Source of the DNA: Pomacea canaliculata
Taxonomy: Eukaryota; Mollusca; Gastropoda; Architaenioglossa; Ampullariidae
NCBI RefSeq assembly: GCF_003073045.1
Contig: NC_037592.1
Coordinates: forward strand, 12,614,007-12,678,006
DNA length: 64,000 nt
Direction: 5' to 3'
A program made the position numbers and the translations under genes. Below, in pieces: positions 1-64,000 of the stretch; positions within the stretch are counted from its first letter, which is position 1; each line of letters opens with the position of its first letter. The notes below the pieces were generated by a model, which searched no databases, was not told the origin of the DNA, and was given only the letters and a program-made list of their open reading frames with translations.

Positions 1-2735
1 CCATCAGCTCAGTCTCAATCTGTCTGCCTTGGGAAATAACTTGGGATGACACTAAAGAACAGGGACATCCCTCTTTAAGTCGATGAAAATGACAAAAACA
101 GTCGTCGTGCTACTTCTGGTGGGGAAAAATGACCTTTTCAAAAATGTCCAAAACACCGCGGGTTATTAAGCGGAAGTGACGATTGCGACAGTGTAGACCT
201 CACATAATCCGATTTCCTGTGCACATTTCCACAGCCGATTAAGAAATCTCAATTAGACCATTTCAATTTACAGTGCAAAATAAAAATTAATATTAACAGA
301 CTTGAAATGCCCCCTGAAGTGATTAAAAAAGGAAATGGAGTTTATATGTATAAGGGTTGTACATTTTTAGCAGCCTAATTAATTTTGAAGAGAAAAACTA
401 TCGTTTTAGCGGAATTGCATTTTAGTTTAAAGAAACTATATCGCTTCATCCACTTGGTGTGCCATTGCTTTTCTGACGGGGGGAAAATAATTTCAGGTTA
501 TTATCAATGTTAGTGATCGCACTAGATCAGCAAACAACAGATCATGTAACTTAACCCTTTTGAAAAATTTAACAATTCTGATAAATAAATAAATTTTATA
601 AGAAGTAATTTTGTGTGTATATCTATATTTGTGTGTGAACGTGCTCGTCACACATACACCCTAGGAACATGTAGTCCAAGCTCTCTTATTGGTTATAGTC
701 TTCATAACATAAACGTATCATTATTGCTCTTAATCTCTTTCTGTGCCCGATGATACAGAAGAGAAGTATCTCGAGAACGGAAGGAGGACATCTTGTGTCT
801 ATAAGTCATCATATAGAATAAAATGAGAAACTGTGATTTAAATCCCCACTTTGGGCGGAGTTATATCAAACTAATCAGAATGAAATTTAATTTTCTACCT
901 ATCAAATAACATGATTTCAACGTACTAGGCATTAAGTTAAGGATATCATTGTTTGCACCGAAGACTAATAGTTCAGGTTACACATGGCTTGTGAATGTTG
1001 TGATACAAGGAAGCGTGACTTCCGCTGTTTCTGAATATTTACTTCCACGAAATGGACTTACGTTGATGTTACATCCTGACAACCTTCCTGCTAATGAGAT
1101 AAAGCTCTCTTCCATTCACTTCCACTGCCCAGAACACATACAATCTTTGCCAAAAGATACAACACTGTACTCCAACTTGAAGTATATACCAACAGGTTTG
1201 TGTGGTGGCAGAGTAGCTTTCATATCAGCTTCTAGATAACAAGCAAGGAAACCATGGTCATCAAAAGATCATCAGCATCTTTGCTTTTTTACATGCAACA
1301 CACTCAGAATGAACTCCTAAACATTTTGTGGCAAATCTCTCCTTTTATTGAAGATCATAGGTAGAAGCTTTGTACAATGCTTCCTGCTATAAAAATTTCT
1401 TTTCAATCAAAGATTTAACATACATGCCAAACACCAGCAAGAACTCTTGACTACCACTGCCGTTAAAATTCCCTTTATCTTCTCCATTATGACCGTCTAT
1501 TTGTTTTGTTCATAAAATACTAATTTGTAGATGATTACTGAATATTAAACCCACTTGTGTTTCATTTTTTTTAACCAGGAACACCTTTCACGGGAACTTA
1601 ATAAACTTATTTTGTTTGAAAACAGTAATAAACAACTAAAACGGAGACGGAATCAGGATCAGAAATAGTATAACTCTCACCTAAAGACATGAAATAATTT
1701 ATTAACAGAAAAACTGCTGTGTTCACCTTATTGCCATCCCATAATAAACGGTACTACACGATATCAGCGAAATATTATTAATATTAGCCGGATACTCATA
1801 TTAAACAATGAGCTGGGGTCGCACAGCTCCACTTGTCTTCATACAGCCATTCGGTGTTCGAATGAGATCCGTTTAGTCGAGGAAAGAGATTGTAGTTTCA
1901 GTTTTCAAAGATCTTTCAAACAGGATCCCTTTACTGGAATAACTGCCTCGATACTGTCCCACTGGCTGTGTGTGTATGTGTGTGAATTTTACAGTTGTCT
2001 CACCACCTTCATCCCCACAGCTGCCCCACCTTCGTAACAACCTTATCTTAATAAGAAATTTTGTTAGATATCATTGTCGTACCCTGGGCATCTTTTTCTC
2101 TGGAATAAATTGATGGCATCATCTATGTTTTCTGCTTAAACAACGAGAAAAAAAAATGTAGTCATGAGTGATGCTGAGCGCACAATAGGATGTAGAGTAT
2201 AGTGGGCGTGTAACTTATTAAAATATTAATTCACTTCCTTCATACATATTACTGTATAGAATACGACAGTTTTGTGTGTTGTCCAGCCATCCTTGTAAGC
2301 TGCGTCGAGGAAGGAATTTGTTGTTATTAGTTTTGCATGATTTTAAACTATTTTGACAGTATTCAAACGTAAGTATAAAGGTTGTTTTGTGATCGTGTAC
2401 ATTTACAATACATTCTAGGCATGCAATTATTTTCGATCATATTACAAGTTATATATTCAAAGACACCACTTTCAGTAGTAGAGTTGATTTTTCTCTCAGT
2501 CTGACTACAACACCAGTAATCGACATATCTTCGTTTTATAAATATATAGACACGCACAAAAATATATTATATATACCCCCGAAATGCATTTCTTCATACA
2601 TACTATTTGATCTAATATATATATATTCATGCTGTAAAATATTATTATCTACAAGATTTTTTTTGAAAAGACATCCATCAACTTGTCTCTCAACTGCTGC
2701 TGTAAGACGGTTGCTGTGATTTTGCAGAGTGCCTG
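1..2735. other. Intergenic, no gene supported
   Basis: AT-rich unique-looking sequence upstream of the single-pass membrane protein gene. The longest open frame (949-1239, plus) starts at TTG rather than ATG, and I recognise no domain in it. TATA-like AT runs lie around 2560-2640, just ahead of the first coding exon, but no promoter element can be fixed. Confidence 0.5.
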
Positions 2736-5700
2736 ATGGCGAGTTCATGGCTGCTGGTTCTGCTCGCATTGTCCTGTGGTGCTTTTGGTCGTCAAAAGTT
2801 TGAGTAAGTCCTACTATCTTTATCTCACTTATTGTTTTAGAACTTTATTTTATTATTATGATGTGACTGGTGATCGAGGAACCTATCATAAAGCGTATCC
2901 TTAGCAGAAGTAAGAGATGGGTTAGAGCCAGGAATCAAAAAGTTAAGAGACGAGAGGAAGGAGGACACGCCGGTTAAAAGAAATGCCCACAAGAAGCGGA
3001 AGTTGTGAAGAGAAGGAGAGTCGTTGTCCTGAGGAAACATGGAGAAAAGAAGGACGAGTGTCTTCTTTCTGTAGTGTGTGTGTGTGAATTGGTGTCCAAA
3101 CATTAAACGAATGGCGTTCGAGTGACATTTACAAATAGAAGGCAGTGGTGGAGCTCAGGAATTTTATTATTCTCACAAACCAGCATTTTTCATACCTTCT
3201 TTTTTTAATTTCTGTAGAGCATTTTTACAACTCAACTAGAGTCAGTGAATATTTCTGATTTAGCATTTTAAACACTTGGGTTTTCCGAAATACACATCTA
3301 AAAACAACTAAACAAAGGCAATAAAATTCCCAGTTGTTTTGTTTATTTTGGGCGCTGTTTGCTTATTTTTTAAAACAAAATCAACGACTTTTTAAAACAT
3401 AAGTTTTCTGAAGTTTTAATCATAGAAATGTATCGAAGATTTTTTTCTGGTCGCAGATGCACTAAATGGATAGTAAAGGAAGAGAAATCATCTGACGAAA
3501 CTGCGTATGTGTCTTACTATAGTTTTTCAACAGTCTGTTTAAAACGTCAACCTTTAAGTTAGTTGTAACACATTTTATCTAGCTTTTGACCTATCTATTC
3601 AGAACGAAGTTCAAATTGTCAAATATCTAAAGAAGATTTGTTATATATTGTAAACAATTGTCTTAAAAACAGCATATATATAAAAATTATAAACATATAA
3701 AAGATAAGAGACGTGGACGTCACTGAGTAACCTGGATACATGTTAATTTTAAACAGTTAGAAGCATGGTGGGTATATAAAACTTATGACATAAAATTTTC
3801 ACATATAAAGTTGAATTAAAATTCCAAATTTATTTACAACAGAAAGGACAGAATAAACTGCAGCTTTCATGAAGGTGAGTCTCACAAATCAAATTTTATG
3901 CGAAGGATATTATTAAACAAGATCTCAGACTTGAATACTTCACAAAATTAAGTAGGTTCTTTTGATCTTGTGTAACAAATACAATAACAAGGCAATATCC
4001 TGTCATTAATCACTCGAAGTACAAGGGAAGCAAAGGCGACGTAAGAGAAAGAGATGTGCAGATAAATGCTGAATTAAATCTTGCAACCAAACTTTGTCAG
4101 AAATTCCTCTATTTATATACGTTTCTCATAATATTCTTTTGTACAAGTCCCCTTGAATGAACCTAAACACCAAACACATAACCAACTTATAATATTATCG
4201 GTATTCAGCTCTTAACAAGTTAATGACTGATATAGAGGAAACTAATAAATGGAAATATATACATAAAATAAAAACCGTAGCTATATAATATTTGTATTTA
4301 TGTTTTCGTTTGCTCTTAAAACATTTTTTCAGAGAATAATACCATCAACGTTGAAACTCCGATTTCCTGCTTGAATTCCAGTGAACTCGCTGAACTGACC
4401 AAAAGCAGACACTTCCACCACGCTGTTAAACTTTCTTTCAGTTCTAATAATAGTTTATATACCATAGAACTTAAGAAAAAGGTAAATTGATTTATTTTTA
4501 TTATTTTTTGAAATTGCTTAATTTTATTATGTATACATAGGCGATGTTATTTGATAAGAAATGAACACTTACACAGCAGGTTAAGAAAGAAAAAAGTGAA
4601 ACAGAAGTTGCTGCTAATATTTACATATCTTTGCACAAATGTATTGTTTGGGTGATGTGCATAGTTTGATACAAAGTAAAGCAATATTTCAAAACTTAAG
4701 TGACACAAGTGTCGTATCATATTATATTTTTTTGGATACTTGAATTCTTCACAATGCATAATAAATTGTAGAGTGAGGCTTTGATGTAAACCGTGATATC
4801 AATGAATAAAATGTTAAAACAAGTCTGTGAGAACAGTTAATATTAATTCATGTCTAGAGATGAAGTCAAATATTTTGTAAACAAGGTCACACTCATAGGC
4901 AAGACATTGAAGAAACGTGATCATACAGACAAACACCTGTTTTTTTAATCGTTGGCAAATGACTTACTGCTAGCATGCTCAAGCTAGAACATACAATGTA
5001 TTACTTTCATACCACTTTTAAAAACTAGATTGTTGAAGGCAATTTGTCTAGTTTATTTGGTAAACGATAAAAGCTCAGAGGAAAGCATTCAAAAGTATCA
5101 ACAGATAGAAATATTAAAACACAAGGACACAAAGCAATCGAGATACCAGGACACAGCATTTGATAAATCAACTTTTGTTTTTCTGTTCAAAGGACAATGA
5201 TGAAGAAAGCGAGAGACGTGATTGTTGGTGCCGTTTCTGCAAGAACAAAGCTGTTAAATGTCGGACATGCTCACCCACGTCAGGTATTCTTCAGACCAAG
5301 ATATAATGTGAAACTAGTTTATGAACATGTGTTAATCTGAGGAAACACTTAGTCTCTTACAATATGTCTTGAAATTTTTGTTTTAGAAAAGGAAACGCTC
5401 ATTTATTTGTTTGCAATATTGTACATGATTGCCAGTCTCTGTTACATATGGTTTGAGTAAGACAACCCAACCCCCGCCAAACCTTTGTTATCTGTGCACA
5501 TGATATAAAACTTTGTTTCCTTACCTTCCATCCAAAATACATAAATAACAAACATTGCAAGTTCACTCAAATTTGTCAATGTTCACATCTAGATCACTCG
5601 AGAGGCGCATGCGCTAGACCGAGTTATTGCTTCCGGTTTCGCTTTACACAGTGCATTGCAGAGCTACTGTCGTTATTACTTTGAGATGCCAGGCACTAGC

Positions 5701-8373
5701 TGTGCCATTCCAGTCTTGATTGTCTAGGTTTGCATGTGGAAAAAATAATAAACCTTTGTGTCGACTTTTCCATACAGGGCATCATAGAAAAGCACAGCAT
5801 TGGGACAAGTTAACATTTATCCTCGTCATCGTCGCTATAGTTGGTGGTATCTTCCTGTTCCTCTTTGTGATTTTCAGAAAGAAAATTGTAAAGACTTGGA
5901 AATCGTGAGTCTGAAGAATGATGTTGCTGGAGATTATTGTTCTGAAATAATATACTATTTAGACGTTTGTTGTCACATAAAATCCAAAAATGTTCTTTTA
6001 GTTTTTATTTTTAGTATAACATAGTTTTGAGGAGTCTACTGCTTAAGACATTAAACTAACAACTGCTTAAACATGTCAACTTAAACTGACTATATTTATC
6101 CATGAATCATGATTTGATTTTATTGTCTGTAGGAATAATGACTCTACCGTAGCCACCAGGAAACCCTGCACAGACATGACAGGAGAAATGGCTCTGGGTA
6201 CTAACTCCTTGTTTATCTTTATGGATGCAGCTTTAATAGCGGTGTTTGATAACAAGATGAAGCTGTTTTACTTAGTTTAGTGCAGTTATTTGAATTATAA
6301 ATATTTTAAACAAAAAATAATTGTTACAATTATACAGTAATGTAACAGTTACAACGTGTACATAGTCATCGGGTGAGCACGGGCTTGGAACAGCGATATG
6401 GCAGAGGATATCACTGGAATAATTTCTATCTTACCTTAGCTTGCCTTAAGTCTTGAGTTTTACAATTGGAGACTGAAGTTTGATATCGATAATATGTGTG
6501 TCTGGTGTGTATCATGGAGCTTGTGTAGGGTCAAAGTAAGGTGACCAGACGTCCCGCTTTAGGCGGGACAGTCCCGCTTTTGACCTCGTGTCCCGCCTGC
6601 TAATCGGGCGGGACGCCCAATGTCCCGCTTTCTGGCTTTCTGGCAAGTCCATCAAATGTGCCGCTTGTCTTTAAAAATCACTTTTTTCGGCGTTCTTTGA
6701 CGGTGACGACACCATCATCGGCACGTGTCCCGCTTTTGCCCTCGAAACGTCTGGTCACCTTAGTCAAAGATCACCAAAGGTCATCGCAAAACATTGCCAA
6801 GTCCTGTGTGACGACCCTTCAAAAGTTGCATTTTCTCTTCCTCTGTGTATCCTACACGGAAATCCTTCTCTATAAAATGGTTTTGTGTCTCGTCTGTTTA
6901 GAGTTAGTCATTAGAAACTTGAAGGCGAAAAGCGGTGAAAACTTTTAATCATCGAATTTCAGAGACGAACTGTAACTTTATGCTCAGGAAAATTTTGTTT
7001 TCGTCAATGCTTTGATTAAAATTACATTTTCATCTAACTGAGAATGGGTAAGTGATCAATTTTATAATAATTATAGCGGCGTATATTAGTAAATGTTATA
7101 AATCATGGTCACCCCCATTCGATGTCTTTTGCATGCTTTATGTTTATATGCTTTTTTAGCTTTGTGTTCTTCACACCCATACACTACTCAGTTTATTGGA
7201 GCTTATAGTTTTCTTGCTTGTTTTTCAGCTTTTTTTCGGCTTCTTAAGCGTGTCTTCTTTGTGTCAGTGACCTTTTGCTAGATTGTCTTTCTACCCATGT
7301 AAGATAGCTTAATTACTCATTTATTCTCATTTTCTTCATGAAAGCTGCTACTTATCTATTTCGTTTTCTTTTGTTATATTTGCACAGAGAAGTTAAATGT
7401 AAGAGGTGCTGTTTTCTTTTGTGTTTTCATCAAAATAGGTCGTTTTGGGTACACAGCTGACCTAGGTTCTAACTCTGGAACGTACAGTCTTCCAAGAACT
7501 GAGATTGAGGGAAGGTGCTACAGACCCCTGCAGCAGTCGGTGACGAACACAACAGACCCACATTTTCAGCTACAACCTTTCATTCATCGCCCGTTCGAAG
7601 ATGAAAATGAAGATGAGACGTATACCAAAATAATTGACGAGGACATGGACTGTGATCCAGGATATCAGACACACCACGACGCCATCTCTCACCAGGTGTG
7701 TGGTGTCACTCCATCTTTTCGCGACAGTGACGGGGAGGACTATAACAGACTTTGTCATCAAAGTAAAAGAGATGAGCCCACAGACTGCGTGCCAGATGCT
7801 GAGGAGAACTATCATCATTTTCGTTGTCCTACTCGATCGCCCGAAGCACGACTATCTGACGGATATGATTTGGCAAAAACAGTAACTGATGCTCACGTCT
7901 GCTTCATGAAAGACAAAGAGACACCTGCCTATGACAACTCTTCCAATGACCACATTTCGCAAGACATTAATGCTAATACTGTCCGTGATGATATATCACT
8001 TGACGACACTTCCGATGAACACACTCCACATGACGATTCTCAGGATAACAATACTCCTCATCACCAGACTTTCCATGACTACACTGTCTCTGAAGAAGAT
8101 TCCCGTAACAACCCTTCTTATGAGAGCGATTCCCATGAGAACTATTCTCCTCGCCATACTCTCGATGACAACACTTCTCGCCACAAAGCTACCCCTAATC
8201 CCACCCCTCTTGACAACCTGGCTGACGACAAACATCCAGGGGAAGTCAGCCGCATCTCGTCTTGTCCCCATCATGAGAACATTTCTGCAGTTATAACTGC
8301 CAATAACAACGACGACATCCATGAACCTTTCCAACAAGCAGTCAAATCTCAGCCTACCTACCCTGGGAATTAA
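2736..8373 (+). CDS. Single-pass (type I) membrane protein with Cys-rich ectodomain and long acidic tail, 8 coding exons
   Basis: Exons: 2736-2803, 3457-3504, 3843-3874, 4333-4481, 5193-5283, 5778-5904, 6133-6197, 7439-8373. All junctions are GT-AG, and the frame stays open for 504 codons ending in TAA. Residues 1-18 form a signal peptide (hydrophobic LLVLLAL core). The ectodomain, about 19-141, has eight cysteines, five of them in a cluster C-x-C-x2-C-x6-C-x2-C (residues 110-125), and N-glycosylation sites at N44, N51 and N64. One membrane helix lies at about 142-162, followed by the basic stop RKK. The 342-residue cytoplasmic tail, mostly exon 8, is rich in Asp, Asn, His, Thr and Ser and carries tyrosine motifs (YTKI, YQTH, YNRL). 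The layout suggests a cell-surface receptor or adaptor signalling through the tail. No named family is recognised, and the Cys cluster is too short to assign. It stands alone on the plus strand, outside the receptor array. The start was chosen as the ATG that opens the signal peptide. Confidence 0.8.
6537..6762. mobile_element. Non-autonomous DNA transposon (MITE) in intron 7 of the membrane protein gene
   Basis: The ends are perfect 16-bp inverted repeats: TAAGGTGACCAGACGT at the left and its complement at the right. They are flanked by a 7-bp direct repeat GTCAAAG (6530-6536 and 6763-6769). Subterminal 'gtcccgctt' motifs recur on both sides, and a small palindrome 'gcgggac...gtcccgc' follows the left end. 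There is no coding capacity. The target repeat length is near the 8 bp usual for hAT elements, but the superfamily is not certain. It lies within the 6198-7438 intron and touches no splice site. Confidence 0.75.
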
Positions 8374-8945
8374 CTTAGGAAGGTTTAAGAACCAAGAGCA
8401 GATGCATCCTTGACGTTGATGACAAAGACGAGGACAGTTGTCGTAGTTGCTGCTGTCAGTCACATACCCGACCTCGCCAGTCCAATACGGTTGCCGTGTG
8501 CTCTCAGTAAGAATCTAATGCTAGTGTGTGTGGTCAGTGTTAAGTCATGTCTGTCAGCATGTGCCTGATTCTACATGGTCAGTGTCTCGAAGTTGAGGAA
8601 ACGCAGGACATTCTCTGATTCAGACGGCCAGGAAGATTATTATAGATGAGAGCCACGTACTAGGTAACGGATGTTGGCCCTTTGCCATCTGGGAAGTGTT
8701 TCTGTGCCTTCAAACAGCCACAACATAACACAACACTTTTGTACCAAGGTTTGAACAGGTTGAACAGGCGTTGTTGGTCTGCAACTCAAGCCAATGTGTG
8801 AAGAATTGAGAATGTGGGTTGTATATATATATTCTAATCGTACCTTAATGTACTTTGTGTATCATACTTGTCTGTGAATGGCGAAGTTAGAAACGATTTC
8901 AAAATTCCTCTCTAAAGAGATAATAAAATTATTGTCATCCTTACA
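8374..8945 (+). other. 3' UTR with poly(A) signal of the membrane protein gene
   Basis: Noncoding sequence after the TAA at 8371-8373. A canonical AATAAA lies at 8922-8927, so cleavage probably falls near 8940-8950. No competing open frame is seen. Confidence 0.55.
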
Positions 8946-11479
8946 TTCTTTTTGTCCCATCCGTCTTTCTCTCTCTAGTGTATGTGTATGTTTTGTGTGT
9001 ATGTATTGTTTGTTTTAATGAGTACATACACATGAAAATACAAGCTAGTGGATTATTATACATGTGAAACCAGAAAGAAGAGAGAAGGAAGTACATAGAG
9101 GTTTTAAAATATTTATAGTATAACCCTAGTAACTGCGTTCTTTCTGTATTCTTCGTAATTGCATAGTTCCTAAGAAGAAAGAACATTTATTATTTAAGAA
9201 CTCTGTCTTTCACAGACACATCTGCTACAGGAATTGCGTGTTGACCTGAAAGTTTTCACTTCAAGAAATCTGTAAAAAAGAAACTACCATCTCAAACAAA
9301 CTCGCTTCTTTCAAGAAAACTAGCCTCCGATCTCGATACACACGAAACTATAATGAATATTCACTGAGAGAGTGCTGGATGTGTTGAATAAACACTTCTT
9401 TCTGTTCACCAGGCGAAGGCAACAATTTCTGGTTACTAGCGAGGTTTAAAACTTCCTGATTGTGTTCAAAACTACATTTACAAGCCGTGTACACAACATC
9501 TGATTAAGTGAAGAGGATTTGCCACAACACAGGAAACACATGGCCAGACCTTGAAAGACAATCTGATCGACACATGAACAGCGATGCTGAAAGGGAAAAG
9601 CGTTGCAGATAACAAAAACATTGAACATCATGGTAAAGGCCAACATACAAAGCACAAAACACAAAAATTGTTGCGGCCCTGTGCTCCTCGAGGAGTAACA
9701 AGAGCTAAACTAAACAAGAATATTCTCAAAACTGCAATTTTTGCTAGCTACTATTACTTACATTAATAATAAAAGATATAGATGTAATATGCTTTAATTT
9801 TATTAACATTTCTTTAGAATACATTATTGTTACGAATATTATTTTAATTTAATATCATTTTTAAATCACATAAACATTTCTCCCAAAGACCCATTCGTGG
9901 CTGGATTAACGTGAAAGTTCAGTAATAATGTCCATCGACAAATAACATAATAAGAGACAAAAAATGAGACGTTTCTCTGCTGAATACTGTGGAATGTTTA
10001 TTTATCATATTAACCCAATGTATCGATTCCTTCCTGAAATAAAACGCACCTTTCTCTCACTCGCTCTGTATGTGTATGTGTATGTGCATGTGTATGTGTA
10101 CGTGTATATATATATGTGTGTATGTGTGCAGAATAGAATTTTAATGCATTCGTACTTTAATAACTAACCAATTCACTTTTCTTGTGCCTAAGTACTTGTA
10201 ATTCCTCTGTTGATGTGTACACTGTATACGGTATGTATTCTCAAAGACTCTCGACCCAACAAAGAATCAATGAACACTTTCAGTATTAGGTTAGTGTGGC
10301 TAGCAATGACAAGAATGAGAAATGTGAGGTAGCAAGGTCCAATATTCTATCACAATTGAGTCCGATAAGAATCAAATTCTACGTTAGTGATAGACCAGCA
10401 TAAATCGACTTCGTTCTTTCAGTAAAGTCCCAGTATTAAGCGACTCTTAAGGCTCGAGACGGAGGACTATATCAATATATGTCAACATCTAGTCAGCATG
10501 CCTGAAAGAGACGTTTCCATAGCAACCGTTCCATCTCTTGTACAGTAGGGTCGCGTGTTAAGTTGGTAAACAACAGCAATGTTCAATCATTGTCTACAGA
10601 AGGTAACCGATTTCTTGGGGTTACTTAGACCGTGAACCCCACTGGACAGTTTTTTAAATTATTTTTTAAGAAATGGCATTCAATGTATTCCTTTAAAGTT
10701 CATATACAGCTGAAACATCAAGCAAACGGCAGGTGGCAGCATTGTAATACGCGGGAAAATTGATTTCCACCTGGAGAAAAATGCTGTCTGTACTACAGGG
10801 TCCAAAATAAGTAGCAGGCTGAAAAATCTCTAACTGTAGGGACAAATAAATTAACATATCCTCTCTGCATCTCTTTTTATCTTAGTCGTCATATCATGGC
10901 TTTATCTCCACTAAATTGCTCAAACACTCGACAATCAAACATTTACCTTCATCAATTATCCATTAAAAAAAACTGAACCACTAGTCCTCATTTATAATCT
11001 AACTTTTTCGATAATCATTCCAGTTATTTTATTCGATCATTCATCTATTGATGCTCATCTATTATCCCATACGTTCTTTCTTTACTGGATTTATCAATTT
11101 TTTTCAATCTATCTACATTCGTTATTTATCAAATTTCATGGATTCGTATAGTATCATTCAGCAACCATTTATCATCTACCTAAACTTTAACGTACGAATA
11201 GTCTTAGTCTCAAATAAGATTGCAAACGGGAAAATTATTCATTTAGCGATATATATATATATTGATTAATAATACTGTTGCTTTCCATCCAAGGCTAATA
11301 CATTGTTGTTACATCGTGTAATTTGGCAAAATATGTATTTCACGTAGTCTTATTACACAATCTAATGTCACAGTATCATCAACTGTCAAAGATACAAAGA
11401 TATTTCTGTTAAACTTACTCAAAGACAATGTGAGTGAATACTTGAAGTGTACAAAGAATTGGACTTTAATGGGACGTCA
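8946..11479. other. Intergenic; right part is 3' flank of receptor unit A
   Basis: About 8946-10780 holds nothing recognisable apart from a TG/TATG microsatellite at about 10068-10130. From about 10795 rightwards the sequence resembles the 3' flank of other receptor units (for example 17830-18550 and 48785-49100), so the tandem repeat unit probably begins near here. A short block at about 11385-11450 recurs just downstream of the stop codon in the other receptor genes and may be shared 3' UTR. Confidence 0.5.
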
Positions 11480-14173
11480 CTACTTCTCCCGACACAAACT
11501 GTGTATCTGCTCTCTAAACTTTGACCCCATGACGTAGTACACACAGAAATGGACTGAGGAGCGAACTCCGCGACACGCGAGAACAATATACCAAACCGTA
11601 AAGTTGACAGTAATGTACATCCTGGTGGAATACAGCTCTTGTAGGACAAGAGAAAATATCTGAACACCAATATTGGGCATCACACAGATGAGAAAGAGAA
11701 CTGAGGTCCCGATCAACATCCGGGTTACTGCCATCTCTTTACTCGACATACTAGAACCGAGATGTTCAGTCTTCTGTGTCCCAGTCGTCATGTTTGTCAT
11801 CGACTTTCTTTTTTTAACAGCTGCATTGAGTTTCATTGCTGTAATGGTAGTGCACATCCCTATGACAATGTAGAACGTGGTTGGTAGCACTGTCGAGTAG
11901 ATAATAATATCGAAAATGTCAAGGATTTTCTTGTTGTCCATATAGTACCTGAAAAATGACACAACTATTTCATTAAATAGGTTTTTGCTGAACTCCTGTT
12001 TAAATACACCACAAAAGTGCTCGTGATGGTAGTTTTAATTAATGATAACCTGTTTGCTTGCTTTCAGACTTACCTGATTAAATGCTGTCTACATGGTTAC
12101 ATGCCACTTAGGTAACTTGAATGATCTAACATAGGTTTTGCGAAAAGTACAAAGAGAGAACTGTAAGGATTACTTTTTATTGATGTGTTAGTGTACCTGT
12201 AAGAAAAGATATCAAACCAAAAGCAAGAAAAACAAACACTATTTGTTATCTTCGCAGAAGAGAAGAAGTTAAGGATGGAAACTAGTTTAAGATAAAGGCA
12301 CGCCTCGTGAAAAAATGTAACACACAGTAAAATAATAAATACCTGCTTATAAAGAAATTACGAAACGTTGATTATCCACAGAGATTATTTCAAAACATTT
12401 TTGTCTGTGATGTAACACGTTATACTTTGTTAAGACCGCGTTTTAGTATCAAATATGTCTTAGAAGATGGTCTATGATATGATGTTAAAATTGTTTAAAC
12501 CTTTTCTTTAAAATATGTTTACTTTTGAAGTATTTATCTTTGGCCTAAAATGTATGTCTCAGAAATATCTTGTATAATCAGAGTTTCCGTTCCGCTCACT
12601 CCTAATTCTCATTGTTGACACACCTATTTCTTGTACCTTTGATTGTCGGTTCATTTCTAGTCATCGGTGTCAGCGCACTGAGTTCAAATCCACATATTCT
12701 ACTTTACATATCCTACTTTTTGCTGGTTCCCAGTCACTTAATCCCCAGACACTTCATCCCCGACACTTCATCCCCGACACTTCATCCCCTAGACTTTTAA
12801 TCCCCAGACACTTAATCCCTAAACTAAATCCTTAACTATAAAAATTATGAAGTCAGCGAAAAATTTAATTGAAATTCAAATTCAAATCATGCTATTAACT
12901 TCAACGTCATTTGAACATCTACAACATTAGTTAAAGTTCATATAAGCTAGTAAATTTAATGTTCTTCAACAATATGATATGAAAATTGTTCTTGAGTGTC
13001 GGGGATGAAGTGTCGGGGATTAAGTGTCTGGGGATTAAAAGTCTCGGGGATGAAGTGTCGGGGATGAAGTGTCGGGGATGAAGTGTCTGGGGATTAAGTG
13101 ACCGGACACCCTTTTTGCTATTTTGTGACGTGGCCAATACCCTTACTGTGTCAAAGTTACGAAGGACCTGGTGATGTTGGCAGACGGATCGTACATAAAA
13201 CTGATGGTTTGCTTGGGAATCATGATAGCACACATCCCGGCCATCAGAACGACGCAGCAGACGACAACAATGGCGGTCATGGTGGACGTCTTCAGCAGCC
13301 GCTTGGCGTGGAGGGGACTGACGACACAGAAACAGCGCTCACAGGCGATGACAGCCGACAGCAACTGAGAGGCCCACTCGACGCTGATTAAACCTGCATC
13401 AGTAACGATATGCAGTTCTCTAATGTTTATTACTTATTAAGTGAAAAAACTCATGTTTAGTATTAAATGATTGTAAGTCACACAGAAAATAAAAATAACT
13501 ACTAGGTTTGCATATCCTTGACTTTGCAAAACTGAAAACAAAAAAGAATGTCTGTAAAGTCAAAAAAATTCTAGCATTTCTAAGACTTACTTTAAAAAAA
13601 AATAAAAAAAGAAGACAGCTAAAGATCATCGCAAGCACTCACCTCCCAAATAGGTTATTGTGAACCAGGTGTCTGGACTAACGTGTTTTCTCACTCGGTC
13701 CTCGACAAACACGAGAAGCAGGATGACGACGTTGACGAGGTCAGCCAGCGCCAGGAGGAAGAGACAGACGTTGATTCTCTCTCCAAGACCCTGTCTGTAG
13801 AACACCATGGCGCTCACCACGTTGCCGGGGATTCCAAGGAACAGAAGAAAGGGAATCATGAACCAGCACATGGCCGCCATGATGATCTCGTAAATCTTGA
13901 TAGGACACAGATAAAACTTCGCAAACTGAGGCATAAGATAAAATAAAAGAAAAATGCGTTAGCTAACAACAATAATGCTCAAATATAACACTAAATTGTA
14001 AAGCTGATGTTATGCATTGTTGCTATATGTTGTTGTTGTTGTTGTCTTACTTCAGCAGATAAAATGTTCGTCTCATAGTTGGACAGCTGTAAATTTGTGG
14101 TTGTGAAGCAACTCTCAGTGGCGTTTTCCCATGGTTTCAGATCCGATGATATGTTGTCTAACATGGGTTCCAT
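11480..14173 (-). CDS. Class A (rhodopsin-like) 7TM receptor, copy A, 4 exons
   Basis: Exons: 14173-14051, 13895-13643, 13393-13147, 11948-11480; intron phases 0, 1, 2; 363 residues. Residues 1-41 are the extracellular N-terminus with an N-glycosylation site (NISS). TM1 (about 44-72) carries GIPGN with N66, TM2 has LALAD with D93, and TM3 ends in Glu144-Arg145-Cys146 (the DRY position). TM4 ends exon 3. ECL2 has the site NIT. Exon 4 holds TM5 (YSTVLP), a basic third loop, TM6 (ICVMP) and TM7, where NPxxY is replaced by HFCVY, then SKFRE as helix 8. Family knowledge places it among G protein-coupled receptors of the plasma membrane. Mollusc-type chemosensory or peptide receptors are the nearest style; the ligand is unknown. 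Exon 2 is taken to start after a tract ending 'cctatcaag', conserved in all copies; in A an upstream 'ctcag' would add 10 residues in frame. Intron 3 holds an inserted inverted-repeat element (12725-13111). Confidence 0.88.
12725..13111. mobile_element. Palindromic non-autonomous DNA transposon built of ~15-bp repeats, in intron 3 of receptor A
   Basis: Left arm about 12725-12822 and right arm about 12992-13111 are inverted copies. Each consists of alternating units such as CACTTAATCCCCAGA and CACTTCATCCCCGA. The outer ends read GGTTCCCAGTCACTTAATCC (left) and, on the opposite strand, GGGTGTCCGGTCACTTAATC (right). It is flanked by a perfect 8-bp direct repeat TTTTTGCT (12717-12724, 13112-13119). 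Paralogous introns (around 37705 and 43099) show the uninterrupted site. The AT-rich middle has no coding frame. The 8-bp target repeat would fit hAT, P or Merlin types; the superfamily is undecided. Confidence 0.8.
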
Positions 14174-16185
14174 GCCTGTCAGTGATGTCGCATAGAAAGA
14201 CAACCAAGTAGCATGTCTTTCACTTTTACTACACAAAGTGCTCTCCCCGTAAAGTAATGTTTAATTCAGATACGGAATCCTCCCAGGTACTAAGACGCTA
14301 AATGATCTGAAGAAGTGTTTGTAACCAACAATGAATCCCATCAGCTGGTTTCTGGTAGCTCGAGGCAAATTGTTATCAGAGTCACAGGCAAGTATGTGAA
14401 CTACCATCACTTTTATCTGCTTCTTCTAAGTTAATATACATCAGTTAATAATAAAGAGCAAACACTGTAACTATCGCTTGGATAATTAAACAATATTACA
14501 AGGAAATTGGGGAAATACGAAAATCCCATGTAGCGATTGATCACTTAAGTATAGAGAAATGTCAAGAACGTAGGTTTAAAGGATTTTTACTGATGACATA
14601 CGTTGATTCCTGTAAGAACATTTAATTATAGAGGTTTCTGTACAAGGAGAAACTGTCAAGGTGCAGCCCTTGTTTTTTTAATCTCAATTAAAACAAAATA
14701 ATTTCATGTGGAAGAAGTATAATTCTACATATATCCTTTGATGTAACTACGATTGTAGGCATTTTTACAGCAAAATTATATAAAACAAATAGCTAAAAAA
14801 TATTAATAACTGCATAGGTTATGTGGAAAATAAAATAATATATTTGTATATGTGTTGTCCTGCATTAATGGGCATGGTGCTTGTATACTTGTGCACGCGA
14901 TCGTTCATAAACATGGCATTTAATTAGTAGCTCATCCTGTCTTCTACTAGATAGTCGGTTTGAGTCACAGTGTTTCGTTTCTTCCTTCACTATTGGTCGG
15001 TTAGATGTTCTCTGCAGGTTTGCCTTCTGGGCGCAGATGTAACTGTTTACCTCTACTAGCCACGTCAATAGAACAAAAATTTTTCCTTTGTTTAAGGTAA
15101 GTACGAAATTTCTCTGTTTCATTGCTGCCCTAAATGATTGGGAGGACCTGGAGACGCAACCCATGATTAATTAACAGTAAAGTAACATGTTGGGAGGATG
15201 TCTGTAAGGTGGACCAGAGAATCTTTGAGTGTATGTTCTGAAAGCTGGCTGGTCATCTGCTATCCTGGTCACGTGGGCGCTTGTCTGTCTGCTGATGGAT
15301 GCCAGGGAGACCTACTCATGGCGTCAGGACCCACGTGATAGCACACGTGATGGTTCTCGCTCATAGTAAGGGACATGTGTTACAACTGCCTAACCATATT
15401 GAGTCTTTTGAGACAGCTTTCCCCTCTTCGTCATCAGGAGGACCTTTTCGTGTGACATAAGAGGAGAGAACTACAATTACAGCAACAGTGCTGACATGAT
15501 GGCCCAGTCTTGGTCGGACATGGTCTATAAATGGCGCCCACGTATGATGATACACTCTTGTCGCATCATTTGATTTGACCACATTGGACAAATCTCGATA
15601 CGACCACAAACCTTTTGTGTAAATGTACACATAATAAATTTATTAGTAAATGTGGATGTAATCACAAATTTACTATTAAACTGGATTTTCGTAGAAAATA
15701 TGGATCACATATATACTGGAGAGATGTGCGTGTGGCAAGGGAAGTAACAAGTGAGGCACTAAGACGATCCATAGAGAACTACAGAATTCCACTGATTCAC
15801 AATAATAAATGAATAACTATTTTTGGATTACAGTTATTAAAAATATGTAGTTGTACAAGTATTTCAATCGGTTTAAGGTTTGATCCACTTCATCATTGCC
15901 AGCCTTAACATAAAGACAGTTGCCTTCCATGTAGACAGTCGCTCAACTCCTTCACATTCTTTCTTTATCTTTCACAGCAGACATTGCATGATTAAAATTA
16001 TGACTTTGACCATAATGTACGCTGGCACATTAACTTGTATATTATCTTTTTATTTTCGTTTTCTGTTTCTCTCAACCCTGCCCAGCCCTGTCGATTCATT
16101 TCGAAAACTTAAGAAAACCTCTTATACTCAATTAAAATCACAATACGGTCACGAAATAAATGTTTTTGTTGACAATTGCAAAATG

Positions 16186-16475
16186 CAGTGGTGGCCAACC
16201 TTATCTTGCCCGAGGACTGCACTGGACATGATATAAAATCCCGCGGGACAGAACATGGGGAGGTTTTCTCCAGGTATCCCAGTTTCCGTCTCTCTCTCCT
16301 CACATTGTGAGAAATCGCCGTACGGTGGAAGCACTTTCATATTAAATAAACCAACTAACCGTGGCTGGTGGTTTTGCCAGAATCATATGTCGTTAAAAAT
16401 GAAACTTTGTTATGGCTAGTTAAATTGAGTGGGCCGGATGAGGCGCCTTCATAGACCGTAGATTGAGCACCTCTG
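16186..16475. mobile_element. hAT-like MITE, 290 bp
   Basis: The left end CAGTGGTGGCCAACC and the right end GATTGAGCACCTCTG are imperfect inverted repeats of the hAT type. The flanks are an 8-bp near-duplicate, GCAAAATG (16178-16185) and GCATAATG (16476-16483), the target size known for hAT. An internal 'gggccggatgaggcgcc' motif is also common in non-autonomous hAT elements. There is no transposase frame, and one mismatch in the target repeat suggests moderate age. Confidence 0.75.
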
Positions 16476-17018
16476 GCATAATGGTAGCAAAGAATGATAA
16501 AAATTTTGCTTCTAATTTGCAATTTTATTTTAATCTCGTTTTAAACAAAAATAAGACAGACAGATAGACAGGCAGACAACTCTTGTCACCATGACTGTGG
16601 GAAAAAAGTCACCAGATGACAATAATATGCATCCGATATCCATTTTTGATAAAAGCAAACTTTGCCATGTAAACTGTCAAAGATAAGAAAGCTCGCAAGC
16701 TGCCGCACAGGTTACAATATTCATACATAACAGCAGTAGCCTAGTACTGAGCATCATTTGAAAGCTGCTGACAAAGACGGGGGCTCTCCTGACCTCATCG
16801 CTACACAGAGAAAACAATAACACAGTTTTAAACATTTAGATAATGAATTGTTAATTGCTATCGATAATGTTAAGCCAAAAATTTGTTACTCTTAGAATTT
16901 AGTCGATTCATTATTCTCAGTCATTTGACCCATTTTAGTGCTGCTTCTATTATTGTTTCTTCTTTTCTTGACTTATGTTGCCAATAATTTGCACTCCCTG
17001 TGAGAGGACTTGTACTAA

Positions 17019-17500
17019 GAGGTACACGTTGACACCAAGGACAGAAGTCGTCGTTCTCAAAGGAGGAGAAGGTCTGCTGAGTTCATCACACTCCAAAGAA
17101 CCAGAGAACTTTGCTTGAAGGTGGAACAGTCGTCGGAGACACCACGTGTTTGTCCCTGGACTGGGACAGTGCTCGACTCTGTGTCTCCGGGAGAGCAGTC
17201 GTCACTCTCTGACGACGGACAGGCGGAGCAACACTTTCGAGGGAAAGTCATCGGAGTGTCGTGATTGTCAGCTGGAGTATTGGTCTCCTCAACAACAAAC
17301 GTGGCCTCACAAAACAGTACGAGAACAGCTGTAACATCCAGAAGCCAAGTTAATGTGTGTATGCATGTGAGAGTAACAGGCAGTAATAACGAGAGGTAAC
17401 AGCACTGTACTAGTGGAAGTACGATTTACACGAATAGTACTGTGGCACCTTTTAGGCTAGTCGTTTTGTGTGTATTTTCATGTTTTTTATGTTAAATAAA
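17019..17500 (+). other. Possible 3'-terminal exon of an unknown gene, or a remnant
   Basis: A plus-strand frame is open from 17019 to a TGA at 17262-17264, with arginine-rich then Ser/Glu-rich composition (RRSQRRRRSAEF; SPGEQSSLSDDG). AG dinucleotides just upstream could serve as an acceptor, and AATAAA lies at 17495-17500. No partner exon or domain is recognised. Frames on both strands are open here because the stretch is GC-richer than its surroundings, so chance is a real alternative. Confidence 0.22.
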
Positions 17501-18558
17501 CCCTTTTATTGCTATAATTTAAATCACACGTCGTTGAGTCTTGTGTTTGGGGAACAGCAGCGGTGGGGTCTCGTTGTTCCCCGGTGCCTGTGTTCACGCT
17601 TTGGCTTAAAAACAAGAAATATTGCGACAATAATTGCGACAATGTTTAATTATTGCCTAGTCAAGTTCAAAGTTTTATATTTGCTGTAGCTGAGAAGCCC
17701 ACTATAACGTTTGGTGTCTTTTGTACCTGTTAATGGAAGTTAGTGTATTCGAGTGAAGTCCCTAAGCATCTACCACATAAAGCAAACAGCGGGTCACGAG
17801 ATACGGACATCTACTGTGGGTGGATGCAGGGCAAACTAATCACCCCCTGCAACAATATACTGTCTGGAACTACAACCTTATTTGTCGATATCATAAATCC
17901 ATGTATTCTTATCCAATGACTCTGCGATTATACATCTACCTTCATCAATCATCTACTTATTCTCGCCGATCCACCATTCCTCATCTACAATCTTTATCAA
18001 TAATCAGCCTATGTATATCGAACAGTCCATCCCTAATGATTGATTCATCTTAATCTGTTTCTCCCAATATTCTCGTTTAGTTGACAGCGATTGTTGTAGA
18101 TTTACCGATTATGTACCCTCAAATATATCAATAGTTTCGTCTATTTCCTTTGGATATAGCCATCCCTGTCCATTTGTGACATAAGAGGAGATAACTACAA
18201 CTACATCCCTGTCCATTTATCCATGATCGAGACTTATCCAATTTCAACGACCCGTGTACTTTTTATTGCGACCTTTCATTATCCACTAAAACTCTAATAC
18301 GCAAAAAGACTAAAATAAAACTGTTCTGAAGGGATACATTATTTCATATGTCAAGAATGTATATTTATATACTAGTAAAAGATCTGTACCTTACCGTCAA
18401 GACCAGTTGTTGTTGCGAGGTGTATTTAAACAAAGTATTTCTTTCACGTAGCACAATATCAATTTGAATCCTCACGAATAAAATGTCGTTGCGATGCTTA
18501 TTGTTAGAGTTACAGAGATATTTCTGTAAAACTTACTAAAAGACAGTGTAAGTGATCA

Positions 18559-19645
18559 CTAGGAGTCTACAGAGAATTTGACTCGTGAGGCATCACTAAT
18601 AAAAAATGTTCTTCCGCTGCAGACACTGTGTACATATTCTCTAAACTTTGACCCCATGATGTAGTACACACAGAAATGGACTGAGGACCGGACTCCGCGA
18701 CACGTGTGAACAACATACCAGAGTGCAAAGTTTAGAGTAAAGTACATACTGGTGGAATTTAACTCTTGTAGGAGAAGAGAAAATATCGCAACACCAATGT
18801 TGGGTAACCCACAGATGAGAAAGAGAACAGAGGTCCCGATCAACATACGGGTTACTGCCATCTCTTTACTCGACATACTAGTACCGAGATGTTCAGTCTT
18901 CTGTGTCCCAGTCGTCACGTTTGTCATCGACCTTCTCTGTTTGACAGCTGCTTGTAGTTTGATGGCGGTAATGGTAGTGCACATCCCTATGACGATGTAG
19001 AAAGTTACAGGTATCACCGTGGAGTAGATAATGATGTCAAAAATGTCTGTGATTTTCTTGTTCTCCATATAGTACCTGTTAAATGATAAAAAAGGTATTT
19101 CACCAAGTATTCTTTTACTGTACTTACGTTTGATTATATTACCAATATTTTCCTTATTATAATTTTTAGTCAATAATAATTTGTTTTCTACTTTTAGACT
19201 TACTTTGTCACTGTCAGGAAGTACTTGGTGATGTTAGCAGTCGAATCGTACATGGAGCCGATGGTGTGTTTGGGAACCACGATAACCAACATCCCTGCCA
19301 TCAGCACGACACAGCAGACGACAACAATGGCGGTCATGGTGGACGTCTTCAGCAGCCGCTTGGCGTGGAGGGGACTGACGACACAGAAACAGCGCTCACA
19401 GGCGATGACAGCCGACAGGAACTGAGAGGCCCACTCGGCGCTGATTACACCTAAATTAGCAAAATATGCAATCTTTTGATGTTTATAACTAACTCGAAAA
19501 TAGATCGTATTTATTGGTAAATTATTGTACGTTAAGAATATTGTCAAAATATTTAATAAGCTTGTATGTCATGATTGTCTAAGACTCAGAAAAAAAATTC
19601 TTTTAAGTTAAGAGGCATTGACTTTCTAACATTTCTAATACCTAC

Positions 19646-19676
<31 letters not shown>

Positions 19677-20224
19677 CGATAGCTAAAGGTACATCACAAG
19701 CACTCACCCCCTAAATAGGTTATTATGAACCAGCTGTTTGCATTAAAGTGTTTTCTCACTCGGTCCTCGACATACAACAGAAGCAGGATGACGACGTTGA
19801 CGAGGTCAGCCAGCGCCAGGAGGAAGAGACAGACGTTGATTCTCTCTCCAAGACCCTGTCTGTAGAACACCATGGCGCTCACCACGTTGCCAGGGATTCC
19901 CAGGAACAGTAGAAAGGGAATCATGAGCCAGCACATGGCCGCCACGATGAACTCATAAATCTTGACAGGACAAAGAAACAATTTCGCGAAGTGAGGAATA
20001 AGATAAAATAAAAGATAATTACGTCAGTTAACAATAATTATGTCAAAATATAACACCAAATTTTAAACATGATGTTATTGTTGTCATTGTTGTTGTCTTA
20101 CTTCAGCAGATAGAATGCTCGACTCATTGGCGGTCAACTTTAAATTTGTGGTTGTGAACCAACTCTCACTGGAGTTTTCCCAAGGTTCCAGATCCATTGA
20201 TTTGTTGTCCAACACGGGTTCCAT
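18559..20224 (-). CDS. Class A 7TM receptor, copy B, 4 exons
   Basis: Exons: 20224-20102, 19960-19708, 19450-19204, 19075-18559; 379 residues. Same domain plan as copy A; the 41-codon exon 1 opens with MEPVLD, close to A's MEPMLD. B is the most compact gene of the array (introns 141, 257 and 128 bp). Its exon 4 runs 16 codons past the others, giving a distinct tail (CSGRTFFISDASRVKFSVDS) after SKFRE. TM6 reads ICGLP instead of ICVMP. Intron 2 contains a 29-nt A run (19646-19674). The upstream acceptor seen in A ('ctcag') is 'ctcac' here, which supports use of the shared downstream acceptor 'gtcaag'. All splice sites are GT-AG. Confidence 0.87.
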
Positions 20225-21309
20225 ACCAGCCAGTGTTGTTGCATAAAAAGACAACCCCAAAGATGTCCGATACTTTTACTACACAAAGTGTTCTCCCCAT
20301 AAACTAATATTTAGTGCAGATACGGCGATGGTCCCAGTCATACTCAACCTAACGCTTTAGCCGTTAAATGATCTGAACAAGTGTTTGTAACCAACAATGA
20401 ATCCCATCAGCTGGTTTTTTGTAGCTTGAGGCAAACTGTTACCACAGTCAAATGTAGGGATGTGAACTACTATCGCCTTTATCTGCTTCTTGTAAGTTAA
20501 TATTTCAGTTAATGATAAAGAGAAAACGCTATAACTATCGCTTGAATAATAAAAAAAATATTTTAAGGAAGGCGGAGTTAGTAAATACTAAAACACCATT
20601 TAGCGATTGATCCGTTAAGTATAAAGAAATGTCACGAGACTGGTGGTAAAGCACGTTTTACTGTGAATATTAGTTGATTCCTGTAAGAACATTCAATTAT
20701 AGAGGTATTTGTACAAGGAGAAAATTTCAAGGAGCAGACTTTTTTTTAAAAAAATCTCAATTAAAACAAAATAATTTCCTGTCGGAGAAGTATACTTCGA
20801 CAAATATGTTTTGCAGCAACTACGATTGTAGGCAATTTTTTTTTTACAGCTAAAGGTAAAAACTGAATTGGAAAATAGCAGCAGGCTTTATTAACTGAAA
20901 TGGTGGGATATGTAAAATTAATTAGATAATATGTGTGTATATATACAGTGTTGCATTAATGGGCACGATGTGTGTGGGTACGTGCGCGCGTCTGTTTTCT
21001 TGTGCACACGATCGTTCATAAGCATGACATTTAGTTACTCGGTAGCCTTCGTGCTCCGTGAACAAAGCTCATCATGTCTTCTACTAGGGAGCTCGTGTGA
21101 TTCATAGCATTTCATTTGTTTCATACACTGTTGGTCTGTTCGATCTTCTCTGTAGTTCTGCCTTCTGACGGCAAATGTAACCGTTTACCTCTACTAGCCA
21201 CGTCGTTAGGAAAACCTTTCCTTTTGTTCGAGGTAAGAAATAAATTTCGCTATGTTTCATTGCCTCCCTGAAGTGTTGTTAGAACCTGGAGACACGACTT
21301 ATGATTTGG

Positions 21310-22175
21310 TAACAGTAGTAATTATTAGTAGCAAGAGTGGTAGTGTTAGTGATATTTGTATTCGTATTCGTATTGGTAGCGGTAGTGGTAGTGGTAATAA
21401 TAATAAGAACACTAATGTGAACTTACAACGCGCAACATCAGGACCAATGATAAATAAAAGATAACAGCCAGTGGACAGTGAGGTAGGTATAGGTACCCTG
21501 AGCAACATAAAGATGAGGTACAAGAGTAGAATGTAAGGCGATAAAGAAAGATATGAAGGGATGTAGATACTAGAAACAGTGTAAGATGGAACCGTTACAT
21601 GATGGTTAGCATGACAGTATTGCCAGGGAGTTAAGATAGTATTTCAGGGACAGTACTTTGTGAACAGATATGTTTTCAGAAAGCATTTGAATGTAGCCTT
21701 TGAGTCCGAGTGGCAAATGTGATGAGAAAGAGAGTTCCACTGCTTACCAGTACAGAGGGAGGACGTCCGTTGCCCGTATGTAACTGTCTTTGTGGGAGGG
21801 AGGATAGAATGTGAGGATAGAATGCGGGGGTCTCATGAGGAGCGAATGTTTCGGGCAGGAGTATGGACAGACAAGAATTCGGGGAAGTAGTGGGGGAAGG
21901 AGCCTTCAAAGAATACATGGCATAAAGTTGAGAGCTTGTGGTCTATTCTAGCTTCAACTGGTAGCCAATGAATGAAGAAGTGGTGTGACATGTTCACATC
22001 AGCGAGTCCGAAAAACGAGACGAGCAGCTGAGTTCTGACTTTCTGTAGCTTGTGGATGAGGTACTGTGGACAGCCAGCAAGAAGACAGTTTCAGTAGTCT
22101 AGACAGAACAAATGAGCAGATGAGAATTTTGGTTGTTGAGATGGACAGAGCTATTTGAGTTCATTGTTCACATTT
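21310..22175 (-). mobile_element. LINE fragment, L2/CR1-like, 3' part
   Basis: Read on the minus strand, the sequence gives the C-terminal end of a non-LTR reverse transcriptase ORF. Blocks equivalent to 'LAGCPQYLIHKLQ...QNSAARLV', 'IDHKLSTLCH', 'YFPEFLSVHTPARN', 'GKQWNSL' and 'TFKCFLKTYLF' follow in order, as in L2 and CR1 elements. The frame is interrupted and shifted, so it is dead. A short 3' UTR and a tail of simple TTA/ACCACT repeats (about 21310-21410) follow, as these elements usually have. The 5' part is missing. Confidence 0.7.
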
Positions 22176-22947
22176 TTTTCGTTAAGCACAAAGGCGTGGC
22201 AATAGGAAAAAAGACTTTAATTTGTTATTACGTATAAAATACATGTATTGTGACAAATGTATTATAAAAAGTAAATAAATCTTCGTCTGACAAAAGCCAA
22301 CTCCGATCGGTCTGCACAAGTTGATCAAACTATCTTGAGACCAAACAAAAACTTTCAGGTTGTTATGACTGACATCCGCTCTTTACATATAGTACAGTTG
22401 TATTTCTTCTGCTTGAGAAAGGGTTACAGTTATTAGTCAATTAAGGTGTCAAAATAAAAGTAAAATACGTGAGGCACACATTTGTTTTCTGGGAGTAGGG
22501 GTGGGGTTTGTTCTAAGCATGTGATGGTTATCCTCCCTCCGTGTTGTCTGTGTGTGCGTGTGTGTGCGTGTTTGTGCGTGTGCGTGTGTGTGCTCATGGT
22601 AATGTACTTCTTTCAAAAAGAACATTCTTGAAAGAAATTTCTTTTACCACAAAATACGAATTTCTTATCTATTATCAGCTTCGTAAGACAGCTGTTAAAG
22701 AGTGGATCGTTAAAATCGTTTTCAATGAATGCTACTAAGAACCTGCACTTCATAACAAACTGTTTTTGTCCTTCTGTTACATTTTGTCTTTTGTTCAACG
22801 CGTTTCTCACACTATACATCAAACAATGCGCAAATAAAAACAACTAACACCGGAATATATAGTGAACGCACTGACAGATAGTATTCACAGTCATGAGAAA
22901 TTTAAACACAATGATACAGTAATAAGTAGCATTATAGAAAACTGGCT

Positions 22948-22989
<42 letters not shown>
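22948..22989. repeat. AAC microsatellite
   Basis: Fourteen uninterrupted AAC triplets between the LINE fragment and receptor C. Confidence 0.9.
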
Positions 22990-23039
22990 AAATGATGATG
23001 TGAGCTTGTATAGTTTACACACCGCCTGAAGACAGGCTC

Positions 23040-23395
23040 ACAACGCTTAACAAACACAAAATCAGAAAGAATCGTGCGGCTCTTTCAAAGCAGGTATCGG
23101 GAGACTTTGTTGTTGATCAGCTGGATGAAATCTTCTCTAAAAACCAAGATGGTAATTTGGTACAATTAAAATTTACCGCTCCTAAAGAGATTGTTTCTTC
23201 CATGGCGAACGGCAATCATCGGTAGTAGCGATGACCGCGATGTTGGGTAAAGACGACGACAAAGTTTAAAAGTCAGAGATTATATGTCAATGTTTGTCTG
23301 TTGGAGTACATCTTTATTAGAGACAAAGACCGGGATCTGTTCAGAGGTCGTAAACACAAGTTTATCAACTATATCATGAAGAGACTGCCTTTTTA
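23040..23395 (+). pseudogene. Decayed coding remnant of unknown origin
   Basis: Plus-strand segments have protein-like composition, for example around VSGDFVVDQLDEIFSKN and, further on, RDKDRDLFRGRKHKFINYI, ending at a TAA. The stretch is broken and no family is recognised. It could be an old mobile-element or virus-derived relic, or a retained piece of a host gene. It has no counterpart that I see in the other receptor units. Confidence 0.3.
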
Positions 23396-23594
23396 AACCA
23401 CATAAAGATGCGTTTTCTCACAAATACATACTCAGCCTACTAATGCCAAAGGTGAGTTATAATATTATTCCTAAAAAAAATACAGCACAGGACAAAGACA
23501 AAAAAAACTTTTCTGTGCAGAATACTATAAAATAAGTACTAAGTATATGTAACCCATCACATCTGTTCCTCACTCATGTATCGTTTAAGGTTGT

Positions 23595-26417
23595 CTAAAT
23601 AAGTAGACAGAAACTGTGTACATATTCTCTAAACTTTGACCCCATGATGTAGTACACACAGAAATGGACTGACGAGCGGACTCCGCGAGACATGTGGACA
23701 AAATACCAAAGTGCAATGTTTAGAGTAAGGTACAACCTGGTGGAATTGAACTCCTGTAGGAGAAGAGAAAAGATCTGAATACCAATAGTGGGCATCACAC
23801 AGATGAGAAAGAGAACAGATGTCCCGATCAACATCCGGGTTACTGCCATCTCTTTACTCGACATACTAGTACCGAGATGTTCAGTCTTCTGTGTCCCAGT
23901 CGTCACGTTTGTCATCGACTTTCTCTGTTTGACAGCTGCTTGTAGTTTGATGGTGGTAATGGAGGTGCAGATTAATATGGCGATGAAGAAAATTATTGGT
24001 AGCACCGTGGAGTAGATAATTATGTCGAAAATGTCGATTATTTTCTTGTTATCCATATAGTACCTGAGAAATGAAAAACTTTTATTTTGTTAATATACAA
24101 TTATTTTCAAACTTTACCTATGGAATGCCTTCTACATGGCATATATACGTTCAAAGTAATAATATAGGCTTTACGAAATGTGGTTACAGCAAAGCACACA
24201 TACATTATATTTATCTTTAAACATACGTTGAAGTAAAATATAAAACAATGGGAACCTACGCAAACAATAGGTACGCTGTTTTCCAAATGACCAAGTTTCA
24301 TTATGCCTAATGACAAGAATGAACAAAGAAACATGAAAAGTATCTAATTAAAAAAAAATATTGGACGTTGATTTTCGGCTAAGACTGTTTTAAACAATTC
24401 TTCTCAGTGATGTAACTCGTCCTATTTTGTTAAGGAAAAATCTTACTTTAGGACGTTACAGGTGTCATGCCAAATGTTCAACTACTCTGGATTTCTTTTA
24501 CCTTTTTCTCGAACTGTGTCTTTTAGATCAAGCCTTAAAACCGATAAGATATTTTAAGAAATATTTTGCATAATCAAAGTTACTATTCTATCTGTTCCTT
24601 AATTCATCATCCATGCACCTTTAGTCATTGTCCTCTCTTTGCTTACGCTTATGTTCATCCTATCGATGACTGTCGGTTCGTTTGTAGTCTTTCGTGTGTA
24701 GCGCATTGAGTTCGAGTCCATACAGGAGAAAGTACTCTGCAAAACATACTAATATTTATGACCAGTTCTCTTACTTTGTAACTGTAAAGTAAGACTTCGT
24801 AATGTTTGCAGTCCGATCGTAGATAAAGCCGACGGTGTGTTTGGGAACGACGATAACAAACATCCCTGCCATCAGCACGACACAGCAGACGACAACAATG
24901 GCGGTCATGGTGGACGTCTTCAGCAGCCGCTTGGCGTGGAGGGGACTGACGACACAGAAACAGCGCTCACAGGCGATGACAGCCGACAGCAACTGAGAGG
25001 CCCACTCGGCGCTGGTTAAACCTACATCAGTGAAAATACACAGTCCTCTGATGTTTAGTACCCATTAAGTGGAATATATCGTGTTCCTTTATAAATCATT
25101 GTTTGCCAATAAGACGAGTATATCTAATAGGCTGTACGACCCACAAAAGAGAACGTTCTGTCTAGTCAAAGGGCTTTGACATTGTAAGTGCTACGTCACT
25201 AAACAATAAATAGTAAATAATAATCACTATCACTTACCTCCCAACCAGATTGCTATGAACCAGGTGTCTGGACTAACATGTTTCCTAACTCGGTCCTCGA
25301 CATACATAAGGAACAGGATGAGGACGCTGACGAGGTCAGCCAGCGCCAGGAGGAAGAGACAGACGTTGATTCTCTCTCCAAGACCCTGTCTGTAGAACAC
25401 CATGACGCTCACCACGTTGCCAGGGATTCCCAGGAACAGCAGAAACGGAATCATGAACCAGCAGATGACCGCCATGAGGATCTCATAAATCTTGACAAGA
25501 GAAAAGTACAGGTCAGGCGCCACCAATGAGTGGAAATATTTCAAAAAAGACACAAGTGGTAATGAATTAAAAAATAAAATAGGCTAACCTAGGAATAGGA
25601 AAAAAAGAAATCACTAGTGTAGTTGAGGATTGGTTTACTTCATTTGTATTGTTTTGCTCAAAATTAAAAAAAAAACACATTTTTTTTCTTGGTTTGAAAC
25701 TTAAAGGGGGTCAAGGACATGGACAAGCGAGATAATCTATTTACAAACAACAAGAACAAATGAGTGAATGTTAAAGACAAATCCAAAATCAGACATTAAG
25801 AAGCACTGTACTCTGTTATGGTAGTGTTTTTATTTTTGTACAGCACATTGAGTCTGTTCTATAATAGAGATATGCGCTATATAAATATGCTTATTATTAT
25901 TTAAATGCTATTTAACATCAAGCAAACTCACACGAGAGGCTCAAAAGGAGTTTGCGAAGATTTGAATTAGGAGAATTAAAGAAAGGCACAAAAGAAAGCA
26001 CAGAATATGCTCCACTAACCTGAGTTTAACGGCAAGAAAATTAATTTGTTTCTTATTCTTTTTTCAAAAGTATGATGACACGGTAGAGAAAAGTCTGCGA
26101 AAGTGTTTACAAGCACAAAACAAGAATTCACAAATCAACAACTAAAAACACTGTATTGCAGTCATTACGAGATAATAGTTATAAAGCGAAATGCGTTTCA
26201 TTAGCTCAGATATAAGCATGACTAAGTACTTAGCCACATGTAATGAACATTTAATATTATGTTCAATGTAATACAATATTTACTGTTGTCTTACTTCAGC
26301 AGATAAAATGCTTGATTCATCTTCATATACCATTGAACCTATGGTTGTGACCAGACTGTCCCTGATGTCTTTCCGTGGTGGCGGATCCGTTGAACTAATA
26401 TCTAACATGAGTTCCAT
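23595..26417 (-). CDS. Class A 7TM receptor, copy C, 4 exons
   Basis: Exons: 26417-26295, 25490-25238, 25021-24775, 24063-23595; 363 residues. The plan is as in copy A. Exon 1 (41 codons) opens MELMLDISS and then diverges (DPPPRKDIRD), ending in the shared ILSAE before the donor. Exon 2 shows conservative changes in TM1-TM2 (VVSVMVF; LVSVLILFL). The ERC motif, the NIT site in ECL2, ICVMP in TM6 and HFCVYY in TM7 are kept. The C-terminus ends SFCLLI. Intron 1 (804 bp) includes a short LINE tail (25836-25910); intron 3 is 711 bp. Donor of exon 2 is GTAAGT where A and B have GTGAGT. Confidence 0.87.
25836..25910 (+). mobile_element. L2-like LINE 3' tail
   Basis: Within intron 1 of receptor C. 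The motif 'gcgctatataaatatgcttattattatt', preceded by 'cagcacattgagtctg', is the usual 3' end of L2/CR1-type LINEs with its TTA repeat tail. Only the 3'-most end is present, typical of 5'-truncated insertions. Confidence 0.55.
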
Positions 26418-29400
26418 ATGTCAGTCCACGTTTTGTATAAAAGACAACCACAATGTGTGTATGAGACTTTCGGCACAGTCTTCTCCATATAAAATAATGA
26501 TTGTTTCAGATACTGCGTTCGCCCAGTCATACATAACCCAACACTTCAGACGTGAATGAGCTGGACAGTGTTTTTCAGCAAGAAGGAATCCTACCAGGTG
26601 CTCTCTTATAGCTTCAGACAAATTGTCACAACAATCAAAGATCGGGATGTGAGCTGCTTCTTAAATAAACGATGCATCAGTTCACCATAAAGAGCAAATA
26701 CAGTAACTGTTGCTGGTATAATTATTTACCAACGGAGTTAGTAAATACGAAAATTCATGCAGCGATTGATCCGTAAATATGGAGAAATATCACGAGAGTA
26801 GTTTTACAGAAGTTTTTCGTGTGCACATATGTTGAGTACCGTAGAAACATTTACTTAAAAAGGTTATTGTATAAATAGAAACTGTCAAAGTATGGGTTTT
26901 TTAAATCTCAGTCATGACAAATCAGTATGATTTCAAAATATTAATTCTTCCATAAACACAATTTGCAGCATTTATGATTGTAGACATTTCTACAGCGAAA
27001 GTAATATATCTATAAAATAGCATCAGATTTTAATAACTGAAATTAGTGAACGTAAGAAATAATAAGAAGGGCGTAAGTGTGTGCGTGTGCGTGTGCGTGT
27101 ACGTGTGCGTGTGCTTGGTATTTAATTAGTTCGGGTATATTTGTCGCTCCGCTCACCCTTTCGTCTTCTAGGGAGTCTATTTCAGAAAAAGAGCTTCCTA
27201 CGCTTTCTCTTGTGTAATATTTTTCTGTACAGCCACTGCTACCCTGAAGTGTTGTGAAGAACTGGTGTAGGACGGTAAGATAACAGTAAAGTAATACTTT
27301 GAGAGTATAACCATGGGATGATTTTTACTCCTCCCTTTCCATGTCGGGGTGTGTGTGTGCGCACGCGCTCGCGCTAATGTAGGTCTGTAAATAACAGTTT
27401 TGAAATCTTTTGTATCTGGAAACAGACTGTTGACTATGTGACCACTTGAAAAGTTCCACACCCTAGTTTACGAAAAGGACAAATATTGTCACTTAATTGA
27501 CAACAGATTCAACAGACTGCTGCATGGTTGTCTGTCAAAAACTCAGAAGATTTTAGTGGCGCCAGTGTTGCTTGTATACAGAGCGCTGCACTCTGTGGAG
27601 TTTGTATGTGGGATGATGATGTGCATTGAAGGTTTGAAACTGCTGGACTGTGCTGAACGGGTGAATGATATTAGACATTGTAATTGTTCGTCATCAGCTT
27701 AAATATTGTAACAAAATTCACAATGCGGATCTTTTATTGTGTTATTCTTATTCTCATCTGATCACCGAGATAAATAAATCACACCCTCTTCAGAAAACTT
27801 TAAAGCGCTGGAGACATGGTTGTGACTCCTTGGGTTGGACAACCCTCAGATGTGGGCCCCTGTCACTGGAGCTGCTCCCCAGGTTACCATGCTTCGGGTC
27901 TCCAATGCGGATCTCGGTGAGCAGTAAGTCTGAAAATACCTATTCTTCTCGGAATATTTGCATAGTCTCCTCTTGATTGATTACAGTGTAGATATTCACT
28001 GCTGACATCACGAAGTCACTAAAGCATTTGGTTACAATCCTGGACTTAGCGATGGTCTTTTGGGACAGGTTTTCACTCTTCTTTGCCAATCTGTTAGTTA
28101 CTTCGCTGTGAAGAATATTGTAGCAGAGGGGATGAACCTTACTGCTGTATGATCAATGAACAGTTGACAGCTTTACAGGACAGGTTTGCACTGTTGAGGA
28201 GAACTTCTAAGACTGATAAAGAGTAAGAGAAAATGTCGCTATTGTTTGCTCTCCAAAATAGCAAAATGTCTCTCATTCCTATTCATTGCAAACATTTTAT
28301 TGTTTGTATTAGTTACGCCTGAAGCCCCAAAACGCTATCTGTGTAAAAGACTGGAAACTTTGTAAAATGAAGGATTTTAAAAATTATCTGTTAAGTTAGA
28401 ATGGCGACATACTTTTAGGCTTGGTGTTTTTGGGGCTTATCGTTAAGCTCAATGGCAGGAGATTTGAAAGCTGGCGTATATAAAAACCTAATATAACCTA
28501 TTTTACAGTAAACTACAAGAGCAACACATGACCTGTAAGACTCAGGCATATTCTTTGTACCTTTTATATGCATATATGTGTGGGAGGCGGTCTGGGAGAA
28601 AAAAAGACCTTGAGTACAATACCGTGGATGACCTGTTTTTGATGAGCTACATGATGTGAAAAGACTGTGCTACATTTGCTACATATGCTTATGAGCTATT
28701 TATGGGTGTTTTATATGTGTTTCTCTTAAGTAAAAAGATGAAAACAAAAGACTTCAAATTCACGAAAAACGATTAGACACTTTCATTAACCTCGACTACT
28801 AGAACTTGTCTCCAACATTTGTTTTGTGCACCCTGTTAACAATTATGGATTCTCTGTCTCCTGAGAGTTTTCCTTTATCTTGTTGTTGTAGGTCTTCGTA
28901 CGATAGAGAAGAGCACGTGGCGAGATGCAAGCATGCATGTTGTCATCACTGTCAATGTACTCGTCAACACGGAGACTAAAGACTAAAGTGAATCCAGCCC
29001 TATCCATGTCATGGATGGCGGAACCGCACAAAGATGTAGTTTCCACAGGCACATATTGCTCCATACACAATAAGAACAAGAAAAAAAGTACTTTATTTAA
29101 TTTGGCTTTGCTGTAGAGTACATGTACTTTCTTATCGATGATAATTAGGATAATATTTATCACGATGATGACACTAAAATTAAAACTACCAGAGCAACTA
29201 AAAGACTATTAAAGTAAAATTAAAAGAAAAAAGCCGATCATGTGTCAAAACAAAATGCAGACTACTAACATTCCTACTTCCTCCACAATTTAGACCGAGG
29301 CAGAGAGAAATATAATGATCATTTCGTCTTCCTATGTTTAGTGAACACCAAATTACTGGATGGGTTTCTTTGAGGAATTCACTCGACAAAATACAATATG

Positions 29401-30814
29401 GAGGGTTTGTAATACAGCATGTGACAACCCGTGATTTTATCACATTTGTTAGTAAATGGTTTCTCTTCATCTCAAAATTTCGAGCAGGGATGATTTAAAG
29501 AATGAACATCTCTCATTAGGACTGTCTTGTCATTTCCATACCCTTTCCCCTAGAGGAATACAGGGGTGCATTTTATTTTTCTAAGTGCAGAATACAGTTT
29601 TCCGAATTCTGAGGGAAAATACTTTCTGAAATAGTGGTTCGTCTTTATCACTACATCATTTTGATTTAAAAATATCGCATCGTGAAGACGTGTGTGGTTA
29701 ACATTTCATTTAACAAGTCTTCTTTGTTGTTCTGCTGGATTAAATCTTTTTTTTATCGAACTAAATGTTGATTTGACAGTTATTAACATGTACAGGTAGT
29801 ACAGGCAGTGTTTCTTCAATAGAAGAGTAATGAATAGTTTTGTAGTAATGACAACTTGAGAAAGCGTTTTGGCATCAGGTAGATAAGGATGCCGCTGATT
29901 CAAATGATATTTTGAAAATATCGCATCGTAAACATGTTTGTGGTTAACCTAACGATAAAAACTGGCCCAATCAATGGAAACCAAAATAACAAACAAATGA
30001 ACCAGAAATACACAAAATCTGGCGACCTGCCTCCCTCAATCCTGTAAGGGTAAGGGACACTACTCCAAAACATATTGTTGTTTACATTATAACGACTTCA
30101 CACACTTTTATTGAAGTCACTATCCGTATCTATCGATGGAGTTTTGTAATCAATTTTTCATCTACTTCCGATCGTCTTATATGTTTGTAATTGTTACCAA
30201 TTATTTATTTTCGGTGACAATGCAATGTTAATCTAGTTCCAGCAGTAACATTTTTCTTAATTTGGAAATTTAAAAACATTTCAGAACATATGCAGAATTA
30301 CGGGAGATATGAAACTGATGATCTGCGACTAGTAGACTGTAGATATCTCCCTTGATAGGAAGGGAAATAAGTCACAAAGAAAAAAGAAAGACGTTGATAA
30401 CAGAATTCAAACCTCCAATAATTCTTTCCATTGGATGATTGATTAAAAATAAGAACAGCAACAAAAAAACTACATACAACTATTAATCTGACCTACAAGA
30501 AGGGGAAAATGTCACAAAGCAAAAACATCGATCACACAATTCAAACATGCAATAATTCTTTCCCCTTGATGATGGCATTGCATCACCACCTTCGCCCCTT
30601 CCCCTCACGCAAAAAAATAAATAAAAAGAAAACCTCCATGCAAACATAAAACTAAAAACGTTAGGGGCGTGGCCAAACAACCCTCACATACAGGACCGTG
30701 TGTGTACATGTTTGCTGTTCAATTCTTGTTCGTGTCACACAAGGGCGCGAGTACTGTGCACATCGTTTCTCAACATTTTTGTGTGCGCACCATGCTCTTA
30801 GTTGGCCCAGCGGC

Positions 30815-30848
<34 letters not shown>

Positions 30849-31334
30849 GACAAGAAAAGACAGGAAAAGACAGGAAAAGACAAGAAAAGAAAAGAAAAGA
30901 AAAGAAAAGAACTAAAACAGCTAAAATACCGTTTAATTGTCTCGTTATCATCTCCGTGTAATATTTTTTCTGGTGTGTCTCTCTATCCGTTCTCGTAGAA
31001 GTTCGGTCCGACAAAGAGACAGTTGGCACGGTCGGTATGTAGCTAGTGAGGTTAGCAATGACAGTACCCAGATAAGAGGAATATTTTGGGTCAGCATGGG
31101 TCAACATTGTACAAAAACACGCCGATACTAAATCCAGTAAATATTTTACATCAGGATTGGCTAACATTTGTACTTTTAGTAAAGTCTCAATATACTGGTA
31201 TAACATCTGTAATTTTGAGACCTGGAATAATATGTTGTGTATTTCAGCAAAATATTTCTTTCTCATAGAACCATAGACGACAGCGATGCATTGAATTTTA
31301 CTTTCTTGCGATTTTACTACTGAAACTTTTCGTT
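26418..31334. other. Intergenic between receptors C and D
   Basis: 5' flank of C with part of the shared upstream block (about 27225-27290) and a GTGCGT microsatellite (about 27076-27115). The 27.5-28.8 kb stretch has no gene that I can support. About 28950-29420 resembles 55040-55445 in the same orientation. About 30300-31260 resembles 34765-35720, being the 3' flank of unit D and the corresponding flank of unit E. A long AAAAG/AAGAC repeat lies at about 30815-30912. Confidence 0.5.
30815..30912. repeat. AAAAG/AAGAC microsatellite
   Basis: Nearly 100 bp of AAAAG with interspersed AAGAC and AGGAA variants, in the 3' flank of receptor D. The paralogous place in unit E (about 35190) has only a short A run followed by 'taactaaagacg', so the expansion is local to unit D. 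Confidence 0.85.
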
Positions 31335-33746
31335 CTATTTTCTCCCAGTCCACAGACAGAAACTGTGTACATGCTCTCTGAACTTTGACCCCATAATGTA
31401 ATACACACAGAAATGGACTGAGGAGCGGACTCCGCGACACATGCTAGCAAAATACCACACCACAAAAATTATATTAGTCAAGTACATGCTGATGGAATTG
31501 AATACTTGCAGGAAAAGAGAAACAATCTGAATACCAATAGTGGGCATCACACAGATGAGAAAGAGAACAGAGGTCCCGATCAACATCCGGGTTACTGCCA
31601 CCTCTTTACTCGATATACTAGTACCGAGATGCTGAGTCCTTTTTGCCTCAGTCGTCACGTATATCATCGCCTTTCTCTGTTTGACAGCTGCTTGTAGTTT
31701 CACGGAGGTAACGGAGGTGCAGATCGCTATGGTAATAAAGAAAGTGATTGGTAGTACCGTAGAGTAGATAATGATGTCGAAAATGTCGATGATTTTCCTG
31801 TTATCCATGTAGTACCTAAAAATAGAAAATCTATTTCTTCAAGTACTCTTTTACTGTACTTACGAATATTTTGAGTAATTTTTAACTTGGGAAAAGTGTT
31901 AGCTACTTTCAGACTTGACCGACTGAATTCTCAAAACCCATCTCTATAAGACATGTCTCGCGTATCAAGGTCGTATTCTACCCAATAGTCAGATCTTTAT
32001 CTAGGTGTATTTTGCCATGGTGTTATCTGTTATCTATGCTTATAATCATTATATGGCTGATAGTCGGTTTGTTTGTAGTCTCTAGTGTGCAGTGCACTGA
32101 GATCGTGTCCACACAGAAAATGCATTTTACAAATCATTTTGTGATGTGACCAATAACCTTACTTTGTTACTGTAAGGAAAGACTTTGTGATGTTGGCAGA
32201 CGGATCGTACATAAAACTGATTTCGTGTTTGGAAATCACGATAACACACATCCCTGCCACCAGCACGACACAGCAGACGACAACAATGGCGGTCATGGTG
32301 GACGTCTTCAGCAGCCGCTTGGCGTGGAGGGGACTGACGACACAGAAACAGCGCTCACAGGCGATGACAGCCGACAGGAATTGAGAAACCCACTCTCCGC
32401 TGGTTAAACCTACATCAGTAACGATGCACAATCCTTGAATTTTCATAACTCATTAGCTAACGAGACATCATGCTTAGTAATAAACCACTGTACGTTTGGA
32501 AGATGATTTAAAGGCTTGTATATCTTTGATTATTGCAGTCTGAGAGACTCACTAAAACTGATGTCTGTCAAGTCATACGGCAGTGATTTTTAAAAAATTT
32601 CTCCGACTCACTAGCAAAACATGCAATGAGAAGGAAATATTGCAAAGACCCACCTTCAAAATAAATTGTAAACCAGGTGTCTCGATTAACATGTTTCCTC
32701 ACTCGTTCCTCACAATACACAAGGCAGAGCAGGACGACGTTGACGAGGTCAGCCAGCGCCAGGAGGAAGAGACAGACGTTGATTCTCTCTCCAAGACCCT
32801 GTCTGTAGAACACCATGGCGCTCACCACGTTGCCAGGGATTCCCAGGAACAGAAGAAAGGGAATCATGAGCCAGCACATGGCCGCCATGAGGATCTCATA
32901 AATCTTGATAGGACAAAATTAATGTCAGTTTCACGTAAAAGGTCTTAAATTTGACTTAATGTTAGAGTGTGGAAAACTTAGTTCTCTTTGATTATTGGAT
33001 TCTCATATACTTTTAAATAGTTTATCAAATAAAGCCAACAAACTCTATCAGATCACCGACCTGCTGTCGCTGTCAAGAAGGAGAAAAGATAAAAATCCAC
33101 ACACATATCAGTTTGTGTGGAAACCAAGTTCATATTTCTCCGATCTATTGCTTCATGGAATACAGAATTCATGACTAATGAAATAGAAGATAAAATGATG
33201 AGTGAACTTAGTGATAGGAGGAAAAGAAGAAGGAAAAGAACACATTAAATAAGTGCAGTACCGATTTGATTATTTGGCTGAAAATCGAACAGATGTTTTT
33301 TATTTTGCTCTTCCTTTGAAACGTACGAGGTCAGAGACAGGAACAAGCAGGTAAAGCTATTTATAAACAAACAAAAAAAAGACAGGAAGTTACAAACATA
33401 TACAACAAAAGACATAAAAAAACAACAACATTGTACTCCGTCATTCTTGTGTACTTCAAGATAATAAATATGTTTCAAAATAATGCAGTGCGATTGAACA
33501 GAAAGAGAAAAGCCTGCGAAAGTAAAATAAATAACGAAATGCGTTTAATTAGCTTAGAAATAATACATCACATACATGACTAAGTACTGTGTAATATGTA
33601 AATTGACTTTCTTAGCTAGCGGTAGATCATTTAAGTTATTGTTGTCTTACTTCATCAGACAGAATGTTTGACTCACTCAACAGACTGTCCCTGAAGTCTT
33701 CCCATGGTTCCAAAGTCGTGGAATTGCTGTCTAACACAGGGTACAT
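31335..33746 (-). CDS. Class A 7TM receptor, copy D, 4 exons
   Basis: Exons: 33746-33651, 32903-32654, 32409-32163, 31815-31335; 357 residues. The plan is as in copy A, with the shortest N-terminus (32 codons, MYPVLDSNSTTLEPW) and one codon fewer in ECL1 (end of exon 2, IYFEG). Exon 4 is more divergent in the third loop (AMIYVTTEAKRTQHL) and in TM7's approach, and ends LWTGRK. The donor of exon 2 is GTGGGT, weaker than in other copies but canonical at GT. Exon 3 reads SGEWVSQF before the constant SAVIACERC core. An NST glycosylation site is in the N-terminus and NIT in ECL2. Open throughout. Confidence 0.86.
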
Positions 33747-35294
33747 AGCTGTCTTGTGTTGTCACGTAGACAAACACAAAGTATGCATGATACTTTCAGA
33801 ATACAAAGTCCGCTTAAAACAACGTTAATTATAATTGTATTAATTATACACAGTAACACTTAAGATGGTAATGATCTTAATAATTATTTGTCACCGGGAA
33901 TGAATCCTATCAACTGGTTTTTATAGCCTGAGGCAAATCATCAACACAGTGAAAGATGAGGATGCCAGCTACTATCGCCTTTATCTGATTTTTGTAAATG
34001 AAAAAACAAAACAAAAACACACCAGTTAATCACAAAATAGAAACACAGTAACTATTGCTGGTATAATTAAGAAATATTTTACGGGAGGCGGAGTTAGTAG
34101 CTAGGCAAATCCCATGTAGAGATGGATCCGTTGAATATGGAGAAATGTCAGGAGAGAAGTTTTAAAGCACCTTTTCTTGTGCACGTACGTTGATTGCTGG
34201 TTGTTGTACAAGAAGAAACAAGAAAAGTATGGCCGTGGTGTTTTTAATCTGTCATAACAAACTAATTCATGTCGAACATGTATACTTTTACAATTTTCAA
34301 CACTAATGATTGCAGACATTTTTAATAAGTAAAAAAAAATCCGACTTTATTATCTGAAATAGATGGATATGGAAATTAAAAAAAATAATTTGTTTGTGTG
34401 TGTGTAAGGTAAAGAAGATTCTTCTTTTTCTTTATCTTGTGCTGCTACTTTAAGGTGCTGTGAGGAGCTGGAGACGGTGACAGGAAGGTCAACCTTCGTT
34501 AGCCAGTTACATCATGATTTTAAAACGCTGCATTGTAAACACGTGTGTGATGAACATTTTTTTGCAGATAACGGAAACCTTCTTCGTTGTTCTCTTGGAT
34601 TTCTTGTTTTGAACAGTTTTGATATCAGGGTCGTAAGGTCAATGTTTCGTCGGTGGGAGAACACATCAATCGCTACTGAGGCGAAGTGTAGACCAAATGG
34701 TCAAGAGAATGAATGGATGTATGCAATCAGAATACAAAAAACTGTATTAGATAGAAAACAGGTAAACTGCGACTAGTAAACTGTAGTTATCTCTCTTGAT
34801 AGGAAGGGGAAAAAGTCAGAAAAAAGAAAGAAATTGATAACAGAATCCAGACATGCAGTAATTCTCTCCATTGGATGATTGTATTGAAAATAAGAACAGC
34901 AGCAAAAAAAAGAAAAAAAAAAAAAAAAAAAAAAAATAAAAAACATAAAACTATTAATCTGACCTACAAAAAGGGGAAAAATTTCACAAAGAAAAAATAT
35001 CAATAACTCCCAACAAACATAAAAGTAAAGACGCAACGCTTTAGGGGCGGAGCAAAGTAAGCCTGACATACAGGACCGTGTGTGTACATCTTTGCTGTCA
35101 TATTCCTGCGAGTGTCACACACGTAGGGAGTACTGTGCACATGATTACCCGACATTTGTGTACGGACCCTGCTCTTGGTGGCCCAGCAGCAAAAAATAAC
35201 TAAAGACGCTTAAATACCGTTTAACTGTCTCGTTATTATCTACCTTCACTATTGTTGCTTATGTGTCTCTCTATCCGTTCTCGTAAAAGCTCAG

Positions 35295-35478
35295 CGGCCC
35301 GGTGGCGCAACGGTTAGCGCCTGTCACCAATACAGTGAAGGTTGGCTGCCCAGAGTTCATTTCTCGTCTCGGGCACGCTGTTCTTTCTCTGCACGTGGCA
35401 TCTGTTTACAGGGCTGGCTACTTGCCGTAATATAGCCTGAGTTGCTGGCACGGCGTAAAACACAAATACCCCCCCCCC
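35295..35478 (+). mobile_element. tRNA-derived SINE with intact target duplication
   Basis: The head 'ggcccggtggcgcaacgg' followed by 'ttagcgcctgtc' resembles a tRNA-type A box, and 'gagttcatttctcg' sits at the B box position. The body ends '...gcgtaaaacacaaatac' and a C run. It is flanked by a perfect 15-bp direct repeat CTCGTAAAAGCTCAG (35280-35294 and 35479-35493). The paralogous flank of receptor D (about 30993-31010) has the same sequence once, i.e. the empty site. Confidence 0.88.
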
Positions 35479-35770
35479 CTCGTAAAAGCTCAGTCCAACA
35501 AAGAGACAATTGGCACTGTCGGTATTTAGCTAGTGAGGCTAGTAATGACAGTATCCAGATGAGAGGAATATATTGGGTCAACATTGTACAATAATATGCC
35601 GATACTAAATCCGGTATATATTTTACATCACGACTGGCTAACATTTGTACTTTTAGTAAAGTCTCAATATACTAGTACAAAATCTGTAATTTTTGAGTCC
35701 TGGAATGATATATGTTGTGTATTTTTTTCCAATATTTTATACAAAAACAAATCAGTTCTAGCAATACAGG

Positions 35771-35830
35771 TGTTACCGACCAGTCCGTGACTCCGTGTTT
35801 TCCAGATTATTTTAACCCCTTTGAGACTTA
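35771..35830 (+). mobile_element. LTR-retroelement fossil, 5' end of an LTR
   Basis: Starts TGTTACCGACCAGTCCGTGA and aligns by eye with the start of the LTR at 54255 over about 50 bp. The right limit is not clear; the unmatched insertion may extend to about 36580. Superfamily unknown; old and incomplete. Confidence 0.4.
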
Positions 35831-36714
35831 CGGACTGCGAGTGTACGTTGAATGTGTGGGAGAATGATTAGGAACACTAGATGGGAAAGAGTTAGAAGTG
35901 ACTCGAAAGTACACGGTAAGCCTTGTTCAACAATAGGTTTTTGGCGGGAACGAGGTTGATAGTGGATAGTGGATATCAGACCCGGGATAATGAAGGAAGA
36001 AAACGTGCTTGAGTCACAGAATGTAAATCTCCCTAGCTGATATTACATAGTAGAGCAGAGGGAGTGTGTGGCACAGTACTAACCCCTTGTGGATTAACAT
36101 CGACTAGACGAAGTATCACATTTTTTTCTGTTATTGCTTGTGGAATTATAATAGAACTCATGTAGGTTTCAAAGTACCTCTGCTGTGACCCCGGAAGCCG
36201 CCTGACCGACACGGAAAGTGTAGAATTTTAATTCTCACTGTTTTTGCTTTTGAAAGCACAGTACAGTGTGATATCTCATGCTTACCTCTTTGGTTTGTTT
36301 CATGGCAGGGTGAGTATACTTTTTTTTTCTTATTATTTTACAAATCAGAAAAATTTACAGATCACTTTTAACAATACAGGACTCAAATTGGTTTTTCTAT
36401 TCTGAAAGTCATGCCAGTGTGAGATCTCATGCTTACCTCTTCTTTAGTTTGTTGTCAGAAGACCAAGCTTCAGAAATGGTTTAAAACATCTTAAGTCAGA
36501 GTATGTAAGTATACTTAAAATATACTGGATTCATTGTTTACAAAAATTTATGCAAAAACACCGAAGTTCTAAAAGTATAGGATTTCAATGTCAGAGATAC
36601 ACAGATATTTCTATTAAACTAACCGAAAGGCATTGTAAGTGAAAACTGTTTGAGAGTGCACTAACAGTTTGATTCTCTTGCCACGTCACTAAATAGTCTT
36701 CGCTCGACGTTCCA

Positions 36715-39700
36715 CTAGTTCACAGACAGAAACGCGTGTACATGCTCTCTGAACTTTGACCCCATAATGTAATACACACAGAAATGGACTGAGGAGCGGA
36801 CTCCGCGACACATGTAGATAATATACCACAGCGAAATGTTGAGAGTAAAGTACAAGCTGGTGGAATTTAACTCCTGTACGAGAAGAGAAAAGATCTGAAC
36901 ACCAATATTGGGCATCACACAGATGAGAAAGAGAACAGATATCCCGATCAACATCCGGGTTACTGCCACCTCTTTACTCGACATACTAGTACCGAGATGT
37001 TCAGTCTTCTGTGTCCCAGTCGTCACGTTTGTCATCGACTTTCTCTGTTTGACAGCTGCTTGTAGTTTGATGGCGGTAATGGTGGTGCATATCGCTATGG
37101 TTATAAAGAAAGTGATTGGTAGTATCGTAGAGTAGATCATGATGTCAAAAATGTCGGTGATTTTTTTGTTATCCATATAGTACCTGAAATGATAAAGAAA
37201 GGTATTCATAAAGTAGTCTTTTACTGTACTCACATTTTAAATTTTATTTCTCACATTACAAATGTTTTGTCGTACGTTAAAGGTAAAGATAGTAAACGAG
37301 AAACAAGGTAACAAAAGTTATTTGGTGTGTTGACAATAGAAAGTATAGGACGGAAAATCCTTCTTCATAGGTTTGTCGCGTATCGTCACAAAATGTACTG
37401 AGAGACAAAATACCTTTCTGTACATTAAAAATTACGAAACGTTATTACATATACTATTACTTTGTTAAGAAGTCTTTAAGACTTTTCTCTAAAATGTATT
37501 AAATTTGTCTTCAAAGATGGAATCAAAACTAATTTGTTGAAAAATATCTTGCATAATCTAAATTACCGTTCCTTCCACTTCTCAATCTGGTTTTTGACTC
37601 CTTTGTTCCTTGTACGTTTAACAATCGGTTTGTTCCTATTCATTGGTGTGCAGCGCATTCAGTTCGAATTAACACATGATAAATGTTCTTTACATATTTT
37701 ACTTTTGCTATTTTGTGATGGGACCAAAACCCTTACTGTGTCACTGCCAGGAAGGACCTGGTGATGTTGGCAGACGGATCGTGCATAAAACCGACGGTGA
37801 GCTTAGAAGTAATAATAAAACACATCCCTGCCATCAACACGACACAGCAGACGACAACAATGGCGGTCATGGTGGACGTCTTCAGCAGCCGCTTGGCGTG
37901 GAGGGGACTGACGACACAGAAACAGCGCTCACAGGCGATGACAGCCGACAGGAAGTGAGAGGCCCACTCGACGCTTCTTACACCTACATCAGTAACATCA
38001 GTAACGATACACAGGCCTTTGATATCTATAACTCTTTAACTGGAAAAAATTATGCTTAGTCGAAAATCGTCATTCGTTACAATCATGAAAGTTATTTATT
38101 TGTCGAACTATTTATTTACCTGAAATGGTCAGTTGCATTTAGAAAATTCATAGAGAAAGAAGGAATTTCTAAAACGTTTCGAAAACTCTGTCAGAAAGAA
38201 AGCGATAGATAAGAATTGTCAACACTCACTCCCCAAATAGATTGCTATGAACCAGGTGTCTGGACTGACATGCTTCCTCACTCGGTTCTCGACATACAAC
38301 AGAAGCAGGATGACGACGTTGACGAGGTCAGCCAGCGCCAGGAGGAAGAGACAGACGTTGATTCTCTCTCCAAGACCCTGTCTGTAGAACACCATGGCGC
38401 TCACCACGTTGCCAGGGATTCCCAGGAACAGAAGAATAGGAATACTGAGCCAGCAGGTGACCGCCATGAGGATCTCATAAATCTTGATGAGACAAAAGAA
38501 GAGGTCTGTGTGTGAGCGTAGAGACGTAAAATGAAAAGAAGTTACAATAGTCACTTGTTAGTGTATTTAACATCCAGGGCAACGAATTTAAATTGGGTCA
38601 GGAATGTTGCTAGTTCTTTTCTTATTTCTGATAACATAATTAAGACATAATATAAACAATTTGTGTACTTAAGTTACAGTGTAAGTAGCTCGTCATATAA
38701 AGCCAACAAACTGTATCATTGACCTGCTGTCACTATCAGGAAAAAGAAACGAGATGTAACTAAACACATAGATCAACATGTGTTTAAGGCAAGTAACGGG
38801 AATCGTTTCAAAAAAAAAAAAAAAAAATCTAAGCCTCACCCATAGTTGAGAAAAGTCAAAGTTGTGATAGCACACTACAAATCTTATTGAAAATAGAAAA
38901 TCTAATACAAGTTTCTATTTTACTTTGTTGCACGTGAGGCTCATTAAAGATGAAAGGTAGTCCAACATATCTAGAAATGGACAGAACAGAGGCACGAGCA
39001 GTCATAAAATATCTGCAAAAGAAAGGTATGACACCCAAGGAAATCCATGAGGACACTTGCTGAGGACTCCCCTTCCTGAGCAACTGTGAAGAAGTGGGCT
39101 GCTGAATTCAATCATGACAGGGTCAGCACAGAAGATGTCCCTCGGTCTGATAGTCCAAGAACCTCAGTCATTGATGAAAAACAAAAACAAATAGGAAGGA
39201 ACAATGCATAAGAATAAACACAACTGCAGGAATCAGTCAAGTCAAAGCTCAGAGGGAAGCTGAGGGCAGGTCTTGCTTAAGGTTAACGCGCCCGTTCACT
39301 TTGCTCAGGTTGCAGTATCTCAAACAATCAACTGTGGCCTTACCATCCCCCTCACTCACTATACTTAGCTCCGTCTGACTTTTACCATTTTCCTAAACTC
39401 ATACCCAAACGACGTGGTCGTAATTTTGGAAACGATGATGACGTCATATGTACTGTGGAGGAGTTTTTGATGGTCCAGGATGCCACCTTCTTCCATAATG
39501 GGATTGCAATACTTCAGCATCGTTAGACCAGCTGCATTGATGTCAAGGAGGACTAAATAAAATAAGTGTGAAAAACTGTCTTGTTTCTTCAACTCCTTCT
39601 GGGTGAGGCTTAGAACATTTTGAACGACCCTCGTGATATTGCTGCCATGTCGGTTACTGAACCTTTCCGTTTTCGAGATACTCTCGTGAACAAATATCAT

Positions 39701-40132
39701 ACGCAGAAAGCAGCCTACAAAATAGACAGTAGGATGATGCGTGAAAACATTTAAACTGCGATAACAGCTGATGAAAGATCTGGAAACAGTAATATTGAGG
39801 TTCATGGCGCCCTAACAATGTTCTCGTCTTTAGGTTTCTGGGGCTAGTTGTAGGCTGTCATGAGATAATAGTCTTACACCGAGCTTTTCTACTGCCCTGT
39901 TTGATTAGCTTAGACGTCACATAAATGACTAAGTACAAAGCCACGTGTAATACTGAACTTCCCATCCTGTGATATATTATATATCTTATTGTTGTCTTAC
40001 TTCAGGAGATAGAATGTTTGATTCACTATCAGAAAGTGTTGAATTTGAGGGTGTGTATACACCGTCAGTGTAGTACTCCCATCGTTCCACATTCGTTAAA
40101 TTGATGGTTAACAAGGATTCTATTTCTTTCAT
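36715..40132 (-). CDS. Class A 7TM receptor, copy E, 4 exons
   Basis: Exons: 40132-40001, 38482-38230, 37983-37737, 37183-36715; 366 residues. Exon 1 has 44 codons and opens MKEIESLL, with NLTN and NSTLS glycosylation sites; this N-terminus type is shared with G, H and I. The exon 2/3 junction codon is Ser (A|GT) where A-D have Gly. Exon 3 reads SHFLSAV before the ERC core and has a single His in ECL2 (MHDPSANIT). Exon 4 ends HAFLSVN. The large intron 1 (1518 bp) contains a mariner remnant (38832-39610). An upstream ATG in the same frame (about 40243) would add 37 residues; it is not preferred because the matching stretch in H has a stop. Confidence 0.87.
38832..39610 (+). mobile_element. mariner-family transposon remnant in intron 1 of receptor E
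   Basis: Terminal inverted repeats 'agcctcacccatagttgag' (left) and '...ctccttctgggtgaggct' (right) are bounded by TA on both sides. Plus-strand pieces of a mariner transposase are readable. An N-terminal helix-turn-helix part (RTEARAVIKYLQKKGMTPKE) is followed, after a large internal deletion, by the C-terminal LAPSDFYHFPKL, containing the last catalytic Asp, and FHNGIAILQHR. It is dead, being internally deleted with several stops and shifts. Remnants at the same intron position are seen in G, H and I. Confidence 0.85.
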
Positions 40133-42618
40133 TATAAGACATCCACGATGTGTGTCTGAGACTGTTAACACACAAAGTCCTCTCCACTTAAAATGATTTT
40201 TTTCCAGATACTGGGTGTGGCCCCAGTCGTACTTGCATGACACTCAAGATGCTAACCACAGTCTAAGATAAGGACGTGAGCTGTTATCGAATTTTTCTTT
40301 TGCTCTTAAATTTATAAGATACATCAGTTGATCAAAAAGAACAAACACAGTAACTATTGCGTGTATAATTAAACAATATTTGTAGAGAGGTGTAGTCGGT
40401 AAATACTAACCTCCCTTGTAGTGATTGATCCGCTAAATGTGTAGAAATGTCACGAGACTAGTTTTAGAGGACGTTTTTCTGTGGACATACGTTGATAAAG
40501 GAATATTTAATTGCAGAGGTTGTTGCAAAAGGAGGAACTGTCGAAGTGTGACTTTGTTTAATCTCAGTCCTGTCTAATTCATTTCAAAGATGTATACTTT
40601 CACAAATATTGTTTGCAAGACTTATAATTTTAGACATTTTGTATTGCAAAAGTAAAAAAAAACCACAAAAAAACATAGAATTTTAATAACTCAAATGGGT
40701 GGATATTGTAAATAATAAAATAATTTGTATCTTCTCTTTCATAAGCATGATATTTAATCAGTGCGGGTAGATTTGGCACTCCGCTCTGTCCTCTACTATG
40801 AAGTTTGTTTCAGTAAGAGATTCACACACTGCTGATGAAGTAATCGAATTACAATGAGAGACAGAAATTCACTGTCTTGCCTGCATCTTCTTGGGAGTCT
40901 CTAAACAATAAATTGTTCTGAATGTGTCTTTGCAGCTTTACCTTCACAGTTAAACCTCTACAAGCCACGTCGCTAGGAAATGTTTCATAAGGTTAAGGTA
41001 AGGAAGATTCTTCTTTTTTCTTTATCTTGTCCTGCTACTTTAAGGTGTTGTGAGGAGCTGGAGACGGTGACAGGAAGGTCAACCTTTGCTAGTCTGTCAG
41101 TTATTTTGCACAAGGGTTATAGTAGTAGAACGGAAGAATAGATTGAGCATATTGCTGTCTATTCAATGAATTCAATGAAGGTTGGAGTTGGAGAAAATGT
41201 AACTATTGGTTGCTCTCCTAAACTACTGTCTACAGAGGCGCCTTCTCACTACTCACTGCCATGTAGCTCGCCATCCACGAGATTGCTTCCCTGTAGTTTG
41301 TCTTTTCCATTCATTGAAAAACATGTGTTTATTCTGTCAGTTAAGAATAATTTTCCCCAAATCTACATGCGGAAAGATATGAAACTCAAGAAAAACGATT
41401 GAACCAAAGCACAAAACAAGACACACACACAAAAAACCAGGAAAGAGTGAGTGAAGGAACAAACAAGTCAAAAGAAGAAAGAAAGAATGCAAATGCCAAA
41501 TATTTTTAAGTCAAAATGTAAAGGTCCTAAATAATTTCCTTTTATCTAAATAATTGACCAAGTTAAAATGCTTCTTTTTGCAAGTACCAAAATTAAAAAA
41601 AATTATAAAATTCGAATTTAGCTTTAATTAATCTTGACAATGAGATGGGGGAATGCATAAGGGGAGATAATTTTTTCTAACCCATGACCAATGTCTGTAT
41701 TTTTCTTCCAAAACAGGTTGTGTTTTATTTGAAAACATAACTCAAGCATGAAGAATACATAGTCAACAATATATCAAACAGTTTTATTGAAAAACGTCTG
41801 TGCATTTTTCTAGGCTTTCTTAAAATATCAAGATATACCGGGCTGTGTAATGAAATTGTGATCATTGGATAATTGCACCATAAGCTTATTATGCAGAAAC
41901 TGCACAAAACTTTACACACTACAGTAATATTAATACTGAATCATCTTCAAAAAAACATAATTTTGATATAAAAACGCCCAATTGTAAAGCTCGAGACAAT
42001 ATCAAACTAGCTAATACTTTTCATTCAGTCGAAGTCTTAAATAAAGTCATTTTTATCAGTAACCATGCCATTCTCATCGATCAGTTCATCCTTACTGATT
42101 GATTCCTTTTCATCTATCATCTAGCTAACAAAAGCTCATCGATTCTCCGAAAGTTTAGTTCACAATAAACCATCTGAGATATGTATATACCAACACCGAT
42201 CACCTATCGTTGAAGATCGATAGCTTTATGTCTCAATTTGTCCCATCATTGTCGATCCATCCATGTTCTTGATTCCTCAAAATTAAAGATTAGTGGGCCC
42301 TTTAGCGCGAGCCTTTACCTTCCACCAGAACTCGAAAAGAGTTTCACCTAATGAAATTACGAAGGGGCAATCATTGCATGATGTGTGATAGATATATAGA
42401 CACTGGTACCAAATCTTTATCTTTTTATTTTGTGCTTATACGCTGTTGTTACGAAGTGTATTTTGGCGGTAAAACTCTGTCACATAGTCTTATTACATTA
42501 AACACATTATTCGCGAATGTAACGTCCTAGTATCCTCAAATGTCAGAGATACACAGATATTTCTATTAAACTAACTGAAAGACATTGAGAGTGAACACAG
42601 TCTTTGCTCGACGTTCTA
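40133..42618. other. Intergenic between receptor E and fragment F
   Basis: 5' flank of E with the shared upstream block at about 40950-41090 ('...gaggagctggagacggtgacagg'). A stretch at about 41500-41880 resembles both 54000-54170 and 55775-55960, upstream of H. From about 42060 to 42618 the sequence is the usual 3' flank of a receptor unit. No additional gene is seen. Confidence 0.5.
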
Positions 42619-43242
42619 CTAGTCCACAGACAGAAACGTGTGTACAAGTTCTCTGAACTTTAACCCCATAATGTAATACACACAGAAATGCACCGAGGAG
42701 CGCACTCCGTGACACGTGTAGACAACATACCACAGCGAAATGTTGAGAGTAAAGAACAAGCTGGTGGAATTTAATTCTTGTAGGAGAAGAGAAAAGATCT
42801 GAATACCAATAGTGGGCATCACACAGATGAGAAAGAGAACAGAGGTCCCGATCAACATACGGGTTTGTTAAGAAGTCTTTAAACCTTTTCTCTAAAATGT
42901 ATTAAATTTTTCTTCAAACCTGGAATCAATTAATTTGCTTACCAAATATCTTCCATAATCTAAATTACCGTTTCTTCCACTCCTCAATCAGCTTATTGAC
43001 GCGTTTGTTCTTTGTACGTTTAATAATCGTTTTTTTTTCTATTCCTTGGTGTACGTTGACTTCGAATAAACACAGGATAAATGTGCTTTACACATCCTAC
43101 TTTTGCTATTTTGTGATGTGACCTATACCCTTACTTTGTCACTGTCAGGAAGGACATCGTGGTGTTGGCAGACGGATCGTACATAAAGCCGACGGTGTGT
43201 TTGGTAATCACGATAACACACATCCCTGCCACCAGCACGACA
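42619..43242 (-). pseudogene. Receptor fragment F (broken 7TM receptor copy)
   Basis: Two pieces remain. 42619-42866 matches the last ~80 codons of exon 4 (TM6-TM7, from MLIGTS to the stop, ending TFLSVD). About 43135-43242 matches the 3' third of exon 3 (ECL2, with its donor site). The TM5 part of exon 4 with the intron 3 acceptor is deleted, so the sequence jumps at about 42866 into intron 3 sequence. The rest of exon 3, exon 2 and exon 1 are missing: at about 43243 the sequence switches to a 3'-flank type also seen at 48140. The remaining TM7 reads SSVHFCVYYIMGLKFRE. It cannot encode a receptor. Confidence 0.88.
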
Positions 43243-43757
43243 ATCTGATGTCTCTTCGTCTGACTAAAAGACATGCAAAGATTAGCTAGACTTATCGTGA
43301 AAATTAAGGGAGATTATGTGCTTATATTTTTGGAATTATTTTAAAACAAACCCGATCACAAAGAAAAATGTTGTGCGTAATATTTATGTTGATTTGTCTC
43401 AATAATTGGTAAAAGTTCTCGTAGAAGTTATTCCCAAAAGGAGTAACATTTGTACTGCCAGTATTGAGCTAGTGTGGGTGGTAACAGAAGCATAAACTAG
43501 GTCAGCAAGGGTTACCATTGTAAAATAACACACCTGTACTGTATGCAGTATGTCTGTAATTTTACCTCCGCTTTAGTCAATTTTGTCTAGTTGTAACATT
43601 TCAATCGCGATAAAATTCTGTCACATAGTCTTATTGTTAAACACATTGTTCGCGAATGTAACCTCCTAGTATCCTCAAATGTCAGAGATGCACAGACATT
43701 TCTATTAAACTAACCGAAAGGCATTGTGAGTGAACACAGTCTTCGCTCGACGTTCCA
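43243..43757. other. 3' flank of receptor G, joined to fragment F
   Basis: About 43250-43570 closely resembles 48140-48470 (distal 3' flank of H): the same 'aatgtctcttcgtctgac' start and the same order of motifs. About 43600-43750 is the proximal 3' flank shared by all copies ('tgtcagagatgcacagacat'). No gene. Confidence 0.6.
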
Positions 43758-46386
43758 CTAGTCCACAGACAGAAAGGTGTGTACCTGTTCTCTGAACTTT
43801 GACCCCATAATGTAATACACACAGAAATGGACTGAGGAGCGGACTACGTGACACATGTAGACAACATTCCACAGGGAAATGTTGAGAGTAAAGTACAAGC
43901 TGGTGGAATTTAACTCTTGTAGGAGAAGAGAAAATATCTGAACACCAATAGTGGGCATCACACAGATGAGAAAGAGAACAGAGGTCCCGATCAACATCCG
44001 GGTTACTGCCATCTCTTTACTCGACATACTAGTAACGAGATGTTCAGTCTTCTGTGTCTCAGTCGTCACGTTTGTCATCGACTTTCTCTGTTTGACAGCT
44101 GCTTGTAGTTTGATGGCGGTAATGGAGGTGCATATCGCTATGATGATGAAGAAAGTGATTGGTAGTACTGTAGAGTAAATAATGATGTCGAAAATGTCGA
44201 TGATGCTCTTGTTATCCATATAGTACCTGAAATGATAAAGAAAGGTATTCATAAAGTAGTTTTTTAAGGTACCCACACCTTAAATTTTATTTCTCACATT
44301 ACAAATGTTTTGTCGTACATTAAAGTAAGAGATAATAAGAAACAAGGTAGAAAAGTTATTAGGTGTGTTAACACAAGAAAGAATAGGACAGAAAATCCTT
44401 TTTCCAATGTTTGTCGCGTATCGTCACAAAATGTACTTAGAGATATAAAACCTATCTGTACATTAAAAATACGAAACGCTCATTATTACTCATACCTAAA
44501 CTTTGGTAAGAAGTCTTTAAACTTTTTCTCTAAAATGTATTAAATTTTTCTTCAAACGTGGAATCAATTAGTTTGCTTATAAAACATCTTGCATAATCTA
44601 AATTACCGTTTCTTCCCCTCCTCAATCAGCTTTGTACGTTTAACAGTTGGTTTGTTTCTATTCTTTGGTGTACATTGACTTGGAATAAACACAGGATAAA
44701 TGTGCTTTACACATCCTACTTTTGCTATTTGTACTTACTTTGTGACTGTCAGGAAGGACCTGGTGATGTTGGCAGACGGATCGTACATAAAGCCGACGGT
44801 GTGTTTGGAAACCACGATAGCAAACATCCCTACCATCAGCACGACACAGCAGACGACAACAATGGCGGTCATGGTGGACGTCTTCAGCAGCCGCTTGGCG
44901 TGGAGGGGACTGACGACACAGAAACAGCGCTCACAGGCGATGACAGCCGACAGGAACTGAGAGGCCCACTCGACGCTTCTTACACCTACATCAGCAACCA
45001 TTCACAGTCGTCTGATATTTCCAATGGTAAAAAATCATGCTTATTCGTTACAATTATGAAAAGTTATTTATTTATCGAACTGAATATTTACCTTAAATGT
45101 ACAGTTGCATTTGTTAAAACTCACATAGAAAGAAGAAATTTCTGTCAAATCAAATGGCATTGACCTAAAACATTTCGAAAACTTCATCAGAAAGAACGCG
45201 ATAGATAAGAATTGTCAACACTCACTCCCCAAGTAGTTTGCTATGAACCAGGCGTCTGGACTGATGTGTTTTCTCACTCGGTTCTCGACATAAATAAGAA
45301 GCAGGATGACGACGTTGACGAGGTCAGCCAGCGCCAGGAGGAAGAGACAGACGTTGATTCTCTCTCCAAGACCCTGTCTGTAGAACACCATGGCACTCAC
45401 CACGTTGCCAGGTACTCCCAGAAGCATAAGAATAGGAATCATGAGCCAGCAGATGACCGCCATGAGGATCTCATAAATCTTGATAGGACAAAAGAAGATG
45501 TCGGTGTGTGAGCCTAGAGAAGTAAAATGGACCTACAGCAGTAATGTTGTTAGTGCATTCAACATCCAGGGACACGAATTTAAATTGGGTCAGGAATGTT
45601 GGTAGTTCCTTTCTTATTTCTGATAACATAATTAAGACATTATACAATCAATTTCTGTACTTAAGTGACAGTGTGAGTAGTTTGTGATGTAAAGCCAAAA
45701 ACTGTACCTTATCATTGATCTGTTGAAGCAGAAGAGAGATGTAACTACACACATACATCAACATGTCTTTAAGGCTAAATACGAGAATCCAAAATGGTAT
45801 TGCGATACTTGAGCATCGTTAGACCAAGTGGAAGGAGGACTAAACAGAATCAGTGTGAAAAACTGTCTTGTTTCTTCAACTCCGCCTGAGTGAGGCTTAG
45901 AACATTTTGAAGGACTCTCGTAACATTGCTTTTATGTCCGTTACTGAAACTTTCCGTTCTCGAGATACACTCGTGGAAACATAGCAACACAGTAAGGAGC
46001 CTACAAAATAGACAGTAGGATGGTGCATAAAAAAATTTACACTTCGATAACAGCTGATCTGGAAACATCGTAATAATGAGGCACATGTCGCCCTGCTAAT
46101 TTGGTCGTCTGTAGTTGTAGGCTGTCATAAGAAAATAGTCTTGTATCGAGTTTTTCTACACATCTAGGAAATAAATAAATAAATAAATACTTAGCCACGT
46201 GTAGTAGTGAACTTCGCATCTTGTGCTATATTATTTATGTTATTGTTGTTTTCTTACTTCTTCAGAAAGAATGTTTGTTTCATGTCCAGAAGACGTTGAA
46301 TTTGAGGCTGTCAATACACTATCAATGTATTCCCATCGTTCCACATTTGTTACATTCATGCTTAACAGGGATTCTATTTCTTTCAT
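43758..46386 (-). CDS. Class A 7TM receptor, copy G, 4 exons
   Basis: Exons: 46386-46258, 45478-45226, 44985-44739, 44226-43758; 365 residues. Exon 1 has 43 codons, opening MKEIESLLSMN, and ends SEE where others have SAE. TM1 carries unusual changes (MIPILMLLGVPGN). Exon 4 has CHVVRSSVHFCVYY in place of CRGVRSS, and LVTSMSS in the third loop; otherwise the ERC, NIT, ICVMP and HFCVY features are kept. The last residues are TFLSVD. Intron 1 (779 bp) carries a short mariner remnant. It is adjacent to the broken copy F on its 3' side. Confidence 0.86.
45795..45897 (+). mobile_element. mariner remnant, 3' end, in intron 1 of receptor G
   Basis: Matches the last ~100 bp of the mariner element in receptor E, including the end of the transposase (NGIAILEHR) and the right terminal repeat '...gagtgaggct' followed by TA. 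The left part is deleted. Same place and orientation as in E, so it was inherited by duplication. Confidence 0.75.
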
Positions 46387-49300
46387 TAAAAGACATCCAC
46401 GATGTGTGTCCGAGACTTTTAAAACACAAAGTCCTCTCCACTTAGAATGATATTTATTCCAGACACTGTGTTCGCCCCAGTCGTACTTAGCCTGAAACTA
46501 AGAACACTAAATAAGTAAGTGTTTGTCACCACAGTCTAAGATAAGGATGTGAGCTATTATCGAATTTTTCTCTTGCTCGTAAATATAGAAAATACATCAG
46601 TTGATCATAAAGAACAAACACACTAACTATTGCGTGTCTACTTAAACAATATTTTCTAGAGGGGCGTATTTGGTAAATACTAACCTCCCATGTAGTGATT
46701 GATCCGTTAAAGATGGACAAATGTCATGAAACTAGTTTTAAAGGAATTTTTTCTGTGGACATACGTTGATAAAGGAATATTTAGTTGCAGAGGTTGTTGC
46801 ACAAGGAGGAACTGTTTAAGTATGACTTTGTTTAATCTCAGTGCTGTCTAATTCATATCAAAGATGTATACTTTCACAAATATTATTTGCAACACTTATA
46901 ATTTAGACATTTTCTATTGTAAAAGTAAAAAATAATACCATAGAAGTTTAATAACTCAGATGGGTGGATATTGTAAATAATAAAATAATTTGTGTGTATG
47001 TGCTCTTTCAGAAGCATGATATTTAATCAGTGCGAGTATATTTGGCGCTCCGCTCACCCTGTCCTCAACTAGGAAGTCTTTTACATTAAGAGTTTCACAC
47101 ACTGATAATCTGTTTTATGAAGCAGTCTCATTTCGGCTTTCAATGAGAGATAGAAATTCACTGTGTACATCTTCTTGGCAGTCTCTAAACAATGAATCGT
47201 TGTGAATGTGTCTTAGAAGCTTTAAGGTAAGGAAGATTCTTCTTTTTGTTTTATCTTTTACCGCTACTTTAAGGTGCTGTGAGGAGCTGGAGACGGTGAC
47301 AGGAAGGTAAGCCTCCACTAGTCTGTCATTTATTTCTCAAAAGTTTATTGTAAGAGAAGGGATTGATACTATTGCTGTCTATTCCATGAATTCAATGAAG
47401 GTTGCTCAACGCTTCTGCAAGGGCAGGTATACATTGTCGAAGAAGGCTTCCAAGATTGATCAGGAGTAAGAGAAAATGTCACTATTGCTTGATCTCCTAA
47501 ACTACTGTTGACAGAGGCGCCTTCTCACTACTCACTGCCATCTACAGTGGTGGGCAGTTCGCCATACACGAGATTCATTCACTGTTGTTTCTCGTTTCCA
47601 TTCATTGAACTACATGTGTATATTATGTTAATGAAGAATAATTTTCCCCAAATCTACACGCTTAAAAGATATGAAACTCAAGAAAAACGATTGAACCAAA
47701 GTACAAAACAAGGCACGAAAAAAAAAAAATAATAACCAGAAGGATCGAATGAAGGAACAAACAAGTCAAAAGAAGAAAGAAAGAATGCTAATGCCAAATA
47801 TTAATATTAATAGTGGATCATCTTCAAAACTACATAATTTTGATATAAAAACGCCCCATTGTAAATATCGACACAGTATCAAACTAGCTAATACTTTTCA
47901 TTTAAATAACGGAAGACTCCTTTGTTTATCTCATGGACTAAAACTTTTTTTATTGTCCCAGATTTTGATATGGTAATGTTAACATCTACAATTTGTAAAT
48001 AAATATATTGTTTCTTTAAAGAGTAACGCAGAAAAGATCCACTCTTTTTGAGCAGTGGAAGTCTTAAATAAAGTTCAAATCCATAGGACTGTATTCCAAA
48101 ATAAGCTATTTCATTTTCTAGGAAGATTCGCTTCTCGGACACGACAACCTAATGTCTCTTCGTCTGACTAAAAGACATACATAGATTTGCTAGGCTTATC
48201 GTGAAAAGTATGCGCGATTATGTGCTTATATTTTTGGAATGATTATAAAATGAACCCGATCATAAATAAAAATGTTGTGTGTAATATTTATGTTGGTTTG
48301 TCTCAATATGTGGTATACGTTCGCGTAGAAGTTATTTCCAAAAGGAGTCACATTTGTACTGCCAGTATTGAGCTAGTGTTGTTGGTGACAGAAGCATATA
48401 CTAGGTCACCAGGGGTTACCATTATAAAAAAAAACACACACCCGTTCTGTATACAGTATGTCTTTAATTTTACATCCACTTTAGTCAGTTTTATTCTTTT
48501 TGTAACATTCCCATATCGGACGCAAATACAGGCCTTGGTCGACCATCAGGACAGCATGTCTATGCTGTTGGGGAAGCTCAACAGCAACTGGTGTATCTCA
48601 GGTAGTCAGAGTTATATAGTCAGAGGTAAACAGCATCAGTGTTTCTGATTTTCTTAATCTGGACTTTTAATGCACATTATGGAAGTTAATTTAATACAGC
48701 AAACAGTGGGGTCTCAGGACACCTACGTCCACTGTAGGTGGCTGCAGGACAAACTAATCACCACATGGCAAATTAATTTTGTTACTTCACTATACAAAAT
48801 AATCAGTTATAACTGTTTTCAGCTGTAGAGACAAATAAGTCACCAGAGTTAAAAATTATTATACAGTTTGCAACTGCAACCGTATTGGTCCGTATTATAA
48901 ATTCATGTATTCGTATCCTACGACTTGTACAACATCTGCAAACATACATCTGCTGTCATAAATCTTTTTCTTATTTTCGCCGATCCCCCAGTCCTTGTCC
49001 AAAAGCCGCTTTTATCAATAACAATGCCATTCTCATCGATCAGTTCATCCTGATTGATTCCCTTTAATCTTTCATGAAGCTAACAAAAGCTTCTAAAGTT
49101 TAGTTTACAATAAACCCTCTGATATACGAGCGGTCCTCGACTTACGACGTTGTTCCGTTCCTACGTAGCGTCGTAAACCGATTTTCGCTGTAAGTCGAAA
49201 CATACGTACATACTGTAGGTAAATAACATACTTTGCACTTATCCTATCCTAACACCTATCCTAACACAGTAATTATCAAAAACACATGTAAAATATGTTT

Positions 49301-49928
49301 TATTCTACCGCCGCGCACACTAAACACGATGCTCACCACTGAAGTGGAAACAAGGCTTTATATACGGTCAATGGTATATGTGTCGTAACCACGAAACATC
49401 CTAACACGGGGCTGAACTAACCCGAGGACCGCCTGTATGTATTTACAAACTCCGATCACCTATCCTTGACGATCGTTAGCTTTATGTCTTAATTTTTTTA
49501 TCATTGTCCATCCATCCATGTTCGTGATTAATCAAAATTAAAGGTCAGTGGACACTTTTGCGCGAGCCTGGTACCATCCACCAGAACTCAAAAAGACTTT
49601 CAGCTAATGAAATTACGAAGGGGTAAATTATTTCATGATGTGTGATAGATATATAGACACTGGTACAAAATGTGTGTCTTTTCATTTAAGGCTTATACGC
49701 TGTTGTTGTTACGAAGTGTATTTTGGCGAAACAATTTTCTCCCATAGTCTTATTACATTAAAGACATTCTTCGTGAATCTTACGTGCTAGCATCCCCAAA
49801 TGTCAGAGATACACAGACATTTCTATTAAACTAGCAGAAAGATATTGTGAGTGAATACAGTTTGGGTGTTCACTAACAGTTTGATTCCTTTGCGACCTCA
49901 CCAAATAAAGTCTTCGCTCGATGTTTCA
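46387..49928. other. Intergenic between receptors G and H
   Basis: 5' flank of G with the shared upstream block at about 47225-47310. A stretch at about 47505-48140 partly resembles 41220-41480. The distal 3' flank of H begins near 48140, and the proximal flank runs to 49928. A block at about 48704-48775 ('caaacagtggggtctcagg...') resembles 17781-17850 in unit B. A mariner-like MITE lies at 49127-49435 (listed separately). No extra gene. Confidence 0.5.
49127..49435. mobile_element. MITE with TA target site (mariner/pogo-like)
   Basis: The ends CGAGCGGTCCTCG and CGAGGACCGCCTG are near-inverted repeats, each bordered by TA (49125-49126 and 49436-49437). Next to the left end is a second, internal inverted repeat ('gacttacgacg' with 'gctgtaagtcga'). 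There is no coding frame. The paralogous flank upstream of F (about 42170-42215) reads straight through the insertion point, giving an empty site. TA duplication points to the Tc1/mariner/pogo superfamily. Confidence 0.75.
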
Positions 49929-52510
49929 CTAGTCCACAGACAGAAACGTGTGTACATGCTCTCTGAACTTTGACCCCATAATGTAATACACACAGAAATG
50001 GACTGAGGAGCGGACTCCACGACACATAAAGACAAAATACCAGAGTGCAGCGTTTAGAGTAAAGTACAAGCTGGTGGAATTTAACTCCTGTAGCAGAAGT
50101 GAAAAGATCTGAATACCAATAGTGGGCATCACACAGAAGAGAAAGAGAACAGAGGTCCCGATCAACATCCGGGTTACTGCCATCTCTTTACTCGACATAC
50201 TAGTACCGAGATGTTCAGTCTTTTTTGTCCCAGTCGTCACGTTTGTCATCGACCTCCTCTGTTTGACGGCTGCTTGTAGTTTGATGGCGGTAATGGAGGT
50301 ACAGATCGCTATGGTAATAAAGAAAGTAATTGGTAGTACCGTGGAGTAGATAATGATGTCGAAAATGTCGATGATTTTTTTGTTATCCATATAGTACCTG
50401 AAATAATAAAGAAAGGTGTTAATAAAGTAGTCTTTCTTGTGCTCATATTTTAAATTATATTTTTTACATTACAAGTGTTTGTCATACGTTAAAGCAGAAG
50501 ATAATAAACGAGAAAAAAAGGCAACAAAAGTTATTTGGTGTGTTAACAAAAGAAAATATAGAAGGTTTGTCGCATATCGTCACAAAATGTACTGTGAGAA
50601 ATGATACCTGTCTGCACATTAAACAAATACGAAACGTTGGTTATTACATATACATTAACTTTGTTTACAAGTCTAAAACCTTTTTATTTAAAATGTGTTT
50701 AAATATGTCTTCAAACATGTCATCAAAACTAAACTCTTAAAAATATCTTGAATAATCTAGCTAAACCTTCCATTCCTCAATCTGCTTATTGTCGCCTTTG
50801 TTTCTGGTATTTTTGACCATCGGTTTGTTTCTATTCTTTAGTGTGCAGTGCATTGACTTCGAATGAACACAGAAGAAATGCGTTTACATATCCGACTATT
50901 GTGATGTGACCAATATTCTTACTTTGTCACTGTCAGGAAGGACCTGGTGATGTTGGCAGACGGATCGTAGATGGAGCCTACTGTGAGCTTAGAAGTCACG
51001 ATAAAACACATCCCTGCCACCAGCACGACACAGCAGACGACAACAATGGCGGTCATGGTGGACGTCTTCAGCAGCCGCTTGGCGTGGAGGGGACTGACGA
51101 CACAGAAACAGCGCTCACAGGCGATGACAGCCGACAGCAACTGAGAGGCCCACTCGGCGCCGCTTACACCTACGATATACAGTCCTCTGATGTTTATAAC
51201 AGCTTAACGGAAAAAAGTAATGCTTAGTCGTAAATCATTATTCGTTAAAAAATCAAAAGTTATTCATTCATATACTAGTCATAAATGGACATTTGGCAGA
51301 ACTTACAAAGAAAGAAGGAACTTCGTCGAAATCAAATGGCTTTGACTGGAATATTTCTAAAACTCCGTCAGCAAAAGCGCGATAGATAAGAATTGTCAAC
51401 ACTCACTATCCGAATAGATTGTTATGAACCAAGTGTCTGGACTGATGTGTTTTCTCACTCGGTCCACGACATTCATAAGAAGCAGGACGACGACGTTGAC
51501 GAGGTCAGCCTGCGCCAGGAGGAAGAGACAGACATTGATTCTCTCTCCAAGACCCTGTCTGTAGAACACCATGGTACTCAATACGTTGCCGGGGATTCCC
51601 AGGAACAGAAGAAACGGAATCATCAACCAGCATATGACCGCCATGATGATCTCATAGATCTTGATAAGACAAAAGATGTCGGTGTGTGAGCCTAGAGACG
51701 TAAAATGAAGTTACAGCAGTCAAGTTGTTAGTGCATTCGTCATCCAAGGCAACGGCTGTGATTTTAAATCAGGTCGGGAGTGTTGGAAGCTCTTTTCTTA
51801 TTTCTGATACTTTAAGTAGCAAATTATACAATCAATTTCTTTACTTAGGTTATAGTGTAAATAGTTCATTACATAAAGCCAAAAAACATCCAAGCCTCAC
51901 CCATAGTTGAGAAAAGCCATAGTTGTGGTAACAAACTGTCTTGTTTTTTTCAACTCCTGGGTGAGGCTTAGAACATTTTGAACGACCATCGTGATATTGC
52001 TGCCATGTCAGTTACTGAACCTTTCCGTTTTCGAGATACATTCGTGGAATATAGCATACTGAGAATGAAACCTACAAAATAGACAGAAGGATGGTTCGTG
52101 AAAACATTTACACTGCGATAACAGCTGATGAAAGATCTGGAAACAGTAATAATGAGGTACATGGCGCCCTCACCATTTTCTCATCTTTAGGTGTCGGGCT
52201 GGTTGTATGCTGTCATGAGAAAATAGTCTTGTACCGAGCTGTTCTACTCCCCTGGGAATATATATATATATATGTTTGATTTGCTTAGACGTCACATAAA
52301 CGACTAAGTACTATAAAGCCACGTGTAATACTGAACTTCGCATCTTGTATATTATTTATGTTATTGTTGTTGTCTTACTTCAGCAGATAGAATGTTTGAT
52401 TCACTATCAGAAAGTGTTGAATTTGAGGGTGTGAATACACTCTCACTGTAGTATTCCCATCGTTCCACATTCGTTAAATTGATGGTTAACAAGGATTCCA
52501 TTTCTTTCAT
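49929..52510 (-). CDS. Class A 7TM receptor, copy H, 4 exons
   Basis: Exons: 52510-52379, 51659-51407, 51169-50923, 50397-49929; 366 residues. The 44-codon exon 1 opens MKEMESLL, with NLTN and NSTLS. TM2 has LAQAD instead of LALAD and keeps the Asp. The end of exon 2 reads IYSD, then the Ser junction codon shared with E, G and I. The first exon 3 residues are VSGAEWASQL. The third loop reads TGTKKTEHL. TM6 begins LFCVMP. A second ATG two codons after the first is also possible as start. Intron 1 keeps only both ends of the mariner element (51893-51968). Confidence 0.87.
51893..51968 (+). mobile_element. mariner end-to-end deletion remnant in intron 1 of receptor H
   Basis: Left terminal repeat 'agcctcacccatagttgag' and right repeat '...ctcctgggtgaggct' are joined by about 30 bp, with the transposase lost. 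Position and flanks match the elements in E and I ('tagaacattttgaacgacc' on the right). One TA boundary has changed to CA. Confidence 0.75.
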
Positions 52511-53113
52511 TATAAGACATCCACGATGCGTGTCTCGGAATGTTAACACACAAAGTCCGCTCCACTAAGTATGATGTTTATTCCAGATACTGTGTTCGCC
52601 CCAGTCGTACTTGCCTGACACTCAAGATGCTAAATTAGTGATTCTCACCACAGTCTAAGATAAAGATGTAAGCTGTTATCGAATTTTTCTGTTGCTCGTT
52701 AATTTAGAAGATACATCAGTTGATCAAAAAAGAACAAACACAGTAGCTATTGCGTGTATAATTAAACAACATTTTCACGATAGGTGTAGTTGGTAAATAC
52801 TAACCTCCCTTGTAGTGATTGATCCGATAAATATGGAGAAATGTCACGAGACTAGTTTTAAAGGACGTTTTTCTGTGGAAATACGTTGAGAAAGTAATAT
52901 TTAATTGAGGAGATCGTTGTAGAAGGAGGAACTGTCGAAGTATGATTTTTTAAAATCTCAGTCATGAGAAACTAATTCTTGTCAAAGATGTATACTTTTA
53001 CAAATATTGCTTGCTACACATAATTATAGACATTTTGTACGGCAAAGTAAAAAATAATAATACCATAGAAATTTAATTACTGAAATGGGCGGATATTGTA
53101 AATAAGAAAGTGA

Positions 53114-53115
<2 letters not shown>

Positions 53116-53144
<29 letters not shown>
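53116..53144. repeat. GT dinucleotide repeat
   Basis: Uninterrupted GT run in the 5' flank of receptor H. The matching position in units E and G has little or no such repeat. Confidence 0.85.
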
Positions 53145-53147
<3 letters not shown>

Positions 53148-54254
53148 GTTTGAGTGTGTGCCTGTCTTTCAAAGGAATTAAATTTAATCAGTGTGGGTAT
53201 ATTTTGCGCACCGCTCACCCTTTCCTATACTATGGAGTTTGTTTCGGTAAGAGTTTCACACAGTGCTGATCTGTTATATGAAGTAATCTGAGTTCGGATT
53301 ACAATGAGAGACAGAAATTCACTTTCTGCATCTTCTTGGAAGTCTCTGAACAATGAATCGTTGTGAATGTGTCTTTGCAGCTTTACCTTCACAGTTAAAC
53401 CACTCTAAAATGGGTTGTTTAAGGTAAGGAAGATTCTTTTTTTTCTTGATCTTTTACTGCTACTTTAAGGTGCTGTGAAGAGTTGGAGACGGTGACAGGA
53501 ATGTCAACTATCGCTATTCTGTCAGTTATTTCGCACAAGTTTATTGTAGGAGAATGGTTTGGGCCTATTGCTGTCTCTTTAATGAAATCAATGAAGGTTG
53601 TTCAGAGCTTCTGCAAGGGCAGGTATACACTGAAAAAGACTTCCAAGATTTATAAGAAGTAAGAGAAAATGTCACTATCGCGTGCTTTCCTAAACTACTG
53701 TCTACAGAGGCGCCTTCTCACTACTCCATCTACGTCGGTGGGCAGTTCGCCATCCACGATATTGATAAAGATTAATTCCCTGTAGCTTCTCTTTTCAGTT
53801 CATTGAAGAAACATGTGTTTTTTCTGTCAGTTACGATTAATTTTTCCAAAATTTACAAGTGTAAAAGATATGAAACTCAAGAAAAACGATTGAACCAAAG
53901 CACAAAACAAGGCAGAAAATAAAAAAAACAAAAACAGAAAGAACAAATAAACGAACAAACAAGTCAAAAAAGAAAGAAACAATGCAAACACCAAACACTT
54001 TTTAAAGGCAAAATGTAAAGGACCTAAATAAGGCCCTTTTATCTAAATAATTGTTCAAGTAAAAATGCTTCTTTTTCCATGTGCCAAAATTATAAAATTC
54101 TTCGCTTTAAATAGTCTATGACTATGAGACGTGGGTATGGATAAGGGGAGAGAACTTTTTCTACACAATTTTTTTTTTTTTGCACCTCGTTAACTCTCTC
54201 TCGGATAATTACCCTTCAATACCGTTATTATAAATCTTATTTCCTACGATAGAG

Positions 54255-55033
54255 TGTCACGGATCAGTCCGTGCCTCTATGTTTTAAGGTTAGTTCAACC
54301 CCTTCGCTGTTTTTGAATTGCAAGGGGAAAATAACATGTAATGAACAATGAGTGAGAGCGTCAGCGAGGAAAGGGAGATCACTCTAGGAAAAAGGATAGA
54401 AGAAGCAGACGGCATTGGCGGACATGACAGTGGAATGACGTTGTGTCAGTGTTAGTGTGAGCGTGGATGCCAGAAGTAATTCCTTGCCTAGCCAAGGTTT
54501 TCTGTGTGTACCGGCGATGGTGTTAGAGCACTTCTGATCTAGGAGTAGATCTAGAAATCCTCGATCGCCTGATGACACACACAGCAGTGTGAGGCGGTGT
54601 AGTGTAGGCTTCGTGTCGCCAAGAAACTGTAACTGAAGCACTCAACGACGACTGCTGGTGCGATTATAAATGAGGTAATATAATTTAAACTTTGTGTTGA
54701 CGAACAGAACTGTGATAGGCGTGTGTTTTCCATACATAGATGATGAGTTGAGAATAAGATTAAGAGTTATTTGACTGAGTGTGATTGATCGGGGAAGTGG
54801 CCCGCAGATAAACATTGTATGTATCGTTAGCTGTGTGTCGCCGATAGAGTATTGTGTAGAGGCGAACTATTATTTATGCATTTGTGTTTTGTAATATGTA
54901 AATCCTGAGCCATAACAGCAACTTATTAACATTATGTGGACAGCCTCAGGCAATCGTTGTTTTGTATGTTGAAAGAACGCGTACAGACGTCGTGTGTGTG
55001 TGTGTTGCTCGTGAGAGAGCCGGCGTCGTGACA
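54255..55033 (+). mobile_element. LTR-retroelement fossil, probable solo LTR
   Basis: Starts TGTCACGGATCAGTCCGTG, related to the end at 35771, and finishes near '...gtcgtgaca', with similar but not identical 5-bp flanks (TAGAG, GAGAG). No internal coding region is seen. The right boundary is less certain than the left. Superfamily unknown; old. Confidence 0.45.
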
Positions 55034-56139
55034 GAGAGAACTGTACTGTGTGACATGGCTGGCGTCGTTACCGTAGATGTACCTTTCACGACGGAGTGAC
55101 GATAAGGTATAAGAACGACAAAAAGAAATTGCTATTTTATTTAATTTGGTTTTGCTGAAGACTACTTTCTTACTGATGACAATTACGATGACAATTATCA
55201 CTACAATGCCACTACGACTACTGTCATGAAAACCAGAAAAACGAAAGGATTTTTAAGACGAATGCAATTCTGACTTCCTCCACTGTCTTACCATACAAGG
55301 GAGAAACACGATGACCACCTCACCTGTCTGTGGTTAGAAACTTCACAGTGCCATCACCAAGTCCAGGATGTCAGCGTGTTGTTGACTCGCCCTGGATGGT
55401 GTTCTTACTGACGTCACTCAACAAACAACATGGCGGCTTCCTTGTACAGCCCGCAGTTGTAGGTAAACGATTGTTTCATACCTCAAACTTTTGAACGGAG
55501 AAAATTAAAAACCCAACCTGTATCTACGGACTTAGCAAAGGTAAGCGCAATATATTGTTTCCAAACTTTTGAGGGAATACAGCTACTTCCGTTGTAGGCC
55601 AGCGACATGTGAAAAACGGAGATGTCCTTTCAGTAACCTGGGTCGGGGGGAGGGGAATGAGGTATTAGAGACGACACTTTATTCTCAAGACTAGCTTTCT
55701 GTGAGGTCAGTGCCTGTCTTAATCACTATCAAATGTCTTCTAATAGAAGGGACTACAAGAAAGTTGCACAACAAAGGTCTGTATTTTCCTTCCAAAACAA
55801 ATTGTGTTTTATTTAAAAACATGACTCAAGCATGAAGAATACATAGTCAACAATATATTAACATTTGTAAAGATTTTTTTTTTCAAAACGCCTCTAGGTC
55901 TTTCTAGGCTTGCTTAAAGTAGTAAATTATAGTCGGCTGTATATTGTGATTTGACATAGTTAACATCTGGAAATCGTGATTCTGTCACTGCGTATCCTCA
56001 GCCCGCTGATAACCGAACGGACTAAGTGCCAGCCTACGTATCTCACTCCTGTGGGGGATGCATTGTTGAGTTTTTTAAAGACATGTATAACTCGTAATTT
56101 AGTAGAAAAAATGCATAATTGCGCTAGAACAATCATTTC

Positions 56140-58640
56140 TTAACACAGTTAGCCCCCTTTCATGTGAAAGGAATGCGTTTAATTCGAATTTTCTGTAATT
56201 TCCCACACTGCCCTTTCTTTTTCTTTTGGAAACATGGCGCGACGCTACACTACTCTCAACATCCGTGACATGGTTTTTGGCGAATTGGACGAAGAAATGG
56301 AGTTGGAGGTGGGAGATGACGACGATGACAAACAAGAATATATTGACGTACAGGACAGCGTAGTTTTAGAGGACGTTGACAAGGAATTAATTGACGGGTC
56401 ACAATTAGAAGACGAGAACATGGTTGAAGCAGACGACGCATATGAAGATGACTATGAAATCGATAGACATACTGCACATCGTGCTTCAGAAGAAGGAAAT
56501 CTCTTCGACACCAACCTGCCGGAGGATATTTCGGATTCTGGGGAAGGCGATTGTCACTACGAGTGGTGCAAAAACCTTCGGGATTTCCCGATGAGCCAGA
56601 TTTCATCGCCACGCCAGGTGTGCAGGGCCCACCTAACCTCCTCCCGTCCCGTCACGTAAGATTGATTTCTTTAGACTATTTATTATTAAGGAACCGCTAA
56701 AAAAAACGAATGCAGACAAAATTTTTTATGCTACATAGGTAATAAATAAGGTTAAAAAGTCGAATATTTCTGTTTCAGTTAGGTCTAAGATAAATACATG
56801 GAAAGGTGTTAAAATTCCCGAGATGTATCATATTTTTTAGTAATAATTGCACACGAGTGTTTTGCACAAGGCGAGAATCAATGTGTAACGGATAAGTATT
56901 TAGTAGAGGGGGTTAGGAGGGAAGATCGACAACCGTGGTAGATCTGATTTAGCGTAGTGGGCTGGAAGTTGTTTGCCCTTGAGCAAATGACGTAAACTGG
57001 GACGTCAAAAGAAGGTGACGTAAAAGATAGAGGAAATTAACGTTAGAGAAAATAACGGTGGGCAGAGAGCAGACGGCGAAACAAAAGTTGGAGCTGGTGG
57101 ATTTTTCTCGGGACTTTCTCGCAACTGCTGCGACAGCGGAAAAAGTATTACGGGAAGTAATACCGTGGGTAAACTACAGGTGGATGTACTTCACAGGTCG
57201 TGAGTCACTGTAGTCCGTGTTCGCACCGTGGGGGAGCTCTGTGGCTTGGGCATCCCAGTTTCTTGGCGGGGTCAAGAAACTAAACACTGGTATCAGCGAG
57301 AAAAGAACAGAAAACTTGGTGCAAGACTGGGGCACCGACTTCCATCTGTCGCCTGGAAGGGGCAGCTCTTCACAGCCTGAGAGTAAGCGCCGGTGGAGGA
57401 AAGGTTTCCTCCCGGCCTTCAGCGAATCTAACATCATCTGGCCAAACATCTAGGAGGCGGCCGCATGCGCAAGATCGAGACGTCTGCTTATAAACTGTGG
57501 GTACTGTGAAAAACCATTTATTTTCAATCATAAATAGACTTCGTGGAAAGAAGATCAGTGGGATTAATTGGAATAGAGGACTTGGGAGGGTCTCAAAGAC
57601 TTTAAAATAAGAGGTTGATGTTTCATCGGGAGCGAACATTGGGTTCTTCATCAGTAACAATAATTTAGGAGAGTCGATTTTATTGTTACCTTTAATATTA
57701 TGTGGGATGAATGATAACATATTGGTAATACATCTTGTGTGGCGAATGAAGGAGTGAATCTATGAGTGTGGATTTTGCCTTTGTTTCATTTGACTTTGTA
57801 TTTGATTTGAATAATTATTTGTGCCTCTAAGAAGGTACGCCCACCCTCAAGCGATCAGGATATTTTGGTTTGTGGAAAGAATGCGCATGTCTGCGGACGG
57901 TCCGTGACACAATGATTAATAGGCAAAACATTCAATTTTACAGTCTACATTTGCTTCGAGGATAATGAAGCGAGATATGGTTCTTAGTATCCTCACTTTT
58001 TTCATCTGAATGATAATTCTGTAGCAGTACCACAGGAGCAACCTGGTTATGACCCGCTTCATAAACTGAGACCATTCATGGACCACTTGAACCATGTAAA
58101 TATTTGAGAAAACTTATTTTCTTTAGTTTTTATATTATATTTTACACAATTTTAAAATAAAAATGCTATGTGATATACATGTTTTAGGTACAGTTATGTT
58201 CTTTATATTTTATTGATAAAGTTTTGTTGATAAAGTGTTTATTACTGATTGTTATATCATATTCATTATTGTATTGAAAATTATTGCGTAAAACTTTGCA
58301 CAATACATAAATACCTTTCAAAACTACTACTTTGTGAGTGAAAGCTGTTTTGAAATGGTTTGCATTTAGAATACGAGTGCCACGTCCCCTTTATCAGTAT
58401 ATAAATAACCATACATCACTCATTATTCAGGCCTCTCAGAATACATACATCCTTGACCCGCACATTAGCATTGACGAGGGCACGAGGCCATGTGTCCATG
58501 GAGGGGCCGGCTAAGCTTCAAGGTGTACATGAGGACAAGCCCATCAAGTGAGGAATCATGCTATACGAGTATGCCAAAAAAAAGTCTAGGTATGTCTGGC
58601 GCTTTGAAGTCTTGTGCGGTATGCCTGGACTGAACAAAAT
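56140..58640 (+). mobile_element. piggyBac transposon remnant (split by an LTR insertion, 3'-truncated)
   Basis: The left end is TTAA (56140-56143) followed by CACAGTTAGCCCCC, consistent with piggyBac. An ATG at 56234 opens an acidic N-terminal region (141 codons to 56659: 'MARRYTTLNIRDMVFGELDE', then long Asp/Glu runs), and a second frame continues with TPGVQGPPNLLPSRHVR. Beyond the nested LTR, 57965-58094 reads MKRDMVLSILTFFHLNDNS and GYDPLHKLRPFMDHLNH, and 58434-58620 reads ISIDEGTRP and GIMLYEYAKKKSRYVWRFEV. These are DDE_Tnp_1_7 (piggyBac) hallmarks in the right order. Several stops and shifts make it dead, and there is no right end: array sequence resumes at about 58640. Confidence 0.8.
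56884..57909. mobile_element. Solo LTR nested in the piggyBac remnant
   Basis: LTR-retroelement fossil of about 1,026 bp, beginning TGTAACGGATAAG and ending GGTCCGTGACA, with a perfect 5-bp target duplication CAATG (56879-56883 and 57910-57914). No internal region remains, consistent with recombination between two LTRs. The superfamily cannot be told from the LTR alone. It is younger than the piggyBac copy it splits. Confidence 0.8.
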
Positions 58641-59505
58641 ACAAAATAATCAGTTATAACTGTTTTTAACTGTACAGACAAGGAAGTTACCAGAGATAAC
58701 AATTATTATACTGTTTTCAACTACAGCCTTATTGGTCCGTATTATAAATTCATGTACTGAATTTGTATCCTATGACTCATAGAACCTCTTTGATCATACA
58801 TCTGCCGTAATCAATCATTTATTTATTTATTCTCGCCGATCCAATAGTCCTCGTCTAAAATCTATCTTTACCAATAATCATGACATTCTCATCGACCAGT
58901 CCATCCTAACTGATTGATTCTTTTTCATCCATCATCAAGCTAACAAAAACTCACCGATTCTTCTAAAGTATAGTTCACAGTAAACCATCTAAGATATATA
59001 AAAACAGACATAGCGATCACTTATTCTTGAAGATCGATAGCTTTATGTCTTAATTTTTTTTCTGTCATTGTTGATCCATTCATGTTTGTGATTCATCAAA
59101 GTTTAAAGACCAGTAGACCCTTTTACCTAGCATTTACCATCCACAAGTACTCTTAACACAAGGAGAGCTTCAGCTAATGAAATTACGAAGAGGTTAAAAA
59201 TTTCAGTAAGTGATATGTGAGAGATATATTATATAGACACTAGTACAAAATCTGTTTTTTTTATTTAGGGATAATACGCTGTTGTTGTTACGAAGTGTAT
59301 TTTGTCTAAAAATTCTGTCTTGTAGCCTTATTACAATCAAGATATTCTTCGCAGATCTTACATCCAAGTATCCCCAAATGTCAGAGATAAACAGATATTT
59401 CTATTAACTAACTGAAAGGCATTGTAAGTGAATACAGTTTGGGAGTGCACAAACAGTTTGATTCTCTTGCCACCTCACTAAATGAAGTTTTCGCTCGACG
59501 TTTCA

Positions 59506-62500
59506 CTAGTTCACAGACAGAAACGTGTGTATAAGCTCTCTAAACTTTGACCCCATAATGTAATACACACAGAAATGGACTGAGGAGCGGACTCCACGAC
59601 ACATAAAGACAAAACACCACAATGCCACGTTTAGAGTAAAGTACAAGCTGGTGGAATTTAACTCCTGTAGGAGAAGAGAAAAGATCTGAATACCAATAGT
59701 GGGCATCACACAGATGAGAAAGAGAACAGAGGTCCCGATCAACATCCGGGTTACTGCCATCTCTTTACTCGACATACTAGTACCGAGATGTTCAGTCTTC
59801 TGTGTCCCAGTCGTCATGTTTGTCATCGACTTTCTCTGTTTGACAGCTGCTTGTAGTTTGATGGCGGTAACGGAGGTGCATATCGCTATGGTAATAAAGA
59901 AAGTGATTGGTAGTACCGTTGAGTAGATAATGATGTCAAAAATGTCGATAATTTTTTTGTTTTCCATATAGTACCTGAAATGTTAAATAAAAGTATTCAT
60001 CAAGTTGTCTTTTACTGTTCTGAAATTTTAAAGAAAATTTTTCTCTCATTTCAAATGTTTTTCAGTAGTTAATTTTCCAAGGTTTGTCACGTATCGTCAT
60101 AAAATGTACTTGATACCTATCTGCATCTTAAAAAAATTCGAAACATTGATTACAATGTACATCGTAACTTTGTTAAGAAATCTTTAACCCCTTTATTTAC
60201 AGAAAATGTTTCTGTTTGTCTTCAAACATGGAATCAAAACTAAACTGTTTAAAAACTATCTTGCGTAATCTAAATTACCATTCCCTCCACTCCTCGATCT
60301 GCTTATTGAAGCCTTTGTTTCATATACGTTTAACAGTCGGTTTGTTTCTATTCTTTAGTATGCAGTGCATTGACTTCGAATGAACACAGAAGAAATGCGC
60401 TTTACATATCCGACTATTGCTATTTTGTGACGTGATTAATACCCTTACTTTGTCACTGTCAGGAAGGACCTGGTGATGTTGGCAGAGGGATCGTACATGA
60501 AGCCGACGGTGTGTTTTGGAGCAGAGATAACAAACATTCCTCCAACCAGAATGACACAGCAGACGACAACAATGGCGGTCATGGTGGACGTCTTCAGCAG
60601 CCGCTTTGCGTGGAGGGGACTGACGACACAGAAACAGCGCTCACAGGCGATGACAGCCGACAGCAACTGAGAGGCCCACTCGGCGCTGGTAAAGCCTAAA
60701 TCAGTAACGATACAGTGTCCTCTGATGTTTATAACTCTTTAACTGCATAAAGCACGCCTAGTCGTAAATCATTATTTCTTACGAAGATGAATTATATATC
60801 GAAATATATATTAGACTGTAATGGACAGTAAGATCGAGCGCAACTCACAAAAAAGAAGGAATTTCTATGAAATCAAATGGCGTTGACATAAAACATTTCT
60901 AAAACTCCATCACAAAAAACGCGATGAAAAAGAATTGTCAACACTCACTCCCCGAATAGGCTGTTATGAACCAGGTGTCTGGACTGATATGTTTTCTCAC
61001 TCGGTCCACGACATTCATAAGAAGCAAGATGACGACGTTGACGAGGTCAGCCAGCGCCAGGATGAAAAGACAGACATTGATTCTCTCTCCAAGACCCTGT
61101 CTGTAGAACACCATGGCGCTCAGCACGTTGCCGGGGATTCCCAGGAACAGAAGAAACGGAATCATGAGCCAGCAGATGACCGCCATGAGGATCTCATAAA
61201 TCTTGATAAGACAAAAGAAGATGTCGGTGTGTGAAGCCCAAGAGGTAAAATGAAAAGAAGTTACAGTAGTCACGTTGTTAGTGCATTCGTCATCCAGGGA
61301 AACGGTCACGAATTCAATTGGTTTAGGAATTTTTTAAGCTTTTTTCTTATGTCAGATCATATATGTAGGACATCATATAATCAATTTGTGCACTTCAGTT
61401 ATCTTGTAGTGAGTAAGTCATACAAAGCCAACAAACTGTATCTGATCATTGACCTGCTGTCACTATCAAGAAACAGAAAAGAGATTTAACTACACACATA
61501 AATCAACATGTGTTCAAGGCAAGATACGGGGATCGTTCAAAAAGATCTAAGCCTCACCCATAGTTGAGAAAAGCCCTAGTTGTGGTAAAACACTACCACT
61601 TCTCGGTCAGGTAGTCCAAGAACCTCAATCACTGATGAAAAAGAAAAACAAGTATTAATGGAAGGTACTATGCATCAGAAAGAACACAGCTGGAGGAATC
61701 AGTCAAGTCAAAGCTCAGAGAGAAGCTGAGGGCAGGCGTGCTCTTGCTCCAGGTTAACGCGCCCATTTTTGCTCAGGTTGCAGTAGCTCAAACAACCAAC
61801 TGTGGCTTTGAAGTGCCTCCCCCTCCCCCCCCCACTCACTATACTTAGCTCCGTCTGACTTTTTCCTGTTTCCTAAACTCATATCCAACCGACGTGAACG
61901 TCATTTTGGAAACGATGATGACGTCATATGTTGTTGTGGAGGAGTTTATGATGGTTCAGGATGCCACCTTCTTCCATAAAAGGATTGCAATACTTCAGCA
62001 TCGTTAGACCAAGTTCATTGATTTCAAGAAAGACTAAATAGAATAAGTGTGACAAACTGTCTTGTTTGGTCAACTCCACCATGGTGAGGCCTCGAACATT
62101 TTGAACGACCCTCGTGATATTGCTGCCATGTCAGTTACTGAACCTTTCCGTTTTCGAGATAAACTCGTAGAAACATAGCATACGGAGAATAAAACCTACA
62201 CAATAGACAGTAGGATCGTGCGTGAAAACATTTAAACTGCGAAGACAGCCGATGAAAGATCTGGAAACAGTAATAATGAAGTACATGTTGCCCTCACAGT
62301 TTTCTCGTCTGTAGGTGTCTAGGGATGAGTGTATGGTGTCATGAGAAAAAAGTCTTTTACGTAGCTTTTCTACACCATTGGAAAAATCTATCAATAAATA
62401 AATCTGATTAGCTCAGACGTCACATAAATGACTAAGTGCTAAGTCACTTGTAATACGGAGCTTTGAATGTTTGGTATATTATTTATGTTATTGTTCTTGT

Positions 62501-62637
62501 CTTACTTCAACAGATAGAATGTTTGACTCATGACCAGAAAGTGTTGAATTTGAAGCTGTAGAAACACTCTCAGTGTAGTATTCCCATCGTTCCACATTCG
62601 TTAAATTGATGGTTAACAAGGATTCCATTTCTTTCAT
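59506..62637 (-). CDS. Class A 7TM receptor, copy I, 4 exons
   Basis: Exons: 62637-62506, 61201-60949, 60695-60449, 59974-59506; 366 residues. The 44-codon exon 1 opens MKEMESLL and carries NLTN and NSTLS; it ends SVE at the donor. The junction Ser codon is split A|GC here (A|GT in E, G and H), a silent change across the splice site. TM2 reads LFILALAD. ECL2 and TM4 differ slightly (VILVGGMFVISAP). Exon 4 ends TFLSVN. Intron 1 (1304 bp) holds a mariner remnant (61550-62091). It is the last gene of the array in this window; its 5' flank continues to about 63600. Confidence 0.87.
61550..62091 (+). mobile_element. mariner remnant in intron 1 of receptor I
   Basis: Same insertion as in receptor E: left repeat 'agcctcacccatagttgag' after TA, transposase pieces around LAPSD and RIAILQHR, right repeat '...accatggtgaggc'. 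It is internally deleted further than in E (the N-terminal part is missing). The right TA has mutated. Confidence 0.8.
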
Positions 62638-64000
62638 TATAAGACATCCACGAGCCGTGTCTCGGAATGTTAACAAACAAAGTCCTCTCCACTAAGATTG
62701 ATATTTATTCCAGATACTGTGTTTGTCCCAGTCGTACTTAGCCTGACACTCAAGATGAAAATGAGTGTTTCTCACCAGTCTAAGATATGGATGTAAGCTA
62801 TTATCGAATTTTTCTCTTGCTCCCAAATTTAGAAGATGCATTAGTTGAACACAAAGAACAAACACAGTAACTGTTGCGTGTATAATTAAAGACTATTTTC
62901 AAGATAGGTGTAGTTGGTAAATACTAACCTCCCTTGTAGTGATTGATCCGTTAAACATGGACAAATGTCACCAGACTAGTTTTAAAGGACGACATTTTTC
63001 TGTGTACATACTTTGTTGACAGAGGGATATTTAATTGCAAGGGTTGTTGTACAAAAAGGACTGATTTTTTAAATCTCAGTTATGACAAACTAATTCGTGT
63101 CGAAGATTTATACATTCACAAATATCGTTTGGAACTCATAATTATAGGTATCTTCTCTTGCAAAAGTGAGAAAATAATGCCATAGAATTTTAATAACTCA
63201 AATTGATGGATATTTTAACTAATAAAATGATTTGTGTGTGTGCGTGTGCCTGCTCTTTCATAGGCATAATATTTAATCAGTGCGGGTATATTTGTCTGCC
63301 TTGCTCACCCTGTCCTCTACTAAAGATTCTGTTTCAGTAAGAGTTTCACACACTGATGATCTGTTGTAAACGATGTGTTCGAATTGCAATGATTGTCTGC
63401 AGCTCCTTCTGAAAGATTGTGAGCAATGAATTGTTGTGAAAGTGTCTGAGCATAAAGTATCTTAGCCGCTGTGCATAAAGTGTCTCAGCATCTGTTTATA
63501 AAGTGTCTCAGCAGCTGTTTATAAGGTGTTTTAGCAGTTGTGCACTCTGACGGTGTAGGTAAGAGTTGAACCACTGCTGGCCAAGTCGCTAGGAAATGTT
63601 TCCTTCTGTTGTCACCAAGTGGTGGGGCTATGTGTGTCAGCAAACTTTCTCCCACACAGAGAGAGGCAGAAAGTAGATAGCAAGTGTACGAGGCTTTAAT
63701 GAACGGGTTTGAACAGAAGTTGTCACAGCTCCTCTCGTCACAGCGAGTTTAGTGTCACTCTTCTGTCCGCAGCACATCTGTCTTTTGTCACTTCTCAGTT
63801 CTTCCCTTACACACTAAACTTTCCGCGATGCTCTCGTTCGATGACAATGATCTGGAGCTAGAAACCTCGCCAACTAATGCCGAGCACTTTCTTGCGATGT
63901 TTCACGTCCTCGCCGATGTGTTTCGCGACAAAGATCCTTTTTATTTATATTTCACTTCTACTTTGGGGTTTGAAAAACGGCTGTAGACGGTGACTGATAG
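62638..64000. other. 5' flank of receptor I and right edge
   Basis: Unit-type 5' flank up to about 63600 ('ggccaagtcgctaggaaatg' matches the flank of E near 40965). It includes a minisatellite (63444-63545, listed separately). From about 63620 the sequence is GC-richer and unlike the array, with a short ATG frame at 63828-63986 (52 codons, plus). That frame begins MLSFDDNDLELE and matches nothing I recognise; it could be the start of a gene or element running out of the window. Confidence 0.45.
63444..63545. repeat. Minisatellite, ~24-bp unit, about four copies
   Basis: Imperfect tandem units of the type 'gcataaagtgtctcagcagc' plus a few bases lie in the 5' flank of receptor I. No comparable repeat is seen at this place in the other units. 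Confidence 0.75.

Follow-up and report, generated by a model that had tools for sequence, protein, structure and literature searches.

The locus studied here raises two questions: what kind of receptors does it encode, and how has one short piece of their coding DNA come to be nearly identical among copies whose neighbouring DNA has diverged? We refer to the whole stretch of Pomacea canaliculata DNA that was analysed, 64,000 nucleotides, as the window. Exon-by-exon models gave eight minus-strand 7TM genes with open frames and four exons each, and one gene fragment, as the earlier note on this DNA had described, and the outer limits it gave for the array, 11480 and 62637, match the gene models to the base. 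At the predicted exon joins of g1 to g8 the introns have phases 0, 1 and 2 with GT-AG ends, each gene has one terminal stop, and the proteins are 357-379 aa long. The intergenic DNA is duplicated as well, as had also been proposed, with copies aligning piecewise at about 65-94% identity upstream of exon 2. A Pfam scan of six other frames in the window returned no match. The gene models are:

11480..14173, minus strand: receptor gene g1; exons 14173-14051, 13895-13643, 13393-13147, 11948-11480; 363 aa
18559..20224, minus strand: receptor gene g2; exons 20224-20102, 19960-19708, 19450-19204, 19075-18559; 379 aa
23595..26417, minus strand: receptor gene g3; exons 26417-26295, 25490-25238, 25021-24775, 24063-23595; 363 aa
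31335..33746, minus strand: receptor gene g4; exons 33746-33651, 32903-32654, 32409-32163, 31815-31335; 357 aa
36715..40132, minus strand: receptor gene g5; exons 40132-40001, 38482-38230, 37983-37737, 37183-36715; 366 aa
42622..43241, minus strand: gene fragment; 43098-43241 holds the end of exon 3 and 42622-42864 the second half of exon 4
43758..46386, minus strand: receptor gene g6; exons 46386-46258, 45478-45226, 44985-44739, 44226-43758; 365 aa
49929..52510, minus strand: receptor gene g7; exons 52510-52379, 51659-51407, 51169-50923, 50397-49929; 366 aa
59506..62637, minus strand: receptor gene g8; exons 62637-62506, 61201-60949, 60695-60449, 59974-59506; 366 aa

A genome search with the homogenised block of exon 3 (below) found 25 places on C3, spread over about 171 kb and 17 of them identical across all 114 nt, and 15 places in a sister array on C13, eight on one strand and seven on the opposite one, over 0.49 Mb. 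The window holds eight of the 25, so the earlier count of eight genes is right for the window but not as the full extent of the array. The copies are expanded, as had been claimed, but recent only loosely: median dS is 0.25 over exons 2-4 (19 C3 copies, 171 pairs), and in intron 2 the eight window genes show a median pairwise difference of 40%. Frames are intact in 19 of the 24 C3 copies read, the 25th place being represented by search rows only. The 19-copy C3 sets used below omit L015, L022, L037 and L026, which are broken, and L030, whose exon 2 lies outside its stretch; for C13, 13 of the 15 places were read. All genome comparisons were made in this one snail assembly, which is short-read corrected.

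Two of the eight window proteins were scanned against Pfam, and both matched 7tm_1 (E 2.9e-10 and 6.4e-10) with scores of 39.4 and 40.5 bits, above the curated cut-off of 30.5. Among the nematode chemoreceptor families, Srx stayed below its cut-off in the same scan (22.0 and 14.6 bits vs 23.8), as did Srg (10.8 bits vs 22), and Srw gave no row. The hydropathy profile of g8 has seven hydrophobic spans. The best match among solved structures was HCAR1 at E 0.0067, a weak match in which the ERC of the window receptor aligned with the DRY of HCAR1. ERC stands at the end of TM3 in 19/19 modelled C3 copies and 13/13 C13 stretches, and introns 2 and 3 occupy the same sites in the C13 genes as in the window genes. 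These results agree with the proposal that a 7TM receptor subfamily has expanded here; in Pfam and among solved structures, no receptor whose ligand is known matched it closely. The further suggestion that the three-intron plan marks a separate family did not hold up: relatives at 30-37% identity are single-frame genes on C1, C4, C6, C11 and C12, and the three-intron genes are nested among them in the tree, where support for a clade of their own is weak (48.6/68; 38/62 without the block).

The window genes encode class A receptors of the ERC type seen in molluscs and, as judged from sequence, these are most likely chemoreceptors, because the relatives of both arrays are mostly intronless and show the ERC motif known from the Aplysia candidate chemoreceptors. 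According to the available part of their description, AcCRa-c of Aplysia californica are rhodopsin-type 7TM proteins of 319-433 aa in which ERC replaces DRY (PMC2700072). They share with the window genes this replacement, with a Cys two residues on, as well as clustering and a variable N-terminus (PMC2700072). AcCRb is described there as intronless and AcCRc as having 0 introns, whereas the single intron of AcCRa, at ISLM95/GLAV, lies within TM2 as judged by eye, a span that no intron interrupts in the window genes (PMC2700072). Compared by description, the AcCRs are chiefly single-exon genes, unlike the window genes with their three introns elsewhere (PMC2700072); we therefore call the latter AcCR-like rather than filing them as AcCR members. 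The partial account of Biomphalaria glabrata gives 241 candidate chemosensory 7TM genes in 14 subfamilies, one shown in tentacles (PMC5440852); again by description, this freshwater snail likewise has clustered 7TM receptor genes, and that part of the account mentions no homogenised block (PMC5440852). The ERC motif and the clustering would thus fit molluscan candidate chemoreceptors. There is a minor chance that the receptors instead serve internal peptides or transmitters, which would suit class A GPCRs with short loops whose best match among solved structures is a metabolite receptor; however, tandem arrays of 25 and 15 copies that have ERC and vary in their outer parts resemble the Aplysia and Biomphalaria candidate chemoreceptors.

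The feature that sets these arrays apart is a block, B2, of about 100 nt of coding exon 3, covering the end of TM3, ERC, the second intracellular loop and the start of TM4. In the window it lies at:

13254..13361, minus strand: block B2 of g1, exon 3
19311..19418, minus strand: block B2 of g2
24882..24989, minus strand: block B2 of g3
32270..32377, minus strand: block B2 of g4
37844..37951, minus strand: block B2 of g5
44846..44953, minus strand: block B2 of g6
51030..51137, minus strand: block B2 of g7
60556..60663, minus strand: block B2 of g8

Over its first 99 nt, divergence is 0.0043 within C3 (19 copies), 0.0085 within C13 (13 copies) and 0.109 between the arrays; over the 60 nt just after it, the values are 0.208, 0.445 and 0.473. 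Within arrays, the divergence of the DNA neighbouring the block comes close to that between the two arrays. Even in broken copies the block is preserved, being identical in L015, L037 and L026 and showing one difference in L022. The block was first seen in C3 and then tested in C13, where the ratio of within-C13 to between-array divergence is 0.085 [0-0.25] for the block and 0.88 [0.79-0.97] for the rest of exon 3. In C3 and C13 alike, its border falls at roughly the same codon. GC3 is also raised, at 0.785 in the block vs 0.639 in the comparison segments in C3 (Wilcoxon 1.3e-4) and 0.862 vs 0.599 in C13 (Wilcoxon 2.4e-4). Where a codon also changes its amino acid, NG86 windows give too high a silent divergence; the test was therefore repeated at invariant-amino-acid codons and at fourfold sites. 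In C3, from whose own data the blocks were originally chosen, codons for the same amino acid differ at 0.013 in the block vs 0.164-0.191 beside it, a silent contrast that is strong with all invariant-amino-acid codons and weak with fourfold sites alone (p 0.046).

Three other receptor arrays of this genome served as controls. The C4 array shows no dip, with a same-amino-acid codon difference of 0.201 in the block segment vs 0.159-0.165 beside it; it has six copies, five of them informative as the L062 frame lacks the block, and L062 and L063 look broken. The C14 and C11 arrays, with six copies each, show no dip at the block segment either. A further block, B1, covers intracellular loop 1 and the start of TM2:

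61064..61114, minus strand: block B1 of g8; g1 to g7 have it at the corresponding position

Its silent diversity is low in C3 only, and it was rejected as a second homogenised block in C13, where it differs by 0.175 within vs 0.212 between arrays (7 of 13 stretches hold B1). A block at loop 3 and the start of TM6 follows the same trend as B2 in C3, more weakly. Positive selection on the outer parts was likewise rejected, windowed pN/pS being mostly 0.2 to 0.9; three values are at least 1 or undefined, but these lie in or beside blocks almost without silent change, and we therefore make no such claim.

We next consider whether the block follows array membership or descent. In the protein tree three C13 genes, L055-L057, group with C3 (support 100/100, whether the block is included or removed), and yet they are C13-type at 10/10 of the fixed C3/C13 sites in the block. 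On a 15-taxon tree, which omits L030 and three C13 stretches (L050, L051 and L054), the block needs 16 changes, 10 of them the fixed C3/C13 differences and four of the 16 at one silent site. Parsimony places the 10 fixed differences on the C3 stem, which makes up 0.75 of a length of 6.02 (binomial 3.5e-6), and a burst of change on that stem followed by a freeze could lie behind them. Trees from the 5' and 3' parts of the 19 C3 copies conflict (AU 7.4e-22 and 1.2e-11), which shows recombination but gives no location for it. No tract with a donor and a recipient was identified, variable sites within the block being too sparse for this.

The closest parallel comes from protocadherins, for which regional gene conversion has been described in fugu (PMC1852091) and anole (PMC2764143). 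In the accessible parts of those two papers, as here, paralogs of one subcluster carry near-identical DNA in one part of the gene, with a discrete border and raised GC3, while the recognition part stays diverse (PMC1852091, PMC2764143). The same signs are found in the snail: silent-site collapse with discrete borders, homogenisation within but not between clusters, and raised GC3. In protocadherins, conversion covers an extended 3' stretch of a single exon (residues 332-777 in one group; PMC1852091, PMC2764143), whereas the snail block, compared with those excerpts, is a segment of about 100 nt within an exon of a GPCR gene, flanked on either side by diverged DNA and present in copies of opposite orientation. 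Vertebrate odorant and V1R clusters are also tandem chemoreceptor arrays with recombining paralogs, but the portions consulted describe mosaic genes or conversion of whole coding regions, with no fixed cytoplasmic block (PMC1995454, PMC2644715). A literature search of limited scope found no case of regional conversion in chemoreceptors.

We therefore think it likely that this is a duplicated chemoreceptor array whose TM3-loop 2-TM4 block is repeatedly overwritten by short-tract gene conversion within each array. Copies arose by duplication and then diverged, mostly at extracellular and pocket-side parts, while the putative G-protein-facing block of about 100 nt would be overwritten again and again among the copies within an array. 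The coupling surface may be under purifying selection that keeps the DNA of the block alike enough for pairing, conversion would then wipe out even silent differences in it, and the diverged flanks would cease to pair. The result would be a transducer that stays constant while the sensor attached to it varies.

Among other explanations for the block, the one that survives best is that selection on the DNA or RNA itself holds it without conversion, for instance as an exonic regulatory element (such as one for receptor choice) or a small-RNA target. The sharp borders, which coincide in the two arrays, would suit this, and at same-amino-acid codons the block has diverged less than the remainder of exon 3 in the between-array comparison too (0.208 vs 0.524), therefore constraint or older inter-array exchange must contribute. 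However, constant constraint predicts similar divergence within C13 and between arrays, as the rest of exon 3 has (0.42 vs 0.48) and the block does not (0.009 vs 0.097); the block of L055-L057 tracks array membership instead of descent, and relatives with a similar protein segment on C4, C14 and C11 lack the dip. Taken alone, such selection appears improbable. It is much less probable that short-read correction (Pilon on BWA-MEM alignments) spread a single version of the block across many genes. The published assembly is Illumina-corrected with heterozygosity of 1-2%, according to the part of its description at hand, but the same source gives reads of 150-250 bp (accessions PE125 and PE150), which outspan the block and mostly carry diverged flank; each array also retains its own version with 10 fixed differences, and the similarly diverged C4 copies were not flattened. 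Least credible of all is that the copies are young, as their mostly intact frames would allow, with the block giving their true age and flanks that changed very fast, given the 40% difference in intron 2, an intron beside the C13 block that is unalignable without gaps (0.71), and pN/pS below 1 in nearly all windows with adequate silent diversity.

Short-tract conversion within arrays, if it is the agent, may have a further implication. Conversion that is very short-tract and orientation-independent, confined to one segment of about 100 nt and recurrent with fixed borders, might point to a sequence-directed hotspot and a gene-family parallel to the division of immune receptors into constant and variable parts, an idea that we offer tentatively and regard as rather unlikely. 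Large chemoreceptor families must alter what is sensed yet keep signalling, and here the putative G-protein-facing part looks uncoupled from the rest of the gene at the DNA level. A tree or dS value taken from such an array combines two histories and should be read with this in mind. If conversion is the cause, these arrays would let one ask how short a tract converts between old paralogs, whether selection on coupling drives conversion, and how far a fixed loop 2 frees the other parts of the receptor.

Eight 7TM genes were predicted in the window from splice sites and homology, each with four exons, intron phases 0, 1 and 2, canonical intron ends and a protein of 357–379 aa. The N-terminus, encoded by exon 1, is short and in gene g8 carries two N-glycosylation sequons. 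Based on hydropathy and general 7TM landmarks, exon 2 is predicted to encode TM1-2, exon 3 TM3-4 and exon 4 TM5-7. The gene models match exactly the coordinates proposed for the array in the earlier note. They are accompanied by one partial copy:

42622-43241, gene fragment retaining the final part of exon 3 and one half of exon 4

Two plus-strand open frames rich in acidic residues (7342-8373 and 56183-56659) lie adjoining and within the array, and a Pfam scan of both gave no match.

While the eight four-exon genes and the fragment were borne out by modelling, the array extends beyond the limits first assigned to it. The window (C3:12614007-12678006, in a genome of 440,159,624 bases) holds only part of the 25 places on contig C3 found by a DNA search with a 114-nt block from exon 3, spanning the end of TM3, ERC, intracellular loop 2 and the start of TM4. 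The same search found 15 places in a sister array on contig C13, 8 on one strand and 7 on the other. A protein search of the genome, the lists of which are lower bounds, placed exon 4 on C3 from the window to at least 12.80 Mb, on the minus strand throughout. Of the 25 C3 places, 24 were read: exons 2-4 are open in 19, another four are broken copies (L015, L022, L026, L037) and one, L030, extends past the end of the stretch read; exon 1 was considered for the eight window genes. Intron 2 donors are unusual in two of the 19 open copies, L021 and L024 (GTGATT, GTCAGT). Decayed exon 4 pieces resembling the window fragment lie 3' of several intact copies (L011, L013, L014, L018, L019, L024) and may be relics of earlier copies.

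Across the 19 open C3 copies, silent diversity falls near zero between late TM3 and early TM4, a segment that aligns with the DRY and loop 2 of HCAR1. It is also low at loop 1/TM2 start (block 1), with a weaker drop at loop 3/TM6 start. At codons for invariant amino acids, the cytoplasmic side gave 0.052 (89 codons) versus 0.175 for the outer side (46 codons; p = 1.4e-5), and the TM3-TM4 block and block 1 together 0.014 (52 codons) versus 0.143 for the rest (83 codons; p = 4.4e-8). Fourfold sites alone gave 0.045 versus 0.108 (p = 0.046). The broken copies retain the block: L015, L037 and L026 have an identical version, and L022 has one difference.

The block was first noticed in C3; 12 C13 stretches were then added to L039 as an independent test. 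The first 99 nt diverge by 0.85% within C13 and the block by 10.9% between arrays, whereas the next 60 nt diverge by 44.5% within C13, near the 47.3% between arrays. By codon resampling, the within-C13/between-array ratio is 0.085 [0-0.25] for the block and 0.88 [0.79-0.97] for the rest of exon 3. Block 1 showed no homogenisation in C13. When the remainder of the protein is considered, the C13 loci L055-L057 group with C3, yet they are C13-type at 10 of 10 fixed sites.

The C4 control comprised six intronless copies, five with the block in frame, and had no dip (0.201 in the block versus 0.159-0.165 beside it); elsewhere on C4 its block has only partial matches (73-92%, 10 other places). There was likewise no dip at this segment in the C14 and C11 arrays, six copies each. 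These belong to large 7tm_1 arrays (C11:10.60-10.99 Mb and C14:4.18-4.99 Mb; L065-L076) with open frames mostly of ~660-730 aa. In the six C11 copies, silent differences are nearly nil over much of the domain and higher at DRY/loop 2 and TM5, the reverse of the C3 pattern.

C3 copies form one clade (support 94.4/90), joined by L055-L057 at 100/100; support for a clade uniting all genes with three introns is weak (48.6/68, or 38/62 without the block). The C13 genes have intron 2 in common with those on C3, its acceptor lying at the same place in 13/13 stretches, and 12/13 have a gap at the intron 3 site. Single-frame relatives on C1, C4, C6, C11 and C12 encode 341-472 aa with 30-37% match, and ERC is present in all ten examined. 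Another relative, L040 (C5:1223701-1227700), appears by eye to be interrupted once, by an intron within the first outer loop whose site and phase are unlike those of the C3 introns. The extracellular loop 2 Cys occurs in 12/13 relatives and is absent from five C3 rows compared and from C13 rows L039 and L053. At the end of TM7, at the NPxxY position, relatives have NF instead of NP and most C3 copies HF, the exceptions being YF in L011 and L016 and NF in the outermost copy, L030.

In predicted working and features, the C3 and C13 receptors resemble the candidate chemosensory receptors of Aplysia californica, as PMC2700072 describes them; the intron plan differs, and the likeness is by description rather than by a joint tree. 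Regional gene conversion is described for protocadherins in PMC1852091 and PMC2764143. Within the open-access literature, seen in part and excluding most subscription papers, we came across no array of chemoreceptors in which a block at loop 2 is homogenised, and the terms GPCR and chemoreceptor do not occur in the genome paper (PMC6129957).

Gene conversion fits the block homogenisation best, because homogenisation tracks the array and not descent, copies occur in both orientations, GC3 is raised, and 5' and 3' trees conflict. This conflict reflects recombination between C3 copies, without giving its position along the gene. Constraint also contributes, since the block borders coincide in both arrays and, also in comparisons between arrays, the block has diverged less than the remainder of exon 3 (0.208 versus 0.524 at same-amino-acid codons). 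Unequal crossing-over as the sole cause is ruled out, as C13 copies lie on both strands. For gene conversion combined with constraint, selection on the coupling surface would keep the block DNA similar between copies, and this similarity may let conversion continue there while it stops elsewhere.
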